NCBI RefSeq assembly: GCF_020179425.1
Contig: NZ_JAILYM010000001.1
Span: 1 to 64,000 of the forward strand
Direction of reading: 5' to 3'
DNA from: Novosphingobium percolationis
GTDB taxonomy: Bacteria; Pseudomonadota; Alphaproteobacteria; Sphingomonadales; Sphingomonadaceae
DNA: 64,000 nt
The translations under genes and the position numbers were made by a program. Under the pieces are notes generated by a model. That model saw only the letters and a program-made list of their open reading frames with translations, was not told the origin of the DNA and searched no databases. Shown in pieces: positions 1 to 64,000 of this stretch. Each line of letters starts with the position of its first letter. The first letter of the stretch is position 1.

Positions 1-1
1 G

Positions 2-133
2 GTCATCGCGCTCGACTGCGTCAACATGGTCAAGGACTATGTGCAGGGCAAGAAGCTGGTCGAAACCCGCGCGCAAGTCCCGCCCGAAAAGCTCGCCGAT
101 GCAGGCGTGCCGCTCAAGGAAATGGTGGCGTAG
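2..133 (+). CDS. C-terminal fragment of an unidentified protein
   Basis: The second frame is open from the first base to a TAG at 131-133 and gives 43 residues ending in ...GVPLKEMVA. It is hydrophilic, lysine-rich, and has typical high-GC codon use, so it looks like the true end of a gene that starts outside the window. I could not place the family from this tail alone. A weak terminator-like hairpin follows about 35 bases downstream, which fits a gene end. Confidence 0.6.
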
Positions 134-739
134 AAGGAGCAGGTGAGAATTGCGCAGGGGCACACCGGCAGGCAGTACGAGGCCTGCCTTTAGCTGCAAT
201 GATAGTGCCAAAGGGCAGTGTAAAAGGATCGAATCTGCGGCAGTGCGGCAGATGAGGGGAGCGATTTGGGTTTTCCCAGCATCGTAAGCCAGCCAATTCG
301 TTGCGGTATTTCCGCTTCCCGCTCGGGCTTCCGAACTGATCCTAGCCTATGCTCATGGCGGAAATACCGCGCCGGCGGATATAAAGAAAGCGCAGTTTTC
401 GAGAAAATATATATATTTTTTTAATAATTTCACATCAAAATCGATATTTAAATTCGTATAATATGAGATTTTTACATAAAAATTAGAATCACCGGGAGTA
501 AATTTATAATTTATATGTTACTGAATATTGTCGAATATATTATAATATATCAATATATTTATATATAATTATAGTTTTTGGTTGGTCATCATCGTCTAGA
601 TTGGGCTATGATGGGCCCATGAATACCTCCTGGTGCAGTATTGCATCACCATCGTACATGGCTTTCTCGCGGAGAAACATTTCGGGTTTGGCACGTGAAA
701 CCCTCGGGTCGACTTTGCCGAACCATATGAAGCAGCCTC
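134..739. other. Gene-free convergent intergenic region with an AT-rich island
   Basis: About 600 bases between the end of the partial gene and the 3' end of the LysR gene on the other strand. I see no convincing gene. From about 400 to 590 the sequence is almost entirely A and T, in sharp contrast with the GC-rich surroundings. It includes a perfect 16-base palindrome of A/T only at 535-550 and runs of alternating TA. Since the flanking genes converge, no promoter is required here. It may be a remnant of acquired DNA, a nucleoid-protein binding region, or hold a small RNA; the sequence does not decide. Confidence 0.6.
167..188 (+). terminator. Weak terminator-like hairpin
   Basis: The arms GGCAGGC (167-173) and GCCTGCC (182-188) can pair with an 8-base loop, and three T residues follow. 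It lies about 35 bases after the stop of the partial gene. The short U-run makes it only a weak candidate. Confidence 0.35.
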
Positions 740-1660
740 TTATTTCGCCCCCATGGCCTGATCGGCTGCACCGGGCTGCAGCCGACTGGATCGAAGCTTC
801 GCGACTGCCAGATCGATGAACGCCCTGACCTTTGCAGGAGCATGCTGGCCTTCGGGATGAAGCACGTGGATCGGAAATGCAGGTGGCTCATGGCTTTCGA
901 GCACGACCTGCAATCTCCCATCTGCCAGGGCGGCACCCACCTGATAGTCTAGCACGCGGGTCAGGCCCCAGTCGCTGATGGCGGCATTGATGGCGGCATC
1001 GTTCGTGTTGCACAACAGTGCCGGTTCGGTGCGGATGCGCAGGTCGCCTGCGAATTGCCATTCGGGTGAGGCCCAGGCCGCAGTGGAAGCGGCGATGCGG
1101 AAGCGCTTCAGGTCTTCGGGACCGGAAGGCATGCCGTGGTGCTGGAAGTGGCCCGGAGCGCCGACCACCACCATTCGCGTGGTGCCGACCCGCGTGGCCA
1201 CCATCGCGGAGTCCGCGAGGTGGCCTATCCTCACGGCAAGATCGACGCCTTCTTCGATCAGGTTGACGGGACGGTCGACGAAAAGGGTCCGACCCAGCAC
1301 CTGGGGGTAACGGTCGAGATATTCGGTCAGGATCGGCAGCAGGTACATCCGCCCGAACATGGCTGGCGCGGTCACGGTCAGCGTGCCCGAAGGCGTGGCG
1401 TAAGCACCAGCGGCGACGGCTTCGGCCTCGTCGATGTCGGCAAGGATCCTCTGGCAATCGGCAAAGTAGCGTTCGCCCGGCTCGGTAAGCTTGACTGACC
1501 GGGTCGAGCGCAGCAGCAGCCTGGTGCCGATATGCTCTTCGAGCGTTGCCACGGCGCGGGTGACGGCCGGGGCGCTCATGTGCAGGCGTCGGGCTGCTTC
1601 GGCGAAGCTTGCGTACCGGGCGACTTCGGCGAAGATGCGCATCGATTGCCAGCGATCCAC
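740..1660 (-). CDS. LysR-family transcriptional regulator
   Basis: A 306-residue protein with the standard LysR plan: an N-terminal winged helix-turn-helix (residues about 1-60, with FAEVARYASFAEAARRL followed by SAPAVTRAVATLEEHIG) and a C-terminal substrate-binding domain. I chose the GTG at 1660 because an AAGGAGG sits just upstream with good spacing and LysR proteins usually begin a few residues before this helix; longer upstream starts add a proline- and arginine-rich stretch that looks non-coding. It is the last gene of a leftward run that begins with the GST at 5765, so it may control that run. The inducer cannot be read from the sequence. Confidence 0.88.
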   Translation of the reverse strand: MDRWQSMRIFAEVARYASFAEAARRLHMSAPAVTRAVATLEEHIGTRLLLRSTRSVKLTEPGERYFADCQRILADIDEAEAVAAGAYATPSGTLTVTAPAMFGRMYLLPILTEYLDRYPQVLGRTLFVDRPVNLIEEGVDLAVRIGHLADSAMVATRVGTTRMVVVGAPGHFQHHGMPSGPEDLKRFRIAASTAAWASPEWQFAGDLRIRTEPALLCNTNDAAINAAISDWGLTRVLDYQVGAALADGRLQVVLESHEPPAFPIHVLHPEGQHAPAKVRAFIDLAVAKLRSSRLQPGAADQAMGAK

Positions 1661-1837
1661 CGTGACCTCCTTGGAGACAGGCGCGTCAAAGCACCCGGGC
1701 GAGCGTTTCGGGCAAGGCAAGGCCCTGATGGTCGAGCGATGCACCGAGATAGTCGGGCCGCGGCGCAGCCCCGCGTCAGCGTCGGGCGAAGCCTAGCCGT
1801 TGGGCAATGGCTTGGCAAAGGCGCGCCGCGATAAGCA

Positions 1838-2302
1838 TCAGAAACCGAAGTCGCTAAGGCCCGGACTATCGTCCGGGCGGCGACCGAGCGGCCAGTGGAA
1901 CTTGCGATCCTGTTCGCGAATGGGGTGCTCGTTGATGCTGCAGTGGCGGACTTGCATCAGGCCATCTTCGGCAAACTCCCAGTTCTCGTTGCCATAGGCA
2001 CGAAACCACTGGCCGCTGTCGTCGTGGTATTCGTATGCATAGCGGACCGCGATGCGATTGGCGGTGAAGGCCCAGAGTTCCTTGATCAGGCGGTACTCCA
2101 GTTCGCGGTCCCACTTGCGGCGCAGGAACACTTCCACCTGATCGCGCCCGGTGAGGAACTCGGCGCGGTTACGCCAGCGGGTGTCCGCGCTGTAGGCCAG
2201 CGCCACGCGGGCGGGCTCGCGGCTGTTCCAGCCATCCTCGGCAAGGCGAACCTTCTCGATGGCGCTGGTTTCGTCGAAAGGGGGGAGAGGGGGACGGGAC
2301 AT
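1838..2302 (-). CDS. DUF1348 / NTF2-like protein
   Basis: A 154-residue protein matching the DUF1348 family, a SnoaL/NTF2-like alpha+beta barrel of unknown role. Visible family features are the start [19 protein letters not shown], the central [15 protein letters not shown] and FLRRKW segments, and the [20 protein letters not shown] strand region. Length is normal for the family. AAGGATC lies upstream of the ATG with good spacing. It follows the AhpD-like gene by about 70 bases and may be co-transcribed with it. No catalytic residues can be assigned; a small-molecule binding or isomerase-type role is only a family-level guess. Confidence 0.8.
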
Positions 2303-2373
2303 GGCACGATCCTTTCAGGACGGGATCAGGGGCAGGGCCGGGCAGCGCGGTCACCGCGCTGCCGGCAGGGACA

Positions 2374-2922
2374 TCACGCGGCAAGCGGCAGCGTTTGCGG
2401 GAAATCGAGCGGGGTATCGAACGCCAGATTGACGTAGTTCGTCAGCGTATTGAGCGCGATGTGCGCCACGATCTCGACCAGTTCCGCATCGTTCAGCCCG
2501 GCCGCGCGGGCCTCTGCGACCGTGGTTGCATCGATCGCACCGCCTGCGGTGGCGAGCGCGACAGCGAAGCGCAGTGCGGCATCGGCCCTGGCATCGCCGG
2601 AGCGCCCGCTGCGCGCCTTGAGGATCTCTTCCTCCGCCAGCTTCGCAACGTTGCGACCGATGAAGCTGTGGGCGGCAAGGCAATAGTCGCAGCCGTTCAC
2701 TTCGGCCATGGCCAGGGCGATGCGTTCGCGCAAGGGCGGGGCGAGCGCACCCTTTGCGAGCGCGCCGCTGAGGCCGAGATAGCCGTCGAATGCCGACGGG
2801 CTGGTAGCAAACACCCTAAAGATGTTGGGGATGCGGCCCATCTGCTTCTGAATGGCGGCAAGCTGGGGGCGCGACGCTTCGGGCGCGTCCTCGATGGTGG
2901 CGGGAATTGCAAGTCGGGACAT
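2374..2922 (-). CDS. Carboxymuconolactone decarboxylase / AhpD-like protein
   Basis: A 182-residue all-helical protein of the carboxymuconolactone decarboxylase superfamily. The CDYC motif followed by AAHS (CxxC-x3-H arrangement) is the signature of the AhpD-like, peroxidase-related branch, where the cysteines act as a redox pair. The C-terminal part (ELVEIVAHIALNTLTNYVN) is the usual helix of the family. I start at the ATG at 2922, seven bases after GGAG; an ATG two codons earlier sits on the SD itself. It lies between the DUF1348 gene and the large flavo-iron-sulfur fusion, so a role in peroxide or electrophile handling for this run is plausible but not shown. Confidence 0.85.
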   Translation of the reverse strand: MSRLAIPATIEDAPEASRPQLAAIQKQMGRIPNIFRVFATSPSAFDGYLGLSGALAKGALAPPLRERIALAMAEVNGCDYCLAAHSFIGRNVAKLAEEEILKARSGRSGDARADAALRFAVALATAGGAIDATTVAEARAAGLNDAELVEIVAHIALNTLTNYVNLAFDTPLDFPQTLPLAA

Positions 2923-3044
2923 GGGCATTCTCCAGTGGGGGGTGAGCGCTTTGCTCGTTGCAGTATCTGAACCTTGACGGCCGCCTGCGGAACGTTCGAA
3001 CCGCGCACGACATCGTTGCGCCTCAGGCAATGAAGCGGTTTGTC

Positions 3045-5066
3045 TCACGCCTCGATCCGGACGGGGTCGGACCCTTCGGCCGGTGCGGCGCAGCACAACA
3101 GGACTTCGCCCTCGCCGATCGCGGCAGAGGGTGTCTTGGGGTAGGCCACGGTGCCGCCGACCAGCCTGACCTTGCACGATCCGCACGATCCGGAACGACA
3201 ACCGAACGCAAGGTCCAGCCCGCGCGCCTCCGCCAGTTCGAGCAGCGATCCATCGCCCGGCGTCCACCGCGCTTCCTTCATCGATGCGTCGAACAGTACC
3301 GGCACGGCAACGCCGGAAGGAATCGCAGATAGGGTTCGGGCCTCGCCAGGATCTGGGCGGCGCTGCAACCCGGAAGGGCCGAAGGCTTCGGCATGGATGC
3401 GATGATCGGGCACATTCGCTCCGCGCAGGGCATCGTACACCGCCTGCATGAAGCCACCGGGGCCGCAGAGGTAGAAATCGTGATCGCCGAAGGGCAGGAC
3501 GCTGGACAGAAGCGCGAGGTCGATGCGCCCGGCAACGTCGTAGTCGCGGCCCGCCTCGGCACCGCTTGGATCACCCAGCACGCGAACGCTCCGCACCTTG
3601 TCGGCAAGATCGGCCAGTTCGGCAGCGAAGGGGCGGTCTGCGGCCGATCGGGCGGACTGGAGCAGTACGACCGGGCGGGCAGGCACGCCATCCTGGCCTT
3701 CGTTCATCAGGTGCCGCAGCATCGACACCATCGGCGTGATGCCGACGCCAGCACCGATCAGCACCGCGAGCCGGGGGTGTTGCGGATCGATGTGGAAGCC
3801 CCCCGCAGGTGGGCGCGCCTCGATAACATCACCTTCACGCAGGTGATCGTGAAGGTGCGACGACACCAGCCCGTCCCGCTTCACGCTGATCCGGTAGAGG
3901 GGATCTGCAGGTGCCGAGGACAGCGTGTAGGTTCGCACCAGCGGCTGTTCCGTTCCCGGCACGAAGACCCGGATCGGCAGATGCTGGCCCGCGCGATGCT
4001 GCCAGCCGGGGTGGGGCGCCAGCGGCTGCAGATGAAACGAGCGGATAGTGGCGCTCTCCTCCACGATCCGCTCCACCCGCAATCGGTGCCATGACCCGCG
4101 CTGCCGCCATTGACCGGTGGCAAGCGCAGCGGGAGACCAGCCGTCTTCACGGAAGGACCATCGCAATGCCAGCGCGCCGGGGCGCATGACGATCTGGTCG
4201 GCCTTAAACGTCCAGAGCCGCTCCGCATCGGCGAAGGCCGCGATCTCGGGCGAATCCAGCAGGACCTGCGCCGTACCGCTCAATTGCAGCAGGTCGCCGC
4301 TCTGGAAATCGACGAAGACCAGCCCGGCTCGTCCGTTGAGCAGGATGTTGCCGAGCGTCGAGAAGAAGAGATTACCGGAGAAATCGGGGATGGTGAGCAT
4401 GTCGTCCGGCCCCACCCGCACGAAGCCGGGCTTGCCGCCCCGGTGGGACACATCGACTTGCCGGTCGTTCCCGCTGCTGTCCGCATAGGACGCGACGAAG
4501 AAGGTATCGGCCGCAGCGATCATCGCACGCGCGCGCTCGTCAAGCGAAGGCACATGCTGCGCGCAGGCGGCCGAGGGGGTGCCCGGCTCGCGGCTGTAGG
4601 TGGCGTCGCGCAACTGGATGTATTGCGGACAGTTGCCGAAGCTCTGGCCCACCACCAGCGTGGGCACGTGATCCGGCGCCATGCGCACCGTGCCGTTCAC
4701 GCGGTTGCGGCGGCGCGTGTGGAGTTCGATCCCCAGCAGGCCGAGTGCCGCGCCATCGGCGATGCCACCGAGGGCCGGGTCGTTGCGAAGCGGCAGCGCG
4801 CCGAGCGCAAGTTCATGGGGCGATGGCGAGGACAGAAAGCCGGGCTGGCCTTCGACCAGCGTTGCCCAGGCCGCACCATCGGGATCGACGCTGCCCAGCA
4901 CGACGAAGGCAAGCTGTTGGTAGAACGTGCGATGCTGGTCGGGCATGAACGAACGGATCACGCGGGACCCCACCTCCTGCATGCGCTCGACCACGCCGAC
5001 ATGGGCCTGGATGGCGCGTTCGCCTTCGTGCCAGATGGGGGCCTGCGGGACCGCGTCGTCGGCCAT
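3045..5066 (-). CDS. Pyridoxamine-phosphate-oxidase-like / ferredoxin reductase / 2Fe-2S fusion protein
   Basis: A 673-residue three-part protein. Residues about 1-320 form a pyridoxamine 5'-phosphate oxidase-like split barrel (FVVLGSVDPDGAAWATLVEG; GNCPQYIQLR). Residues about 330-570 form a ferredoxin-NADP reductase module with RTYTLSSAP for flavin and GAGVGITPMVSMLRHL for nucleotide binding. The C-terminus is a plant-type 2Fe-2S ferredoxin with ligands C623, C628, C631 and C658 or C659. It probably passes electrons from NAD(P)H through flavin to the cluster, and on to the split-barrel domain or an outside partner. I start at the ATG at 5066 with AGGAGAACGCC before it. It is the second gene of the leftward run. 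Natural substrates of such fusions are not known to me. Confidence 0.85.
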   Translation of the reverse strand: MADDAVPQAPIWHEGERAIQAHVGVVERMQEVGSRVIRSFMPDQHRTFYQQLAFVVLGSVDPDGAAWATLVEGQPGFLSSPSPHELALGALPLRNDPALGGIADGAALGLLGIELHTRRRNRVNGTVRMAPDHVPTLVVGQSFGNCPQYIQLRDATYSREPGTPSAACAQHVPSLDERARAMIAAADTFFVASYADSSGNDRQVDVSHRGGKPGFVRVGPDDMLTIPDFSGNLFFSTLGNILLNGRAGLVFVDFQSGDLLQLSGTAQVLLDSPEIAAFADAERLWTFKADQIVMRPGALALRWSFREDGWSPAALATGQWRQRGSWHRLRVERIVEESATIRSFHLQPLAPHPGWQHRAGQHLPIRVFVPGTEQPLVRTYTLSSAPADPLYRISVKRDGLVSSHLHDHLREGDVIEARPPAGGFHIDPQHPRLAVLIGAGVGITPMVSMLRHLMNEGQDGVPARPVVLLQSARSAADRPFAAELADLADKVRSVRVLGDPSGAEAGRDYDVAGRIDLALLSSVLPFGDHDFYLCGPGGFMQAVYDALRGANVPDHRIHAEAFGPSGLQRRPDPGEARTLSAIPSGVAVPVLFDASMKEARWTPGDGSLLELAEARGLDLAFGCRSGSCGSCKVRLVGGTVAYPKTPSAAIGEGEVLLCCAAPAEGSDPVRIEA

Positions 5067-5144
5067 GGCGTTCTCCTGCGGGTGTGCATTCGAGGTGGGG
5101 CGGTGGTTTGCGGCGGAGGCAGGCGGCAAACCACCGGCGCGCGA

Positions 5145-5765
5145 TCAGGCTGCGGCGCGCAGGCCGGCAGCGGTTCGGACGAAGGGCACGAAGCCGGGCA
5201 GGCCTTCGATGCGGGCGAGAAGTCCGCGCACCTTGGGATAGGAATCGAGGTGGACATTGCCTTCGGGCGCGCTCGACAGGTAGCTGTAGAGCGCGATGTC
5301 GGCGATCGTCGGCGCGCTTGCGGCCAGCCAGTCGCGATGTTCGAGATGGCGTTCGAGGTTGCCGAGAAGGGCGTGCGTGCGTGCGATCACTTCCTCCGGG
5401 TTGTGGCGCGATCCAAATACGGTGACGAGCCGCGCCGCTGCCGGGCCATAGGCGACTTCGCCTGCGGCAACCGACAGCCAACGCTGCACCGCGGCGGCCC
5501 CGGCAGCGTCTTCGGGAAGCCAGTCGGTGCGATGATGCTTGCGCGCCAAATAGACGAGGATGGCGTTGGAATCGGCGACCACCGCACCATCGTCGTCGAC
5601 CAGCACGGGCACTTGTCCCAGCGGATTGAGGGCGAGGAAGGTCGGGTGCTTGTGTTCGCCCGCCAGCAGGTCGACCTCGACCAGTTCGGCGTCGAGGCCG
5701 AGAAGGGCGACGAACAGGCGCGCGCGGTGCGAATGGCCCGACAGGGGATGGTGATACAGCTTCAT
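5145..5765 (-). CDS. Glutathione S-transferase family protein
   Basis: A 206-residue protein of normal GST length. The N-terminal thioredoxin-like domain (residues about 1-80) contains [18 protein letters not shown], the cis-proline segment [14 protein letters not shown] and the glutathione gamma-glutamyl site [10 protein letters not shown]. The rest is the helical C-terminal domain with the conserved [13 protein letters not shown] motif. AGGAGCATCACG precedes the ATG. It is the first gene of the leftward run and a normal cytosolic enzyme by appearance. It could serve detoxification or a dehalogenation/isomerisation step; the sequence does not say which. Confidence 0.9.
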
Positions 5766-5861
5766 CGTGATGCTCCTGAATGATGCCGGGTCCGTGGCCG
5801 GCCCGCCCGCTGCTGATGCGCTCCGCGACGCGCGCCGATAACGCGCATTCCGGACACGGCA

Positions 5862-6782
5862 TCATTGCGTATCGCGGAACGTTGCCACCCCGGTCGGATG
5901 CGTGCCGAGTTCGCGCTTGATGCGATTGCGGTCGGTCGCCGGAGGCAGGCCGAAGAGCCGCGCATACTCGCGTGTGAACTGCGAGACGTTGTCGTAACCC
6001 ACTTCACGGCCCACTGCCGCCACACCCGCGCCCGATGCAACCAGCACCGAGCGGGCGCGCAGCAGGCGCAGGTGCTTCTGGAATTGTACCGGGCTAAGCG
6101 TGGTGACAGCCTTGAACTGCCGGTGAAACGCTGAAGGGCTGAGCGATGCCGCGTGGGCCAGCTCGGCAACGGCCAGGGGCTGCGCGAAGCGCGTCCGGAT
6201 CTGCTGGATGGAGCGACGGATACGGGCATAGGCACGGTCCGGCGTGGCAATCGCGCACAGGAGGGGGCCTTGCGGGCCGAGCAGCGCGCGATAGATGATC
6301 TCCCGCTCGTAGCCCGGCGCCAGCATCGGAATGTCTGCCGGGCAGCCACGCAACCGCAGCAGGCGCGCCCAGGCATCGAGCATTTCAAGGTTGACCGGCG
6401 CGTCCGGCGCGGTGCCGGGCGTTTGAGGCCGACTTTTCGCCGGTTCGGCCTCGCAAATGACCGCTTCGACGATCTGCGGATCGAGTGTCAACGAAAGCGC
6501 GAGATAAGCCCGACCGTCGGACTCCGGCGAGACCGAGCCTGCGGCAGGGCGGTCCATGCTCGTCACCAGACAGCTTCCGGGACCAAAGCGCAGCACGTCG
6601 TCGCCGATCGACAAGGTTCTGTAGCCCTGCAGGACCAGAGTGATCGTCGCCTCATGGTCGGCCGCTGGCGTCCGGTCGGGCTGCTGCCACCGCATCACTG
6701 CTAGGCGGGGTATCGCGGTCCGGGTCTGACCGTCCGGGCCATCCGAACAGAGCGCGCGCAGCACGGCGAGTCGCTCATCCAT
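5862..6782 (-). CDS. AraC-family transcriptional regulator
   Basis: About 306 residues. The N-terminal half matches the AraC_N-type sensing domain found in regulators of aldehyde and oxidoreductase genes (PAADHEATITLVLQG, FGPGSCLVTSMDRP). The C-terminal 100 residues contain two helix-turn-helix motifs (LAVAELAHAASLSPSAFHRQFK; VGREVGYDNVSQFTREYARLFG). I prefer the ATG at 6782; one at 6797 is also possible but its SD is too close. It is divergent from the SDR at 6913 and probably controls it, with a 7-base inverted repeat in between at 6854-6871. Confidence 0.88.
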   Translation of the reverse strand: MDERLAVLRALCSDGPDGQTRTAIPRLAVMRWQQPDRTPAADHEATITLVLQGYRTLSIGDDVLRFGPGSCLVTSMDRPAAGSVSPESDGRAYLALSLTLDPQIVEAVICEAEPAKSRPQTPGTAPDAPVNLEMLDAWARLLRLRGCPADIPMLAPGYEREIIYRALLGPQGPLLCAIATPDRAYARIRRSIQQIRTRFAQPLAVAELAHAASLSPSAFHRQFKAVTTLSPVQFQKHLRLLRARSVLVASGAGVAAVGREVGYDNVSQFTREYARLFGLPPATDRNRIKRELGTHPTGVATFRDTQ

Positions 6783-6853
6783 GTGCCGCCCCATCACCTG
6801 AAGCGGGCGGCCAGCGAGCAGGATCGTGCAAGTTGTTGGCAGGATTGGCTAAA

Positions 6854-6871
6854 GACCTGGTGAGCCAGGTC
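6854..6871. promoter_or_regulatory. Inverted repeat between araC-type gene and SDR
   Basis: GACCTGG and CCAGGTC flank a 4-base spacer. It lies about 40 bases upstream of the SDR start and 70 bases upstream of the AraC-family start. AraC proteins more often bind direct repeats, so this could instead be a small hairpin in the SDR leader. Confidence 0.4.
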
Positions 6872-6912
6872 CCGCTATGCGGTCTCCATCGAACACGCCC
6901 GGAGAGACCATC

Positions 6913-7656
6913 ATGCAGACAGTCATCGTCACAGGCGCCAGCCGCGGCATCGGCCGCGCCATTGCCAAGGCTTGCGCCACCAGGGGCATGGCAGTGATCG
7001 CGACCTATCGGACCGGAGCGGCCGATGCCGCAGCGCTCGTCGAAGAGATCGCGACCAGCGGCGGGCAAGCCGAAGCACTGTACCTCGACGTGGCACAGAC
7101 GGACAGCTTCGCCGCCTTCGGCGAGCAGGTGCGAGCCGTGGCGTCGCGACGCTGGAGCGCCAGCGCGCTCGCGGGATTGGTCAACAACGCGGGCGAAGGT
7201 GGGTTCGAGCCGATCGAGACGTTCGGAGAAGACGCCTTCGACGCGCTTTATCGGGTCCACCTCAAAGGGCCATTCTTCCTGACGCAGACCCTGCTGCCCA
7301 TGTTCGCGCGGGGCAGTTCGATCGTCAATATCGGCAGCGCCACCACGCGCGTCGCCAGCGTTGGCGTCGCCCCTTACGCTGCATTCAAGGGCGGCCTCGA
7401 AACGTTGACGCGATACATGGCCAAGGAGTTCGGCCCGCGCGGCATCCGAGTCAACACCGTCGCGCCCGGTGCGATCCGGACCAACCTTGCCGGAGGGATT
7501 CCTGAGGAGTTCGAAGTCATGGTCGAGCGCGAGACGGCGCTTGGCCGGGTCGGTGAAGTTGGCGACGTCGCCGGCGTCGTCGCATCGCTGCTCGGGACCG
7601 ACTGGGCCTGGGTCAATGCCCAGCGGATCGAAGTGTCCGGCGGGTATTTCATCTAG
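6913..7656 (+). CDS. Short-chain dehydrogenase/reductase
   Basis: A 247-residue classical SDR. Visible are the cofactor motif TGASRGIG near the N-terminus, NNAG, the serine of the triad in IVNIGSATT, the YAAFK (Y-x3-K) pair, and the C-terminal WVNAQRIEVSGGYFI. Arginine in the loop after the second strand (TYRTG) suggests NADP preference. I start at the ATG at 6913, which has GGAGAG before it. It is followed nine bases later by a SnoaL-like gene, so the two form an operon divergent from the AraC regulator. Confidence 0.9.
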   Translation: MQTVIVTGASRGIGRAIAKACATRGMAVIATYRTGAADAAALVEEIATSGGQAEALYLDVAQTDSFAAFGEQVRAVASRRWSASALAGLVNNAGEGGFEPIETFGEDAFDALYRVHLKGPFFLTQTLLPMFARGSSIVNIGSATTRVASVGVAPYAAFKGGLETLTRYMAKEFGPRGIRVNTVAPGAIRTNLAGGIPEEFEVMVERETALGRVGEVGDVAGVVASLLGTDWAWVNAQRIEVSGGYFI

Positions 7657-7665
7657 AACGGAACC

Positions 7666-8154
7666 ATGACCATGACCGACGCAACCGACATCCTGAACGT
7701 CCTCGGTCGCTACGCTCGCGCCCACGATTACCGCGATTCCGAAGCCATGGCCGCGCTCTTTGCCGACCATGCGACGATCGAGATCTTCAACGCCCGCGGC
7801 AGCACGATGACGCCGATCGGCAAGCTGGAAGGCCTCCCCGCCATTCGCGATGCCGTACGCCAGATGATGGCGCCGCACGGCGAACGGGCCTGGAGCCAGA
7901 ACGTGATCAGCGCACCGATCATCGATGTGGGCGGCGATGAAGCCGTGATCGATGCGCAGTTCATGGTGTTCAGTATCGTCGCCGCGACCGAACCGGAGAA
8001 CGGCTGGCCGGCGGCCACGTTCGGTGCGCAAGGTGCCATCGTGCCGATCGAGGCCGGCCAGTACCGCGCGCACCTGCGCCGGACTGCGCGTGGCTGGACG
8101 ATCGCCGCGATGCGGATCGAACATCGGTTGCCGATGGTGTTTGGCCAAGGTTAG
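7666..8154 (+). CDS. SnoaL / NTF2-like protein
   Basis: A 162-residue protein with the SnoaL-like (nuclear transport factor 2) fold pattern: an N-terminal helix DILNVLGRYARAHDYRD, then MAALFADHATIEIF, the GLPAIRDAV helix, and strands ending IAAMRIEHRLPMVF. Such proteins are often isomerases, dehydratases or hydrolases of small hydrophobic substrates. It lies immediately after the SDR, so the pair probably acts on the same compound. The stop is 60 bases from the convergent end of the next SDR. Confidence 0.82.
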   Translation: MTMTDATDILNVLGRYARAHDYRDSEAMAALFADHATIEIFNARGSTMTPIGKLEGLPAIRDAVRQMMAPHGERAWSQNVISAPIIDVGGDEAVIDAQFMVFSIVAATEPENGWPAATFGAQGAIVPIEAGQYRAHLRRTARGWTIAAMRIEHRLPMVFGQG

Positions 8155-8214
8155 CAGGACAGCGAAGCTCAGGAAGGTGGCGAGGGTTTGGCGAGCAGTC
8201 CAGGGCATCGCGCT

Positions 8215-9078
8215 TCACCGCACGTCCGGCCGGTCAAAGCCGGTCGCTTCGGATGCAGCGCGCCAGGTCGCTATGTCTGCGGCAACGGCAGCCAGCTTGC
8301 CATCGATCCGGGCGAGGGCATCACGCCCGAGCGGCAGACGCAGGGGCGGCTGCTGCGCCAGAATGGCCTGCATAAGCACGGCTATGCCCCTTGCGGGATC
8401 CCCGGGCTGCGCGCCGTCGTTGGCATTGCTGAAGTCTCGCGTTGCGCCGCTGGTGCTATCGTATTCCGGCAGGCGCATGGCGCCGGTGGCGATCGAGCGG
8501 CCCAGAAATTCGGTGCGGAAGGCGCCGGGCTCGACGATGATCACCTTGATGCCGAACGGCGCGACTTCCTGGGCAAGGGCTTCTGACAGCCCTTCGACCG
8601 CGAACTTGCTCGCATTGTACAGGCCGAAACCCGCCCGCCCGGTAAAGCCCCCGACCGAGGACAGGTTGACGATGCGGCCGCCTCCCGTGCGCCGCATCAG
8701 GGGAAGCGCGGCGCGCGTCATCTCGATGACGCCGAACAGGTTGGTCTCGAACATTGGCCGGTATTCTGACGGTTGCAGTTCCTCGACTGCGCCGACAATC
8801 CCGAACCCTGCGTTGTTGACGAGAACGTCGAGCCGCCCGAACCGCGCGGCCACTTCCGCCATGGCTGCGGCGGGCGCCGCCGGATCGGTCACGTCAAGCG
8901 CAAGCGTAAGGACCGCGCCGGGAAAGCGGGCGCGCAGATATTCCAGTTGTTCGGGCCGACGTGCCGTGGCGACGACCCGGTCGCCTTGGGTCAGGGCCAG
9001 TTCGGCAAGGATACGGCCAAATCCGGAAGAGCAGCCGGTGATCAGCCAAGTTCTGCTGGCAGGAGAGGACATGGTCAT
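8215..9078 (-). CDS. SDR oxidoreductase (287 aa)
   Basis: A classical SDR with ITGCSSGFG for cofactor binding, NNAGFG, IVNLSSVGG and YNASKFA (Y-x3-K). The C-terminal extension beyond residue 220 is typical of the retinol-dehydrogenase-like branch. TARRP after the second strand suggests NADP. It lies 66 bases after the quinone-oxidoreductase-like gene on the same strand and is probably co-transcribed with it from the divergent promoter at about 10.2 kb. The SD upstream of the ATG at 9078 is weak. Confidence 0.88.
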   Translation of the reverse strand: MTMSSPASRTWLITGCSSGFGRILAELALTQGDRVVATARRPEQLEYLRARFPGAVLTLALDVTDPAAPAAAMAEVAARFGRLDVLVNNAGFGIVGAVEELQPSEYRPMFETNLFGVIEMTRAALPLMRRTGGGRIVNLSSVGGFTGRAGFGLYNASKFAVEGLSEALAQEVAPFGIKVIIVEPGAFRTEFLGRSIATGAMRLPEYDSTSGATRDFSNANDGAQPGDPARGIAVLMQAILAQQPPLRLPLGRDALARIDGKLAAVAADIATWRAASEATGFDRPDVR

Positions 9079-9144
9079 CGTGGAATCTTTCGAAACGGAG
9101 GGAAAACGGGGCGTCGCCGCCCAATGGGAAAGGCGCGTGGCCGG

Positions 9145-10152
9145 TCAGCCGATCGACACCGCGATCTTGCCCTGTTGGCGCTTGGCCCCATTTCGCCCGA
9201 GGACTGCGTCGTAGGCTGCGTCCGTTTCCGCCAGCGAGAAGGCGCGCGGGTCAAGCCGGGGCAGCAGTCGCCCGCGCTCGGCAAGATCGGTAATCGTGGC
9301 CAGAATTTCGCCGAAATGTTCGCGGCCCTCATCAGCCAGCAGGGCGTGGAGAGTGAACACGCCCGAGTAGCTCGCTTGCTTGAACGAAAGCGGTGCCAGC
9401 GCGTGCGTGCCCCAGCCGAGGCAGCTTACCACGTGGCCGAACCGCGCCACGGCCTTGAACGAGGCGTCAAGGACGCTACCGCCCAGCGTGTCGTAGACGA
9501 CGTCGAAGCCCCGCCCCGCGGTATGCTCGGCCACATAGCTTTCCACATCGCGCCTGGCGTCAATCGGCACCGCGCCAAGGCTGTGGACATAGGCGAGGTC
9601 ATGGTCGAACGCGGTGGCGAACACCCTGGCGCCATGGGCCAGCGCGATCTGGACGGCTGCATGGCCCACGCCGCCGCCGCCGCCCTGGACAAGTACGGTC
9701 TGGCCCGGCGCGATTCGGGCCCGGTCGATCAAGCCTTCCCATGCCGTGATCACGACCAGCGGCAGGACGGCGGCTTCGCGCATCGAAAGGTTGGCGGGCT
9801 TGTGGGCCAGCAGCCGCGCATCGGCAGCAAGGTATTGCGCATGCGAGCCCGGCAGACCGGCAACGCCGCCGGTAAAGCCGTAGACTTCGTCTCCCGGCGC
9901 AAACGTGCTGACATCCGCGCCCACGCTTTCGACCACGCCTGCAACATCCATCCCGAGCACGGCGGGCAGAGCATGGTGGGCGTGAGGGGCCTGGCCCGCG
10001 CGGATCTTGGTGTCGAGCGGATTGGTCCCGGCGGCCACGACTCGAAGCAGCACTTCCCCGGCGCGTGGCGCGGGACGCGCGATTTCTCGGATGGTGAAAG
10101 GTCCGTCGAGCGTTTCGACGACAGCGGCGAGCATCGAACTTGTGGTGGTCAT
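9145..10152 (-). CDS. Zinc-independent quinone-oxidoreductase-like MDR protein
   Basis: A 335-residue medium-chain dehydrogenase of the quinone oxidoreductase branch. The GroES-like N-terminal domain includes AGTNPLDTKIRAG and LGMDVAGVVESVG. The Rossmann part has VLVQGGGGGVGHAAVQIA. No zinc-ligand cysteines are present, which fits NADPH-dependent quinone or enone reductases. AGAGGAGAATTGCC gives the ATG at 10152 a strong SD. It is divergent from the LysR at 10253 with a palindrome between them and is followed by an SDR. Confidence 0.88.
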   Translation of the reverse strand: MTTTSSMLAAVVETLDGPFTIREIARPAPRAGEVLLRVVAAGTNPLDTKIRAGQAPHAHHALPAVLGMDVAGVVESVGADVSTFAPGDEVYGFTGGVAGLPGSHAQYLAADARLLAHKPANLSMREAAVLPLVVITAWEGLIDRARIAPGQTVLVQGGGGGVGHAAVQIALAHGARVFATAFDHDLAYVHSLGAVPIDARRDVESYVAEHTAGRGFDVVYDTLGGSVLDASFKAVARFGHVVSCLGWGTHALAPLSFKQASYSGVFTLHALLADEGREHFGEILATITDLAERGRLLPRLDPRAFSLAETDAAYDAVLGRNGAKRQQGKIAVSIG

Positions 10153-10210
10153 GGCAATTCTCCTCTGGATGCAAGGAGAATGGTCCGTTCAAAGTTGAAC
10201 GGAAATCCAA

Positions 10211-10229
10211 ATGACTGCATAACAGTCAT
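10211..10229. promoter_or_regulatory. Probable LysR operator between divergent genes
   Basis: A perfect inverted repeat, ATGACTG-N5-CAGTCAT, lies in the 100-base gap between the MDR gene (start 10152) and the LysR gene (start about 10253). It fits the T-N11-A type of interrupted dyad to which LysR proteins bind, close to the LysR start where an autoregulatory site is expected. Confidence 0.65.
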
Positions 10230-10252
10230 GCGATTTTGTATGGACTGTGCTC

Positions 10253-11131
10253 ATGGCAACCCTCTCGCTTGAATGGAGCGACCTTCCGGTCTTTCTCGCG
10301 ATTGCAAGAGAAGGAACGCTTGGCCGTGCGGCGCGCAGCCTGGGACAATCGCAGCCGACGATGGGACGCAGGCTACGCGCGCTGGAGGACGCCATGGGGC
10401 TGACGCTATTCCAGCGCACAGCGGACGGCTTCGTTCTTACCGACGAGGGCGCAGTTATGCTTCGCCATGCTGAACGGATGGAAGCAGAGGCGCAGGCGCT
10501 GTCGCGCGAACTGGCGGGCAGCAGCGGCGGCCTCGAGGGCATGCTGCGGCTGACTTGTTCGGACTGGTTCGGCCGCATCGTGCTCGCTCCGGTGCTGGCC
10601 GAGTTCCACCGATTGCATCCCGGCGTCATCGTCGAGACGCTCACCGATCAACGGGTCTACAGTCTCGGTCGGCGCGAAGCCGACCTAGTGTTCCGGATCA
10701 CCGGCTTTGACGAACCGGAAGTGATCGCGCGCAGGCTGATGACCGTGCCATATGCCGTGTACGGACAGATCGGCCGATGGTGCCCGCGCCCGGGCGATGG
10801 CGAGGCCTATCCCGTTGTCGTGATGGACACCGCCTTCGGCACCATGCCCGATGTGGGCTGGCTGTTGCAGACGCTTCCGGGAGCAAGGATCGTCGCCCGC
10901 AGCAACAGCCGGGAAATTCAGGCGGAGCTTTGCGGCTTGGGCACCGGCCTGGCGGTTCTGCCAAAACCTCTGGGGAATGCCACGCCCGGCATCGAACTGC
11001 TTGACCTCGGCGATGCTCCACCTGCGCGCGACACATGGTTGGGATATCACAGAGACCTGAAGCGCCTGCCGCGATTGCGCGCGCTGGTCGAACTCATGAT
11101 CGATCGTCTCGTCACCAAGCGGGCTACTTAG
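10253..11131 (+). CDS. LysR-family transcriptional regulator
   Basis: About 292 residues with an N-terminal helix-turn-helix (LPVFLAIAREGTLGRAARSLGQSQPTMGRRLRALEDAMG, split across residues about 10-45) and a C-terminal effector domain. The start could be the ATG at 10253 or a GTG two codons earlier; neither has a clear SD. It is divergent from the MDR-SDR pair and the dyad at 10211-10229 lies between, so it very likely regulates that pair and itself. Confidence 0.88.
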   Translation: MATLSLEWSDLPVFLAIAREGTLGRAARSLGQSQPTMGRRLRALEDAMGLTLFQRTADGFVLTDEGAVMLRHAERMEAEAQALSRELAGSSGGLEGMLRLTCSDWFGRIVLAPVLAEFHRLHPGVIVETLTDQRVYSLGRREADLVFRITGFDEPEVIARRLMTVPYAVYGQIGRWCPRPGDGEAYPVVVMDTAFGTMPDVGWLLQTLPGARIVARSNSREIQAELCGLGTGLAVLPKPLGNATPGIELLDLGDAPPARDTWLGYHRDLKRLPRLRALVELMIDRLVTKRAT

Positions 11132-11229
11132 ATGGGCTGTGACCCTGCCCCGGATTTTCCGCAGGCCAGAGCGGGCGATCCAGCGCTTCCCGCCAACAAC
11201 GATCTGTGGATGGATATTTCGGCGATCGC

Positions 11230-11985
11230 CTATTCCGCCAGGAATCCGCCGTCGATGACGAGCGGATGGCCGGTCATGTAGCTGGCGCGGTCGGAGGCGA
11301 GGAAAACCACGCCTTCGGCCATTTCTTCCGGCTCGGCGATGCGGTTCATGGGGTGGGCGCGCGCCTTGGTCTTGAGCGATTCTGGATCGTGGCGCTTGCT
11401 CATCATGCCGCCGAAGGTTGCGCCGGGGCACAGCGCGTTCACGCGGATGCCCTGTTCGGCATAGCGCAGCGCCGCCGCGCGGGTGAGGCCCATGACCGCG
11501 TGCTTACTGGCGACGTAGCCGGGCCCGGCAATGCCGGAGAAGGCGGCCGTCGAGGCGGTGTTGATGATGCTGCCCGCACCCTGCGGCACCATGTGGCGCA
11601 GCTGGGCGATCATGCAGATCATCACGCCGCGCACGTTCACGTCCATGGTCTTGTCGAACAGGTCGAGCCGGTCCCAGTGATCGCGCTTGTTCTCGATGTT
11701 GATCCCGGCGTTGTTGAAGGCGACGTCGAGGCGGCCCCAGCGTGCCACCAGAGCGTCGATGGCGGCATCGACTGCGCTCTGGTCGGTGACGTCGACCGCG
11801 ACGGCATAGGCTTCGCCGCCTGCTTGCGCGATCATCGCGGCGGTTTCTTCCGCGCCGTTCAGGTCGGCAGCGAGCACCTTTGCGCCCTCGCGCGAGAAGG
11901 CCCTGGCGGTGGCGCGGCCTATGCCGCTGCCAGCGCCGGTGACGAAGGCGATCTTGCCCGCGAGCATTCCCGAAGGCGTGATCAT
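11230..11985 (-). CDS. SDR oxidoreductase (FabG-like)
   Basis: A 251-residue classical SDR with [30 protein letters not shown] (Y-x3-K) and the C-terminal [13 protein letters not shown]. Aspartate after the second strand (AADLNG) points to NAD(H). Its ATG overlaps the stop of the upstream SDR by four bases (ATGA), so the two are translationally coupled. The operon starts near the ACGG-N4-CCGT box at 12796-12807. Substrate is unknown; oxidation of a secondary alcohol in an aromatic side chain would fit the surroundings. Confidence 0.9.
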
Positions 11986-12728
11986 GCCGCCAGCCTCCCG
12001 CCTTCGACTGCGACGGTCTGGCCGGTGACGTAGCTCGCCTGATCGGAGGCTAGGTAGCAGATGAGGTCGGCGGCTTCCTCGGGCTGGCCCAGCCGCTTCA
12101 TTGGCGGGCCTGCGGCAATGTGGTCCTTGCCGCCGACCTTGAGCGCGACGCGATAGAGCATCGGGCTTTCGATCTGGCCGGGCGCGATGCCGTTGACGCG
12201 CACGCCCATGGCTGCGCCCTCGATCGCGCCCACTTTGGTCAGCCCTTCGACGGCGTGCTTGCTGGCGCAGTAGAGGCCGAGGTTGGGGCGCCCGCGAAAG
12301 GCCATGGTGGAAGAGATGTTGACGATGGCGCCGCCGCCGCCCCGCTGCATCGCCAGCATTTCATGCTTCATGCACAGCAGCAGGCCTCGGACGTTGACGT
12401 CGAAGCATTCGGCGTAGGTCTCGGCGGTATGCTCGACCAGCGGCAGCGATGCGCCATCGGTGCCGGCGTTGTTGATCGCGATGTCGAGCCGGCCGAAGCG
12501 GTCCATGGCGAAGGCGACGAGCGCGGCGATCTGGTCGGGCTTGCCGACGTCGCAAGGGGCGAACACGGCCTTGCCGCCATTGGCCTCGATCTGCGCTACC
12601 AGCGCGGCACCGACATCGGCCTTGCGGCCCGAAACGATCACGGTTGCACCGCGCTGCGCCAGCCCCACGGCCGTCGCGCGACCGATGCCCGAGAGTGCGC
12701 CGGTGACCAGCGCGATCTTGCCTTCCAT
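11982..12728 (-). CDS. SDR oxidoreductase (FabG-like)
   Basis: A 248-residue classical [34 protein letters not shown] and [13 protein letters not shown]. The basic residues after the second strand (SGRKA) suggest NADP(H), while its partner at 11230 looks NAD-dependent. I start at the ATG at 12728, five bases after AGGA; a longer upstream reading has no SD. It is the first gene of a two-gene operon. Confidence 0.9.
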
Positions 12729-12795
12729 GGATCCTGCCCTTTCGGTTCCGTCCTTGGAGACGATGGCTAAGGCGGCGGCGAAATATGGGCGATGG

Positions 12796-12807
12796 ACGGG
12801 ATTCCGT
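12796..12807. promoter_or_regulatory. ACGG-N4-CCGT box, promoter of the SDR operon
   Basis: The sequence ACGG GATT CCGT lies between the SDR operon (start 12728) and the rightward gene at 12895. Leftward, a possible -10 TTAGCC begins at 12770, 31.5 bases from the box centre, as in other copies in this window. A one-mismatch copy (ACGG GATT CCCT) is found at 12871-12882, just before the 12895 start. Confidence 0.6.
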
Positions 12808-12894
12808 TGCTTTTCCACGAGGCCATTCGCGCGGAAAAGCGATCATGGCGGGGCCGCGTGCGCCCCCGACACGGGATTCCCTCGGGAGAGAACG

Positions 12895-14016
12895 ATGCTG
12901 ATCAAACACGACGATTATCCGGTCCACCAGACGGCGGAACCGCTGTCCTACATGTTCTCCAGCGAGCGCAACATGTACGCGCGCTACTGGTACAACGGGT
13001 ACGATTTCGACGGTGAGTTCTACATCGGCATCGCCTTTGCCGCCTATCCCAACCGCGAAGTGATGGACGGGGCGGTCTCGATCGTGCGCAAGGACGGCAC
13101 GCAGGACAGCTTCCGCGCCTCGCGCCACCTGACCGGCGATCGCACCGACCTGTTCGCCGGGCCGATGCGGCACGAGATCGTGGAACCGATGAAGACGGTG
13201 CGCGTCACCGTGGAGCCGAACGACACCGGCTTTGCGTGCGACCTGACGTTCCACGCGACCACCGTGGCGCACGAGGAACCCGCCGACCACATGAAGCAGG
13301 GCGTGCGGACGGTGGCGCAGATGAAGCGGTTCAGCCAATTCGGCCGCTGGGAAGGCTGGATCGAGGTGAACGGCAAGCGCACCGAGATCAGCCCGAAGAC
13401 CACCTATGGCACCAAGGACCGTTCGTGGGGCTGGCGCTGGACCGGCGAGACCGAGAAGGGCGTTTCGCGCGACATTCCCAGCCAGTTCTTCTGGCTGTGG
13501 GCGCCGATCCACTGGGAAGACCGCTGCACCCACTGGGGCCAGCACGAATACGAGGATTCCAAGCGCTGGAAGGAATTCGCGCAGGTCTTCAAGACTTTCG
13601 ACATGGGCAGCGACTTCGATACCCTGGATGAAGGACAAGTGTCGGCTGCGATCTGCGGCAATCACCGGCTCGAGTTCGCGCCCGGATCGCGCATGATCAG
13701 CCGCGCCGAGATCGACACAACCTATCCCGACGGCCGCACCGAGACGTTCGTGCTCGAACCGCTGCTGCGCTATCACATGTACGGCACCGGCTATAATCAC
13801 CCCGAATGGGGCCACGGCTTCTACAAGGGCAAGGAAGCCTGGACGCTGGAAAGCTGGAACATCAACGACATCGACATCAACGCGCCGCAGTTCATGCACG
13901 TCCAGCACGTCGTGCGCGCCACCTGCGGTGACAAGGTGGGCGTGGGCGCACTGGAGCAGTACATCGTCGGCCCGCACACGCGCTACGGCATGAAGGGGTT
14001 CCTTGACCCGCTTTGA
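12895..14016 (+). CDS. CrtC/lipocalin-like protein of unknown function (copy 1)
   Basis: A 373-residue protein without a signal peptide, rich in tryptophan, tyrosine and aspartate, predicted as mostly beta structure. I believe it belongs to the CrtC/lipocalin-like group recently split into DUF7064/DUF7065, but no catalytic residues can be named. Regions that repeat in its relative at 16114 include a VMDGA/VMDGW segment near residue 60, a WEGWIEVNGKR / WVEIEGERIEI strand near residue 150, and RSWGWR / HSWGIR about 20 residues later. GGGAGAG precedes the ATG at 12895. It is divergent from the SDR operon and ends in a strong hairpin. A hydratase or binding role is only a guess from fold. Confidence 0.6.
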   Translation: MLIKHDDYPVHQTAEPLSYMFSSERNMYARYWYNGYDFDGEFYIGIAFAAYPNREVMDGAVSIVRKDGTQDSFRASRHLTGDRTDLFAGPMRHEIVEPMKTVRVTVEPNDTGFACDLTFHATTVAHEEPADHMKQGVRTVAQMKRFSQFGRWEGWIEVNGKRTEISPKTTYGTKDRSWGWRWTGETEKGVSRDIPSQFFWLWAPIHWEDRCTHWGQHEYEDSKRWKEFAQVFKTFDMGSDFDTLDEGQVSAAICGNHRLEFAPGSRMISRAEIDTTYPDGRTETFVLEPLLRYHMYGTGYNHPEWGHGFYKGKEAWTLESWNINDIDINAPQFMHVQHVVRATCGDKVGVGALEQYIVGPHTRYGMKGFLDPL

Positions 14017-14057
14017 CTTGCTGATGCTTGATCGAGCGTAACTTCTGGCAAAAGAAG

Positions 14058-14085
14058 GGCCGACCCTCCGCGGGGAGGGTCGGCC
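14058..14085. terminator. Strong hairpin between convergent genes
   Basis: A perfect 12-base stem (GGCCGACCCTCC with GGAGGGTCGGCC) and a GCGG loop lie 42 bases after the stop at 14016 and 42 bases before the convergent gene end at 14127. It can terminate in both directions, though no long T-run follows. Confidence 0.7.
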
Positions 14086-14126
14086 TCGAGTTTGCCCACA
14101 GGGAGGGCTGGACGCTGTAGAGAGCT

Positions 14127-14912
14127 TCAGCGCCCGAAGCGGGACAAATCGGTAAAGCGCACGTTCTGGCGTTCGAGGCCTTCGGTCAGTACATCGATCC
14201 CCCCGGCGCGGATCAGCCATTCGAGGCGATGGTCGCGGAACTGGCGCTTGAAGTCGCCCGCTTCGAGCAGCCCGGAATAGTGCGCCATGCCCGCGACGGA
14301 GGCAGCGGCCTCGCCAATGGTTTCGGCGACGGCGGGGCGCTGGATTACGCGTTCGAGCCAGGCATTGAGCGTCGAGCCCTCGGCGGGCGGGAAGCCGAAG
14401 ATCTGCGACATGGTGACATAGGGCACGGCGGCGAGATCGGCCCAGCCGAAGCTGTCGCCGCTGAGCCAGCCGCCTGCGCCTATCTGCGCTTCGAGCCAGG
14501 ATTGCATCGCGCGGGTTTCCTCGCCGGCCACCGCGCTCAGCGCATCGGCCTTTGCGGCGCCGCGCCCGAAGAAGCGGATCTCGCCAAGGCCCCAGTTGAT
14601 CGCTTCGTAATGCGTGTCGCAGATTTCCTCGATCAGGCGGCAGCGCGCGCGTTCGAGCGGATCGGCAGGGCGCAGGGCGGGCGTGGGATGTGCGTCTTCG
14701 AGATATTCGAGGATCACCGTGGAATCGAACAGCGTGGTGTCGCCCACGACCAGCGCGGGGACTTCCATGCGCGGGTTGTGCGCGGAATAGCCCGTGTCCT
14801 CGCCCGAACCGAGGCCGTCGGGCACCTCGATCGAAAAGGGCAGGCTCTTCTCGCGCAGCATGATGCGCACCTTCTGCGCATAGGGCGAAAGCGGGTGGTC
14901 GTAGAGGATCAT
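14127..14912 (-). CDS. GST-like protein with conserved C-terminal tail (copy 1)
   Basis: A 261-residue GST-like protein. The N-terminal thioredoxin domain shows HPLSPYAQKVRIMLREK, NPRMEVPALVVGD and FDSTVILEYLED. The middle is the helical domain. The last 45 residues, with RDHRLEWLIRAGG and RFTDLSRF, form a tail beyond the usual GST end. The same tail occurs in the protein at 24750-25559, so the two are paralogues with a shared special role. AAGGAAACGGGCCG precedes the ATG. It is the second gene after the epimerase (12-base gap). GST-type beta-etherases and glutathione lyases of lignin catabolism are one possibility, but I see no diagnostic residue. Confidence 0.82.
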   Translation of the reverse strand: MILYDHPLSPYAQKVRIMLREKSLPFSIEVPDGLGSGEDTGYSAHNPRMEVPALVVGDTTLFDSTVILEYLEDAHPTPALRPADPLERARCRLIEEICDTHYEAINWGLGEIRFFGRGAAKADALSAVAGEETRAMQSWLEAQIGAGGWLSGDSFGWADLAAVPYVTMSQIFGFPPAEGSTLNAWLERVIQRPAVAETIGEAAASVAGMAHYSGLLEAGDFKRQFRDHRLEWLIRAGGIDVLTEGLERQNVRFTDLSRFGR

Positions 14913-14924
14913 CGGCCCGTTTCC

Positions 14925-15977
14925 TTACATGTTCTTGAGCGTGTCGAGCTGCGCGCGGAACACGGTGCGAGCCGGACCATCGCTGGCTGCGACCCCGCCG
15001 CGTCGCTCGATCTCGGCGAGCACTTCATCGTCGGCGCTGAAGTCGTACTCGTACTTGTCGCGCCCGCCGTCGCGGAACCAGGCGAAGGAATCGGCGAGGC
15101 CTTCGGCCAGCGAGAACTTCGGTTCCCAGCCGAGGTCGCGGCGGATCTTGTCGATCGAGAAGACCATGCTGCCCCGGCTCGCTTCGAGCCAGTGGACGAT
15201 CGGCGAGCGCATGTGTGCGGGCAGGTCGTCGGGCATGACGATGATCCCGGGTTCAACCCCGACGGCCTCGGCCATCAGGCGCATATAGTTGATGATGCTG
15301 GAGAACTGCTTGCCCGCGACGTTGTAGATCTGGCCGGAGGCCTGAGGCTTGCCCAGCACGGCGACCAGCGCGCGGGCGACGTCGCGGGTGTGGATGAAGT
15401 GGACCATCGCTTCGACCTTGCCTGCGATCAGCAGCGGGCGACCGAGTTCGAGGCGGCGGAACGTGCCCGGCTCGCGCGTGACGGCGGGGCTCATCGGGCC
15501 GCAGGAATGGGTGACGCGCAGGACGGTGTAGGGAAAGCCGTTTTCGGTGCGTTCGCGGGCCAGCCGTTCCTCGCACTGGACCTTGCCCGCAGCATAGGCG
15601 CCATAGAGCGCGGTGGCGGCATCGCGACCCACTTCGCCGCTTTCGTCGATGGGTTGGGCGGCTGCCATTTCATAGACCGCGACCGAGCTGGTGAAGACGA
15701 AGTGCTGCACGCGGCCGCGGAACAGCTCGATCATCGGTTCGAGGTGTTCGGGGGTATAGGCGGTGTTGTCGAATACCGCGTCGAAGTCGTCGCGCAAGGG
15801 GCCGAGCAGCGTTTCGAGCGTACCCGCATCGTGCCGTTGGCCGTGGAGGCGGCGGACGCTGGCGGGAAGGGGGGCTTCGTGGCTGTTGAGGACGGTGACC
15901 TCGTGGCCCTGTTCCACCAGTTCGTGGACGAGCTGCAACCCGATGTAGCGGTTGCCGCCCATCACCAGCACTTTCAT
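14925..15977 (-). CDS. NAD-dependent epimerase/dehydratase (extended SDR)
   Basis: A 350-residue extended SDR. The N-terminus KVLVMGGNRYIGLQLV has the GxxxxIG cofactor motif of the isoflavone-reductase-like and nucleoside-sugar-epimerase groups; a Y-x3-K pair occurs at YGAYAAGK after a serine-rich FTSSVAVYE. The C-terminal region (DLGWEPKFSLAEGLADSFAWF) is the sugar-epimerase-like end. GGGAGCGATGAC gives a good SD for the ATG at 15977. It forms an operon with the GST at 14127 and is divergent from the CrtC-like gene at 16114, with a palindromic box between them. The substrate is open: a nucleotide sugar or an aromatic side-chain ketone. Confidence 0.82.
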   Translation of the reverse strand: MKVLVMGGNRYIGLQLVHELVEQGHEVTVLNSHEAPLPASVRRLHGQRHDAGTLETLLGPLRDDFDAVFDNTAYTPEHLEPMIELFRGRVQHFVFTSSVAVYEMAAAQPIDESGEVGRDAATALYGAYAAGKVQCEERLARERTENGFPYTVLRVTHSCGPMSPAVTREPGTFRRLELGRPLLIAGKVEAMVHFIHTRDVARALVAVLGKPQASGQIYNVAGKQFSSIINYMRLMAEAVGVEPGIIVMPDDLPAHMRSPIVHWLEASRGSMVFSIDKIRRDLGWEPKFSLAEGLADSFAWFRDGGRDKYEYDFSADDEVLAEIERRGGVAASDGPARTVFRAQLDTLKNM

Positions 15978-16043
15978 GTCATCGCTCCCGCACTCGATTG
16001 TCCGTTGTGTGCTTCTGCGCCGGTAAACGGGGCGGGCAAAGGG

Positions 16044-16055
16044 ACGGGATTCCGT
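16044..16055. promoter_or_regulatory. ACGG-N4-CCGT box, promoter of the 16114 gene
   Basis: The sequence ACGG GATT CCGT is identical to the copy at 12796. A possible -10, TAGGCT, begins at 16081, 31.5 bases from the box centre, so the box would sit near -43 of the rightward gene. The leftward epimerase operon starts 67 bases away on the other side; I see no good -10 for it. Confidence 0.6.
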
Positions 16056-16080
16056 CGGTCCTCGTCCCCGCGCGGGTGGC

Positions 16081-16111
16081 TAGGCTGGCTCCACAACAAG
16101 GATGGAGCGGA
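16081..16111 (+). promoter_or_regulatory. Conserved leader shared with the gene at 39365
   Basis: From the TAGGCT at 16081 to three bases before the ATG at 16114, this segment is nearly identical to 39330-39362. They share TAGGCT, GCTCC, ACAACAAGGATGG and AGCGGA, differing by one substitution and two single-base insertions. It should contain the transcription start, the 5' untranslated leader and the GGAG ribosome site. Conservation beyond the ribosome site suggests either recent duplication of the promoter or a functional leader. Confidence 0.6.
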
Positions 16112-16113
16112 TA

Positions 16114-17298
16114 ATGCGGAATATCGGAAGGCATGGGATGGAGGACATCGGCCAGCTGATCGCGCTGGACGAACACCTCAACCACCAGATCGTCGATACG
16201 ATGGCGACGGTGCACACTTCGGAACACAGCTGGACCGAGAAGATCTGGACCGCGCTGGTCAAGAAAGACGGCAGCCTTGCCATCGATTTCGGGCTGGGCC
16301 GCTACCACAACCGCGGCGTGATGGACGGCTGGGCGGCGGTGTCGCGGGGCACGCAACAGTGGACGGTGCGCGCGAGCCGCGAACTGCGCGACGATCCGAT
16401 GCTGACTGAGGTTGGGCCGCTGGCCTATGCGATCGAGACGCCGTTCGAGCAGTTGCGCTTCACGCTGGCCGCCAACAATGAGCAGCCGATTGCCTACGAC
16501 ATCCAGTTCAATTCACTCTATCCGCCGTTCTTTGAAGACCGCCACCGCCAGCGCGAACCCGATGGCTTTCGCGTGGGGTCCGACGTGATCCGCTACCACC
16601 AATTTGGCGCGCCGAGCGGCTGGGTCGAAATCGAGGGCGAGCGCATCGAGATCGTGCCCGAGGAATGGTGCCAGGTGCGCGACCATTCGTGGGGCATCCG
16701 CCTCGACGTGGGCGCGCACAACCCGGACATCAAGCCCACCACCGACTTTGGCGGCGCGAGCTTCGGCAAGGACAGGTTCCTGCTGGTGTGGAGCCCGTTC
16801 CTGCTGACTGGCCCGGATGGCGAGCAGGTGGCGTACCACATCTATCACATGGCGAAGAAGGGGAGGGTCTTCTACTCGTCGGGCTATCGCAACCTGCCCG
16901 ATGGCACGCAGGAGAAGATCAGCCGCGTGCGTCCCGAACTGCGCTATGACGACAAGACGCGGCGGCTGCTGGGGGGCAAGCTGCACTTCGACATGTTGCA
17001 GGGCGAAAGCCGCACGCTCGAGATCGAGGCGCTGGGGCCTTCCGGGGTCCACCTCGGGCCAGGGCTGTACCTCGGCTATGAAGGGCGCAAACACGGGATG
17101 TGGAAGGGGCCGCTCGAGGTCGAGGGTGACTACGTTGCCAATACGCTCGATGTCGAAACGCTGCGCCGCATCCACCAGCTGCGCGACTGCCCGATCCGCG
17201 TGACCGAAGGCGCGATGACCGGCCATGGCATCATGGAAACGATCATCCACGGTGCGGACGAGGAACTGGGGCTGACCGAGGCCGCGTCGATCATGTGA
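16114..17298 (+). CDS. CrtC/lipocalin-like protein of unknown function (copy 2)
   Basis: A 394-residue soluble protein related to the one at 12895 over most of its length: both have the MDG segment near the N-terminus, WVEIEGERIEI followed by DHSWGIR, and tyrosine- and tryptophan-rich strands. I place it in the DUF7064/DUF7065-like, CrtC-like group of unknown function. I chose the ATG at 16114, six bases after GGAG; an in-frame ATG at 16102 has no SD of its own. It is preceded by a palindromic box and the conserved leader and followed by a classical bidirectional terminator. Having two diverged copies under the same type of box suggests they handle related substrates. Confidence 0.6.
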   Translation: MRNIGRHGMEDIGQLIALDEHLNHQIVDTMATVHTSEHSWTEKIWTALVKKDGSLAIDFGLGRYHNRGVMDGWAAVSRGTQQWTVRASRELRDDPMLTEVGPLAYAIETPFEQLRFTLAANNEQPIAYDIQFNSLYPPFFEDRHRQREPDGFRVGSDVIRYHQFGAPSGWVEIEGERIEIVPEEWCQVRDHSWGIRLDVGAHNPDIKPTTDFGGASFGKDRFLLVWSPFLLTGPDGEQVAYHIYHMAKKGRVFYSSGYRNLPDGTQEKISRVRPELRYDDKTRRLLGGKLHFDMLQGESRTLEIEALGPSGVHLGPGLYLGYEGRKHGMWKGPLEVEGDYVANTLDVETLRRIHQLRDCPIRVTEGAMTGHGIMETIIHGADEELGLTEAASIM

Positions 17299-17320
17299 CC
17301 GGCGTTGCAGGCGCAAACGG

Positions 17321-17350
17321 AAAGGGCGGCCTTGCGGGGCCGCCCTTTTT
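17321..17350. terminator. Bidirectional Rho-independent terminator
   Basis: The arms AAAGGGCGGCC (17321-17331) and GGCCGCCCTTT (17338-17348) form an 11-base stem with a 6-base loop, flanked by A and T runs. It lies between the convergent ends of the CrtC-like gene (17298) and the LuxR gene (17374). Confidence 0.88.
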
Positions 17351-17373
17351 CTGTGCCTGCTGTTGCCGTCAGC

Positions 17374-18117
17374 TCAGTTCAGTACGCCGTTCATCCGGGC
17401 GACCAGCGCGGCGCGGTTGTGGATGCCTAGCTTTTGGTAGATGCGGCGCAGGTGGTTCTCCACGGTGCATTCCGACAGACTGGCTATCCACGCGATTTCC
17501 TTGTTCTGCTTGCCCTCACAGACCAGACGCGCGACTTCGGTTTCCCGCGCGGAGAGCGAGGCGAGCCTGGCGTCGACCGGTGCGGCCTCGGCACTGACCA
17601 CGTTGAGCAGCGTACGATAACCCTTGCCGCCCGCGAGCAGGGAGGACAGCAGGTTCGAGGCGATCTTGGCCTGCAACACGTCCATGCCGAAGTTCAGCCG
17701 CTCGACCGGCAGGCTGCCGCGCTTGCGGTAGGGGTTCCGGTGCGCGCCAATCATCAGGTAGAGGCGCGGCTGGAGCTTCATCGTCGAGGCACCGACCACG
17801 TCGATGCTGTGCTGCGAAACGAACTGGAAATAGTCGCCCGCGCGGGAGCGGCTGCGTTCCAGCGCCGGATCGTTGGTGACGTGGAAGCGAGCACCGTCCA
17901 TCGTTTCGAACAGGTTGGTGTCCGTGAACGGATCGACGTCGCAGATCTGCGTGCGGTAATAGCGGTCCAGCACTTCCTGATCGACGCCGAAATTGCCCAG
18001 ATGAAAAATCTTCGTCTGCTTCGTCGTCTTGTCGGCGATGAACACGCACGTGCTGTCGATGTCGCAATCGCGCGCCAGCGTGTTGGCGTATTCACAGATA
18101 TTGTTGCTCAATTCCAT
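17374..18117 (-). CDS. LuxR-family transcriptional regulator (copy 1)
   Basis: A 247-residue regulator. The N-terminal 170 residues form a sensing domain of the size of autoinducer-binding domains but without their familiar motifs. The last 65 residues are a LuxR helix-turn-helix (LSARETEVARLVCEGKQNKE then TVENHLRRIYQKLGIHNRAA). It is a paralogue of the protein at 38552. I start at the ATG at 18117, which has GGAGG at ideal spacing; longer readings have none. A perfect ACGG-N4-CCGT box lies upstream at 18286 with AATATT as a possible -10, so it may regulate itself. A good candidate to control the 12-45 kb gene set; its ligand is probably a pathway intermediate. Confidence 0.88.
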   Translation of the reverse strand: MELSNNICEYANTLARDCDIDSTCVFIADKTTKQTKIFHLGNFGVDQEVLDRYYRTQICDVDPFTDTNLFETMDGARFHVTNDPALERSRSRAGDYFQFVSQHSIDVVGASTMKLQPRLYLMIGAHRNPYRKRGSLPVERLNFGMDVLQAKIASNLLSSLLAGGKGYRTLLNVVSAEAAPVDARLASLSARETEVARLVCEGKQNKEIAWIASLSECTVENHLRRIYQKLGIHNRAALVARMNGVLN

Positions 18118-18543
18118 GGCAGCCTCCGGTGCGACGGGACGTTGTTCGTCCCTGTCCGCTCCTTGATCCTCTTCCTGACGGACGACGCTTTCCGCGCCTG
18201 TCCGGGCGGTTTCGCCCTTGCGCGATTGTCCTACCATCGCTGTCTTGCGATGTAAATATTCGCGGATGTTTCGAGCCGATGGCATACGGAAATCCGTCGA
18301 TGTTCACCACAGAACCCGCTTGGCATGATCACATCATAGACGTCGGAAAGAGCAATAAAAATGCATTAAAACAAAATCTTGACGCGCATTTCGTGGTGTA
18401 TTCCGGGCAGGTTCGACCGATCCGACAACCGGTCGTCCTGATCTAAAAACGTCTGACAATACCGTCGGTCGAAAAGGCCGGGCAGTTGGGAGTGGTATCT
18501 GGAGATCCGTACAGGGTTTCCGATGCCGGGAGAGAGGACAGCG
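18118..18543. other. Divergent regulatory region between LuxR and phosphotransferase-like genes
   Basis: About 425 bases without a gene. It holds a palindromic box at 18286-18297, an A-rich stretch at about 18340-18380, and at 18454-18465 a half-matching box (right arm CCGT only) that might serve the rightward operon beginning at 18544. No convincing small ORF was seen. Confidence 0.6.
18286..18297. promoter_or_regulatory. ACGG-N4-CCGT box upstream of luxR copy 1
   Basis: ACGG AAAT CCGT, a perfect dyad. Leftward, AATATT begins at 18260, 31.5 bases from the centre, giving a start about 130 bases ahead of the LuxR ATG. This suggests autoregulation. Confidence 0.6.
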
Positions 18544-19536
18544 ATGTCGAAGAACGGCCATATCAAGCGCGACCTGGGTCACGTGACCGCCCGCCTCAAG
18601 GCGTGGCTTCCCGATGGCGACAAGGTCACGGGCCTGCGCGTGCTGTCGGCGGGCCATTCGAACGAGACCTTCTATATCGAGGGCCTGAACCGCGTGCTGC
18701 GGATGCCACCGTCGACCGGCGGGCTGTTACCGCCCTACGACATGCCCAAGCAGCACCGCATCCTCGCGGCGGTTGGCGCGATGCAGGACGGACCGCCGGT
18801 GCCGGCCGTGTTCGAGGTCTGCGAAGACCCTGCGGTGCTGGGCGATCCGTTCTTCATCATGGAAGCGCTCGTCGGCGAGGAATATGAATATGCTCCGCCG
18901 CAGTGGCTGCTCGATGCCAGCGAAGCGCAGCGCACCGCGATGAGCACGCGCTGGGTCGATGCCATCGCCTCGCTGCACGATCGCCCCGCGGAAGAGATGC
19001 CCGAGCGGCAAGTGTCGACGCGCGACTATGCCGAGAACTGCCTGCGCATGACGCAGGTGCCCAACGGCGATCCGCAACTGATCCGCCTGCTGGAAGACTT
19101 CGTGGCAAACCCGCTGGCGACCAGCGGTGCGCCTACGCCGGTTCATGGCGATCCCAAGATAGGCAACATGATGTGGCGGCCCGATGGCACGCTCGTCGCC
19201 ATGCTCGATTGGGAAATGGCGCATCAAGGCGAGCCGTTGCACGACCTCGGTTGGGCGCTGTGCCTCTATAATCAGCCGCTCGCTTCGGCGGGGCTGGACC
19301 TGCCGGGCTGGCTTCAGCCTGAACAGATGGCCGAACGCTGGGAGGCGCGCACCGGGCGGTCTTCGGAGGGGCTCGACAAGTACATGGTGCTGGCCTTCGC
19401 CAAGATCTGCGCGATCAACACCTGGGGCATCCATCTCTACGAATCCGGCCAGACCAAGGACGAGCGCTATGCCGCCTGGGGTCGGGGGATGTCGCAGCTC
19501 CTCGAGATCCTGTTCAGGCGCGCAGACAGGATGTGA
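18544..19536 (+). CDS. Aminoglycoside-phosphotransferase-fold protein (copy 1)
   Basis: A 330-residue kinase-fold protein of the APH/choline kinase superfamily. Visible are the nucleotide-loop region near SAGHSNETFYIEG, the catalytic loop VHGDPKIGNMMW and the metal site MLDWEMAHQG. Proteins of this kind are common in acyl-CoA and aromatic catabolic clusters of actinobacteria and sphingomonads and are not resistance genes there; their substrates are mostly unknown. AGAGAGG lies before the ATG at 18544. It heads a rightward operon with a TonB receptor, a crotonase, an MDR protein and a GST. Confidence 0.8.
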   Translation: MSKNGHIKRDLGHVTARLKAWLPDGDKVTGLRVLSAGHSNETFYIEGLNRVLRMPPSTGGLLPPYDMPKQHRILAAVGAMQDGPPVPAVFEVCEDPAVLGDPFFIMEALVGEEYEYAPPQWLLDASEAQRTAMSTRWVDAIASLHDRPAEEMPERQVSTRDYAENCLRMTQVPNGDPQLIRLLEDFVANPLATSGAPTPVHGDPKIGNMMWRPDGTLVAMLDWEMAHQGEPLHDLGWALCLYNQPLASAGLDLPGWLQPEQMAERWEARTGRSSEGLDKYMVLAFAKICAINTWGIHLYESGQTKDERYAAWGRGMSQLLEILFRRADRM

Positions 19537-19583
19537 TCAGCCAGACGACCGCGACGACAAATTCATAAAAGGGGGAGGACGAA

Positions 19584-22016
19584 ATGTCCGCAATCACGAT
19601 CAACCGTGCACTTCTAGCGACCGGTTCCGCGCTCGGCCTCGTGCTGGCCGCGCCGCAGGTTGCCTTCGCCGCCGACGACCAGACCGGGGCCAACGATCCC
19701 GTGGCCGCGAATGGCCCGTCCTACGGAGAGATCATCGTCACCGCGCAGAAGCGCGAGCAGAAGCTCTCCGACGTCGGTCTGACCATCTCGGCGATCAGCC
19801 CGGATGCTCTCAAGGATCGCTCCATTCAGTCGCTGGCGGACGTGGCCGCGGCCGTGCCGGGCCTGTCGTTCATCAACAGCGCCAACAACACGCCGGTCTA
19901 CAACCTGCGTGGCGTCGGCTTCTACGACACCTCGCTGGGCTCGTATCCCACCACAAGCGTCTACCTGGACCAGGTGCCGTTGCCGTTCCCGGTGCTGACC
20001 AACCTGACTGCGTTCGATCTCGAGCGCATCGAAGTGCTGAAGGGGCCGCAGGGCACGCTGTTCGGCCAGAACTCGACCGGCGGCGCGATCAACTACATCG
20101 CCGCCAAGCCGACCAAGGAGCTGAAGTATGGCGCCGAGGCCAGCTATGGCCGCTTCGACGACTTCATCGGCAGCGCCTATATCAGCGGCCCGCTGTCCGA
20201 CACGGTGCGCGCGCGCATCGCGGTGAAGGGCGAGAAGGGCGGCCCCTGGCAGTATTCCTATACGCGCCCGAACGAGAAGAATGGCCGCAATAAGAACATC
20301 GCCGGGCGCCTGCTGGTGGACTGGGATGCGTCGAGCAAGCTCAAGTTCGAGTTGAACCTCAACGGCTGGCAGGACCAGAACCAGCCGCAGGCGGTCGCCT
20401 ATTCCAAGTTCAACGTGCAGGCGATCACCAACGTCTCCGATGCCGTGCGCAACTATCCTTTCGCACCGACCGACGATCCGCGCGCGGCGGACTGGAGCGC
20501 CAACAACGGGATGTTCCGCAACCTGAAGTTCGGGCAGGCCTCGCTGCGCGGCGACTGGGAGTTCGTGGACGGCGTGGCGCTGACCTCGATCACGTCCTAT
20601 GTCGGCTTCACCGAACGCGGCGCGCTCGATCAGGATGGCATCAACTACCAGGACATCGACCTGCGCTTCTTCCGCGGCAACATCCAGTCGTTCTCGCAGG
20701 AACTGCGCCTTGCCAACACCGACAATGGCCCGCTGAAGTGGATCGTGGGTGGAAACTTCAGCAAGGACCACGTCTTCTATCGTGAGAACATCGTCTATGG
20801 CGATGGCTCGGGCGGCAACAACCAGTCGGCACCTTACCAGATCGAATCCTCGGAAAACTATTCTGACCAGCACATGAAGAACTACGCGGCCTTCGCGAAC
20901 GTCGAATACAAGGTCGTGCCGCAAGTGACGCTGAAGGCGGGCATCCGCTACACCAAGGCCGAACGCCGCGCCGACATCTGCAATCTCGACGGCACCACCA
21001 CCCGCGACGGGGGGCCTGCCAACCGCAACTTCCCGGTGGGCGGTGCGAACCGGCTGTTCAACCTGCTGGCCGACCTTTTGGCGCCGGGCAACGACTACCC
21101 CGACATCCAGCCCGGCCAGTGCTTCAACCTCAACGATCCCAGCCCCCTCAACCCGATGGCGAACCCGGCGCGACCCTATGAACCGGGGCTGTTCCGCAGC
21201 TCGATCAACGAGGACAACGTCTCGTGGCGGCTGGGCGTTGACTTCAAGGTGACGCCGGACGTGCTGCTCTATGCCAACGTCTCTAAGGGCTACAAGGCGG
21301 GCGGCTTCGGCAACATCAATGCCGCGATCAACTACCAGTTCCGCCCCGTCGTGCAGGAATCGATCCTCGCCTACGAAGGCGGCTTCAAGGCCTCGCTGGC
21401 CAACCGTCGGGTCGCTATCAACGGCGCGCTGTTCTACATGGACTATAAGAACAAGCAGCTGCGCACGAAGGACATCAACCCGATTTTCGGTATCATCGAC
21501 GCGCTCAACAACGTGCCCAAGTCGCACCTCGAAGGCGGTGAGATCGAGGCGCACGTCTACCCGGTCGATGGCCTCGAGCTGGGCGCGGCGGCCACCTACA
21601 TCAAGTCGGAGATCGACAAGTATTCGGGCATCAACGCCGGCGGCGTCGTGGCCGACTTCTCCGGCTCGGTGATGCCGTTCACGCCCAAGTGGCAGGTCGC
21701 GCTCAACGGTCGCTACGAAACCCCGGTGGCCGATGGCATCAAGGCCTTCGTCGGAGCGCAGATGAACTATCGCAGTTCGACTTATGCGGTGATCGGCGGC
21801 GGTATCGGGCTGGCCGACGGCTACGAGATCAAGTCGTTCACCACGGTCGATGCGCAGCTCGGCATCAAGTCAGACAAAGGCTGGCGCGCGATGCTCTGGG
21901 GCAAGAACCTCGGTTCGACCTACTACTGGACCAACGTGGTGGCCGGGCAGGACCAGGTCGTGCGCTACGTCCAGAAGCCGGCGACCTACGGCGTCACCCT
22001 CGGCTTCGACTTCTAA
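19584..22016 (+). CDS. TonB-dependent receptor
   Basis: An 810-residue outer-membrane receptor. The N-terminus is a signal peptide (LLATGSALGLVLAAPQVAFA). The plug domain begins with EIIVTAQKREQKLSDVGLTI and contains RIEVLKGPQGTLFGQNSTGG. The rest is a beta-barrel ending in VTLGFDF, with the terminal aromatic needed for assembly. A GGGGGAGGA lies just before the ATG. It follows the phosphotransferase-like gene by 47 bases and precedes a crotonase by 18 bases, so it probably imports the substrate of this operon, likely a lignin- or plant-derived aromatic. Confidence 0.93.
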   Translation: MSAITINRALLATGSALGLVLAAPQVAFAADDQTGANDPVAANGPSYGEIIVTAQKREQKLSDVGLTISAISPDALKDRSIQSLADVAAAVPGLSFINSANNTPVYNLRGVGFYDTSLGSYPTTSVYLDQVPLPFPVLTNLTAFDLERIEVLKGPQGTLFGQNSTGGAINYIAAKPTKELKYGAEASYGRFDDFIGSAYISGPLSDTVRARIAVKGEKGGPWQYSYTRPNEKNGRNKNIAGRLLVDWDASSKLKFELNLNGWQDQNQPQAVAYSKFNVQAITNVSDAVRNYPFAPTDDPRAADWSANNGMFRNLKFGQASLRGDWEFVDGVALTSITSYVGFTERGALDQDGINYQDIDLRFFRGNIQSFSQELRLANTDNGPLKWIVGGNFSKDHVFYRENIVYGDGSGGNNQSAPYQIESSENYSDQHMKNYAAFANVEYKVVPQVTLKAGIRYTKAERRADICNLDGTTTRDGGPANRNFPVGGANRLFNLLADLLAPGNDYPDIQPGQCFNLNDPSPLNPMANPARPYEPGLFRSSINEDNVSWRLGVDFKVTPDVLLYANVSKGYKAGGFGNINAAINYQFRPVVQESILAYEGGFKASLANRRVAINGALFYMDYKNKQLRTKDINPIFGIIDALNNVPKSHLEGGEIEAHVYPVDGLELGAAATYIKSEIDKYSGINAGGVVADFSGSVMPFTPKWQVALNGRYETPVADGIKAFVGAQMNYRSSTYAVIGGGIGLADGYEIKSFTTVDAQLGIKSDKGWRAMLWGKNLGSTYYWTNVVAGQDQVVRYVQKPATYGVTLGFDF

Positions 22017-22034
22017 GGCAGGGGGAGCCTTCAC

Positions 22035-22844
22035 ATGACCGACCACATCCGGCAAACGCTTGAAGACGGCATTCTCCGCCTGACCAAGACCAACGTCGAA
22101 AGCCGGCAGGGCGTCAGCCTGTCAGTCCTCGCCGGGCTCTCGGCGGCGTTCGACCGGGTGCGGCAAAGCCCCGAAATCCGCTGCGTCGTGATCGACGCAG
22201 CGGGCGACGGGTTCCACAACGGCGCGGTCATGCTGGGCGAACTGGCCGACGACTGGAACGACCTGACGCCTGCAGATTATCGCAAGATCATCGATCTGGG
22301 CCACGGCGTCGGCCGCCAGATCGCGGCGTGCGAGGTGCCGGTGATCGGCATCGCGCCTACCGGAGGGCTGGGCGGTGGGCTGGAACTGCTGTGCCGCTCC
22401 GATCTCGTCTATACCACCGATGGCGCGCGCTTCAGCTTTCCCGAGGTGACGCTCGGGCTGGTCGCGGGATGGGGCGGCACGCAATGGGCGGGCCGTCTCG
22501 TTCCCTTCCGCAAGGCGCAGGAATTCCTGCTGCTCGGCGAGGAAATCGACGGGCGCGCCGCCGAGGACTGGGGCCTTGTCACCCGCTCCTTCGCCGATGC
22601 CGCCGCGCTCGATGCCCACGTCGTCAAGGTGACCGAGCGCTTCAAGCGCTGCGCGCCGGTCTCGGTGAAGTGGCACAAGGAATGCCTGCGCGCGCTGTGG
22701 CAGAAGAGCCTGACCGAAGGCGAGGCGGTGGAAGCCGTGGCGGTGCCCGCCGCGATGGAGACGCGGGCGTGGTTCGGCCCGACCGCCGCCTTCTTCGAGG
22801 GCAAGGGCTGGGACTACACCAAGAACGAGGCGATCGAGGCATGA
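22035..22844 (+). CDS. Enoyl-CoA hydratase/isomerase family protein
   Basis: A 269-residue crotonase-fold protein. The oxyanion-hole and catalytic regions are recognisable: PTGGLGGGLELLCRSDLVY with one glutamate and FSFPEVTLGLVAGWGGTQ with the second, so both catalytic glutamates of the hydratases appear to be kept. The N-terminal oxyanion segment (DAAGDGFHNGAVM) is divergent. GGGGGAGCCTTCAC precedes the ATG. It overlaps the next gene by four bases. It could hydrate an enoyl-CoA or cleave a side chain in a feruloyl-CoA-type reaction. Confidence 0.85.
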   Translation: MTDHIRQTLEDGILRLTKTNVESRQGVSLSVLAGLSAAFDRVRQSPEIRCVVIDAAGDGFHNGAVMLGELADDWNDLTPADYRKIIDLGHGVGRQIAACEVPVIGIAPTGGLGGGLELLCRSDLVYTTDGARFSFPEVTLGLVAGWGGTQWAGRLVPFRKAQEFLLLGEEIDGRAAEDWGLVTRSFADAAALDAHVVKVTERFKRCAPVSVKWHKECLRALWQKSLTEGEAVEAVAVPAAMETRAWFGPTAAFFEGKGWDYTKNEAIEA

Positions 22845-23806
22845 AGGCTGCCGTCATTCACGAACAGGGTGGCCCCGACGTCCTGCGCTATGAGGACACG
22901 CCTGATCCCGTGCGGGGGCCGGGTGACGTGGTGATCGACGTCGAGGTCATCAGCCTCGAGGGCGGGGACCTGCTAAATCGGTCGATCCTGCCGGTGGCGC
23001 ACTTTCCGCACGTGATCGGCTATCAGGCTGCGGGGCGCGTATCGGCGGTGGGGGCCAAGGTCACGCGCTTCAAGGTGGGCGACCGCGCGGTCTGCTTCGC
23101 CTTTTCCGGCAGCCACGCCGAAAAGTTCTGCGTGCCGGAACACCACGCCTTCGCCGTGCCAGATGAGCTCGATATGCGCATCGCGGCGACGATGCCAGTC
23201 ACCTTTGGCACCGCCGACTACGCGCTGTTCGCAGCGGGCGATCTGAAGGCCGGTGAAACCGTGCTGATCCAGGGCGGTGCGGGTGGCGTCGGCCTCGCCG
23301 CGATCCAATTGGCCAAAGCGGCGGGCGCGCGCGTCTTCGCGACGGCGCGCAGCCATCATGCCGAGGCCATGCGCGCCTATGGCTGTGACCTGCCAATTGC
23401 TTACGACAAGGAAGATTTCGCCGAGGTCATCGCCGCCGAGACCGGGGGGCGCGGGGTCGATCTGGTGGTCGATCTCGTGGGCGGCGATGCCGCCATGGTG
23501 TCGAGGCTGATTTCGGCCGTCGCCTATCGCGGGCGGCTGTCTGTGGTGGGGCTGTCGAGCGGGGAAGCGCCGTCGATCCCGTTCTGGGAGATCGTGCCCA
23601 AAAACATGGCGGTGCTGGGCGTGCTGTTCGGCGCCGAAATGCATACCCCGCGCGCCCACGCGATGCTCGAGCGCCATTTCGCCAGCGCGGGGGCGGGCAA
23701 GCTGACGATGCCGATCGCGGCGGCGTTCCCGCTTGCCGAGGCGGCGGCGGCGCATCGCTTCGTCGAGGAAACGCGCCCGCTTGGTCGCGTGCTGCTGCTT
23801 CCCTAG
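22841..23806 (+). CDS. Quinone-oxidoreductase-like MDR protein
   Basis: A 321-residue zinc-independent medium-chain dehydrogenase. It has the GroES-like half with VIGYQAAGRVSAVGAKV and the Rossmann half with VLIQGGAGGVGLAAIQLAKA, and no zinc cysteines. It starts with an ATG overlapping the crotonase stop (ATGA). Reduction of a conjugated ketone or quinone with NADPH is the family's usual chemistry; the actual substrate here is unknown. Confidence 0.88.
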   Translation: MKAAVIHEQGGPDVLRYEDTPDPVRGPGDVVIDVEVISLEGGDLLNRSILPVAHFPHVIGYQAAGRVSAVGAKVTRFKVGDRAVCFAFSGSHAEKFCVPEHHAFAVPDELDMRIAATMPVTFGTADYALFAAGDLKAGETVLIQGGAGGVGLAAIQLAKAAGARVFATARSHHAEAMRAYGCDLPIAYDKEDFAEVIAAETGGRGVDLVVDLVGGDAAMVSRLISAVAYRGRLSVVGLSSGEAPSIPFWEIVPKNMAVLGVLFGAEMHTPRAHAMLERHFASAGAGKLTMPIAAAFPLAEAAAAHRFVEETRPLGRVLLLP

Positions 23807-23830
23807 AACCCCGTGCAGGGAGAGCCTTCC

Positions 23831-24760
23831 ATGAGCGTCAGCGCCACCGACCTGATCGTCCACCAGTACAACCTCGAACCCGCCTTTTCGCGCAAGACGC
23901 GCGCGATGCTGGGTTTCAAGGACGCTGCATGGTTCGCCTGCGACCATTCCACGATCCTGCCCAAGCCCGAACTGGCGGCGCTGACGGGGGGCTATCGCCA
24001 GATCCCGGTGGCGCAGGTGGGGGCCGACATCTACTGCGGCAGCGAACTGGTGATGGACGTGCTCGAAGCGCGCATTCCCGAACCCTCGCTGACGCAGGCG
24101 AGCGGGCCGGGGCTGGGCCGGGGCCTTGCCTACTGGGCCGAGGATACGCTGTTCTGGCTGATCGTCCAGATCGTCTGCGGATCGGACTTCGCCTCGACCG
24201 AGCGCCCCGATTTCGATGCCGACCGCAAGCTGATGCTGCCCGGCATCTATGACGTGGCGGCGATGCAGGCGGCGCTGGCGACCAACATTCCGGTGCTGCG
24301 CGCGCATCTCGATCTGATCGAGCGGCAGCTGGCGGACGGGCGCCCGTTCATGCTGGGCGATGCTATGGACATAGCCGACATCTCGCTTTGGTTCCCGATC
24401 GACTTCCTGCGCCACTGCCGCAACGGCAACGAGCGCATTCCCGACGAATACCCGGCGATTGCGGCCTGGATGGGCCGTGTCGAGGCAATCGGCCATGGTC
24501 GGCGGCAAGAGATTTCGCGCAATGAGGCGCTGGCCGTGGCGCGGGCTGCAACGCCCACCGTGCGGCGGATCTCGACCGTGCGCGAAGGGCCGCAACCGGG
24601 CGACACAATCCGCTTCCAGTGGGGCGCTTACAGCCCGATCGACCTTGAAGGCGAAGTCGTGGAAGCCCATCCGCGCACACTGGCCGTGCTGCGCTCCGAT
24701 CCGCTGGCGGGCGAGGTGGTCGTCCACGTACCTCGCAGCGCGGGCGTTCTCATTTCCTGA
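23831..24760 (+). CDS. GST-like protein with extra C-terminal domain
   Basis: A 309-residue protein. The first ~200 residues follow the GST plan (YNLEPAFSRKTRAMLGFK; a cis-proline segment YRQIPVAQV; GSELVMDVLEA; then FMLGDAMDIADISLWFPIDF). The last ~80 residues (GDTIRFQWGAYSPIDLEGEVV...) form a small beta-rich extra domain. GGGAGAGCCTTCC precedes the ATG at 23831. It closes the rightward operon, and its 3' end overlaps the end of the convergent GST gene by 11 bases. Confidence 0.8.
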   Translation: MSVSATDLIVHQYNLEPAFSRKTRAMLGFKDAAWFACDHSTILPKPELAALTGGYRQIPVAQVGADIYCGSELVMDVLEARIPEPSLTQASGPGLGRGLAYWAEDTLFWLIVQIVCGSDFASTERPDFDADRKLMLPGIYDVAAMQAALATNIPVLRAHLDLIERQLADGRPFMLGDAMDIADISLWFPIDFLRHCRNGNERIPDEYPAIAAWMGRVEAIGHGRRQEISRNEALAVARAATPTVRRISTVREGPQPGDTIRFQWGAYSPIDLEGEVVEAHPRTLAVLRSDPLAGEVVVHVPRSAGVLIS

Positions 24761-25559
24761 ACGGCGACAGGCTCGCCAGAGGCGCAAGGTCGGTGAAGCG
24801 GATGGTGTCGGCGGCAAGGCCGTTCGCCACCACCACCGCACCGCCCGCGCGCATCATCCATTCCAGCCGGTGATCGCGGTAGTGGCGACGTAGCAGCCCT
24901 GCATCGAGCGCATCGGCCACGGTGTGCAGCAATTCGCTGCCCGCCTGCGATTCCGCGAACGTTTCCGCCACCGTCGGGCGCGCCGAGACGCGCGCGAACC
25001 AGCGCCCGAGTGGACGCGACGGATCAAGCGCCACACCGTTGAAGCGCGACCCTTCGATGAACGGCGCGACCACCACGTCGCCAAGGCCGAAGGCAGGGCC
25101 GCCGAACCACGGGTCGGCGCCCAGTTGAAGCTCCAGCCAATCGTGCAGCACGGCAAGGTCGGCGCGTGCGGCCGCGAACAGCGTTTGGGCAAGACCTTCG
25201 CCCTGGCCGCGTTTGAAGTAATTGAGTTCGAACAGGCCCCAGTTCACTGCCTCATAGTGGGTGTCGCAAACGTCCTCGATCATCCGCACCCGGGCCCGCG
25301 CGGCTGCGCTGGCCGGGCGTAACGGCACTTCAGGAAAGCGGTCCTCCAAGTATTCAAGGATCACCGTGGAATCGAACAGAACCACGTCGCCTTCGACGAG
25401 CGCAGGCGCTTCGGAGCGCGGGTTGGCAGCGATCAGCGCGTTCGAAACGCCCACCCCGATCCCGTCGGGCACTGCCGCGTCGAAAGGCAGCCCCTTTTCG
25501 CGCAGCGCGATCTTCACCTTCTCGACGAAGGGAGACAGCGGCGTGGACCACAGGAACAT
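24750..25559 (-). CDS. GST-like protein with conserved C-terminal tail (copy 2)
   Basis: A 269-residue paralogue of the protein at 14127. Shared features are TPLSPFVEKVKIALREKGLPF, the FDSTVILEYLED glutathione site, CDTHYEAVNWGL, and the tail with DHRLEWMMRAGG and IRFTDLAPL. The start is probably the ATG at 25559, 15 bases after the upstream stop, with no SD of note, so it is likely translated by coupling. It is the last gene of the dikinase operon, so a GST of this special type works in the same pathway as the phosphorylation/carboxylation genes. Confidence 0.8.
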   Translation of the reverse strand: MFLWSTPLSPFVEKVKIALREKGLPFDAAVPDGIGVGVSNALIAANPRSEAPALVEGDVVLFDSTVILEYLEDRFPEVPLRPASAAARARVRMIEDVCDTHYEAVNWGLFELNYFKRGQGEGLAQTLFAAARADLAVLHDWLELQLGADPWFGGPAFGLGDVVVAPFIEGSRFNGVALDPSRPLGRWFARVSARPTVAETFAESQAGSELLHTVADALDAGLLRRHYRDHRLEWMMRAGGAVVVANGLAADTIRFTDLAPLASLSPFRK

Positions 25560-25573
25560 GCTCAATGGTGGGC

Positions 25574-25972
25574 TCAACCCGCGACGGCGGCCAATGCCAC
25601 CACGGGCTGGCCAAATTCGATCAGCGCGCCCAGTGCATGGTGATGCGTCACAACTTCGCCGTCGCTCTCGGCCATGATCAGCGTTTCGCGGTCAAGCACG
25701 CGCAGCGTTGCAACAGCCTGGCCAGCCGATACGCGCTTGCCCACCGCAGCGACATCGGCCAGCGTGCCAAGGTGTGGCGCGGCCAGATCGTTGGCCGGGC
25801 CAACAGCGGCGGGAGGGGCCACCGCCGCCGGTTGGGCGGCGTAGCGCACCGTTGCGTCGCGGCTTAGGAACAGCGAGAGCCGGTCCGTCCGCACGTCGAG
25901 TGCGCGCGCCTTGGAATGAGCGAAAGTGCGCAATAGCGCGCGGGCTTCGTGCAGCGGCGTGGCTTCAGCCAT
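25574..25972 (-). CDS. Biotinyl-domain-like protein lacking the biotin lysine
   Basis: A 132-residue protein related to the biotin carrier at 36197: both have RTDRLSLFLSR / RTADIELFLSR after an N-terminal helix, an alanine/proline linker, and a C-terminal lipoyl/biotinyl-type beta-barrel. In the true carrier the barrel carries VEVMKL; here the aligned residues are RVLDRE, with aspartate 94 in place of the lysine, so it cannot be biotinylated at that position. It may be structural, holding the dikinase to the carboxylase, or bind a small ligand. Its ATG at 25972 overlaps the stop of the dikinase gene by eight bases. It has GGGGA upstream. Confidence 0.7.
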   Translation of the reverse strand: MAEATPLHEARALLRTFAHSKARALDVRTDRLSLFLSRDATVRYAAQPAAVAPPAAVGPANDLAAPHLGTLADVAAVGKRVSAGQAVATLRVLDRETLIMAESDGEVVTHHHALGALIEFGQPVVALAAVAG

Positions 25973-27506
25973 GATTGGTCCCCAGTACGGCAAGATCTTG
26001 TGCCTCGGGCACGGCGATGTAGCGCGTGTCGCCCGCTGCTTCGGCCCAGGCCAGCAGCTTCGACAGCCAGGGATGGTCGTTGGCCTCGGGGGCGATCATC
26101 GGCAGGGTGCCGGCATAGACCCTGCCCCCTCCATCGACGGTCACGACCTGTCCCGCCAGCGCCATTACGCCGCCGCCGCAGCCGACCACGCAGGGGCGGC
26201 CCAGCGCGCGGCTGACGACCGCGGCATGGCTGGTCGCGCCGCCTTGCGCGGTGATGATCGCCTTGGCGGCGATCATGCCGTGGATGTCGTCGGGGCTGGT
26301 GGTCTCGCGGGCGAGCACCACCGCTTCGCCTGCACGTGCGCGCGCTTCGGCCTCGTCGGGAGTGGTGACGACCACGCCGCTGGCGACGCCGGGGCAGGCG
26401 CCTTCGCCGCTGGCGATCGCGGTCAGCGTATCGGCACTGTCCACCGCCAGACGCGGGCGCAGGATTTCGAGCGTCTGCTCACGCGAGACGCGGGCCAGCG
26501 CTTCAGCGCAGTCGATCAGACCTTCTTCGGCCATTTCGACCGCGCAGCGCACTGCGGCTTCGGGCGCGCGCTTGGCCGAGCGCGCCTGCAGCAGGTAGAG
26601 CTTGCCCTTCTGCACGGTGAACTCGATGTCTTGCATATCGCGCGAGTCCTGCTCGAGCGTTTCCGAGGCGGCGAGCAGCTGATCGTGCGCCGTGCGCACG
26701 CGCTCGTGCATGGCTTCAAGGCGCAGCGGGGTGAACTTGCCCGAAACGACATCCTCGCCCTGTGCCTTGGGCAGGTATTCGCCGAAAGGCACGCGCTCAC
26801 CCGAGAGCGGATTGCGGCTGAACAGCACGCCGGTGCCGCTGTCCTCGTCGAGGTTGCCGAATACCATCGCCTGGATGGTGACGGCGGTGCCGAGATCGTC
26901 GGGGATGCTGTTGTGCTGGCGATACTTGCGCGCGCGGCGGCTGTTCCAGCTGTCGAAGACGGCTCGCACAGCGGCCTTCAGTTGTGCGCGCGGATCGAGC
27001 GGCACGTTCTGGCCGGATGCGGCTTCGATTTGGGCGCGCCATGTGGCCGGATCGGCACCTGCTTCCAGATGCGCAGGGGCTCTCAGGACGATGCTGGCGA
27101 AGAGTTCGAGGAAGCGGCGGTGGGTGTCGCGGGCAAAGCCCGGCTCACCGCTTTCGGCGGCCAGCGCGGCTTCGGTCTGATCCGAGATGCCGAGGTTGAG
27201 CACGGTGTCCATCATGCCCGGCATCGAAATTGCCGCGCCGGAGCGCACCGACAGCAGCAGCGGGGTGCTGCCGTCGAAGGTGCGCCCGGTCTGCGCTTCC
27301 AGCCAGGCGAGGCCATCAGCAATTTCGGCATCGAGGCCTTCGGGCCAGCCGCCGTCCTGATAGGCGGTGCAGGCCTTGGTGGTGACAACGAAGGCCGGGG
27401 GCACCGTCAGTCCCAGCGAGAGCATTCGGGCGATCGACCAGGCCTTGCCGCCGATCAGCGCGCGGTCGGGCAGGACCTGCCCATCGAGTTTCAGAGTCCA
27501 CGACAT
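25965..27506 (-). CDS. PPDK/PEP-synthase-like dikinase: ATP-grasp plus phosphohistidine domain
   Basis: A 513-residue protein that resembles the first two-thirds of pyruvate phosphate dikinase and lacks the C-terminal PEP/pyruvate-binding barrel. The N-terminal ATP-binding part shows LIGGKAWSIARMLSLGLTVPP, then SVRSGAAISMPGMMDTVLNLG and GVLFSRNPLSGE. The phosphohistidine domain has GGATSHAAVVSRALG with histidine 427. In phenylphosphate synthase and in the acetovanillone dikinases, such truncated proteins move a phosphoryl group from ATP to a phenolic hydroxyl, releasing AMP and phosphate. I start at the ATG at 27506. It is the third gene of the operon, after two partner proteins. Acetovanillone-type phenols are the favoured substrate by context. 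Confidence 0.85.
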   Translation of the reverse strand: MSWTLKLDGQVLPDRALIGGKAWSIARMLSLGLTVPPAFVVTTKACTAYQDGGWPEGLDAEIADGLAWLEAQTGRTFDGSTPLLLSVRSGAAISMPGMMDTVLNLGISDQTEAALAAESGEPGFARDTHRRFLELFASIVLRAPAHLEAGADPATWRAQIEAASGQNVPLDPRAQLKAAVRAVFDSWNSRRARKYRQHNSIPDDLGTAVTIQAMVFGNLDEDSGTGVLFSRNPLSGERVPFGEYLPKAQGEDVVSGKFTPLRLEAMHERVRTAHDQLLAASETLEQDSRDMQDIEFTVQKGKLYLLQARSAKRAPEAAVRCAVEMAEEGLIDCAEALARVSREQTLEILRPRLAVDSADTLTAIASGEGACPGVASGVVVTTPDEAEARARAGEAVVLARETTSPDDIHGMIAAKAIITAQGGATSHAAVVSRALGRPCVVGCGGGVMALAGQVVTVDGGGRVYAGTLPMIAPEANDHPWLSKLLAWAEAAGDTRYIAVPEAQDLAVLGTNHG

Positions 27507-27519
27507 CACTTCATTCCCA

Positions 27520-28125
27520 TCATTCAACGCGCGTCTGGCCCATGATCCGCAGCAGGTCCTCGTGCAGTTCGAACCAGACAGTGTGGTAGCTGTCGCGGTG
27601 GATATCGCTGACCCACTCGGGTTGGCCGGATTCGACCCTGTCGAGCGCGGCTTCGAGCTTGCGGCCATAGATCGCCATGCGCGGCAGTCCGCGTGCAAGG
27701 CCCGCCAGCACCGTCTCGGCGCGTTCGTGCAGTGTGCAGAGCCGGTCGATTACCTTGTCGTCGTAGTCGGGATCGCTGTGGTCGTTGACCCGGCGTTCGC
27801 CGCGCACGTTCATCGTCTGCCAGTCGGTGATGACGGACTTGAGTTCGGGATTGATCCGTTCGAACCCATGGTACGCGGCGGCAAAACCCGCATCGGCGCG
27901 CTGGGCGGCGAAATCGACTTCGTACCGCGATTGCAGCGCGACGCGGGCGAGCGGGGTGAGAGTGTAGGCACCCTGCGCCTCGATCGCGCGTCCCGAGGCG
28001 ACGGCCGTGGCGAGCTGTGCCTGCGCCGCGTCAGGCGAAAGGCCGGTGAGGTCTGCCACGGCTTCAGCCTTGGCGTGGCGCTTGATGGCAAGGCCGTGGA
28101 GCGCGAGGTTGCGATCGTCCATCAT
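27520..28125 (-). CDS. 201-aa partner protein of the dikinase
   Basis: A mostly helical 201-residue protein with no motif I can name. The N-terminal 70 residues resemble a small winged-helix fold (HAKAEAVADLTGLSPDAAQAQL then YTLTPLARVAL). The C-terminal half is rich in charged helices (DRLCTLHERAETVLAGLARGL). Its ATG at 28125 overlaps the stop of the second phosphohistidine protein (ATGA) with GGGAGA upstream, and the dikinase gene follows 13 bases after its end. By position it should be a subunit or regulator of the dikinase, comparable in place, not in sequence, to the third subunit of phenylphosphate synthase. Confidence 0.7.
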   Translation of the reverse strand: MMDDRNLALHGLAIKRHAKAEAVADLTGLSPDAAQAQLATAVASGRAIEAQGAYTLTPLARVALQSRYEVDFAAQRADAGFAAAYHGFERINPELKSVITDWQTMNVRGERRVNDHSDPDYDDKVIDRLCTLHERAETVLAGLARGLPRMAIYGRKLEAALDRVESGQPEWVSDIHRDSYHTVWFELHEDLLRIMGQTRVE

Positions 28126-28874
28126 GCGGCGTCTCCCACGATCCAAACGCGACCGGTGCGCTCCGTGGCGGTCTGGTAGTCTTCGGTTGTGCGGGGGGGG
28201 GCGGTGGCTTCCATCTCCACCGTATCGCCATCGCGAATGCCGCTCAGCTTGGCGTTCATGAAGCAGGGGATGCCATATTCGCGCGACAGGATGCCGAGGT
28301 GCGATCGTACCGTGCCGCCCGCGCAGAGGATGCCGGCGAACTGTTCGATGATCGGCGCCGTGAGTGTGCCGCCCGAATCGTCGATGATCGCGATGGTGCC
28401 CGACGGCACGCCTTCGGTCAGGTAGGCCAATACGCGCTCGTTGGTGCGGATGTAGCGCGCGGTGCCGGTGACGTTGGCCTCGTGCCGGACAACGTTATCG
28501 CCCTGGCCCGCCAGCGCGCGGCCTTGTTCGTCTGCTTCGGCGGTGACCGCCTCGGGGTGATCGAACACCACCGCGCTGCTCTGGTCGCCGCCGCCCTTGT
28601 AAGCTTCAGGACGTTCGGCGAGCGAGATCGCCGCCGACCAGTCGAAGCGGTGCCCGGCATCGAGCAGGGCCTGTTCGACGACAGCAACGTCGTCCTTCGT
28701 GACGTTGCAGCCCAGCCCGGCAAAGGCGAAGTCGCCAAAGTCCGTGCCGCCGGCGGCCAGATGGGCGTCGAAAGCGGCGCGAACCTTCTGGTGGAGCAGG
28801 CCGAGCGTCGCTTCCACGATCGGGCTGGCGGGCGGCGGGACGGGCCGCATCTGGTCAATCGGCAGGCGTGCCAT
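28122..28874 (-). CDS. PEP-utilising-enzyme-like phosphohistidine-domain protein
   Basis: A 250-residue protein. The C-terminal half is a phosphohistidine (PEP-utilising mobile) domain with GGTVRSHLGILSREYGIPC, placing the likely phospho-carrier at histidine 192, followed by IRDGDTVEMEAT. The N-terminal 120 residues are unlike PPDK and may bind the acceptor. GGAGAGG precedes the ATG at 28874. It is the first gene of the leftward dikinase operon, and faces surE across a regulatory region with GntR-type operators. Having two separate phosphohistidine proteins suggests a relay or two alternative acceptors. Confidence 0.78.
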   Translation of the reverse strand: MARLPIDQMRPVPPPASPIVEATLGLLHQKVRAAFDAHLAAGGTDFGDFAFAGLGCNVTKDDVAVVEQALLDAGHRFDWSAAISLAERPEAYKGGGDQSSAVVFDHPEAVTAEADEQGRALAGQGDNVVRHEANVTGTARYIRTNERVLAYLTEGVPSGTIAIIDDSGGTLTAPIIEQFAGILCAGGTVRSHLGILSREYGIPCFMNAKLSGIRDGDTVEMEATAPPRTTEDYQTATERTGRVWIVGDAA

Positions 28875-28928
28875 GGGGAAACCTCTCCTTCGTATGCTGC
28901 GACAATTCCACATTAGCGACGCCCGAAC

Positions 28929-28950
28929 GACTGACGAATTTCTGTCAGTC
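28929..28950. promoter_or_regulatory. Inverted repeat operator 1 between dikinase operon and surE
   Basis: GACTGAC and GTCAGTC flank an 8-base AT-rich spacer. It lies 55 bases upstream of the dikinase operon start and 70 bases upstream of surE. The core shares CTGAC with the second repeat nearby, so the same regulator may bind both. Confidence 0.55.
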
Positions 28951-28964
28951 GATCATCTGTCGTT

Positions 28965-28977
28965 TTTGTCTGACAAA
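28965..28977. promoter_or_regulatory. GntR-type operator 2 (TTGT-N3-ACAA)
   Basis: TTTGTC-T-GACAAA, a perfect 6+1+6 dyad. It contains TTGT-CTG-ACAA, the core bound by many FadR/VanR-type GntR proteins, and a FadR-type GntR gene lies just after surE. It therefore probably controls surE-gntR and the divergent dikinase operon. Confidence 0.65.
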
Positions 28978-29018
28978 GATGGTGACAAGGCAAGCGATTG
29001 AAGGTTAGGATTGGCGCT

Positions 29019-29849
29019 ATGAGTGGAATGGAAGGCATTGCAGGCAAGCGGATCCTGATCGTCAACGACGACGGTATCGACGGCCCCGGCATAAAGCTGC
29101 TGGAAAGCATCGCGCGCGAGTTTTCGGACGATGTGTGGGTTGTGGCACCCGACGAGGAGCGTTCGGGCGCGAGCCAGGCGATCTCGATCTCGCATCCCAT
29201 CCGCTACAGCCAGCGCGACGAGCGCCACTTTGCGGTGCGCGGCACGCCCACCGATTGTGCGCTGCTGGGGATCAACGTGTTCCTCGAAGGGCGCAAGCCC
29301 GACATCCTGCTTTCGGGTATCAACGCCGGGCCGAACCTGGCCGAGGATGTCCACTATTCGGGCACTTGCGCCGCCGCGAAGGAAGGCGCGCTGCTGGGCA
29401 TTCCCTCGTTCTCGCTGAGCCAGATGCGGTCCTATGGGGTGCCGACGCTTTGGGAAGCGTCGGAGACGCACCTGCCGGGGATCATGGGCAAGCTGCTGGG
29501 GATGGACTGGCTGCCGGGCAGCTTCGTCAACATCAACGTGCCCAACCTGCCGGCCGCACAGATCGCGGGGGTGAAGGTCACGCGGCAGGGTCAGCGCCTG
29601 CCCGGTGGGTTCCTGCCGGTGCGCCGCGTGGACGAACGCACGGTGCCCTATTTCTGGGTCAAGATCAGTCCTAACGCGCCCGAACTGGTCGAAGGCACCG
29701 ATCTGCACGCGGTGGCCCACGGCGCGATCTCGGTTACGCCGATGCAGCTCGACCTGACGCACACGCGCATCGCGGCGGAAATCGCCGGGATGTTCGGCGA
29801 TGCGGACCTGACGGCGGCCGTGGTTGCGGGCGCGGAAGCGTGCATCTAG
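29019..29849 (+). CDS. surE: SurE-family phosphatase
   Basis: A 276-residue SurE-type metal-dependent phosphatase. Family motifs present are the metal site ILIVNDDGID near residue 17, the APDEERSGASQAIS segment, GTPTDCALLG, and SGINAGPNLAEDVHYSGT followed by AAAKEGALLGIPS. The AGGA eight bases upstream supports the ATG at 29019. Housekeeping SurE proteins dephosphorylate nucleoside monophosphates and usually sit near pcm or rpoS; this one is instead divergent from a dikinase operon and co-transcribed with a GntR gene. I infer that it removes the aryl phosphate after carboxylation. Confidence 0.9.
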   Translation: MSGMEGIAGKRILIVNDDGIDGPGIKLLESIAREFSDDVWVVAPDEERSGASQAISISHPIRYSQRDERHFAVRGTPTDCALLGINVFLEGRKPDILLSGINAGPNLAEDVHYSGTCAAAKEGALLGIPSFSLSQMRSYGVPTLWEASETHLPGIMGKLLGMDWLPGSFVNINVPNLPAAQIAGVKVTRQGQRLPGGFLPVRRVDERTVPYFWVKISPNAPELVEGTDLHAVAHGAISVTPMQLDLTHTRIAAEIAGMFGDADLTAAVVAGAEACI

Positions 29850-29859
29850 GGATGGTGGC

Positions 29860-30561
29860 GTGAACAAGACCGAGGTGATTTCCGATGCCGAAACCGGCGA
29901 GGTCAAGGACACCATCCAGCGCCTTGCCGATGGCATCATCTATTGCATCCGTGCCGGGCAAATGGTGCCGGGCCAGCATCTGGTCGAAGCCGACCTTACA
30001 CGGCGCTTCAACGTCAGTCGCGGCTCGCTGCGCGAGGGCTTGAAGCACCTCGCCGCCGACGGCATCGTCACGCTCACCCGTTTTCGCGGCGCGTTCATCT
30101 CGGCGATGGACCGCAAGGCTGTACATGACCTTCTCGACGTGCTCGAACCGCTCTGCTCGCTGGCCGCGCGGCTTGCGGCGGAACGCGGCGGCACGCCCAA
30201 GCAGATGGAAACGCTACGGCTCATAGCGCAGGAAATCGCCCGGCGCGGCGCTGGTGCACAAATCGCCTCCTATCTCGAAAACCGCCGCCATTTCTACGAT
30301 CTGTTGATCGAGATGGGCGGCAACGGTGAACTGGGCCGGGTGATCCCGCTGACGCGCACCGATCTGTTCCGCGCTCAATTCGACAAGGTCCAGACGCGCG
30401 AGCAGCAAAAGCGCCATGCCGTCGGCTATGGCCGCATTGCCGAGGCGGTTGTCGCGCGCGATCCAGGTAAGGCGGAAAAGGCCGTGCGCAAGCACTTCAT
30501 TGGGACGCGCGCCACCGTCGACGAACTGCCCGACGAAGCGTTCAGTGCGACATATGTCTGA
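29860..30561 (+). CDS. GntR-family regulator (FadR/VanR type)
   Basis: A 233-residue regulator with an N-terminal winged helix-turn-helix (GQHLVEADLTRRFNVSRGSL then REGLKHLAADGIVTL) and a C-terminal all-helical FCD-type sensing domain. I favour the GTG at 29860: the ATG a little upstream runs into a stop in its own frame. It starts ten bases after surE and is co-transcribed with it. It probably binds the dyads at 28929-28977, represses surE and the dikinase operon, and is released by the aromatic substrate or its phosphorylated form. Confidence 0.87.
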   Translation: MNKTEVISDAETGEVKDTIQRLADGIIYCIRAGQMVPGQHLVEADLTRRFNVSRGSLREGLKHLAADGIVTLTRFRGAFISAMDRKAVHDLLDVLEPLCSLAARLAAERGGTPKQMETLRLIAQEIARRGAGAQIASYLENRRHFYDLLIEMGGNGELGRVIPLTRTDLFRAQFDKVQTREQQKRHAVGYGRIAEAVVARDPGKAEKAVRKHFIGTRATVDELPDEAFSATYV

Positions 30562-30567
30562 GCGGGG

Positions 30568-31794
30568 CTACAGCCGCTCCAGAATGGTCACGCAGGACAT
30601 GGCATCTTCCACGCCGTAGAACCCGCCGCTGTTCTCCGCGAGCGCAATCTTTGCGCCTTCGACCTGACGCTGACCTGCAAGCCCACGCAGTTGCGTGACA
30701 AGCTCGTGGATCTGGGCAAGGCCCGTCGCCCCCAGGGGATGGCCTTTTGAGACAAGCCCTCCCGATACGTTGATCGGGCAGCGTCCGCCCAGCGAGAGTT
30801 CCCCGCGCAGCGCCGCGGGACCTGCCTCGCCGGGCGAGGCAAGGCCCACCGCCTCGATCTGGACGACTTCTCCCGAGGAACTGGCATCGTGGACTTCAGC
30901 AAGCTGGATGTCCTGCGGGCCGACGCTCGCATCCTCATAGGCAAGCCGCGAGACCCGTCCGCTGACATGCGCTGCATAGTCCGCCGGATCGCGGTCAGTG
31001 CCGGTCAGCGAACGGCAGGCGCGGATGCGGATGGCTCCGCGCGCGGCGAAGCGGGGCGTAAGCTCTGCTGCACAGACCACTGCCGCACTGGCCCCGTCGC
31101 TGATCGGCGCACACATCGGGACGGTCAGCGGCCAGGCTACGGCGGGCGCGGCCATGACCTCCTCGATGCTCATCGCGTTGCGGTACTGCGACAGCGGGTT
31201 CCACTGCGAATGCATGTGGTTCTTGGAACTGATCGCGGCGAAGTGCTGCTGCGTGGTGCCATAGGTCGCCATATGCAGGCGGGCCTGTGCGGCATAGGCC
31301 TCCATCAGCACATTAGGGCTAGGGCCATCGAAGCCTGCCGGAACCGGGGCAAGGCGACCGGTCGTGGTCGTGAGATAGCGCTGTGCTTCCACGACATCGA
31401 GTGGTTGCTGGAAGACCGCGAGCCGCTTGTCGCGGTCATCGTTGTAGAGCTTTTCGGCACCCACCGTGAGGACCACATCGGCAATGCCCGTGCGGACGAG
31501 ATCGTAGGCTAGGTGCAGTGCCATCGTCCCGCTCGCGCAGGCCGCTTCCACCCGAAACGCGCGCACGCCGGTGATGCCGAGCGGACGCAAGGCGTATTCG
31601 CCGGGTATCGACATCTCGCCCGTGACGAAGGCCTGCACCACGTTGGCGTAGACCGTGGTGTCGAGATCGGAGGCCACGATCCCGGCATCGGCCATCGCTT
31701 CGCGCGCGGCCTGCTGGATCAGGTCTGTGTGGGTCAAGTCGCGGTGACGGCCGAAGGGCGTCATGCCCACGCCGATGATGTCGACGGCGCGCAT
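30568..31794 (-). CDS. Thiolase family protein (SCP-x-like)
   Basis: A 408-residue thiolase. The nucleophilic cysteine is C87 in VEAACASGTMALHLA, and the second catalytic site is histidine 352 in GGLVSKGHPLGATG. The usual C-terminal cysteine motif CxGGG is replaced by LAENSGG, as in the SCP-x thiolase-like branch. Its ATG overlaps the stop of the ligase gene by one base. As last gene of the carboxylase operon it would cleave the CoA ester of a beta-keto acid, such as vanilloylacetyl-CoA, with CoA to an aroyl-CoA and acetyl-CoA. It converges with the GntR gene, six bases apart. Confidence 0.88.
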   Translation of the reverse strand: MRAVDIIGVGMTPFGRHRDLTHTDLIQQAAREAMADAGIVASDLDTTVYANVVQAFVTGEMSIPGEYALRPLGITGVRAFRVEAACASGTMALHLAYDLVRTGIADVVLTVGAEKLYNDDRDKRLAVFQQPLDVVEAQRYLTTTTGRLAPVPAGFDGPSPNVLMEAYAAQARLHMATYGTTQQHFAAISSKNHMHSQWNPLSQYRNAMSIEEVMAAPAVAWPLTVPMCAPISDGASAAVVCAAELTPRFAARGAIRIRACRSLTGTDRDPADYAAHVSGRVSRLAYEDASVGPQDIQLAEVHDASSSGEVVQIEAVGLASPGEAGPAALRGELSLGGRCPINVSGGLVSKGHPLGATGLAQIHELVTQLRGLAGQRQVEGAKIALAENSGGFYGVEDAMSCVTILERL

Positions 31795-33350
31795 CAGATC
31801 GTCCTCTCGCGGTTCTGCCAGTAGGGCTTGCGCAATTCGGCGCGCAGGACCTTGCCCGCGTTGCTGCGCGGCAGGCTGTCGATGTAGGTCAACTGCTTGG
31901 GCGTCTTGACCGCGCCCAGGCGTTCGCGCGCAAACGCCAGCAGGTCCTCGACCGGCGGCGGGGTGACCCCGGCGCGGCATTCGACCACGGCGGTCACCTG
32001 TTCGCCCCACTTGTCGTCGGGAGTGCCGAAGACGGCGCAATTCTGCACGGCGGGGTGGGCGTGGAGCGCCTGTTCGACTTCCGCCGGGTAGACGTTGAAG
32101 CCGCCCGAAATGATCATGTCCTTCTTGCGGTCGACGATGAAGAACCAGCCGTTGTCATCGCGATAGCCGATGTCGCCGGTGTGGTGCCAGCCGAAGCGTG
32201 AAGCCTCCGCCGTGGCTTCGGGGTTCTTGTAGTAGCCCGCCATCACCAGCGGTCCGCGCACCACGATTTCGCCGTGCTGGCCGGGGGGAAGCAGGTTGCC
32301 GTCATCGTCCATGATCTCGACGCGGCTGAGCAGGTTGGCCTGACCGCACGAACCGGGATGCGCCAATTCACCATCGGCGCCCAGATGCAGGTGCGGCGGC
32401 ATGGCGGTGACGCACATCGGGCTTTCGGTCTGACCGAAGCTGGCGTTCATCACCGGGCCGAACACTTCGATGGCCTCTTTCAGCCGGTCGAGCGACATCG
32501 GCGCGCCGGCATAGGAGATGTATTCGAGGCTGGAGAAATCGCGGGTTCGCACGCCGGGATGCGACAGCAGCATGTAGATCGCCGTGGGCGGCAGGAACAT
32601 GTAGGTCACGCGGTGCCGCTCGATGGCGTCGAGCACGGCGGCCGGCTCGAATTTCGGCAGCACCACCACCGTTCCCCCCAGCGCCATGCTGGCGAGCGCC
32701 AGCGGCCCAGCGGCGTGGGTCATCGGTGCGGCGACAAGGTTCACCGGCGGCTGCTTCATCGGCATCGAAGCGACGAGGCTGGAGACCAGCGATTGCCACA
32801 CGAGGTTGGTCAGCATCACCCCGCGCGAACGCCCCGTGGTGCCCCCGGTGTTCGCGAGGAAGGCGAGATCGTCGGGCGCGCCGCTGCGGCGTTCGGGCAC
32901 TTCGCCGTCGCCCGCCGCCGCGATCCAGTCGCCGAGGAAGGCGTCGGCTTCAGCCAAAGGCACGTCGATGCTGACATAGCGACGGATGTTGGGGCACTGC
33001 GCGCGGAACGCCGTGATGCGGTCGGCGACTTCGGAATGGAAGAACAGCGTGTCCACGTCGAGCAGGTCGAGCAGGTAGGCGTTTTCATCCACCGAGGCGC
33101 GGTTGTTGGCCATGGTCCACACGCCATCGGCGCGCAGGATGCCCAGGATCGCCTCGAACGCGGTGGGATCGTTGCCCGAAAGCACCGCCCCGTGCGCGCC
33201 GGGGGCAAAGCCGTCCGCGATCAGGGCATGGGCGATGCGGTTCGATCGCTCGCGCACCTCGCGGTAGCTGCGGCTGCCCGTATCGGTCACCATGCAGGGC
33301 CGGTCGGGCGCATTGCGCGCGCCCCGGTCGAAGAAGTCGATCATGCGCAT
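31794..33350 (-). CDS. Acyl-CoA synthetase (AMP-forming)
   Basis: A 518-residue ANL-superfamily ligase. The phosphate-binding loop is FLANTGGTTGRSRGVML, the hinge region is DIGYRDDNGWFFIVDRKKDM followed by IISGGFNVYPAEVE, and the C-terminal catalytic lysine lies in LPRSNAGKVLRAEL. It starts at 33350 or two codons later; the gap to the carboxyltransferase gene is 13 bases. Within this operon the natural substrate would be the 3-aryl-3-oxopropanoate made by the carboxylase, loaded onto CoA for the following thiolase. Confidence 0.9.
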   Translation of the reverse strand: MRMIDFFDRGARNAPDRPCMVTDTGSRSYREVRERSNRIAHALIADGFAPGAHGAVLSGNDPTAFEAILGILRADGVWTMANNRASVDENAYLLDLLDVDTLFFHSEVADRITAFRAQCPNIRRYVSIDVPLAEADAFLGDWIAAAGDGEVPERRSGAPDDLAFLANTGGTTGRSRGVMLTNLVWQSLVSSLVASMPMKQPPVNLVAAPMTHAAGPLALASMALGGTVVVLPKFEPAAVLDAIERHRVTYMFLPPTAIYMLLSHPGVRTRDFSSLEYISYAGAPMSLDRLKEAIEVFGPVMNASFGQTESPMCVTAMPPHLHLGADGELAHPGSCGQANLLSRVEIMDDDGNLLPPGQHGEIVVRGPLVMAGYYKNPEATAEASRFGWHHTGDIGYRDDNGWFFIVDRKKDMIISGGFNVYPAEVEQALHAHPAVQNCAVFGTPDDKWGEQVTAVVECRAGVTPPPVEDLLAFARERLGAVKTPKQLTYIDSLPRSNAGKVLRAELRKPYWQNRERTI

Positions 33351-33363
33351 CGTGTGTCGCCCG

Positions 33364-34818
33364 TCAGTTGCGCAGCGTCAGGTCGAGCGCTTCGGTCTTG
33401 AGCCGCACTACGGGCGCGGTCGCCACGCGCATCAGCTTTTCGACCTGTGCCAGTTCGGGCGAGGACAGCATGGGGAAGTCCTTGGCGGGCGGGCCCGACT
33501 TGCGCATCCGGGCAATGTCGGAGGCCGGAACCAGCGCGCGCAGGATCAGCTCGTCCTCGTCGTCGGTGCCGTGCTGGCGCTTGAGGTCGGCGAGGGTCGG
33601 TTCGGGCGGCGGGTTGTCGAAGATTTCCTTCGCACGCGGGGCCGAGGCGATGCGGTCCATCACGTTCGGATCGATCGGCGCGGGCGGCTCGCCATAGTAG
33701 CCCGCCGCATACTGGATCACCTCGTCGGGGATCGCGCCATAGCGCTTGCCGGTGACGATGTTGAGCACCGCCAGCGTGCCGATCAGCTGGGCAAACGGCG
33801 TCGCCATGCCGGGATAGCCCAGCTCTCGCCGCACCGCGCCCACTTCCTCGAGCACCACGGGCAACTGGTCTAGCATGTTCTGCTGCGCCAGCTGGTTGCG
33901 CAGGGTGCCCATCATGCCGCCGGGGATCTGGCTGGTCAGCGAGGTGACGTCGTATTCGTAGGACTGGTCGTGCAGGTAGCCCGCAGCCTTGGCCACCTTG
34001 CGGAAGTGGTCCGACACTTCCTGCAACTTCGACGTGTCGATGTCGTGGGTGTGGCCCAGCGCCTCCATGTTCTTGATCATGATGTCGATCGAAGGGATCG
34101 ACGGGCCGTTCGCCATCGAGCGCGCAGCGGTGTGCAGCACGGTCACGCCGAATTCGACCGCATCGCAATAGGCCTTGGCGCTCTGGCCCAGCATGTTGTT
34201 CGAATGCAGCTCGATCGGCTTGCCGCGCGCCTTTGCCTTGATCGCGGGGATCAGCGTCTTGATCCGGTCGCGATCGAGCACGCCGCCGGTATCGTAGAGC
34301 AGCAGGCTGTCGACGTCGGGCAGCGCGGACAGCTTGTCGGCCTTGTCCGCCCAGAACGCATCGTCATGCACGGGCGAGAGCGTGAACAGCATCGTCGCGG
34401 CGACCTTGCAGTCGTACTTCTTCGACAGCTTGGCGAGGCGCGCCATCTTGTCGACGTTGAACAGCACGTCGTAGATCCACCACGAGCGCACGCCGTGGAC
34501 GCACAGGCGCTCCATCCACAGGTCCATCAGCACCTGCGGGGTGAAACCGAACGTCACCGAGCCGTTCGAGCGGATGCCGCCGCGCACCGGGGTGTGCTTG
34601 ATCTGGCTCATCATCAGGTCGAAGCCCGCCCAAGGGTCTTCATGGCAATGGCGGGTCAGCACTTCGAACAGCGAGGAGCCGGCAAGGCTGATCGTGGAAT
34701 AGCCGGTCTTGTCGATGGTCGGCAGCACCGGATAGGCCTGTCCCGCCTGCATCCGCATACCCCAGAGGCTTTGCTGGCCGTCGCGGCAGGTTTCGTCGAG
34801 GAAGCTGATATGCGCCAT
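33364..34818 (-). CDS. Biotin-dependent carboxyltransferase (OadA/pyruvate-carboxylase-like)
   Basis: A 484-residue protein with the DRE-TIM barrel of the oxaloacetate decarboxylase alpha / pyruvate carboxylase carboxyltransferases (DETCRDGQQSLW at the N-terminus; ATPFAQLIGTLAVLNIVTGK toward the end) and no attached biotinyl domain. The active site is changed: where pyruvate carboxylase has the carbamylated lysine in KDMAG, here it is Y175 in LYDTGG, and the metal-binding HTHD is HSNN (H205-N208), losing one histidine. So it is likely to use another acceptor than pyruvate. Together with the biotin carboxylase and carrier upstream it should carboxylate an aromatic methyl ketone, probably in phosphorylated form. 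Confidence 0.82.
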   Translation of the reverse strand: MAHISFLDETCRDGQQSLWGMRMQAGQAYPVLPTIDKTGYSTISLAGSSLFEVLTRHCHEDPWAGFDLMMSQIKHTPVRGGIRSNGSVTFGFTPQVLMDLWMERLCVHGVRSWWIYDVLFNVDKMARLAKLSKKYDCKVAATMLFTLSPVHDDAFWADKADKLSALPDVDSLLLYDTGGVLDRDRIKTLIPAIKAKARGKPIELHSNNMLGQSAKAYCDAVEFGVTVLHTAARSMANGPSIPSIDIMIKNMEALGHTHDIDTSKLQEVSDHFRKVAKAAGYLHDQSYEYDVTSLTSQIPGGMMGTLRNQLAQQNMLDQLPVVLEEVGAVRRELGYPGMATPFAQLIGTLAVLNIVTGKRYGAIPDEVIQYAAGYYGEPPAPIDPNVMDRIASAPRAKEIFDNPPPEPTLADLKRQHGTDDEDELILRALVPASDIARMRKSGPPAKDFPMLSSPELAQVEKLMRVATAPVVRLKTEALDLTLRN

Positions 34819-34833
34819 GGCTTGTGTTCCGGC

Positions 34834-36192
34834 TTACTGGCCGAGGCTGGGCAGGAGGACCTGCTCGAGCCAGCGGGTGTGAATGGAATTGCTGCGGAAA
34901 TCGGGGTGGGCAACGATCGCCCGGTGCAGGCCTATGGTGGTAGGCACGCCCTCCACCACGAAGTCGGCCAGCGCGCGTTCGAGCCGCGCGATCGCGTCAG
35001 CCCGGTTTTCCCCGGTAACTATCAGCTTGCCGATCATGCTGTCGTAGTAGGGCGGGATCGTCGCGCCCTCGCTCATGTGCGTATCGAGCCGCACGTCGTC
35101 GCCCGCAGGCGGTGACCAGCGCGTGATCGTGCCGGGCGAGGGGATGAAACCGCGCTCCCAGTTCTCGGCATTGATGCGGCATTCGATGGCGTGGCCGGTG
35201 ACGGCGATGTCGGACTGGTCGATGTCGAACGTCTCGCCGCCCGCGATGCGCAATTGCCAACCGACAAGGTCGTGCCCGCTGACCATCTCGCTCACCGGGT
35301 GTTCCACCTGGATGCGCGCGTTGACCTCGATGAAGTAGATTTCCTCGCGCTCGACGTCGAACAGGAACTCGGCGGTGGCCGCGCCCTTGTACTTGACGCT
35401 GGAGGCGAGTGCGACGGCGCTGGCGTGGAGCTGGCGGCGCAGGTGCTCAGGCATCGCGGCAGACGGCGCTTCCTCGATCAGCTTCTGGTAGCGGCGCTGG
35501 ACCGAACAGTCGCGCTCGCCGAAATGCAGCACCTTGCCGGTGCCGTCGCCCATCAACTGGACTTCGACGTGGCGGGCGCGGGGTACGAAGCGTTCCATGA
35601 ACAGCGTGCCATCGCCGAACGCGCTTTCCGCCTCGGCGCTGGCCTTCCCGAACCCGGCTTCGACATCGGCGCGGTTGTGCGCGATTACCATGCCGCGCCC
35701 GCCGCCCCCGGCAGAGGCCTTGAGCAGCACGGGATAACCGATTTCCTCGGCCACGCGCACGGCATCGGCGGCGCTGGCGATCTGGTCGCTGCCGGGCACG
35801 AGGGGCACGTTGGCGGCGCGGGCCATGCCGCGCGCCTGGATCTTGTCGCCCAACGCCTCGATCGTGTCGGCGTCCGGCCCGACGAAGGCAATGCCGTTCG
35901 CGGCGCACAGGCGCGGCAGGATCGGGCGTTCGGACAGGAAACCATAGCCCGGATGGAGGCCATCGCAGCCGGTTTCGCGCGCGGCATGGACCACCAGCTC
36001 GGCGTCGAGATAGCTCTTCGCGGCAGGGCCGGGGCCGAGCACAACCACGCGGGTTGCCGCGCGCGCTGCGGCGCTGTCGCGGTCGGCCTCGGACACACCG
36101 AGCACGGTTTCGATGCCCAGCTTCTGCGCCGCGCGGATCACCCGCAACGCGATTTCGCCCCGGTTGGCGACAAAGACACGGGTCAGCGCCAT
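34834..36192 (-). CDS. Biotin carboxylase subunit
   Basis: A 452-residue protein of full AccC length. It has FVANRGEIALRVIRAA at the N-terminus, the ATP-grasp glycine loop KASAGGGGRGM, HVEVQLMGDGTGKVLHFGER, and the catalytic segment EVNARIQVEHPVSE with glutamate, asparagine and arginine kept. It phosphorylates bicarbonate and carboxylates the biotin of the separate carrier (gene four bases upstream). The ATG at 36192 is clear. It is dedicated to this operon; housekeeping acetyl-CoA carboxylase genes would lie elsewhere. Confidence 0.93.
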   Translation of the reverse strand: MALTRVFVANRGEIALRVIRAAQKLGIETVLGVSEADRDSAAARAATRVVVLGPGPAAKSYLDAELVVHAARETGCDGLHPGYGFLSERPILPRLCAANGIAFVGPDADTIEALGDKIQARGMARAANVPLVPGSDQIASAADAVRVAEEIGYPVLLKASAGGGGRGMVIAHNRADVEAGFGKASAEAESAFGDGTLFMERFVPRARHVEVQLMGDGTGKVLHFGERDCSVQRRYQKLIEEAPSAAMPEHLRRQLHASAVALASSVKYKGAATAEFLFDVEREEIYFIEVNARIQVEHPVSEMVSGHDLVGWQLRIAGGETFDIDQSDIAVTGHAIECRINAENWERGFIPSPGTITRWSPPAGDDVRLDTHMSEGATIPPYYDSMIGKLIVTGENRADAIARLERALADFVVEGVPTTIGLHRAIVAHPDFRSNSIHTRWLEQVLLPSLGQ

Positions 36193-36196
36193 GGCC

Positions 36197-36712
36197 TCAG
36201 CCCACCGGCTCGAGCGCGAACAGAGGCGCGCCTTCGGCCACCATCTCGCCGTCCCTGGCGAGGATCTGCCGGATGACGCCCTTACTCGGCGCGCTGACGG
36301 CGGTGAACAGCTTCATCACTTCGACAAGGCACAGGTCGGTGCCCGCCTCGACCGTCTGGCCCAGCTCGACGAAGTTCGGCTCGCCCGGCTTGGGCGCGCG
36401 GTAGAACGTGCCGAGGTAGGGTGCGGTGACCACCACGTGGCCATCGGCCACCGCCGTCGATGCAGCGGGTGCAGGTGTTGCCGCAGTCGCTGGGGCGGGG
36501 GGCGCTGCCGAGGTGCTGGCCTTAGGCGCAGCAGGAGCCGCTGCAACTGGAGGCGCAGCCATGGACACGCGGCCCATGGCGAAATCGGCATCGGGATTGC
36601 GCGACAGGAACAGCTCGATGTCGGCCGTACGCAAGTGCATCTCGGTCAGGTCCGAAGCCTGAAACTGGCGGACGAGGGCTTCGAGATCCTCATCCTGTTG
36701 CGGATTGGTCAT
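36197..36712 (-). CDS. Biotin carboxyl carrier protein
   Basis: A 171-residue carrier. An N-terminal helical segment (DLEALVRQFQ; RTADIELFLSR) is followed by an alanine/proline linker (about residues 50-90) and the biotinyl domain, where the biotin lysine is K134 in VEVMKL. I start at the ATG at 36712 after AAGGATATAAGC. It lies between the 522-aa protein and the biotin carboxylase. Its diverged relative without the lysine is at 25574. Confidence 0.92.
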   Translation of the reverse strand: MTNPQQDEDLEALVRQFQASDLTEMHLRTADIELFLSRNPDADFAMGRVSMAAPPVAAAPAAPKASTSAAPPAPATAATPAPAASTAVADGHVVVTAPYLGTFYRAPKPGEPNFVELGQTVEAGTDLCLVEVMKLFTAVSAPSKGVIRQILARDGEMVAEGAPLFALEPVG

Positions 36713-36742
36713 GCTTATATCCTTCCGTTCGGGGCGCATCGC

Positions 36743-38311
36743 TCAGGCCTTGCCGCGCAAGCCCTCGATCTGCTCTGGCGTCAGCCCCAAGCCCTTGCCC
36801 CTGAGATTGCGCGAAAGGCGCTGTTCCAGCCGGTAGAGCTGGTCGACGCGCGGATCGGCAGGGTTCCACTTGATCCAGGTGTCGTTGAGGCCCCGCAACT
36901 CGGGCGCCATCTGCGCCGGGCGGCATGCCTTGGCACGCGCGTTGTAGTCGGCCAGCGTCAGCACGCCTTCGCTAGTGGTGTAGCTGTCGAGCTTTCTGGC
37001 GTGTGTGGTGACGCCCGGCGCAATATCGTTGCCCATGCTGGCACCGTGGCCATCGCACACCGTGAAGGGGATATGGGTAATGTAGCGTGCGCTCTGGTTG
37101 TTGTGCTGCATCATCACATGAGAGGGCTGGTGCTGGCTGGGCAGGTCCACGAGGCCGACCATCTCGCCCAGGAAATCGCGCCCGAACTCGTCGTTGAGTA
37201 GCGGGCGGAAGCGATCCGCGCGCTCGTCGATCGTCATCCAGTCGTCGTGCTCATAGACCCCGGCGACGTGGGCGAAGTCCTTGATCAGCGAGAAATAGAC
37301 GAGCGCGCCCGAATCCATCATCTCGTCGCGGCTCCACCCGGCCACGCGCTTCCACAGCGCCGCGATCGCCTCGCGCACCTTCTCAGTCAGATCCTCGAAG
37401 GTGGTCGCCAGTTCCTCGGCGCTGCCCATGCCGACCGGGATGTGGCCGTCGGACAGAACGTCGGAGGTGTAGAGGCCCACGCCTACCAGCTTGTCTGCGG
37501 TGAACTCGGGCTTGCTTTCGAAGCTGCCCCAGTCGTCCATGAGGTAGAAGTGGCAGTCCTTCACTTCCATGGTGACGGTCAGATTGTTGTACGGGATCTT
37601 GTCGCCCACGCCGTCGAGCCAGGGGTAATCGCCCTGCGCCAGATCAGTGAAGTCGCGGATGATCAGTTCGCGGTCCGCGTCGAGGCGATAGGGACCGGAA
37701 TTGTTGAGCGTGCAGCGGCTTTCGCAGCTGATCATGAAGCCGTATTGCGACACGGCGGCGAGGAAGCCGTGCGCGGCCTTGTGCAGCCTGTCCCCGGCAA
37801 CGCAGCGATGCGCGTCGGCGTGGAACACCTGCACCGTGCGTTCGGGCAGAAGCTGCACGCGTTGGCCGAATTCGCGGGCGTTGAGATGGCCGTCCTCGCG
37901 CTGTTGCGCCAGCTTGAAGCGGCGCCAGAAGTCGAGCACGTAGACCACGTCTTCCGCCGCATCCTCGGGGCGCAGCATCCCGAAGTTGATCAGCATCTCG
38001 CGGCCCAGCAGATAGAACGTGGGCAGGCCCCAGCCGGGCAGGTTGCCGAACTTGCCGCTCATCGACCGGGCGCGGTCGCCTATTTCTTCGGCAGGCACCG
38101 ACGCCTCGATCTTCCGCAGCAAGGCTGGATAGCGATAGAAGCAGTTGAGGTAGCTCAGCAGCATGTACGCCGGGACGGGGAAGAGCTTCGATTCCTGAAC
38201 CGTGCGCGTGACGCAGAGCCAATAGGTATCGTCGCCGATCGTCTGGATTGCGTTGTTGGCCTCAAGCACCTGGCGATAGGTTAGGTTGCCGCTTTTGCCG
38301 GTATCCTGCAT
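36743..38311 (-). CDS. Unrecognised 522-aa protein of the carboxylase operon
   Basis: I cannot assign this protein to a family. It is soluble, without signal peptide or membrane segments, with many aromatic and histidine residues: HADAHRCVAGDRLHKAAHGF near residue 170, FMISCESRCTLNNSGPYR near 200, DFAHVAGVYEHDDWM near 360, and a run HQPSHVMMQHNNQSARYITH near 420. The N-terminal 130 residues are helical. I start at the ATG at 38311, which has GAGAG before it. As first gene of the operon, 30 bases before the biotin carrier gene, it is probably a further carboxylase subunit, for example the one that binds the phosphorylated ketone. It faces the second LuxR gene across a box. Confidence 0.7.
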   Translation of the reverse strand: MQDTGKSGNLTYRQVLEANNAIQTIGDDTYWLCVTRTVQESKLFPVPAYMLLSYLNCFYRYPALLRKIEASVPAEEIGDRARSMSGKFGNLPGWGLPTFYLLGREMLINFGMLRPEDAAEDVVYVLDFWRRFKLAQQREDGHLNAREFGQRVQLLPERTVQVFHADAHRCVAGDRLHKAAHGFLAAVSQYGFMISCESRCTLNNSGPYRLDADRELIIRDFTDLAQGDYPWLDGVGDKIPYNNLTVTMEVKDCHFYLMDDWGSFESKPEFTADKLVGVGLYTSDVLSDGHIPVGMGSAEELATTFEDLTEKVREAIAALWKRVAGWSRDEMMDSGALVYFSLIKDFAHVAGVYEHDDWMTIDERADRFRPLLNDEFGRDFLGEMVGLVDLPSQHQPSHVMMQHNNQSARYITHIPFTVCDGHGASMGNDIAPGVTTHARKLDSYTTSEGVLTLADYNARAKACRPAQMAPELRGLNDTWIKWNPADPRVDQLYRLEQRLSRNLRGKGLGLTPEQIEGLRGKA

Positions 38312-38407
38312 CGTCTCTCTGCGCCTCTTGTTTGCCGGGCATTTCGGCATCGTTTCGTGCCATTGGCCTGCCTCGGATCTGGCCTGCCGGGGCGATCGTC
38401 GCAATTG

Positions 38408-38419
38408 ACGGGTATCCGT
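38408..38419. promoter_or_regulatory. ACGG-N4-CCGT box between carboxylase operon and luxR copy 2
   Basis: ACGG GTAT CCGT, preceded by AATTG, in the 240-base gap between the carboxylase operon (start 38311) and the LuxR gene (start 38552). The extended form AATTGACGG[A/G]TA is shared with the sites at 40433 and 44766. I do not see a good -10 at the usual distance on either side. Confidence 0.6.
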
Positions 38420-38551
38420 TCAAGGCCGGTTTGCGGCGGCTGGAACACCTCTTCATCGTGTGATGAAATTGTTTGACGAAATGGATGCTGCGCGCGTATC
38501 AGATGCCCCTGTCGACCGCCCGGCCAAAACGGGGGCGCAAGGAGAGGGAAA

Positions 38552-39283
38552 ATGCATTCGACCCGGGACATCGCCGGTTTCACCGATCAACTCGTTGCCG
38601 ATTGCGGCCTCGATACAGCCTCGGTGTTCTTCGTCGACCAGAGCGGCGAGGCGCCGCGCGTGTCCTATGTCCACCACTTCGGCGTCAGCGGTGAAGCGCA
38701 GCACGTTTACGCCGAAAGGCGCGTGTTCGTGGCCGATCCCTTCGCCTGTTCCGCCAATGGAGAGACCCAGTTCATCCGCTGGGGTGATCCGCGCATCGAT
38801 GCGCTGGCAGACGAATGTGGCGATTATCGCGCTTTCCTGGCCCAGCACGACATCGGCGTCGTCGGGGCGCTGTCGCGTCGCGTCACCTCGCGGTTGTCAC
38901 TTATCGTCGGCACGCACCGCTATCGCAAGTCGCGCCATGCCGGCGACGTGCCGATGGTGCTGCTGGACGAGCGCCTGCGTCGCTTGTCCGACATGGTCGT
39001 CGGCCACCTCATGGAAGACCTGATGGCTCATTCAGCTGGGCAGATCGCGCTGCGCGCGGCGCTGCCCTGCGTGGGTTCGGTGGGTGACGCCGACGTGGCG
39101 CTGTCGCGCCGCGAAAGCCAGATCGCCGCACTGATCTGCGAAGGAAAGCAGAACAAGCAGGTCGCCTTCCAGCTCGCGATTTCCGAGTTTACGGTCGAGA
39201 ACCACTTGCGCCGGATGTATCGCAAGCTCGGTATCCACAGCCGGGCGGCGCTTGTCGCCAAGTACGCGCGCCAGCTGCACTGA
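38552..39283 (+). CDS. LuxR-family transcriptional regulator (copy 2)
   Basis: A 243-residue paralogue of the regulator at 17374. The two share an N-terminal sensing domain with ...CDIDSTCVFIAD / CGLDTASVFFVD and a later DVVGAS / GVVGAL segment, and nearly identical helix-turn-helix regions (LSRRESQIAALICEGKQNKQ then FTVENHLRRMYRKLGIHSRA). GGAGAGGGAAA precedes the ATG. It is divergent from the carboxylase operon with a palindromic box between, and likely activates that operon and others carrying the box. Confidence 0.88.
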   Translation: MHSTRDIAGFTDQLVADCGLDTASVFFVDQSGEAPRVSYVHHFGVSGEAQHVYAERRVFVADPFACSANGETQFIRWGDPRIDALADECGDYRAFLAQHDIGVVGALSRRVTSRLSLIVGTHRYRKSRHAGDVPMVLLDERLRRLSDMVVGHLMEDLMAHSAGQIALRAALPCVGSVGDADVALSRRESQIAALICEGKQNKQVAFQLAISEFTVENHLRRMYRKLGIHSRAALVAKYARQLH

Positions 39284-39292
39284 TCGGCATTA

Positions 39293-39304
39293 GCGGAAAC
39301 TGGT
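39293..39304. promoter_or_regulatory. Degenerate box upstream of the Zn-dehydrogenase gene
   Basis: GCGG AAAC TGGT sits exactly 31.5 bases upstream of the TAGGCT at 39330, the position expected from the other promoters. The left arm is kept (three of four bases, plus AAA as in the 18286 box); the right arm is poor. TATCCGT half sites lie just beside it at 39308-39314. Confidence 0.35.
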
Positions 39305-39329
39305 CCGTATCCGTCGCCGCGCTGCGGAC

Positions 39330-39362
39330 TAGGCTCGCTCCCACAACAAGGATGGGAGCGGA
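39330..39362 (+). promoter_or_regulatory. Conserved leader shared with the gene at 16114
   Basis: This 33-base segment, from TAGGCT to two bases before the ATG at 39365, matches 16081-16111 except for one substitution and two inserted bases. It would contain the -10, transcription start and ribosome site (GGGAG). Confidence 0.6.
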
Positions 39363-39364
39363 CG

Positions 39365-40438
39365 ATGAAGGCGGCGGTGCTTAAAGCAGGCAAGTTGACG
39401 ATCGAGGACGTTGCGGAGCCAAAGCCGCGCAGCGGTGAGATCGTGGTCAAGCCGCTGGCTTGCGGCATCTGCGGCAGCGACCTGCACGCCAAGGACCACG
39501 CCGACCACTTGTGCGATCTGCTCCACCGTGCGGGCTTCAAGGGCTTCATGGACCCGACCCGGCCGGTGATCATGGGGCACGAATTCTGCGCCGAAGTGCT
39601 GGAAAGCAGTGGCGGCCTGAAGGCGGGCGATCGCATCGTCTCGCCACCGTTCCTCAACGGACCGGAAGGCATCGTGCTGCTCGGCTATTCCAATTCCTAT
39701 CCGGGGGCATTTGCCGAACGGATGCTGGTGTCGCAGGCCGCGTGCCTGACCGTGCCCGATGACGTGCCGACCGAGATCGCCGCGCTGACCGAGCCTTTGG
39801 CCGTGGCGGTCCACGCCGTCGCTGAATCCGGGGCCGGTGCCGACACGGCCTGTGCGGTGTTCGGGTGCGGGCCGGTGGGGCTGTTCGTCATTTCACGCCT
39901 CAAGGCACTAGGCTTAGGCCCCGTGCTGGCGGTCGAGCCCAACCCGGCGCGGGCGCAGATGGCCGAGGCGATGGGGGCCGATGCCGTGGCCGATCCGACG
40001 CAGGGCGGTACGGGTGACTGGTGGAACGCGCTGGGCCTGCCGCAAGGGCTGTCCGCCGCGATGGCGGTCGATCCGGCGATGCGCCGCCGCAGTCGTGCGG
40101 TGCTGTTCGAATGCGTGGGCAAGCCTGGGATGCTGATGGCGCTGGCGCAGCAGGCGCCAGTCGGCGCGACGATCGTGGTGGTGGGCACCTGCATGGAGCT
40201 GGATGGGCTGGAACCGGCCTTCCTGATCCAGAAGGGCCTGAGCCTGCGTTTTGTCTTCGCCTACTCCGACGCCGAATTCGCCGATGCCTTCGCCATGATC
40301 CGCGCCAACCCCGAACGGCTCGCGCCGCTGGTGACCACGCGAGTCGATCTGGCGGGCATCGACAGCGCCTTTGCCGCGCTCACCGGCGGGACCGGCGCGA
40401 TCAAGGCGCTCGTCAAGCCGACCGGCCTTTCGAATTGA
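39365..40438 (+). CDS. Zinc-dependent alcohol dehydrogenase (MDR)
   Basis: A 357-residue medium-chain dehydrogenase with the catalytic zinc ligands visible: the cysteine in GICGSDLHAKDH, GHEF, and the glutamate of LTEPLAVAVH. The Rossmann motif is VFGCGPVGLFVISRLKALG. The four-cysteine structural zinc lobe is missing, replaced by a loop with HLCDLLHRAGFKGFMDPTRP, as in the sorbitol/threonine-dehydrogenase-like outliers. It lies between the LuxR gene and a TonB receptor and shares its leader with the CrtC-like gene at 16114. It probably oxidises an alcohol of the imported compound. Confidence 0.88.
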   Translation: MKAAVLKAGKLTIEDVAEPKPRSGEIVVKPLACGICGSDLHAKDHADHLCDLLHRAGFKGFMDPTRPVIMGHEFCAEVLESSGGLKAGDRIVSPPFLNGPEGIVLLGYSNSYPGAFAERMLVSQAACLTVPDDVPTEIAALTEPLAVAVHAVAESGAGADTACAVFGCGPVGLFVISRLKALGLGPVLAVEPNPARAQMAEAMGADAVADPTQGGTGDWWNALGLPQGLSAAMAVDPAMRRRSRAVLFECVGKPGMLMALAQQAPVGATIVVVGTCMELDGLEPAFLIQKGLSLRFVFAYSDAEFADAFAMIRANPERLAPLVTTRVDLAGIDSAFAALTGGTGAIKALVKPTGLSN

Positions 40439-40449
40439 CGGATAGGCGT
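40438..40449 (+). promoter_or_regulatory. Box-like site upstream of the TonB receptor gene
   Basis: ACGG ATAG GCGT, three of four bases kept in the right arm, preceded by AATTG. A good -10, GATAAT, begins at 40474, 30.5 bases from the centre. The site overlaps the stop codon of the dehydrogenase gene. Confidence 0.5.
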
Positions 40450-40521
40450 CACTGCCACCGCGCGGGGCGCCGCGATAATCAGACCACACTGGGACCATAT
40501 AAAGTCCGGGAGGGGAATATC

Positions 40522-42780
40522 ATGAGAACGAACCAGACTACCCGCCGCCTGCTGGCGTCGCTGGCGTTGACCACCGCGCTCGCCGCGCCGGGCGTCGCCT
40601 TCGCGCAGGCCGATGCTGCAGCCGCTGCGCCGAATGGCGAAATCATCGTTACTGCGCAGCGCCGCGCGGAATCGATCCTCAAGGTGCCGGTCGCCGTGAC
40701 CGCGATGTCGCAGGACGACCTGACCAAGCGCGGCATCACCAACACCGCGCAGATGACGGGCATGGTGCCCTCGCTCCAGGTCAACAGCCCCTACGGCGAC
40801 AGCCAGCCGAACTTCACCATCCGCGGCATCGGCGTGGCCAACGAGCACAACCCGAACCAGGCCTCGCCGGTCGGCATCTACTTCGACGATGCCTATATCG
40901 CGGCGCGCGCGGTGCATGGCCTGCAACTGTTCGACCTTGAACGCGTCGAAGTGCTGCGCGGGCCGCAGGGCACGCTTTACGGTCGCAACACCACGGGCGG
41001 CGCGATCAACTTCCTGTCGAAGAAACCTTCGCTTTCGGGCATGGGCGGCAACTTCCAGGTCGGTTACGCGAACTACAACACCTTCACCGCCTCGGGCGCG
41101 CTGGACACCACGCTGGCCGAAGGCAAGGCGGGCCTGCGCGTCTCGTTCAACTATGGCCACGGCGATGGCTACATCAAGAACATCGCGCAGGGGGAACCCG
41201 ACGCCAACTCGACCGACTTCTTCTCAGCCCGCGCGATCCTGCTGCTGAAGCCTACCGACGATCTGACGGTGACGCTGAAGGGCACCTACGGGCGGTCTAA
41301 CCCCACACAGGCGGGCGTGTTCAACCTCGGCACGGGCGAGAACGACCGCAACCCGGTGCTCGACACCGGCCGCAACGAGAAGGGCATGACCTTCTTCGAA
41401 ACCGACAGTAAGCGTCTGGGGCACAGCTATGTCCGCGCCGAGGGCGTCGAGTTGACGGTGAAGTACGACCTGAGCGACACCCTGTCGCTGACTTCGTTGA
41501 CATCTTACGACCATGCGCAGCAGGAGTTCACGCAGGAAGGCACCGGCCTGACCTCGGCTGTGCTGACCCAGCCGCTCGACACCCTCTACGGCAACCGTTT
41601 CAAGATGTTCAACCAGGAAGTCCGCCTGACTTACGCGCAGGGTGACACGAACATTCAGGCCGGCGGATACTACGGTTACGACAAGGATGCATCGAATTCG
41701 TACTACTGGCTGTTTGATGGCGCAGCCATGATCCACCAGTTCTACGACCAGATCCGCAAGTCCAGCGCGGTGTTCGCGCAGGCCGACCAGAAGTTCAACA
41801 GCCACTTCGGCGCGACGCTGGGCCTGCGTTACACTTGGGACCGTTCGAGCTACCAGAACTATGCATCGTCCATCGCACCGTCGGCAGGTTACACGGGTGA
41901 TCGTAGCACTGACATCTTCCCGATCGACACCAGCTTCTACATCCATGGCAGCTACGATGCGGCCAGTGGCAAGGTGGTGTCCGGCCCGACGATCCCGCTG
42001 CGCTCGAGCGCGCTGACCGGGCGTCTGGCGCTCAACTACACCTTCGACAATGGCCAGATGCTCTATGCCAGCTACAGCCGAGGCTATCGCAGCGCGGCCT
42101 ATTGCGGCCAGTGCTTCAGCGCGCCGATTAACACGACCAAGCCCGAAAAGGTCGACGCCTATGAAGTGGGCGCCAAGGGCCGCTTCATCGACAACATGCT
42201 GACCCTGTCGGTTTCGGCCTTCCTGATGAAGTACCGCAACCAGCAGATCAATGAGACCGATGGCGCGCAGACGCTGCTGGCGAACGTCGACAAGTCTAAG
42301 ATCAAGGGTATCGAGTTCGAAGCCTCGCTCGCGCCATCGAGCACCTTCCGCATCAGCGCCAACGGTTCGTTCCTCGATGCCAAGTACCAGAAGGCTCAGC
42401 TGCTGTTCGGCAGCATCGCCGGTCAGCGCGTGCCCTATGCACCGCGCTTCCAGGCTTCGGGCAAGATCGACTGGGAACTGGCCAAGTATGGCGACGGGGC
42501 GTTCAACTTCACGCCTTCGGTCGTCTATTCCAGCCTGTCGTACTTCACTCCGTACAACAAGCTGAATGGCAATGGCCGCCTGAAGCAAGGCCCGAATGCC
42601 AAGGTCAACGCTCAGCTCAGCTACGATACCGACAAGTACACGGTGCGCCTGTGGGTGAACAACCTGTTCAACCGCAAGACCTTCGCCGACGGCTTGGACC
42701 TGCGTGGCGCGTTCGGTTACGACTACCTCGTCGCTGCGCCGCCGCGCCAGTTCGGCGGTTCGTTCGCCTATCGCTTCTGA
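40522..42780 (+). CDS. TonB-dependent receptor
   Basis: A 752-residue outer-membrane receptor. The signal peptide is LLASLALTTALAAPGVAFA. The plug starts at EIIVTAQRRAESILKVPVAV and includes RVEVLRGPQGTLYGRNTTGG; the barrel ends in FGGSFAYRF with a terminal phenylalanine. GGGAGGGG precedes the ATG. It has its own promoter with a box-like site and GATAAT, and a hairpin terminator follows. It belongs to the same broad class as the receptor at 19584 and probably imports a related aromatic compound. Confidence 0.93.
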   Translation: MRTNQTTRRLLASLALTTALAAPGVAFAQADAAAAAPNGEIIVTAQRRAESILKVPVAVTAMSQDDLTKRGITNTAQMTGMVPSLQVNSPYGDSQPNFTIRGIGVANEHNPNQASPVGIYFDDAYIAARAVHGLQLFDLERVEVLRGPQGTLYGRNTTGGAINFLSKKPSLSGMGGNFQVGYANYNTFTASGALDTTLAEGKAGLRVSFNYGHGDGYIKNIAQGEPDANSTDFFSARAILLLKPTDDLTVTLKGTYGRSNPTQAGVFNLGTGENDRNPVLDTGRNEKGMTFFETDSKRLGHSYVRAEGVELTVKYDLSDTLSLTSLTSYDHAQQEFTQEGTGLTSAVLTQPLDTLYGNRFKMFNQEVRLTYAQGDTNIQAGGYYGYDKDASNSYYWLFDGAAMIHQFYDQIRKSSAVFAQADQKFNSHFGATLGLRYTWDRSSYQNYASSIAPSAGYTGDRSTDIFPIDTSFYIHGSYDAASGKVVSGPTIPLRSSALTGRLALNYTFDNGQMLYASYSRGYRSAAYCGQCFSAPINTTKPEKVDAYEVGAKGRFIDNMLTLSVSAFLMKYRNQQINETDGAQTLLANVDKSKIKGIEFEASLAPSSTFRISANGSFLDAKYQKAQLLFGSIAGQRVPYAPRFQASGKIDWELAKYGDGAFNFTPSVVYSSLSYFTPYNKLNGNGRLKQGPNAKVNAQLSYDTDKYTVRLWVNNLFNRKTFADGLDLRGAFGYDYLVAAPPRQFGGSFAYRF

Positions 42781-42802
42781 CCGATAGGGGCGGTCGGTTC
42801 GC

Positions 42803-42834
42803 AAGGGCGTCGGTGGGCAACCACCGGCGCCCTT
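42803..42834 (+). terminator. Hairpin after the TonB receptor
   Basis: AAGGGCG...GGTGG pairs with CCACC...CGCCCTT around a GCAA loop: a 14-base stem with one G-T wobble, 22 bases after the stop. No long T-run. Confidence 0.6.
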
Positions 42835-42957
42835 CGTGCATGTATGGGGGCAGTCCCGTCTGCGCTAACGAACCCGATGAGTTGAGCATGGCGCGCGGTC
42901 GCCTTAGTTCAGGGAATACCGGCAGGAGCCGGTGGGGGTACGAGGTGGGAGAGCACG

Positions 42958-43182
42958 ATGTTGCAGCACGCGCACATTGCAGGCACCAAGTTCGAGATCC
43001 GTGGCCGCGATGGCGCATGGAAGCGGACCTTGGTCGTCATGACCAATCTCTCGCTCGATCCAGAAAGTAGAGATTACCGGCCTGACGCAGAGGCCGAGTT
43101 ACTGGACGCGATCACGGCTTACTGGAAAAGCTCGACCGGTGCGATCGACGCCGTGAACGTTCGGTCGACCCGCGATTATTGA
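42958..43182 (+). CDS. Small hypothetical protein (74 aa)
   Basis: A short gene with a good SD (GGGAGAGCACG before the ATG) and coding-like codon use. The product is acidic, without membrane segment or recognised motif: an N-terminal part around FEIRGRDGAWKRTLVVMTN that looks like two strands, and a helical part (DAEAELLDAITAYWKSS). It stands alone between the TonB receptor and the terminator of the convergent DUF6285-like gene. I cannot propose a function. Confidence 0.55.
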   Translation: MLQHAHIAGTKFEIRGRDGAWKRTLVVMTNLSLDPESRDYRPDAEAELLDAITAYWKSSTGAIDAVNVRSTRDY

Positions 43183-43212
43183 AGGTGGAGCGGGCGGCCC
43201 CGCAACTAAAAA

Positions 43213-43240
43213 CGCCGGAGATCCTTGCGGATCTCCGGCG
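43213..43240 (-). terminator. Rho-independent terminator of the leftward pair
   Basis: A perfect 12-base stem, CGCCGGAGATCC with GGATCTCCGGCG, loop TTGC. On the minus strand it is followed by TTTTT, so it ends transcription of the DUF6285-like and phosphotransferase-like genes. It may also serve the small gene at 42958. Confidence 0.88.
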
Positions 43241-43260
43241 CTTCGAGGGAGGCGAGAAAC

Positions 43261-43680
43261 TCAGAAGTTGGCGGAGGTGATCCGGCGTTCGTTGACGGTG
43301 CGGGCGAGTTCGGCCCAGATCGCGTCGAGCAGGGCTTGCGCGGGCGCGCTAGCGTCGTCTTCTAGGCGGGCCATCAGGTCGGTGATCGCCCCGCGCAGGC
43401 GGTCGTTCTCGGCGGTGAGGGCGGAGACGCGCAGGTTCTCGTCATCGCCGCCAGGGGCAGGCGTGGCATAGAGCGCGGCGCCCTGATCGAGCAATGCGCG
43501 AAAGGCGCGGTTTTCGCGGACGAGGCGGGCAACCGCGCCGTCCCATTCGTCGGCCACCATGTCGAGCATGGCCGCGCCCATGGCGGCGACGTTGGCGCGA
43601 AAGCCGGTCAGTTCGGCCAGCAGGTCGGTGCGCAGGCGGTTGGCGAGTTCGGCCACCGCGAGAGAGACGTCGGGCTTCAC
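43261..43680 (-). CDS. DUF6285-like small helical protein
   Basis: A 139-residue helical protein. The start is the GTG at 43680, which overlaps the stop of the upstream phosphotransferase-like gene (GTGA). It matches my memory of the DUF6285 family, which is found directly after such phosphotransferases in acyl-CoA catabolic clusters, for example with ELANRLRTDLLAELTGF and the C-terminal helix ALLDAIWAELARTVNERR. Role unknown; a dedicated partner of the kinase-like protein is likely from position. A perfect terminator follows. Confidence 0.7.
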   Translation of the reverse strand: MKPDVSLAVAELANRLRTDLLAELTGFRANVAAMGAAMLDMVADEWDGAVARLVRENRAFRALLDQGAALYATPAPGGDDENLRVSALTAENDRLRGAITDLMARLEDDASAPAQALLDAIWAELARTVNERRITSANF

Positions 43681-44702
43681 AGCTTCCCCATCAGTTCGAG
43701 GGCGGCCTTGTCCTGCGCGTTGCGCAGCCACCAGGCGGCATAGGCGTGGATGATCTCGCGGCCTTGTCCGGTCGCCCAGACGTGGGTGCCCGCGTTCCAG
43801 ATCGCTTGCGTCTTCACGCAGATGAACAATTCCCACCAAGCGAGGGCTTCCGGATCGGCCTTCATGCCGCTGCCTTCTTCCCACAGGCGGATCGCTTGCT
43901 CGCGCGTGGCGAGGCCGGAACGCAGGTCGTTCTTGCCGAAGCAGAAGGTGCGCGTGATCGACCAGGCGAGGTCTTCGAGCGGATCGCCGCAGTGCGCCAT
44001 TTCCCAGTCGAGCACGGCCTTCAGGTCGCCCGCATCGTCATAGAGGAAGTTGCCCGCGCGGAAATCGCCGTGGACGAGGGCGAGCTTGGTTGCCACCGGA
44101 TACCAGCGGCGCAGCTTGCGGATCGCGGCGCGGATGATCGGTTCGGGGCCGATGTCGTGCGCATCGAGCGAGGCGACCCAGTAGTCCAGTTCCTGCTGCG
44201 CGGTGTTCTCGCGCGTGGCGGGGCGGGTGAACGACAGGTCGAGGTCCTCCACCGGTACGGCGGCGAGCTTGCCCATCGTGGTCCACATCTGCTGCGCGAT
44301 GTGCGGCAGCCGATCGGCCCACGCCGGGTCCTGAAACTGGTATTCGCTGTTGTGGTAGCCGCGCAGGTCTTCGGCGAGCGAGATCGCGCCGTCGAAATGG
44401 CTGGCATCTTCTTCCAGCAGGATCATGCGCGGCACGGGGATGCCGTGGCCGTAGATGGCGCGATAGGCTTCGTATTCGTGCCGACGGTCGCTGTCGACGT
44501 TCGAGGCGGGCGGATCGCGCCGCAGGATGACCTTCAGCGACTGTTCGCCTTCGGCATCGCTGGCATAGGCAAGATCGAAGCGGAAGGTTTCGCGCGAGGC
44601 GCCCATCGGCAGGCGGTGCAGCCCGGTGACGCGGATATCGCGCCAGTCCGGCATCTTGGCGGCAAGGTAGGTTTCCAATGCCGTTTCGGTCAGGTCGCGC
44701 AT
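43677..44702 (-). CDS. Aminoglycoside-phosphotransferase-fold protein (copy 2)
   Basis: A 341-residue kinase-fold protein with LPMGASRETFRFDL near the N-terminus, the catalytic loop LVHGDFRAGNFLYDD and the metal site VLDWEMAHCGDPLEDLAW. This is the phosphotransferase branch linked to acyl-CoA dehydrogenases and DUF6285, distinct from the copy at 18544. I start at the ATG at 44702, since a longer version would begin inside the likely promoter (CATTAT at 44745-44740, box at 44771-44782). Substrate unknown. Confidence 0.82.
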   Translation of the reverse strand: MRDLTETALETYLAAKMPDWRDIRVTGLHRLPMGASRETFRFDLAYASDAEGEQSLKVILRRDPPASNVDSDRRHEYEAYRAIYGHGIPVPRMILLEEDASHFDGAISLAEDLRGYHNSEYQFQDPAWADRLPHIAQQMWTTMGKLAAVPVEDLDLSFTRPATRENTAQQELDYWVASLDAHDIGPEPIIRAAIRKLRRWYPVATKLALVHGDFRAGNFLYDDAGDLKAVLDWEMAHCGDPLEDLAWSITRTFCFGKNDLRSGLATREQAIRLWEEGSGMKADPEALAWWELFICVKTQAIWNAGTHVWATGQGREIIHAYAAWWLRNAQDKAALELMGKL

Positions 44703-44770
44703 GGTATGCGGGTCTCGCCATCGTGTGGTTTGGCCGTGCATAATGGGCGCAGGGGCAGCGAAGGAAATTG

Positions 44771-44782
44771 ACGGATAGTCGC
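44771..44782 (-). promoter_or_regulatory. Box-like site upstream of phosphotransferase-like gene (copy 2)
   Basis: ACGG ATAG TCGC, preceded by AATTG as in the sites at 38403 and 40433. Leftward, CATTAT begins at 44745, 31.5 bases from the centre. The right arm is degraded. Confidence 0.45.
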
Positions 44783-44942
44783 TAGCGGGGAAACACTCCG
44801 GCAAGATCAATAGGGATTGCCGGGCGCTGTGCTGACGCATCCCTGCGTAGGTCGGCCTGTGTAAGATCTGGGCATCTGGAACGACAAAACCGGCGAAGAT
44901 CCGCACGGCGATGCGGATAGGCCAGGAAAGTCAGGGGGAATC

Positions 44943-47900
44943 TTGCGCTACCAGTCCAAGTTCGTTTGCGCCGGTGCGGTTGGCGCACTGGCCATCGCGG
45001 CTGCCACGCCCGCGAACGCGCAGCAGGCGGGGCTGCAGATCGCGCTCGTCGATGGCCGGACCGGCGCGCCCGCCGCCGGGGTCGAGGTGCTGGTGGAAAA
45101 CCCCGACATCGGCTTTGCGCGCACGTTGCGCAGCGATGTTCGCGGGCTGGTACGGCTGGAAGGCGTTTCCACCGCCGGGCGCTACCGCGTCCGTGCGGCA
45201 GGCACTGTCCCGGCCGATGGCGTCGATGTGGCATTGCGCGCCAATTTCACCAGCAGCGTCACCCTGCGCCTTCCCGAAGGCCATGCCACCGGCAGTGCGA
45301 TCGTGGTTACCGGCCATCGCGCGGTCACCGGCATCAACGCCGTCAACGCGGAAGTTTCCGCCTCGCTCGACAGGTCCGAACTGGTTTCCCTGCCGATCGA
45401 AGGGCGCGACGTCGTCGGTGCGCTGGTGCGGCTGCCCAACGTGGTGCCATCCACCGGCTTCTTCGCGGAATCGCCGTCCATTTCGATCAACGGGGCCAAT
45501 GGGCTGGACGCCAACTATCTGTTCGACGGGATGGACAACAACGAGAACTTCCTCGGCGGGATCAAGTTTCCCGTGCCGCTGGGATTCACCCGCAACGTCA
45601 CCGTCCTCGCCAACTCCTACTCGGTGGCTTACGGTCGCACGGCGAACGGCGTCGTCAACTATACCTCGCCATCGGGCACCAACGACTATCACGGCGAAGT
45701 CTACGCGCTGGTGCGGCCGGGCCGGCCGCTCGATGCGTCCTCGCCCTATCCGCGCCGCGACCTGTCGGGCAACGCGGTGGGCGAAAGCTTCGAACGCTAT
45801 CAGGCAGGCGGCAGCATCGGCGGGCCGATCGCGCGCGACCGCACGTTCTTTTACGCCAACCTGGAATATACCCGCGACCGCAACGTGCAGGTGGTCGATG
45901 CCCCGGCGCTGGGCGCGGTCGGTAACGTCACCGGTCACAACGAGGCCGTCCTCGGCTCGATCAGGATCGATCATCGCCTGGCCGAGGACTGGACGCTGGG
46001 CCTGCGCGCCAATGTGGGCCGCGTCACCATCGACCGGCCCGGCGGCAGCCTTGGCGGCGGCAATGCCACGTTCCCGTCGGCCGGTTCGGACCAGCAGCGG
46101 TTTTCGACGCTGGTTGCCGCGACGGCGAGCTATGCCGGGCAGGACTGGAGCTATGACGGGGCGGTCCAGTTCAGCCGCTTTCGCTGGGACTATGCGCGGC
46201 CCAAGGGCGCTGCCGGGGCGCAAGTCGCCATCCGCGACCCATCCGGGTTGACCGTGGGTGTGGTCGGGCATCCCGGCTACGTGTTCAACGATCTGGAGGA
46301 GACCTGGCAGACCACGCACCGCCTGCAGCGCAAGATCGGCGCGCACAAGCTGACGGTCGGGGCGGACCTCATCCATTCGGACTTCGCCCTGCTCGGCGGC
46401 GGCAATCCCGACGGGAACTATATGGTGGACCTGACCGACGCCCAGCTCGCCACGCTGGCGGGCAGCGGCAAGGGCCTTGGGCTGACCGCGCAGGACGTGC
46501 TCGCTCTCGATCCCGTGGTGGCCAACTATGCGGTGGAACTGCGCCCGCGCGCCTTCGGCACCGGGCAGACGCAGCTTGCCGCCTATGTCGAGGACGAATG
46601 GCAGATCGGCCCCCGGTTCACCGCCACGCTCGGCCTGCGCTGGGATTACGACAGCCTGACGGGCAAGGGCGGCAAGGGAGCCGATCTCGACAATTTCGCG
46701 CCTCGCCTGTCGCTCAATTATCGCCCGGATGCCCGCTCCACCGTCCGGTTCGGCGCAGGGGTCTTTACCGGCAAGCTGGCCTATTCGGTGATTTCGGATG
46801 CCCTGCAACGCAACACCACCGCCCCGGGCTTCCTGTCGCAACTGACCGCGCTTCAGGCCAAGGGGATCATTCCGGCGGGCACCGATCTGCAAAAGATCAC
46901 GTTCGACGGCAATCTCGCCGTGTCCGCCCCCTGTGCCACGGCGGCGGCCTGTCCGGCGCCCGAACAGGTGCAGGCGCTGCGCGACAGCGCAACGCTGGGT
47001 GAAGCGCGCATTCTAAATCCCGATGGCTACAAAAGCCCGTGGAGCCTGCAATTGAGCGCAGGCTATCAGGTCCAGGCCACCAACACGCTGACCTTCAGCG
47101 CGGACGTGATCTACAGCCGCTCGCACAACCTCGTGCGGCTGCGCGACCTCAACGCGCCGTCACTGTTCACGCCCAACTTGGCCGCGCTGACCGATGCCAA
47201 CATCGCGCTGCTCAAGGCGCAGCCGGACAATGCCGCGCGCTTTGCGCTGGCGCGCTCGCTGGGCCTCGTCCGCAGCCAGGCCGATGCCGATGCCACCCGC
47301 CCGGTCGCGCTGGTGGCCGGCGGCGCGCGCCAGATCACCGTGTCCGAGACGAGGGGGCAATCCGAATACAAGGCGCTGATCGTGCAGCTGAACAAGGCGC
47401 GGGGCGACGATTTCTACGCTTTCCGCATCAGCTACACGCTGTCCAAGCTCACCAACGACACCGACGATATCAACTTCCGCGCCGCCAATGCCAACGATTA
47501 CAGCACCGAATGGGGACCGTCGGCCAATGATCGGCGCCACGTGATCTCTGCGGTGGGCTATCTCTATCCGGTGGACGGGTTGAGCCTTAGTATCGCGGGC
47601 CTGTTCCAGTCGGGCCAGCCGGTCAATCTGGTGCCCGATGCGCGCATCTTCGGCACGCAGGACTTGAACGGCGATGGCGCCTCGTTCGGAGAAAACTACG
47701 TCGGCAATTCGGACCGTTACCCCGGCAGCAAGCGCAATTCCGCGCGACTGCCATGGTCAGCCACGGTGGACGTGGGCTTGCGCTATGCCATCCCGGCCTT
47801 CGACGGGCGGCTTGAATTGAGCGCGGATGTGTTCAATCTGCTCAACGCCAACAACCGGTCCGGTTTCGCCAACGCAGCGACCACGTCCAACCAGGTGCAG

Positions 47901-47981
47901 TTCGGCGGGGGCGCGCCGTTCGTGCAACGCAATGCCGGCCCGCCGCGCCAGTTCCAGTTCGGGCTGGCCTGGAAGTTCTGA
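44943..47981 (+). CDS. TonB-dependent receptor, Oar-like with carboxypeptidase-type N-domain
   Basis: A 1012-residue outer-membrane protein. The start is a TTG at 44943 with GGGGGAA before it; the nearest upstream ATG is out of frame. A signal peptide (AGAVGALAIAAATPANA) is followed by a beta-sandwich regulatory domain (residues about 27-110), a plug with SINGANGLDANYLFDGMDNN, and a barrel ending in FQFGLAWKF. It is followed closely by a concentrative nucleoside transporter, so nucleosides or a related compound are a plausible cargo. Confidence 0.9.
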   Translation: MRYQSKFVCAGAVGALAIAAATPANAQQAGLQIALVDGRTGAPAAGVEVLVENPDIGFARTLRSDVRGLVRLEGVSTAGRYRVRAAGTVPADGVDVALRANFTSSVTLRLPEGHATGSAIVVTGHRAVTGINAVNAEVSASLDRSELVSLPIEGRDVVGALVRLPNVVPSTGFFAESPSISINGANGLDANYLFDGMDNNENFLGGIKFPVPLGFTRNVTVLANSYSVAYGRTANGVVNYTSPSGTNDYHGEVYALVRPGRPLDASSPYPRRDLSGNAVGESFERYQAGGSIGGPIARDRTFFYANLEYTRDRNVQVVDAPALGAVGNVTGHNEAVLGSIRIDHRLAEDWTLGLRANVGRVTIDRPGGSLGGGNATFPSAGSDQQRFSTLVAATASYAGQDWSYDGAVQFSRFRWDYARPKGAAGAQVAIRDPSGLTVGVVGHPGYVFNDLEETWQTTHRLQRKIGAHKLTVGADLIHSDFALLGGGNPDGNYMVDLTDAQLATLAGSGKGLGLTAQDVLALDPVVANYAVELRPRAFGTGQTQLAAYVEDEWQIGPRFTATLGLRWDYDSLTGKGGKGADLDNFAPRLSLNYRPDARSTVRFGAGVFTGKLAYSVISDALQRNTTAPGFLSQLTALQAKGIIPAGTDLQKITFDGNLAVSAPCATAAACPAPEQVQALRDSATLGEARILNPDGYKSPWSLQLSAGYQVQATNTLTFSADVIYSRSHNLVRLRDLNAPSLFTPNLAALTDANIALLKAQPDNAARFALARSLGLVRSQADADATRPVALVAGGARQITVSETRGQSEYKALIVQLNKARGDDFYAFRISYTLSKLTNDTDDINFRAANANDYSTEWGPSANDRRHVISAVGYLYPVDGLSLSIAGLFQSGQPVNLVPDARIFGTQDLNGDGASFGENYVGNSDRYPGSKRNSARLPWSATVDVGLRYAIPAFDGRLELSADVFNLLNANNRSGFANAATTSNQVQFGGGAPFVQRNAGPPRQFQFGLAWKF

Positions 47982-48023
47982 GGGCGAAGTTCTGACGGCG
48001 GCTTGAAGGGGGGAAGCGGCGAA

Positions 48024-49295
48024 ATGGCGATCTTGCAACAGGCACAGGGGCTGATCGGCATCGCGCTGATCTTGGCTGTCGCCTGGGCGTTCTCGGAAAA
48101 TCGCCGGGCTATGCCGGGCTGGCGCTGGATCGCGGGCGCGCTGGTGATGCAACTGGCGATTGCACTTGCCTTCGTGCGCGTGCCGCTGGTCTGGCGCGGG
48201 GTGGAGGCGATCAATCGCGGCGTCAGCGCCATCGAACAGGCGACGCTGGCCGGATCGAGCTACATGTTCGGCTATCTGGGCGGGGCGGAGCTGCCCTTCG
48301 TGCTCAAGCCGGGCGTGGCGCCGCCGATGGTCATCGCCTTCCAGGTCCTGCCGCTCATCATCGTGTTCTCGGCGCTGACCGCGCTGTTCTGGCACTGGGG
48401 CGTGCTGCGCTGGCTGGTCAACGGCCTCTCCTGGGTGCTGCGCCGCACATTGGGCGTGACCGGCGTGGTCGGGTTGAACGCGGGGGCCAACATCTTCCTC
48501 GGCGTGGTCGAAGCACCGCTGATCGTGCGGTCGTGGTGCGCCACGATGTCGCGGTCGGAACTGTTTGCGGTCATGGTGCTGTCGATGGCGAACATATCGG
48601 GGGCGCTGCTGGTGCTTTACGCAACCACGCTGGCGCCGATCCTGCCCGATGCGGTCGGCCACATGATCGTCGCCTCGTTCCTTTCCTTGCCCGCCGCCAT
48701 CCTGATCGCGCGGATGATGGTGCCCGCGGGCGAGGGCGAAGCCGACAGCGACGCGGTCGAACCCGAAGTCCACTATGACGATACGATGGATGCGATCCTG
48801 CGCGGCACGACTGAAGGCGTCCAGCTTGTGCTGGCGGTGATCGGCACGATCATCGTGATCTTCGCGCTGGTCAACCTGACCGACCAGATCCTTGCCGCCG
48901 CCCCCTTGGTCGATGGTGCGCCGGTGACGCTGCGCCGCCTGTTCGGCTGGCTGTTCGCGCCGTTCATGTGGGCGATCGGCGTGCCCTGGGGAGAGGCGGG
49001 TGCGGCGGGCGCGCTGATGGGCACCAAGACGATCCTCAACGAATACGTCGCCTACCTGCAATTCGCGCAAGTTCCGCCGGGCACCTTCTCACCCCGCAGC
49101 GCGCTGATCGTCACCTATGCCCTGTGCAGCGTCGCCAATCTCGCCAGCGTCGGCCTGCTCGTCACCACGATCGGCACGCTCGCGCCTGCGCGGCGGCGTG
49201 AGGCGGCGCAACTGGGCATGAAGAGCTGGGTGGCGGGCAATCTCGCCTCGGGCATGTGCGGGGCGATCATCGGGCTGGTGACGTTCCCGGCATGA
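48024..49295 (+). CDS. Concentrative nucleoside transporter (CNT/NupC family)
   Basis: A 423-residue inner-membrane protein with about ten hydrophobic segments. The CNT core motifs are seen: GVAPPMVIAFQVLPLIIVFS, GLNAGANIFLGVVEAPLIVR (nucleoside site), and EYVAYLQF with the later YALCSVANLASVG. I start at the ATG at 48024. It imports nucleosides with a proton or sodium gradient. It lies 42 bases after the TonB receptor and 15 bases before the next gene, so outer- and inner-membrane uptake steps appear paired. Confidence 0.92.
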   Translation: MAILQQAQGLIGIALILAVAWAFSENRRAMPGWRWIAGALVMQLAIALAFVRVPLVWRGVEAINRGVSAIEQATLAGSSYMFGYLGGAELPFVLKPGVAPPMVIAFQVLPLIIVFSALTALFWHWGVLRWLVNGLSWVLRRTLGVTGVVGLNAGANIFLGVVEAPLIVRSWCATMSRSELFAVMVLSMANISGALLVLYATTLAPILPDAVGHMIVASFLSLPAAILIARMMVPAGEGEADSDAVEPEVHYDDTMDAILRGTTEGVQLVLAVIGTIIVIFALVNLTDQILAAAPLVDGAPVTLRRLFGWLFAPFMWAIGVPWGEAGAAGALMGTKTILNEYVAYLQFAQVPPGTFSPRSALIVTYALCSVANLASVGLLVTTIGTLAPARRREAAQLGMKSWVAGNLASGMCGAIIGLVTFPA

Positions 49296-49310
49296 AGAAA
49301 GATTGACGCC

Positions 49311-49922
49311 ATGTTCGATGCCCGGCTGCGCCCGCTGATCGATCCTCCGCTCAACCGCTTGGGACAGGCGCTGGCGGGGATGGGGGTGTCCGCCAACATG
49401 GTGACGCTGGCGGGCATGGTGCTGGGGCTGGGCGCGGGGGCGGCCATGGCATTCGGCCATTTCGGCCTCGGCCTGGCGCTGGTCATCGCCAACCGCCTGC
49501 TCGATGGCCTCGACGGAGCGATCGCGCGCGCCACGCGGCTGACCGACTGGGGCGGCTATTTCGACATCGTCGCCGATTTCGTGTTCTATGTTGCGGTGCC
49601 GGTAGGCTTTGCCCTGCAATCGCCCGACAACCTGCTGCCGGGCGTGCTGCTGATCGCCAGCTTCACGCTGACCGGCACCAGCTTCCTCGCCTTTGCCACC
49701 ATCGCGGCCAAGCGCGGCCTTGAAACCAGCGCGCACGGACGCAAGAGCTTCTTCTACAACACCGGGCTTGCCGAAGGCGGCGAAACCATCGCCGCCTTCG
49801 TCGCCATGAGCCTGCTTCCGGCCCATTTCCCGCAGATCGCCTACGCCTATGCCGCGCTGTGCGGGGCGACGGTGGTGCAGCGCACCCTCGTCGCCCGCGC
49901 AACGTTCCGTCAGACGCCCTGA
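49311..49922 (+). CDS. CDP-alcohol phosphatidyltransferase family protein
   Basis: A 203-residue membrane protein with the family signature D-x2-DG-x2-AR-x7-G-x3-D-x3-D: D65, D68, G69, A72, R73, G81, D85 and D89. About five or six membrane segments. It would transfer a phosphatidyl or similar phospho-group between a CDP-alcohol and an acceptor, at the inner membrane. The exact lipid is unknown. Its end overlaps the convergent DUF1499 gene by 13 bases. Confidence 0.88.
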   Translation: MFDARLRPLIDPPLNRLGQALAGMGVSANMVTLAGMVLGLGAGAAMAFGHFGLGLALVIANRLLDGLDGAIARATRLTDWGGYFDIVADFVFYVAVPVGFALQSPDNLLPGVLLIASFTLTGTSFLAFATIAAKRGLETSAHGRKSFFYNTGLAEGGETIAAFVAMSLLPAHFPQIAYAYAALCGATVVQRTLVARATFRQTP

Positions 49923-50659
49923 AGCTCCTTCAGAAACGCGCGGATGCGCTTGGCGTTCACGCCCATGTCGGACACGCCGACGCGGCTGACCGAGCGCACG
50001 TCGACCACGCTGGCCGCGCCGTTGTCGGCCGGGGTGACCCGCACCGCAATATCGTCGTGGAAGCGGATGAACGAGACCGAGGCCGTCGCCTCCAGCCTGC
50101 CCGCCGCCGGATCTTCCACCGCGATCTCCCAGCCCTGCGCCTTGGCGATCCGCGCGGCATCGGCGATCACTTGCGCAGGCGCGCGGGCGATCCGCACGGG
50201 CTTCAGGTCGCCATAGGCGGCGGCGTGGATACTGCGCCAGTTGTCCACCGTGCCGACACCGGTCAGGTTGTCCGCGCGCAGCGGCAGCTTGGTGAAGGCC
50301 GGCGGATTGGCAAGGTCGGTGGTGATGTCGTGGATCGCGGGCACGGTGCCCGACAAGGCCGGGCGCGTCACCATGAAGGCCACGAAGGGCAACGACAGAA
50401 CCAGCGCCAGCACGGCGCGCCCGCGCGTCGGCGTGGGATGGCGGAGATTCAGCACCAGCCCGATCAGGCCGAGGACGAACGCCAGCAACGCCAGCAGCCC
50501 GCCGAACGCCAGCCCGCCAAAGCCCGCCAGCTTGGGTATGGCGTCATAACGGGCGAGCGTGACGCCCGCGGCGGCGATCGCCAGCCCGGCCACGGCCATC
50601 GCGCGCGCGCTGGTGCTGATACGCCGTGTCCATTTCGGATCGTTTGCATGTGTCGACAT
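49910..50659 (-). CDS. DUF1499 family membrane protein
   Basis: A 249-residue protein. Three hydrophobic segments in the first 110 residues (AVAGLAIAAAGVTLA; LAGFGGLAFGGLLALLAFVL; VLALVLSLPFVAFMV) are followed by a DUF1499 domain outside the membrane (KGQ-type RIAKAQGWEI, SVSFIRFHDDIAVRV, VSRVGVSDMGVNAKRIRAFL). AGGAGGGG precedes the ATG at 50659. Function unknown. Confidence 0.85.
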   Translation of the reverse strand: MSTHANDPKWTRRISTSARAMAVAGLAIAAAGVTLARYDAIPKLAGFGGLAFGGLLALLAFVLGLIGLVLNLRHPTPTRGRAVLALVLSLPFVAFMVTRPALSGTVPAIHDITTDLANPPAFTKLPLRADNLTGVGTVDNWRSIHAAAYGDLKPVRIARAPAQVIADAARIAKAQGWEIAVEDPAAGRLEATASVSFIRFHDDIAVRVTPADNGAASVVDVRSVSRVGVSDMGVNAKRIRAFLKELQGV

Positions 50660-50881
50660 CGTTTCCCCTCCTGCTTGGCAGCGAACGTCGGCGCGACCGG
50701 CATCCACCGCACCCGCGCGACCCTCGTCGAAAGTCTTCGCTGCGCTTTGGTCGGCGGGCGTCGCGCATTCTTACACGTGGCTCGGCAATCTCCACCAAAA
50801 CTTGCGGAGTCGAAAACGCTGTAAGGTTCTCGCCGATGGTGCGACCAAGCAGGCGAGGGATCGGGGGAAGAGGCAATCGCG

Positions 50882-52081
50882 ATGAAGCCGGGGATGCAGG
50901 AGCACGGGACACGCGGCGCGCCTTCGCGGCGGGTGCGGCTGCTGCTTGTCGGCGGCGGGCATGCGCATCTGGGCGTGCTGGCAAGCTGGATCGCCCAGGC
51001 ACCGCAGGGCCTCGAAACCTGCCTGATCACCAGCGACCGCCACGCCATCTATTCGGGGCTCGTGCCCGGCTGGATCGCGCGCCCCACCGATGGCGACCCG
51101 TTTCGCATCGATCTGGCCGCTCTGGCGACGCGTGCGGGTGTCCGGCTGATCCTGGCCTCGATCGTCGGGCTGGATGCCGATGCGCGCGAGGTCATGCTCG
51201 ATGACGGTGCCCGCGTTCCGTTCGATCTGCTGTCGCTGGCGACGGGGGGCGAGGTGGATACCTCCAGCCTCGCGGCGCTCGGGCCCCGGCTGCTGCCGGT
51301 GCGTCCGATGCACGCTTTCGTGGAGCGTTGGCCCGGCGTTCGCGCCGCCGCCCGCGTCACCCCCGGCTACCGCGTCGTGGTGGTGGGCGGCGGAGCAGCC
51401 GGGGTCGAACTCGCGCTCGCGGCCCGGCAATCGCTCGCAGGCGGCGCATCGGCGCCGGTGATGTTGCTCTCCGACGATCCGGCACTGCTGCCCGGCCATG
51501 CGGCGCGGGCAGGGCGTCTGGCCCGCGCGCGGCTGAAGGCGGCGGGCGTGGAACTCATCACAGGCCATGCCGTCGGCGTGCCGGACGGCGTTCATCTGGC
51601 CGATGGGAGGATCGTGACGGCCGGATGCGTGATCACTGCGACGGGGCCTAGGCCGCCCCGCTGGCTGCGCACGTCCGGCCTCCAGCTTGACGTGCGCGGT
51701 TTCGTCGCGGTCGGACCGGACCTGCGCAGCGTGTCGCACGCGGGCATCTTCGCGGCGGGCGATATCGCGGGCCGCGTGGACAATGTGCTGGCGCACAACC
51801 TGTCGCGCTCGGGCGTCCATGCGGTGCGGGCAGGTCCTGTCCTTGCCGACAACCTGCGGCGGGTAGCCCGTGACCCTGGCGCACGCCTGCGTCATTACCG
51901 GCCGCGCTGCCACAGCCTCTACCTGATCTCGACCGCCGATCGCAGGGCGATCCTGTCGTGGGGCCGGCTCGTCCTCTCGGGCCGCTGGGTGCAGTGGATC
52001 AAGGACAGTATCGACCGGCGGTTCGTGGCCCGCCACGCCCGGCTTGGCCGCAGGGGGGAGGCTCCGGCGTGGACCCGCTGA
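50882..52081 (+). CDS. NDH-2-like FAD-dependent oxidoreductase
   Basis: A 399-residue pyridine-nucleotide-disulfide-type flavoprotein. FAD site LLLVGGGHAHLGVL near the N-terminus, NAD site VVVVGGGAAGVELALAA around residue 170, and the second flavin motif IFAAGDIAG near 295. No redox-active cysteine pair is visible, so it resembles type II NADH dehydrogenases and the flavoprotein half of some SelD fusions. It is the first gene of an operon with an ECF-type sigma factor, whose start lies inside its last codons. Confidence 0.85.
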   Translation: MKPGMQEHGTRGAPSRRVRLLLVGGGHAHLGVLASWIAQAPQGLETCLITSDRHAIYSGLVPGWIARPTDGDPFRIDLAALATRAGVRLILASIVGLDADAREVMLDDGARVPFDLLSLATGGEVDTSSLAALGPRLLPVRPMHAFVERWPGVRAAARVTPGYRVVVVGGGAAGVELALAARQSLAGGASAPVMLLSDDPALLPGHAARAGRLARARLKAAGVELITGHAVGVPDGVHLADGRIVTAGCVITATGPRPPRWLRTSGLQLDVRGFVAVGPDLRSVSHAGIFAAGDIAGRVDNVLAHNLSRSGVHAVRAGPVLADNLRRVARDPGARLRHYRPRCHSLYLISTADRRAILSWGRLVLSGRWVQWIKDSIDRRFVARHARLGRRGEAPAWTR

Positions 52082-52692
52082 CAGCCATGGGCGAGCCGCA
52101 GCAGGCGGCTCTGGTCGTGATCGACGATGCGCTCCTGCGCGCGGTGCGCCCCGATCTGTTGCGCTTCGCCCGTCTCCAGCTCGGCAACGACGACGAAGCC
52201 GAGGACGCCGTTCAGGAAGCCATTGCGGGCGCGCTGCGCAACGCCCGCGGGTTCCGCGCCGAAGCGGCGCTGAAGACCTGGATGATCGCGATCCTCAAGA
52301 ACAAGGTGGCCGACATCCTGCGCCATCGCCAGCGCGGTCCGGTCCCCGCCAGCCAGCTCGGCACCGGCACTGAGGACGAACCGCTGCCCGACCTGTTCAA
52401 CCGCTTCGGCGTCTGGCGCAACGCGGCGCGCCCCGCCGCGTGGGAGGATCCCGAGGCCGATATCCACAGTCGCCAGTTCCTCAAGGTGTTCGACGCCTGC
52501 CTCAACTGCCTGCCGCCGCAGCAGGGCCGCGTGTTCCTGATGCGCGAGGTGGTCGATCTGGGCGTCGATGACATCTGCGCCGAACTCGGCCTGTCCACCG
52601 CCAACGTCTACGTCATCCTGCACCGCGCGCGCCTCGCCTTGCGCGAATGCATGGAAAAGAGCTGGTTTTCCCGAAAGGTGCAGACCTCATGA
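52069..52692 (+). CDS. ECF-type sigma-70 family factor
   Basis: A 207-residue sigma factor with region 2 (LLRFARLQLGNDDEAEDAVQ then EAIAGALRNA, and TWMIAILKNKVADILR) and region 4 (CLNCLPPQQGRVFLMREVVD; DICAELGLSTANVYVILHRA). I choose the GTG at 52069, preceded by GGGGGGAGG, overlapping the flavoprotein gene; an ATG at 52087 lacks an SD. The next gene is a small zinc-binding protein, the usual place of an anti-sigma factor. Confidence 0.9.
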   Translation: MDPLTAMGEPQQAALVVIDDALLRAVRPDLLRFARLQLGNDDEAEDAVQEAIAGALRNARGFRAEAALKTWMIAILKNKVADILRHRQRGPVPASQLGTGTEDEPLPDLFNRFGVWRNAARPAAWEDPEADIHSRQFLKVFDACLNCLPPQQGRVFLMREVVDLGVDDICAELGLSTANVYVILHRARLALRECMEKSWFSRKVQTS

Positions 52693-52898
52693 ACTGCCAC
52701 GACGCCACGTTTCTGCTTTCGCAGCGGCGCGAGCGCGCGCTGACGCGCCTCGAACGGCTACGGCTGAAGGTCCACGCGGTGATCTGCCCCGCCTGCGCGC
52801 GCTTCGGCGATCATGTCGACATGCTGGGCACCGCGGCCCGCAACTACGCCACTCTCGCGGACGACGATGCCGCCAACAGCCATGGGGCAGACCAATGA
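52689..52898 (+). CDS. Small zinc-finger anti-sigma factor candidate
   Basis: A 69-residue protein with HAVICPAC, an H-x3-C-x2-C motif as in the ZAS/zf-HC2 anti-sigma domains, and an upstream histidine (NCHDATFLL). No membrane segment, so it would act in the cytoplasm and may sense oxidation or metal through zinc. Its ATG overlaps the sigma stop by four bases. Confidence 0.8.
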   Translation: MNCHDATFLLSQRRERALTRLERLRLKVHAVICPACARFGDHVDMLGTAARNYATLADDDAANSHGADQ

Positions 52899-55045
52899 AG
52901 CGTATCGTGCTCCTCGCAGGCCTGGCGTTGGCCGTGGCCGCGTTCCTCCATTTCGACGTGGGCCACATGCTCACGCTCGCCAACCTCAAGGCGCAGCAGG
53001 GCGCGATCGAGGCCTATCGCGATGCCGCGCCGCTACAGGCGGCGGGCCTGTTCGTGCTGCTCTACGTCGCGCTGACCGCCATCTCTTTTCCGGGCGCGGC
53101 GATCCTGACGCTGGCGGCGGGCGCGATCTTCGGCCTCGGCGTGGGGCTGGCGCTGGCCTCGTTCGCCTCGACCATCGGGGCGACGCTGTCGTTCCTCAGC
53201 TCGCGCTATCTGTTCCGCGATGGCGTGCAGGGGCGCTTCGGCGAGCGGCTCAAGGCGCTCAATGCGGGGATCGAGCGCGACGGCGCGTTCTACCTCTTCT
53301 CGCTGCGGCTGGTGCCGATCTTCCCGTTCTTCATGATCAACCTGGCGATGGGCCTTACCCCCATCCGCGCCTGGACCTTCTTCTGGGTCAGCCAGGTCGG
53401 CATGCTGATGGGCACGGCGGTCTACGTGAACGCGGGCACGCGGCTGGCGGAGATTTCCAGCCTCAAGGACGTTGCCTCGCCCACGCTGCTTGCCTCTTTC
53501 GCCGCGCTGGGCCTGCTGCCATGGGCGGGCAAGGCGATCATGGGCATGATCAAGCGCCGCCGCGTCTATGCCCGCTTCACGCGCCCGCGCCGCTACGATC
53601 GCAACATGGTGGTGATCGGCGCGGGCGCGGCGGGCCTCGTCACCTCGATCATCGGCGCCACGGTCAAGGCCAGGGTGACGCTGGTCGAGGCGCACAAGAT
53701 GGGCGGCGATTGCCTCAACTACGGCTGCGTGCCTAGCAAGGCGCTGATCAAGAGCGCGCGCGTGGCCGACCAGATCCGCCGTGCCGGGGCGTTCGGGCTT
53801 GCCGCCTCTGAACCGCACGTCGATTTTCGCGCGGTGATGGCGCGCGTGCGCAGTGTCATCACGGCGATCGAACCGCACGACAGCGTCGAGCGGTACACCG
53901 GCCTCGGCGTCGACGTGGTGGCGGGCTATGCGAAGATTGTGGATCCCTGGACGGTGGAAATCGCCCGCGTCGATGGCACCGTGCAACGCCTGACGACGCG
54001 CTCGATCGTCATTGCCGCCGGGGCCGAGCCGATTGTGCCGCCGCTGCCGGGGCTGGAGCAGTCGGGCTACCTGACCAGCGATACGCTGTGGGATGCCTTT
54101 GCGCAGCTGGACCGCGTGCCTGGGCGCGTGGTCGTGCTGGGGGGCGGGGCGATCGGCTGCGAACTGGCACAGGCGCTGGCGCGGCTCGGCGGCAAGGTCA
54201 CGCAGGTCGAAATGGCCGACCGCGTGCTTGCCAGCGAGGATGACGACGTTTCCGCCCATGCCCGCGCCGCTCTCGAACACAGCGGCGTCGAGGTGCTGAC
54301 CGACCACACCGCGCTGCGCATCGAGCCTGACGGGCTGGACAAGCGCATCGTCGTGGCAGGGCCGGAGGGCGAGCGCGCCATCGGCTTCGACGCCTTGATC
54401 GTCGCGGTTGGGCGCAAGGCGCGCCTGACGGGTTACGGGCTTGAAGACCTCGGAATCACGACCGACCGCACCGTCCTGACCGACGAATACCTCGCCACCG
54501 AATTTCCCAACATCTTCGCTGCGGGCGACGTGGCGGGGCCGTTCCAGTTCACCCACACCGCCTCGCACCAGGCATGGTATGCGGCGGTGAATGCGCTGTT
54601 CGGGCAGTTCCGCAAGTTCAAGGCCGACTACCGCGTGATCCCGCGCACCACCTATATCGATCCGGAAGTCGCGCGCGTCGGTCTCAACGAGCGCGAGGCG
54701 CAGGCGCAGGGCATTCCCCACGAGGTGACCACCTACCACCTCGATCACTTCGAGCGCGCGATCATGGAAGGGGCGACCACTGGCTTCGTCAAGGTGTTGA
54801 GCGTGCCGGGCAAGGACCGCATCCTCGGCGTCACCATCGTCGGCGAACACGCGGGCGAGCTGTTGGGTGAATACGTGCTGGCGATGAAGCACGGGCTGGG
54901 GCTCAAGAAGGTCATGGGCACGATCCACGCCTATCCCACGATGATCGAGGCCAACAAGTTCGCCGCCGGCGAATGGCGCCGCGCGCATGCGCCGCAGGGG
55001 CTGTTGGCCCTCGTCGAACGCTACCACACCTGGCGCAGGGGGTGA
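52895..55045 (+). CDS. TVP38/TMEM64 (VTT) - FAD disulfide reductase fusion
   Basis: A 716-residue fusion. Residues about 1-225 are a VTT/DedA-like membrane domain (FPGAAILTLAAGAIFGLGVG; LRLVPIFPFFMINLAMGLTP). Residues about 235-716 are a mercuric-reductase/dihydrolipoamide-dehydrogenase-like enzyme: FAD site VVIGAGAAGLVTS, redox pair GGDCLNYGCVPSKAL, NAD site VVLGGGAIGCELAQALARLG, IFAAGDVAGPFQF and a C-terminal dimerisation domain with HAYPTMIEA. The start overlaps the anti-sigma stop (ATGA). Such fusions are known in proteobacteria; the membrane-anchored reductase may act on a lipid-soluble or toxic disulfide, or on a metal. Confidence 0.9.
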   Translation: MKRIVLLAGLALAVAAFLHFDVGHMLTLANLKAQQGAIEAYRDAAPLQAAGLFVLLYVALTAISFPGAAILTLAAGAIFGLGVGLALASFASTIGATLSFLSSRYLFRDGVQGRFGERLKALNAGIERDGAFYLFSLRLVPIFPFFMINLAMGLTPIRAWTFFWVSQVGMLMGTAVYVNAGTRLAEISSLKDVASPTLLASFAALGLLPWAGKAIMGMIKRRRVYARFTRPRRYDRNMVVIGAGAAGLVTSIIGATVKARVTLVEAHKMGGDCLNYGCVPSKALIKSARVADQIRRAGAFGLAASEPHVDFRAVMARVRSVITAIEPHDSVERYTGLGVDVVAGYAKIVDPWTVEIARVDGTVQRLTTRSIVIAAGAEPIVPPLPGLEQSGYLTSDTLWDAFAQLDRVPGRVVVLGGGAIGCELAQALARLGGKVTQVEMADRVLASEDDDVSAHARAALEHSGVEVLTDHTALRIEPDGLDKRIVVAGPEGERAIGFDALIVAVGRKARLTGYGLEDLGITTDRTVLTDEYLATEFPNIFAAGDVAGPFQFTHTASHQAWYAAVNALFGQFRKFKADYRVIPRTTYIDPEVARVGLNEREAQAQGIPHEVTTYHLDHFERAIMEGATTGFVKVLSVPGKDRILGVTIVGEHAGELLGEYVLAMKHGLGLKKVMGTIHAYPTMIEANKFAAGEWRRAHAPQGLLALVERYHTWRRG

Positions 55046-55061
55046 CGCGCTCCGCTGCCGA

Positions 55062-55092
55062 CTCCCGCCGAACCCCAAAGGCTCGGCGGGAG
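55062..55092. terminator. Hairpin between convergent genes
   Basis: CTCCCGCCGA (55062-55071) pairs with TCGGCGGGAG (55083-55092), loop 11 bases, between the reductase fusion end and the convergent dabA end. No T-run. Confidence 0.55.
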
Positions 55093-55129
55093 CGACGTGC
55101 AGGGCGAGCGCTACGGACCTTGCCCAGCC

Positions 55130-57655
55130 TCAGCAGACGCGGGGCACCCACCGGGCACGCTGCCAGTGGTGCGCGCGGTGCTTCCACGGGTCGATCACGA
55201 CCAGGTTGATCCACCCGTTCTCGACCAGCTGGGACAGCCCGTCATGGGCAAAGACGATCTCTTCCACCCGGCGCAGCGGGCTCTGCACGAAGACTGTCAG
55301 GCGGCGCGGCACGTGGTAGGGCGTGCCATCGTCGCGGAACAGCGACTGGCGCGGCAGGCCAGTACACAAGTCGCCGCCCGCGCCCTGGACCACGCCGAAG
55401 CCGCCCACGACGTTCTGGGTGATCTTGTCGCCCGCCCCGAACACGGCATTGTCGATGGTCGAGAACAGGTACTGGCAGTTGATCCACTGCGCGACGACCA
55501 TCGGCGCGGTCAGGATCGCGGTCAGCGCGCTGCCGTCCTTGTCCTGTTCCCAGTCGTAGCTGTGGAGGAAGGCCCCGCCTTCAAGGTCGAGCGCAGCGGT
55601 CAGCCTGCGCGGCCCGACGATGAAGGCGGCATTGCCCGAAAGGCCCCATTCCGGCCGAACCTCGCCCCAATGCGCCGCGCCGGTCAGCAGGTCGTCGGGC
55701 GCGCGGTCATGGCGCTGCGCGCGCTCTGCAAGCGCCTTGTGCCCGGCGATGGCCAGCGCCTCATCCAGCCGCGCAAGGTCCTCGCGGTGGCTGGCGGGGA
55801 CCATGTGCCGGTCGAACACCGTCACCGCATCGCGCGTGGTGTCGTGCTGCGCTGCCAGGAACACCGTGTCGGGCGAAAGGGCCAGCCCTTGTTCCGCAAG
55901 ACCTTCGCGCACCGCCGGATCATTGAGCATACCGGCCATCAGCCGCGCGTTCGGGCCACCGGGGTGCCCGCCACAGGCCCCGCAATCGAGGCTCGCGGCA
56001 AAGGCATTGTTGGTGGTGTGGCCGCCGTGGCCGACCAGCACGACCAGCCGCGCCGCCCGCGCAGGCAGGCCGGTCAGCGCGAACATCGACCGGGCGTAGC
56101 GGACCTTGTCGGCCAGCGGGATCGACGGTTCATCATCGTTCGAAGCGTGCGGGGCAAGCACCTCGTCTGGCTCGCCCAGCACCATGCGCGCCAGCCGGTC
56201 GGAAAGCCTTGGCGCCAGCGTGCGCGCCAGCAGCGCGACGGCGGCCAGCGGCCCTACCGCCTCGGCCGTGGCAAAGCCGGTGGCGCCGGACTTGGTGGCA
56301 TCGAGCATGCTCTGCGCATCGTGGGCACAGGCCCGCCGCGCGACAATGCTGTCGGCTTGCGCCGTGCGGCCCGGCAGCGGGGCTTCGCAGACATGGTGCG
56401 CGGGCGACAGCAGCACCGGCAGCTGCTTGCGCGGTGCGGCCGACAGGATCGGCTGGATCGCCACCGGCAGTCCGAAGAAGCCGGCATAGCCGAAGGTCTC
56501 GAATGCACCTTGCGCCTCAATCGCGCGCCGCATCGGTTCGGAACGCACGTCGATGCAGAACACCAGCTGCGCATCGGGGCGGGCCGATGCCGGGGTGGCG
56601 GCAGCGCGCGAAGCACGTTCGAGCGCGGGGCCGGTCTGCGCGATCACGCTGGCTTCCGCAGCCTGTTGGAACAGCAGGCCGAGGCGACCTTCGTCCAGTC
56701 CTGCCACCAGCGCGAGGCGGCTGCGGGCCTCATCGCTCCACTGCGCGGCCGCGTCGGGGGACAGTTGGAAGTGGGCGAGCAGCGCCTGCGTCACCGCTTC
56801 GCCATCATGGGCCGGTGCCGGTGTGGCAACGGCGACGTCTTCGCCCGCGACATGGCTGGCAAGCGCGACGAGGGCGGCAAGGTCAGCCATTGTCGCCGGA
56901 GCCTTCGCGGTCTGCGCAGGCTCGGCATGGTCGGTCCGCCAGCGCACGTGCGCGGACCAGCCTGGCAGGCGCGTGAACAGCGCGCGCAGCTGGTCGAGCC
57001 GCCGGACCGGTGGCACCGCTTGCGCATCCAGCACTTCGGCCAGCAGGTCGAACGGATCGGCAGGCGCGGCGTCGAGCAGGGCAAGTCGGTCCCCCGTTGC
57101 CAGCGCGCGCAGAGCCGTATCGTTGCGCAGCAGGCCTGACAGGCAGCGCCACAGGCCGAACGAACGCCCCGCGAGCGGCGGCGCGGCGCGATCGAAGAAC
57201 ACCGCCAGCCAGCGCGCCAGGATCGCCATCGCGGGCGACAGCGGGGGCCGGGGCGCTACGTCGGTCGCCACCGGCAGGGTGGTCAGGCGCGCCAGCAGCA
57301 GGTCATAGGCGTTGAGGTCCGGCCCGAGCTGCGCGAAGGCCTGATCCAGCCCGCCGAGCGCTGCGACAGCCGTCTTGCGCAAGGCAACCTCATCGATCCG
57401 CCCTTCGGCCAGAAGCGCGCGCCACTGCGCCAGCGGCAGCGAGGTGCGCGCGCCGAACAAGCGGGCGGCCTGCTCCAGCGCGCTTTCGAAGGGCAGGTCT
57501 TCGAACCCCGACAGGGGGTTGACCGCGATCGCGCTGTCGAGCGGCCAGAGCGGCGCGACGGTCTGCGCGGCGAGTGCAAGCTGCGCTTCCAGCCCGGCGC
57601 GCGCAAGGCCGATGGATGAGAACGGGGACGGGGCTGCGGCGGTGATCGTCGACAT
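55130..57655 (-). CDS. dabA: DabA-like inorganic carbon transporter subunit
   Basis: An 841-residue protein of the DabA (DUF2309) family. The beta-carbonic-anhydrase-like zinc site is recognisable as C367 and D369 in FCIDVRSEP, H543 in VGHGGHTTNN, and C558 in DCGACGG. With the membrane partner DabB it forms an energy-coupled complex that hydrates CO2 to bicarbonate and accumulates it. It lies three bases after dabB. A bicarbonate supply is of interest here because a biotin carboxylase of the same window uses bicarbonate, though the distance and lack of shared regulation make this link speculative. Confidence 0.92.
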   Translation of the reverse strand: MSTITAAAPSPFSSIGLARAGLEAQLALAAQTVAPLWPLDSAIAVNPLSGFEDLPFESALEQAARLFGARTSLPLAQWRALLAEGRIDEVALRKTAVAALGGLDQAFAQLGPDLNAYDLLLARLTTLPVATDVAPRPPLSPAMAILARWLAVFFDRAAPPLAGRSFGLWRCLSGLLRNDTALRALATGDRLALLDAAPADPFDLLAEVLDAQAVPPVRRLDQLRALFTRLPGWSAHVRWRTDHAEPAQTAKAPATMADLAALVALASHVAGEDVAVATPAPAHDGEAVTQALLAHFQLSPDAAAQWSDEARSRLALVAGLDEGRLGLLFQQAAEASVIAQTGPALERASRAAATPASARPDAQLVFCIDVRSEPMRRAIEAQGAFETFGYAGFFGLPVAIQPILSAAPRKQLPVLLSPAHHVCEAPLPGRTAQADSIVARRACAHDAQSMLDATKSGATGFATAEAVGPLAAVALLARTLAPRLSDRLARMVLGEPDEVLAPHASNDDEPSIPLADKVRYARSMFALTGLPARAARLVVLVGHGGHTTNNAFAASLDCGACGGHPGGPNARLMAGMLNDPAVREGLAEQGLALSPDTVFLAAQHDTTRDAVTVFDRHMVPASHREDLARLDEALAIAGHKALAERAQRHDRAPDDLLTGAAHWGEVRPEWGLSGNAAFIVGPRRLTAALDLEGGAFLHSYDWEQDKDGSALTAILTAPMVVAQWINCQYLFSTIDNAVFGAGDKITQNVVGGFGVVQGAGGDLCTGLPRQSLFRDDGTPYHVPRRLTVFVQSPLRRVEEIVFAHDGLSQLVENGWINLVVIDPWKHRAHHWQRARWVPRVC

Positions 57656-57658
57656 GGG

Positions 57659-59047
57659 TCAGTCCTTCCGGGAAGATGTGGCAGGCGCACCGGCGTGGAG
57701 CAGCCGGGCATGGAGGGCAGGCGGCAGGGCGCGGCGACCGGCGGCCAGGTCTTGCTGGACGACCCAGCCTGCCAGGAACAGCGAGAGCAGCGCGATCTGC
57801 CATGGCGGCGAAAGCAGCGGCGCGGTAGTATCGGGCTGGACCGCGCCGATCAGCGCCAGTGCGCCGACGTTGAGCGCGATCAGCAAGGCGGGCACGGCGA
57901 TCAGAACCAGGCGGACATGGTCGCGGCGCAGGCTGCTGGCCGCCACGAGCAGCGCCGAGAGCAGCGCTGCGAGCGCGAGGCCGAGCGGCAGCAGCGCGGT
58001 TTCGGCGATGCCGGCCTCCATCGCCAGCGCGGCGATGATCAGGACCGCCAGCGCGATCAGCGCGGGGACCGCCTGCGGCAGGGCTTTGGCCTGCCGGGGC
58101 CGGCCGATAGTGCCCGCCGAGCCGAGGAACAGCCAGGCCTTGAACAGCCCGTGCGCGACCATGTGCCAGAGCGCTGCGGCATAGGCGCCCAGCGCGCAGG
58201 TCAGCAGCATGAAGCCCATCTGCGCCACGGTCGAGGCCGCCAGTGCGCCCTTCACGTCGCTGCGCACCAGCATCAGCGCCGATCCCCACAGCGCGCCGCC
58301 GATACCAATGGCCAGCAGCAGGGCGCGGGCGGCGGGCGCGGCTTCCAGCACGGGCGCGAAGCGGATCAGCAGGAAGCCGCCGGCGTTGACGAACCCCGCG
58401 TGCATCAGCGCCGAAACCGGCGTCGGTGCGGCGACCGAGGACAGCAGCCATCCCGAAAACGGCGGCGCCGCGCAGCGTGCCACGGCGGCGAGCACGAGCA
58501 GCCCGGCGGCCGCGAGCACGGCCGCCGGGGGCAGGGCCGGCACGGCGGCGAGGATGCCACCGATGGTCGCCGACTTTGCCGCGAAGGCCAGCGTGCCCAG
58601 CGCCCCAACCAGCGCAAGGTCGGCGATCAGCGCGGCGCGGGTTACGCGGCGTGCGGCAGCACGGGCCTCGGCCCAGTCTGCCGCATGGCCGACCAGCGCG
58701 GTCATCACCCGTCCCGCCGCGATCCAGCCTGCGGCCAGTAGCAGTACGTTGTCGGCCAGCGCCAGCAGCACCGTCGCCGCGGCCAGCGCTGTGGCAAGGC
58801 GCCCATGCGCGGCACGGCGCGGGTCGGCGCGCAGGTGGCGCCGGGCAAAGACCAGCACCAGCGGCGTGAGCAGGATAGAAAGCCCCGCCAGTGCAAGTCC
58901 CGCAGGCGTTGCCGTCACCAGTCCATCCGCGCCTGCGGCGACGAGGGCGATCGCCATCACGGCCAGCGCGGCGCGCGGTGCGAGCGAAGTGGCGGTGGAT
59001 GGGGCGGGTGCGGTCGCAAAACCGCTCGGGGAATACGTCGAAGCCAT
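57659..59047 (-). CDS. dabB: DabB-like membrane subunit (NuoL-related)
   Basis: A 462-residue protein with about twelve hydrophobic segments, related to the proton-pumping subunits of complex I (SALMHAGFVNAGGFLLIRFAP; SDVKGALAASTVAQMGFML; LWHMVAHGLFKAWLFL). The strong AAGGAGG and good spacing support the ATG at 59047; a longer upstream reading is antisense to the regulator. It couples ion movement to CO2 hydration by DabA. The operon is divergent from the LysR gene at 59151. Confidence 0.9.
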   Translation of the reverse strand: MASTYSPSGFATAPAPSTATSLAPRAALAVMAIALVAAGADGLVTATPAGLALAGLSILLTPLVLVFARRHLRADPRRAAHGRLATALAAATVLLALADNVLLLAAGWIAAGRVMTALVGHAADWAEARAAARRVTRAALIADLALVGALGTLAFAAKSATIGGILAAVPALPPAAVLAAAGLLVLAAVARCAAPPFSGWLLSSVAAPTPVSALMHAGFVNAGGFLLIRFAPVLEAAPAARALLLAIGIGGALWGSALMLVRSDVKGALAASTVAQMGFMLLTCALGAYAAALWHMVAHGLFKAWLFLGSAGTIGRPRQAKALPQAVPALIALAVLIIAALAMEAGIAETALLPLGLALAALLSALLVAASSLRRDHVRLVLIAVPALLIALNVGALALIGAVQPDTTAPLLSPPWQIALLSLFLAGWVVQQDLAAGRRALPPALHARLLHAGAPATSSRKD

Positions 59048-59094
59048 GGAACACCTCCTTGCAGAGGCGCTGATGTCAGGTTGGGATGTATGAG

Positions 59095-59135
59095 TGAAAC
59101 GAATTATTGAAATGTTGAAAATTGCAAAGTGAAAT
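59095..59135. repeat. Repeated TGAAA units between dabB and LysR gene
   Basis: Four copies of TGAAA in the same direction start at 59095, 59108, 59116 and 59130. The first and third, and the second and fourth, are 21-22 bases apart, two turns of the helix. In a 100-base divergent promoter region this could be the LysR binding site. Confidence 0.4.
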
Positions 59136-59150
59136 GATAACGCGTCGGCC

Positions 59151-60017
59151 ATGGCGTTTCGCAATCTCGATATCGACCTGTTGCGCTGCTTCGTGACGAT
59201 CGCCGACACCGGCAGCCTCACACGTGCCGGCCAGCGGCTGGGGCGCACCCAGTCGGCCGTTTCGCTGCAGTTGAAGCGGCTGGAGGAGCAGCTGAACCGT
59301 TCGCTGTTCGATCGCAGCCCGCGCTCGCTCGCGATCACCTCGGATGGCGAGCGGCTGATCGGCCCGGCGCGGCAGATCCTGCGGCTGAACGACGCCACGG
59401 TGGCCGAAATGTTCGAGCCCGACATCACCGGGCAGGTGCGCATCGGCGTGCCCGAGGATTTCGCCACCGCGCACTTGCCCGGCGTGCTCGCCGCCTTTGC
59501 CGAGGCGCATCCTCTGGTCGAACTGGAAGTGACCTGCGATCTCACGCTCAACCTGCTCGAGCGCTTCCACGCCGGGGCTTTCGACCTGGTGCTGGTCAAG
59601 CGCCAGCCCGAGCAGGAACGCCAGCCCGGCGTGCGCGTTTGGCGCGAACCGCTGGTGTGGGTGGCGCGCGACCGGCACGCCGTTGCCGACTTGCGCCGCG
59701 TGCCGCTGGTCGTCTCGCCCGAACCCTGCGTCTACCGCAAGCGCGCCAGCGAATCGCTCGACGCCATGGGCCGCGCCTGGCGGGTGGCCTATACCTCGAC
59801 CAGTCTCGGCGGCAGCCTGTCGGCGGTGCGCGCGGGCCTTGGCATAACCGTGCTGCCGCTGGAAATGGTGCCACCGGGGCTGACGGCGCTCGGCGAGGAT
59901 AGCGGCCTGCCGCCGCTCTACGATACCGAAATCGCGCTGATCGAGGCGCCCGGCCTGTCCGATACCGCGCATCGCCTGGCTCAGCACATCATCGCGGCGC
60001 TGGAGCGCGGGGCATGA
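59151..60017 (+). CDS. LysR-family regulator, likely of dabAB
   Basis: A 288-residue LysR regulator with helix-turn-helix DTGSLTRAGQRLGRTQSAVSLQ near residue 20 followed by LKRLEEQLNRSLFDRSPR, and the effector domain QVRIGVPEDFATAHLPGVL. It is divergent from dabB, so it most likely controls dabAB, in the manner of CbbR/CcmR-type regulators, perhaps by sensing CO2 limitation. Weak SD. Its stop overlaps the next LysR start. Confidence 0.88.
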   Translation: MAFRNLDIDLLRCFVTIADTGSLTRAGQRLGRTQSAVSLQLKRLEEQLNRSLFDRSPRSLAITSDGERLIGPARQILRLNDATVAEMFEPDITGQVRIGVPEDFATAHLPGVLAAFAEAHPLVELEVTCDLTLNLLERFHAGAFDLVLVKRQPEQERQPGVRVWREPLVWVARDRHAVADLRRVPLVVSPEPCVYRKRASESLDAMGRAWRVAYTSTSLGGSLSAVRAGLGITVLPLEMVPPGLTALGEDSGLPPLYDTEIALIEAPGLSDTAHRLAQHIIAALERGA

Positions 60018-60925
60018 GCGATCCGGCCAGCCTGCCCACGCTGCGCCAGCTGCAGTACCTCGTCGCGCTGGCCGATTGCGGCAGCTTCACGCGCGGCGCG
60101 GCGCAAGTCGGCGTGTCGCAGCCTTCGTTCAGTCAGGCGATCGGGCAGGTGGAGGACCTGCTCGGCGGGCGCGTGGTCGAACGCGGCGGCCGCGCCTTCC
60201 TGACGCCACTGGGGCGTGAGGCGGCGGCTGCGGCCCGGCGCGTACTGGCCGAAGCGGATGCCTTTGCCGCGCTGTCGCTGCGGCACCGGGCAGGCGAACT
60301 GGGTGGCACGATCCGGCTCGGCGTGTCGCCCACGCTCGGGCCTTACATCCTGCCGCAGCTGGTTGCGCGCCTGCACGCCACGCATCCCACGCTCAAGGTC
60401 CACGTGCGCGAGGGGCTGCCCGATACGCTCGTCACCCAGCTGGGCGATGGGCGGCACGATGTCCTGCTGGTCCAGTTGCCGGTCGATGATACGCGTTTTC
60501 ACGTCGAGCGCCTGTTTCGTGAACCGATGTTTCTCGCCATGGCAGCGGACGACCCGCTGCGCGCGGTGACGACGATCCGCCCGGAACATCTGGCGGGGCG
60601 CGGCCTGCTGACGATGCAGCCCGAATACCGCATGAGCACCCAGGTCGCCGCGCTCGCCGAACGCGCCGGGGCGCAGGTGCTGCGCGACTACGAAGGCACC
60701 AGCCTGGATGCGGTGCGACAGATGGCGGGCATGGGCATGGGCCTTGCCCTCCTGCCCGAACTCTACTGCCGACAGGAAATCCGCGACGATGGCGACGTCA
60801 TCGTCCGGCCGTTTGCCGGCGGACGTCCCTATCGCGACATCGGTCTGGTCTGGCGCAGCGGTGCCGGGCCATCAGACGATCTCATGCTGCTGGCCGACAC
60901 TTTGCGGAGCATTGCCGTGCGATAG
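60014..60925 (+). CDS. OxyR-like LysR-family regulator
   Basis: A 303-residue LysR protein of OxyR-like length and order: helix-turn-helix CGSFTRGAAQVGVSQPSFSQ then AIGQVEDLLG, effector domain GGTIRLGVSPTLGPYILPQL and YEGTSLDAVRQMAGMGMGLA near the end. I do not find the pair of OxyR cysteines at the expected spacing, so peroxide sensing is doubtful. It starts on the stop of the preceding LysR (ATGA). Two LysR genes in one operon is unusual; both may act on dabAB. Confidence 0.85.
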   Translation: MSDPASLPTLRQLQYLVALADCGSFTRGAAQVGVSQPSFSQAIGQVEDLLGGRVVERGGRAFLTPLGREAAAAARRVLAEADAFAALSLRHRAGELGGTIRLGVSPTLGPYILPQLVARLHATHPTLKVHVREGLPDTLVTQLGDGRHDVLLVQLPVDDTRFHVERLFREPMFLAMAADDPLRAVTTIRPEHLAGRGLLTMQPEYRMSTQVAALAERAGAQVLRDYEGTSLDAVRQMAGMGMGLALLPELYCRQEIRDDGDVIVRPFAGGRPYRDIGLVWRSGAGPSDDLMLLADTLRSIAVR

Positions 60926-61025
60926 GCAAAGCCTATTGAATTGATAGATGGTTCCCCATTGAACCTATGGTCGCTCGCGGCCACTTTCCTTTGCTGCAAC
61001 TGCGAAGGAAGGAAGAGCGACCGCG

Positions 61026-62726
61026 ATGGCCAGCCCGGCACCCGATCACCCAGAGGCTTCCGGCCCGACCATGCGCGACCTCGGTCGATGGAGCGCGCGC
61101 GTGCTTGCGCCCGATCGCGGGTTCATCCGGCTGGCGCTGCTATACGGCGCGGCGATCTCGCTGCTGTCGCTGGCGACCCCGATCTCGGTGCAGTTGCTGA
61201 TCAATTCGGTTGCCAACACCGCATTGCCCGCGCCGCTGTTCACGCTATCGCTGCTGCTCTTCGCGTTGCTGGCGCTGGCGGGGCTGCTGATGGCGCTGCG
61301 CGTGCTGCTGATGGCGCGGTTCGAGCGGCGCTTCTTCGCGCGGCTTGTTGCCGAAATCACGCTGCGCGCGGTCCATGCGCAGAACCCGTTCTTCGTCGAT
61401 GCGCGCCGGGGCGACCTGTTCAACCGCTTCTTCGATCTCGGCACGGTGCAGAAGGCGCTGACCAGCCTTGTCATCGGCGGCTTCACCATCGTGTTGCAGA
61501 GCCTTGTCGGGCTGGTCGTCACCAGCTTCTACCATCCTTTCTTTCTCGCCTTCAACGCTCTGCTGGTGCTGCTGGTGCTGGCGATCTGGCGCATCTGGCT
61601 GAACGGATCGCTGTCCAGCGCGGTTGCCAAGAGCCATGCCAAGCATGCGGCGGCGCACTGGCTGGAAAGCGTTGGCGGCTCTAACGGCTTCTACAAGTCG
61701 AGCCGCCACATGCGCTTTGCCATCGACCGCTCGGAAGACGTGACGGCCAGTTACGTTGCCGCGCACCGTCGCCATTTCCGCTACACTTTCGGCCAGACCG
61801 TGGCGCTGCTCGCGCTTTATGCGCTGGCGAGTGCGGGGCTGCTGGCAATGGGCGGCTGGCTGATCCTGCAGGGCGAGCTGTCGATCGGCCAGCTGGTGGC
61901 GGCCGAACTGATCCTGTCGGGCGTGTTCTATGGCATCGCCCAATTGGGCGCCTACCTCGAAACGTTCTACGATCTGGCGGCCGGGCTGGAGGAACTGTCG
62001 CTGTTCTGGGACGTGCCGCAGGAGGCTGTGGCCGAAGCCGACGCACCGGGCCTGAGCGATGGCGCGATCCGCCTGCACGGCGTGCATCTGGGCGCGCACC
62101 GCTATGACTTCGCGGTGGGCAGCGGCGAACAGGTCGGCGTGATCGCCGCGCCGGGCGTCGAGCGCGGCATCGCCACGCTGCTCAAGCGGTTGCAGGCGCC
62201 CGAACGCGGCTTCGTCAGCGTGGGCGGCGCCGACCTCGGCACGTTCGACATGTACCGCCTGCGTTCGGACGTGATCGTCCTGGACCGGCCGACCATCGTC
62301 GAGATGACGTGCCGCCAGTTCCTGGCGCTCGCTTCGCCCGATCGCACGGGCATGATGCTCGAAGCGCTGTCGCTGGTCGGGCTGGAGCGGCGCATCGGCG
62401 CATTGCCGGGCGGGCTGGACACATCGCTGTCGGGCTCGGGCTGGCCGTTGTCGGTGGGCGAGACGATGGCGCTCAAGCTCGCCGGCGCGATCCTGGCGCG
62501 GCCGCGCGTGCTGGTGCTGTCGCCGCTCTACGATCTCCTGCCGCCCGACCGGCTGGACCGCGTGCTGGCCGAATTCCGCCGCCATGGCACCACCGTTCTC
62601 CAGTTCACCGCGCGGCCCGAGGGCCTGATGCGTGATGCCTGGCTGTGGCTGGGCGAAACCCGGCAGCGCCGCGCGGCCAGCGCGCCCGAGGCCATGGCGG
62701 CCCCTGCCGCCGGAAAGGAGGGCTGA
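61026..62726 (+). CDS. ABC-transporter-like membrane protein with degenerate ATPase domain
   Basis: A 566-residue protein arranged like a type I secretion ABC exporter. Residues about 30-315 are a six-helix ABC membrane domain (ISLLSLATPISVQLLINSVA; LILQGELSIGQLVAAELILS). Residues about 340-545 follow the ATPase domain but its motifs are lost: the Walker A site reads VIAAPGVERGIATLLK with no GKS/T, Walker B reads VLVLSPLYDLL with no Asp-Glu, and the switch histidine is missing (VLQFTAR). LSGSGWPLS remains of the signature. It therefore cannot hydrolyse ATP in the normal way. An HlyD-type gene follows three bases later. Confidence 0.85.
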   Translation: MASPAPDHPEASGPTMRDLGRWSARVLAPDRGFIRLALLYGAAISLLSLATPISVQLLINSVANTALPAPLFTLSLLLFALLALAGLLMALRVLLMARFERRFFARLVAEITLRAVHAQNPFFVDARRGDLFNRFFDLGTVQKALTSLVIGGFTIVLQSLVGLVVTSFYHPFFLAFNALLVLLVLAIWRIWLNGSLSSAVAKSHAKHAAAHWLESVGGSNGFYKSSRHMRFAIDRSEDVTASYVAAHRRHFRYTFGQTVALLALYALASAGLLAMGGWLILQGELSIGQLVAAELILSGVFYGIAQLGAYLETFYDLAAGLEELSLFWDVPQEAVAEADAPGLSDGAIRLHGVHLGAHRYDFAVGSGEQVGVIAAPGVERGIATLLKRLQAPERGFVSVGGADLGTFDMYRLRSDVIVLDRPTIVEMTCRQFLALASPDRTGMMLEALSLVGLERRIGALPGGLDTSLSGSGWPLSVGETMALKLAGAILARPRVLVLSPLYDLLPPDRLDRVLAEFRRHGTTVLQFTARPEGLMRDAWLWLGETRQRRAASAPEAMAAPAAGKEG

Positions 62727-62729
62727 ACC

Positions 62730-63854
62730 ATGGCGAGCCGTTCCGATACCTTCGACCATTTCCACACGCTGGCGGCGATCCGCGCGCCGCGCCTGATCGT
62801 CGCGATCGGCTGGATGATCGGCATCGCCATTCCGCTGGTGGCGCTGGCGCTGGTCTTCGTGCCCTGGGTCCAAACCGCGCCGGGGCGCGGGCAGGTCGTC
62901 GCGCTCGATCCGCAGGACCGGGTGCAGCAGGTCACCGCGCTCGTGCCGGGCCGCGTCGAGCGCTGGTACGTGGTCGATGGCCAGCAGGTGAAGCAGGGCG
63001 ACCCGATCGCCCGCATCGCCGACAACGATCCCGACCTGCTGGCGCGGCTGGGCGCGGAACGCGCGCAGGTTCTGGCGCAAATCGCCGCCACCGAGCAGGC
63101 GATGGCCACCGCCCGCATCGACGTCGGCCGGTCGGGCGCACTGTTCGCCGATGGCCTGGCCGCGCGGCGCGATCTCGAAGGCGCGCAGATCAAGGTGGCC
63201 GAACACGCCGCCAAGCTCGCCGAGGCGCGCGCCAAGCTCAGCCGGGTGGACATCGCGCTCAGCCGGCAGTCCGCGCAGCTGGTGCGCGCCCCGCGCGACG
63301 GGCGGATCCAGTCGCTCAACACCGCCGCCGCCGCAACGCTCGTCAGTGCGGGCGATTGGCTCGCGACGCTGGCGCCCGAGAACTCGCCCCGCGTGGTCGA
63401 GCTGATGGTCGATGGCCGCGACGTGGCGCTGGTGCGGCGCGGGCAGCCGGTGCGGCTGCACTTCGAAGGCTGGCCCGCCATCCAGTTCAGCGGCTGGCCT
63501 TCGGTGGCGCAGGGCATGTTCGATGGCCGCGTGCGCGCGATCGATCCGTCGGCGCAAGGGACCGGCCTGTTCCGCGTGCTGGTCGAACCGATGCCGGGCA
63601 AGCCGCGCTGGCCCGACGACAACTTCGTGCGGCTGGGATCCAAGGTGCGCGGCTGGATCCAGATGGAGACGGTCAGCGTCGGCTACGAACTGTGGCGCCA
63701 GCTCAACGACTTCCCGCTCGAATTCCCGACGCCGGTCGACACCGGCCCGCGCAAGGGGGCGGGCAAGGGGCTGGCCGACAAGGCCAAGGACGGCAAGAGC
63801 GCCGGAAAGGACGGCTACGGCGATGCGGCCAAGGATGGCGAGGAGGCCAAGTGA
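62730..63854 (+). CDS. HlyD-family periplasmic adaptor
   Basis: A 374-residue membrane-fusion protein. One N-terminal membrane anchor (IVAIGWMIGIAIPLVALALV), a lipoyl half-domain (VTALVPGRVERWYVVDGQQV), a coiled-coil region (about residues 105-185, RAQVLAQIAATEQAMATARI), the second lipoyl half (APRDGRIQSLN), and a C-terminal beta-barrel. The last 40 residues are a lysine-, glycine- and aspartate-rich tail, unusual for the family. It bridges the inner-membrane protein and a TolC-like channel, whose gene overlaps its stop. Confidence 0.9.
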   Translation: MASRSDTFDHFHTLAAIRAPRLIVAIGWMIGIAIPLVALALVFVPWVQTAPGRGQVVALDPQDRVQQVTALVPGRVERWYVVDGQQVKQGDPIARIADNDPDLLARLGAERAQVLAQIAATEQAMATARIDVGRSGALFADGLAARRDLEGAQIKVAEHAAKLAEARAKLSRVDIALSRQSAQLVRAPRDGRIQSLNTAAAATLVSAGDWLATLAPENSPRVVELMVDGRDVALVRRGQPVRLHFEGWPAIQFSGWPSVAQGMFDGRVRAIDPSAQGTGLFRVLVEPMPGKPRWPDDNFVRLGSKVRGWIQMETVSVGYELWRQLNDFPLEFPTPVDTGPRKGAGKGLADKAKDGKSAGKDGYGDAAKDGEEAK

Positions 63855-64000
63855 TGCGTCGTCTGCTCGCCCTGTTCGCGCTGTTCTTCGCTGTGCCCGT
63901 GCAGGCAGCACCGCTGACCCTCGCCGAAGTGCTCGCATCGTCCGCGCGGCACCAGCCGCTGATCCTGGAAGCCATGTCGCGCGAGCGGCAGGCCGATGCG
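63854..64000 (+). CDS. TolC-like outer-membrane efflux protein (5' part)
   Basis: The first 49 codons of a gene that runs off the window. The ATG at 63854 shares a base with the adaptor stop and has GAGGAGG upstream. The product begins with a signal peptide (LLALFALFFAVPVQA) followed by APLTLAEVLASSARHQPLIL, the usual N-terminus of TolC-type channels. It completes the three-part exporter. Confidence 0.8.
   Translation, partial: MRRLLALFALFFAVPVQAAPLTLAEVLASSARHQPLILEAMSRERQADA

Follow-up and report, generated by a model that had tools for sequence, protein, structure and literature searches.

The window, meaning the whole stretch of 64 kb that was analysed, carries a dense group of catabolic genes. 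All genes named by the first-pass annotation correspond to open frames, at the following coordinates:

36743-38311, minus strand: 522-aa protein, putative substrate-binding module of a split dikinase (from fusions); first gene of operon 2
36197-36739, minus strand: biotin carboxyl carrier protein (BCCP) with an EVMKL biotin site (PF00364, 5.7e-17; MK motif)
34834-36192, minus strand: biotin carboxylase (BC; Biotin_carb_N/C and ATP-binding domains)
33364-34818, minus strand: carboxyltransferase (CT) of PYC/OADA type (PF02436, 2nx9 alignment, motif tables and tree)
31794-33350, minus strand: AMP-forming acyl-CoA ligase (PF00501, 7e-68)
30568-31794, minus strand: thiolase (PF22691, 7.3e-37; Thiolase_N, 9.9e-20)
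29824-30561, plus strand: GntR/FCD regulator (PF07729, PF00392)
28998-29849, plus strand: SurE-type phosphatase (PF01975, 5.5e-53)
28122-28874, minus strand: swivel (PEP-utilizer) protein with a phospho-acceptor-type His, GGTVRSHL (PF00391, 3.3e-7)
27520-28125, minus strand: 208-aa protein, predicted accessory of PPDK-short kinases (AlphaFold model; neighbourhoods and fusions)
25965-27527, minus strand: short PPDK-type kinase of VadK type (NF004531, 668.7 bits)
25574-25993, minus strand: BCCP-like 139-aa protein without biotinyl lysine (PF00364, 2.5e-4, just below the cut-off)
24750-25577, minus strand: glutathione S-transferase-like protein (GST_N); last gene of operon 1

Judged from gene spacing, the minus-strand genes probably form two transcription units. 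Operon 2 runs from the 522-aa gene through BCCP, BC, CT and ligase to thiolase, with gaps of 3, 4, 15 and 13 bp and a ligase/thiolase overlap of 1 bp. Operon 1 comprises swivel, 208-aa, PPDK-type kinase, 139-aa and GST genes in that order, the first two overlapping by 4 bp (ATGA). The SurE and GntR/FCD genes lie between the operons and are divergent from operon 1. The packing of dikinase, SurE, biotin carboxylase, ligase and thiolase genes described in the first-pass annotation was confirmed, as was the placement of ligase (the PF00501 protein) and thiolase in the carboxylase operon. Upstream of the swivel gene lies an exact palindrome that does not recur elsewhere in the 64-kb window at three or fewer mismatches; shuffled sequences average 0.41 matches at three-mismatch tolerance.

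Operon 2 encodes a complete biotin-dependent carboxylase, as originally proposed: a BCCP with an MK motif, a BC and a CT. The CT matched PF02436 at 6.7e-26, above the cut-off, and an HMGL-like profile at 5.1e-6, below it. It aligned with 2nx9 at E 6.9e-61 and belongs to the family of pyruvate carboxylase and oxaloacetate decarboxylase CTs (2NX9, 5KS8), whose RD..QS and TP..Q stretches it retains. The profile search listed no PF01039 match for it, so that there is no sign of the kinship with methylcrotonyl- or propionyl-CoA carboxylases that the first-pass annotation had named as evidence against its own reading. The metal ligands of 2NX9, which we take to be an Asp, a carbamylated Lys and two His (D17, K178, H207 and H209), are only partly retained: where 2NX9 has Lys178 and His209, the window CT has Tyr175 and Asn207 in the alignment, so that it appears to lack the canonical PYC/OADA ligand set. 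Tyr and Asn occupy these Lys/His positions in 80 of 80 CT relatives from the genome collection, among the matches listed. Lys and HxH are kept in 15 Acv, Tm-1 and outgroup rows, and three Rhodococcus rows have Glu and HxH. Because two aligned metal-ligand positions are lost, the chemistry of the window CT may differ from that of pyruvate carboxylase. Note also that a Tm-1-like protein, which may be MarK, was observed beside some carboxylases.

The PPDK-type kinase consists of an ATP-grasp domain and its own swivel, without a pyruvate domain. Its NF004531 score is well above the cut-off of 456, and it matches PPDK 1vbg at E 1.4e-119. His434 is invariant in 18 rows of alignment A5, and the motif GG.[TV]SHAA occurs in 46 of 49 orthologues; of the remaining three, L056 retains the His, and no such motif was seen in L086 or L087. 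The closest characterised relative found is VadK (Rv1127c) of Mycobacterium tuberculosis, likewise a short PPDK with ATP-grasp and phospho-His domains. PMC13400623 reports that VadK autophosphorylates His422 with ATP and Mg and describes it as a regulatory kinase, whereas its relative in the window sits with swivel, 522-aa, 208-aa and carboxylase genes. Membership of the window kinase in the short PPDK family with a phospho-His domain is assigned from the NF004531 score and the invariant His, Rv1127c itself being outside the alignment.

That the 522-aa, 208-aa and swivel proteins belong to a single kinase is indicated by natural fusions, which join them in several combinations. A 793-aa protein of R. 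opacus B4 contains 522-like, swivel and 208 portions, and 722-aa fusion proteins are found in two gammaproteobacterial MAGs; 522 is fused to 208 in loci L093 and L094, and Rhodococcus PEP542/PEP577 have a 522-like domain fused to swivel. The first-pass annotation had listed the 522-aa protein separately from the dikinase. The gene is indeed present, but its product is better regarded as a kinase component. A further correction concerns the carrier-like protein of 139 aa, which has no MK motif and hence no biotinyl lysine. The 522-aa protein gave no Pfam, NCBIfam or PADLOC match at E 0.001, and PADLOC likewise gave none for the 208-aa and swivel proteins. Its AlphaFold model (pLDDT 87.6, pTM 0.89) matched nothing in the PDB significantly (Foldseek best E 0.2, VIA-align best Z 3.4), which says nothing either way on a new versus an RPH-like (rifampin-binding-type) fold. 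Matches to the 208-aa model (pLDDT 94) were only weak (best E 0.016) and fell among winged-helix regulators and methyltransferases. In other loci, relatives of this protein adjoin short PPDK genes or are fused with other parts there; some carry the annotation MarR-like. The swivel His192 is invariant in alignment A4, and its motif is kept in 43 of 44 orthologues, the exception (L027) being a 217-aa frame without it.

The Hpe cluster of Rhodococcus rhodochrous GD02 (HpeHICBADEF) and the Acv cluster of Sphingobium SYK-6 (AcvABCDEF) share with the window a kinase, a three-part biotin carboxylase, a phosphatase, a CoA ligase and a cleavage enzyme. The account of Acv used here draws on PMC13101465 and on gene content; for Hpe, the activities of kinase, carboxylase and phosphatase were demonstrated with purified enzymes (PMC9618137). 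The Acv/Hpe-like logic proposed at first reading agrees with these data, since the window combines a kinase, a biotin carboxylase, a phosphatase, a ligase and a thiolase in keeping with the published Hpe route. The expected kinship to the Acv and Hpe proteins was not borne out, as the ATP-grasp subunit, 522-aa protein, phosphatase and CT clade all differ. The reference Acv-type cluster was taken from a genome presumed to be SYK-6, and is called SYK-6-like. Its BC and CT are 54% and 35% identical to those of the window. The PPDK-type ATP-grasp subunit of the window matches HpeI (9GOJ) only at E 3e-5, whereas the SYK-6-like AcvB-like protein does so at 9.5e-78; the window kinase is not of the HpeI/AcvB (PEP-synthase-like) type. 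Nor does the window have an HpeH/AcvA-type subunit, with a substrate domain followed by a C-terminal swivel. Against a 12-sequence AcvA-type profile, hhalign gave probabilities of 0.25% for the 522-aa profile and 0.36% for the 208 profile (positive control 99.9%), and only the swivel matched, at 93.5%; hmmsearch --max found no match between 522 and two AcvA-type proteins.

In the CT tree, 13 rows of Acv and Tm-1 types (support 100/100) and a window clade of 34 rows (100/99) were separate, for a tree built without HpeB and XccC and with a tool warning that long branches meet between the two groups. The window CT thus falls outside the Acv-type clade, in a separate supported clade. Its phosphatase is SurE rather than the HAD type found beside the CT in Acv/Hpe, and its CoA ligase is accompanied by a thiolase instead of the HpeF hydrolase as the enzyme expected to cleave a beta-ketoacyl-CoA. 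An extra 208-aa protein, a separate swivel protein, an unrelated substrate module and the changed CT metal-ligand positions complete the differences. Acv-type clusters occur separately within the same family. On these comparisons the cluster is not Acv/Hpe and is a separate lineage whose predicted working is similar. In Aromatoleum aromaticum EbN1, the TioL thiolase and AcsA CoA ligase serve 4-hydroxyacetophenone. There, XccABC, TioL and AcsA bring carboxylase, thiolase and CoA ligase together, as in the window. Because XccABC is reported to be ∼50% identical to HpeCBA (Xcc as cited in PMC9618137), it would be expected to group with Acv/Hpe.

Of 46 fetched loci bearing the 522-aa gene, 39 had all seven core genes (522, swivel, 208, PPDK, BCCP, BC and CT); the sample is biased in that the loci were located via the CT. 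Among these 39, the order swivel-522-ligase-208-PPDK-BCCP-BC-CT was seen in 27 and the two-block order of the window in 11. Searches from the 522-aa protein agree, so this co-occurrence is not just a bias of the CT search. In 296 genomes of the order, five besides the window's own gave matches; four cover at least 88% of the protein and all have a CT within ∼20 kb, and the fifth is partial (26%) with no CT on its 16.5-kb contig. Seven plasmid records matched: three with at least 80% coverage, each with a CT within 10 kb, and four at 23-24% identity. The gene association exceeds chance. A 522 profile run against 398 genomes spread evenly over the phylum matched only the window's own genome, and the distribution therefore rests on the other searches. 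By record title, the hosts include members of Rhodobacteraceae, Rhodocyclaceae and Haliea, among others. Neighbours of two kinase-less copies (L041 and L046), considered as Hpe-type kinases, were dropped, as their sequence starts look like ABC-transporter genes.

The peripheral genes are less constant. A linked SurE match was found in 22 of the 46 loci, the Acv-type HAD reference matched in 0 of 46, and the Rhodococcus tyrosine-type phosphatase matched in 1 of 46 (L093); because of these counts, a linked dephosphorylation step may not be a constant part of the route. On two Rhodococcus plasmids the gene set forms a single run that includes a thiolase and a tyrosine-type phosphatase (Y_phosphatase3). 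The latter probably stands in for SurE, to which it is unrelated, as would be the case if the phosphate has to be removed. The NCBIfam models closest to the window thiolase are lipid-transfer/thiolase-domain families, below their cut-offs. The GST-like protein had no match with at least 40% coverage in the fetched loci.

We consider the chances about even that the two operons form one catabolic module, a distinct phosphorylate-carboxylate-thiolyse route. A four-polypeptide dikinase (PPDK-short, 208-aa accessory, separate swivel and 522-aa substrate module) would charge a histidine with ATP and pass the phosphate to a substrate that bears, or can present, a hydroxyl. BCCP, BC and CT would then add CO2 adjacent to a ketone, SurE would presumably dephosphorylate the carboxylated intermediate, the ligase would form a beta-ketoacyl-CoA, and the thiolase would split this into acetyl-CoA and a shorter acyl-CoA. 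In favour of this module count the fusions, the gene orders shared among loci, the Rhodococcus runs with their own phosphatase, the autophosphorylation of VadK, the purified Hpe enzymes and a BioB-like gene adjoining the N. resinovorum cluster. Against it count the patchy linkage of SurE; the two altered metal-ligand positions of the CT; the D-type loci (L045, L065 and L083), which have PPDK-short and the same carboxylase without swivel, 522 or 208 matches; several close CT relatives without a kinase nearby; and L093 and L094, whose fetched stretches include kinase parts and CT but lack PPDK, BC and BCCP. A bolder version, which we regard as improbable, is a new class of small-molecule dikinase working as a histidine-to-histidine relay. 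The VadK-type kinase would charge its own swivel, the 208-aa protein would dock it, and the phosphate would move to the separate swivel serving an exchangeable substrate module (here the 522-aa protein). Since the CT fed in this way no longer has the full canonical metal site, phosphorylation (perhaps to an enol phosphate), not metal, would activate the ketone.

Nothing found is specific to acetovanillone, one of the two ketones that the first-pass annotation proposed for testing. That the cluster phosphorylates the phenol of acetovanillone or 4-hydroxyacetophenone and carboxylates the acetyl group as in Acv/Hpe seems distinctly unlikely, although the pathway logic is the same. PobA (630 bits) is encoded in the genome, with a LigB-type dioxygenase ∼9 kb away, which could allow downstream use of 4-hydroxybenzoate. 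The degradation of bisphenol A gives 4-hydroxyacetophenone, and the host of one close copy, Croceicoccus bisphenolivorans, is by name a bisphenol degrader. The kinase subunits, phosphatase and CT clade nevertheless differ from the SYK-6-like cluster and HpeI, the same family has Acv-type clusters separately, and the hosts, by record title, extend to Rhodobacteraceae, Rhodocyclaceae, Haliea and others. With P450s nearby, and with a linalool dehydratase/isomerase encoded in a sister locus, an isoprenoid or alicyclic ketone looks at least as likely as acetovanillone. The specific proposal that the kinase makes an enol or tertiary phosphate of an isoprenoid or alicyclic methyl ketone or tertiary alcohol, for use by the unusual CT, is unlikely. 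It is consistent with the Lys/His change in the CT and with several neighbourhoods: the linalool dehydratase/isomerase (PF18566, 1.5e-88) beside the D-type carboxylase of L045; P450, aldehyde and alcohol dehydrogenase, acyl-CoA dehydrogenase and APH kinase genes adjoining the N. resinovorum copy, the first three of which have homologues in Sphingobium sp. YR768; a P450 plus PPDK-short in R. opacus B4; and, in Methylibium PM1, cobalamin-dependent mutase genes with a 522-like protein encoded nearby. These neighbourhoods vary between copies, however. The dehydratase/isomerase was profiled in L045 only (with a same-cluster homologue in L065), not in a 522-aa-bearing locus, and IS elements lie near the Methylibium genes; moreover, kinase-less loci share the CT change, and Rhodococcus copies with a 522-type kinase are without it.

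It is very unlikely that PPDK-short is instead a VadK-like regulatory histidine kinase, with the carboxylase using unphosphorylated ketone. PMC13400623 reports that VadK interacts with enzymes of the methylcitrate cycle and tunes flux, and the D-type loci carry PPDK-short without swivel, 522 or 208 matches, as such a role would allow. Against this reading, 522 and 208 are found fused with swivel domains and many copies have a phosphatase beside them, in keeping with a substrate kinase.

In the literature covered, phosphorylation followed by biotin-dependent carboxylation is described for phenolic ketones only. Searches for the gene combination of the window in an open-access library, which lacks most subscription papers, turned up no description; among the papers listed, only those on HpeHI and VadK looked relevant, and the lineage is apparently unstudied. 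If the phosphorylate-carboxylate-thiolyse reading is true, it would be a second lineage of this chemistry, found in several groups of proteobacteria and carried by plasmids of Rhodococcus, whose kinase is built differently and whose carboxyltransferase is altered. It would also suggest what the ‘PEP-utilizing’, ‘MarR’ and short ‘PPDK’ genes repeatedly seen side by side on plasmids might do, and that VadK relatives may act on small molecules.

The packed gene set that the first-pass annotation claimed at 24750-38311 is real, and all of the named genes were found, in two tightly packed minus-strand blocks and on the plus strand between them:

Operon 2, minus strand: 522-aa protein, biotin carboxyl carrier protein (BCCP), biotin carboxylase (BC), carboxyltransferase (CT), AMP-forming ligase, thiolase
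Between the blocks, plus strand: SurE and a GntR/FCD regulator
Operon 1, minus strand: PEP-utilizer ("swivel") protein, 208-aa protein, short PPDK-type kinase (PPDK), 139-aa carrier-like protein, GST

Intergenic gaps in operon 2 are 3 to 15 bp, the last junction is a 1-bp overlap, and a LuxR-type gene is oriented divergently from the operon. The BCCP carries the biotin site EVMKL. The biotin-site lysine is absent from the 139-aa protein and from all 11 of its relatives in the genome-collection loci (a twelfth match, L089, is the BCCP itself and was left out). A perfect 8-bp inverted repeat with an 8-bp spacer (28928-28951) separates the divergently oriented swivel and SurE genes; it occurs once within the window and is a possible operator. 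The window PPDK (25965-27527) and those of loci L103 and L027 are about 520 aa long, with a C-terminus some 50 residues shorter than in most orthologues listed.

A single 793-aa protein of R. opacus B4 matches three window proteins in the order swivel, 522, 208:

Residues 19-143: swivel protein, E 5e-14
Residues 228-548: 522-aa protein, E 2e-15
Residues 603-790: 208-aa protein, E 9e-13

Further Rhodococcus proteins have a swivel fused to a 522-like domain, and 522 and 208 form a single 722-aa protein in two gammaproteobacterial loci (L093, L094), where PPDK, BC and BCCP were not found. On plasmids from Diaphorobacter, Mycobacterium branderi and two strains of Rhodococcus, members of the 208-aa family stand with short PPDK kinases whose partners are different; in one such case the member is fused to an AMP-binding protein. 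From these fusions and from the 208-aa family beside other short PPDKs, we read the kinase as four proteins: an ATP-grasp protein that includes one swivel, a further swivel protein, a 208-aa accessory and a 522-aa module, the 522-aa protein being a predicted part of the enzyme. Each of the two phospho-His motifs is conserved, that of the swivel protein in 43 of 44 cases (the exception, L027, is a short frame) and that of PPDK in 46 of 49; of the other three PPDKs, L056 retains the His, while L086 and L087 gave no motif match. The closest characterised kinase relative found, judging kinship by the common short-PPDK form, appears to be VadK (Rv1127c), which autophosphorylates His422 according to PMC13400623. 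Note also that a Methylibium petroleiphilum PM1 plasmid (L114, 7669-10558) has a 522-like protein, a small swivel and a 208-like gene near cobalamin-dependent mutase genes.

GTDB genomes were scanned with a CT alignment, giving at least 561 confirmed relatives, of which the best 80 loci were kept. A 522-aa homologue was present in 46 of these 80, and 39 of the 46 had swivel, 208, PPDK, BCCP, BC and CT together. Besides L093 and L094, the others were L025, L029, L036 and L038, with operon 1 not found in the fetched stretch, and L101, with PPDK and BC not found. Among full-set loci, 27/39 have a single run (swivel-522-ligase-208-PPDK-BCCP-BC-CT), often with an acetyl-CoA acetyltransferase after CT, 11/39 follow the window in having two blocks, and one (L102) is a single run missing the ligase match. 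In Rhodococcus oxybenzonivorans and R. pyridinivorans the set forms one gene run, joined by an OB-fold protein, a thiolase and a tyrosine-type phosphatase. Because CT had been the bait for the 80 loci, searches were also begun from the 522-aa protein. Within 296 genomes of the order there were five matches besides the window's own genome; CT was nearby in all four whose match covers at least 88% of the protein, and the fifth genome (partial match, 26% identity) had no CT on its contig. Seven plasmid records matched, three covering at least 80% of the protein, with CT nearby in 3/3. Only the window's own genome matched among 398 genomes of the phylum; the system is therefore rare. The families of two nearby window proteins tend to accompany the cluster:

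16102-17298: protein with weak similarity to DUF7065; family in 15 loci, 11 with a 522-aa homologue
18523-19536: APH-type kinase; family in 11 loci, 10 with a 522-aa homologue

In the oxaloacetate decarboxylase structure 2NX9 the metal is bound by Asp17, carbamylated Lys178, His207 and His209. In an alignment with this structure, the window CT has Asp13 at Asp17 and His205 at His207; Tyr175 aligns with Lys178 and Asn207 with His209. Tyr and Asn occupy those positions in all 80 fetched genome-collection loci (the best 80 of at least 561). Lys and HxH are kept in the 15 Acv, Tm-1 and outgroup CT rows; within the window's clade, three Rhodococcus rows combine HxH with Glu. Kinase-less CTs have the change and the Rhodococcus copies accompanied by the 522-type kinase lack it, so it does not simply follow the kinase.

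The first-pass annotation had filed these genes with Acv and Hpe, compared here through gene content and PMC9618137, PMC12167813 and PMC13101465. A SYK-6-like genome of the window's family carries all six genes of the Acv arrangement (a kinase subunit of at most 670 aa, an ATP-grasp subunit of 347 aa, BCCP, BC, CT and a HAD phosphatase), as does Rhizobium leguminosarum pRlBT01c, with an added acetoacetate-CoA ligase. Aligned with these two respectively, the window matched in BC (54% and 49% identity), CT (35% to both) and BCCP (36% and 33% over its length), and its PPDK matched the ATP-grasp subunits across some 255 residues, at 24-28%. For 522, 208, ligase, thiolase and SurE, nothing below E 0.1 was found in either cluster, and these clusters have a HAD phosphatase whereas the window has SurE. 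The CT tree separates two clades: Acv and Tm-1-associated CTs (13 rows, 100/100), and the window CT with Rhodococcus, D-type (PPDK and carboxylase, but no swivel, 522 or 208 match) and kinase-less CTs (34 rows, 100/99). The tree is flagged for long branches that meet between the two clades, and its rows do not include HpeB and XccC. The proposed phosphorylate-then-carboxylate logic is probably right; membership in Acv/Hpe was rejected, with CT in a separate clade and five proteins lacking an Acv match.

In four loci (L019, L021, L160, L161) a Tm-1-like ATP-binding protein, possibly an alternative kinase, takes the place of the two-part kinase beside an Acv-clade carboxylase and HAD phosphatase; these loci come from plasmids of Sphingobium yanoikuyae and Pseudomonas putida and from two genomes of the family. 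Contig C22 of the window's own genome (L163) encodes a second carboxylase of the window CT clade (CT 61%, BC 75%). BCCP and a 139-like protein accompany it, as does a gene whose sequence start looks BioB-like, and the surrounding 20 kb gave no kinase match.

Because CT relatives act next to ketones and the ligase and thiolase fit a beta-keto acid product, the substrate is likely a ketone with an enolisable carbon. The pathway logic in common with Acv/Hpe, together with PobA and LigB genes, would suit a phenolic ketone. An isoprenoid or alicyclic compound is suggested by a linalool dehydratase/isomerase gene adjoining the D-type carboxylase of L045, by the P450, aldehyde and alcohol dehydrogenase, acyl-CoA dehydrogenase and APH kinase genes flanking the N. 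resinovorum copy, and by homologues of that P450 and of those aldehyde and alcohol dehydrogenases in Sphingobium sp. YR768. A P450 also adjoins PPDK in R. opacus B4, and the window has the APH kinase and the DUF7065-like protein nearby. No line of this evidence is decisive. The L045 gene (2738-4765) stands beside thiolase-PPDK-BCCP-BC-CT, with a homologue of the same cluster in L065; swivel, 522 and 208 matches were not found at L045.

No description of this gene system was found in searches of an open-access library. Judged from their sequences, the window genes are a distinct lineage, probably of phosphorylate-and-carboxylate function, in which the kinase is divided over four proteins and the carboxyltransferase is altered.
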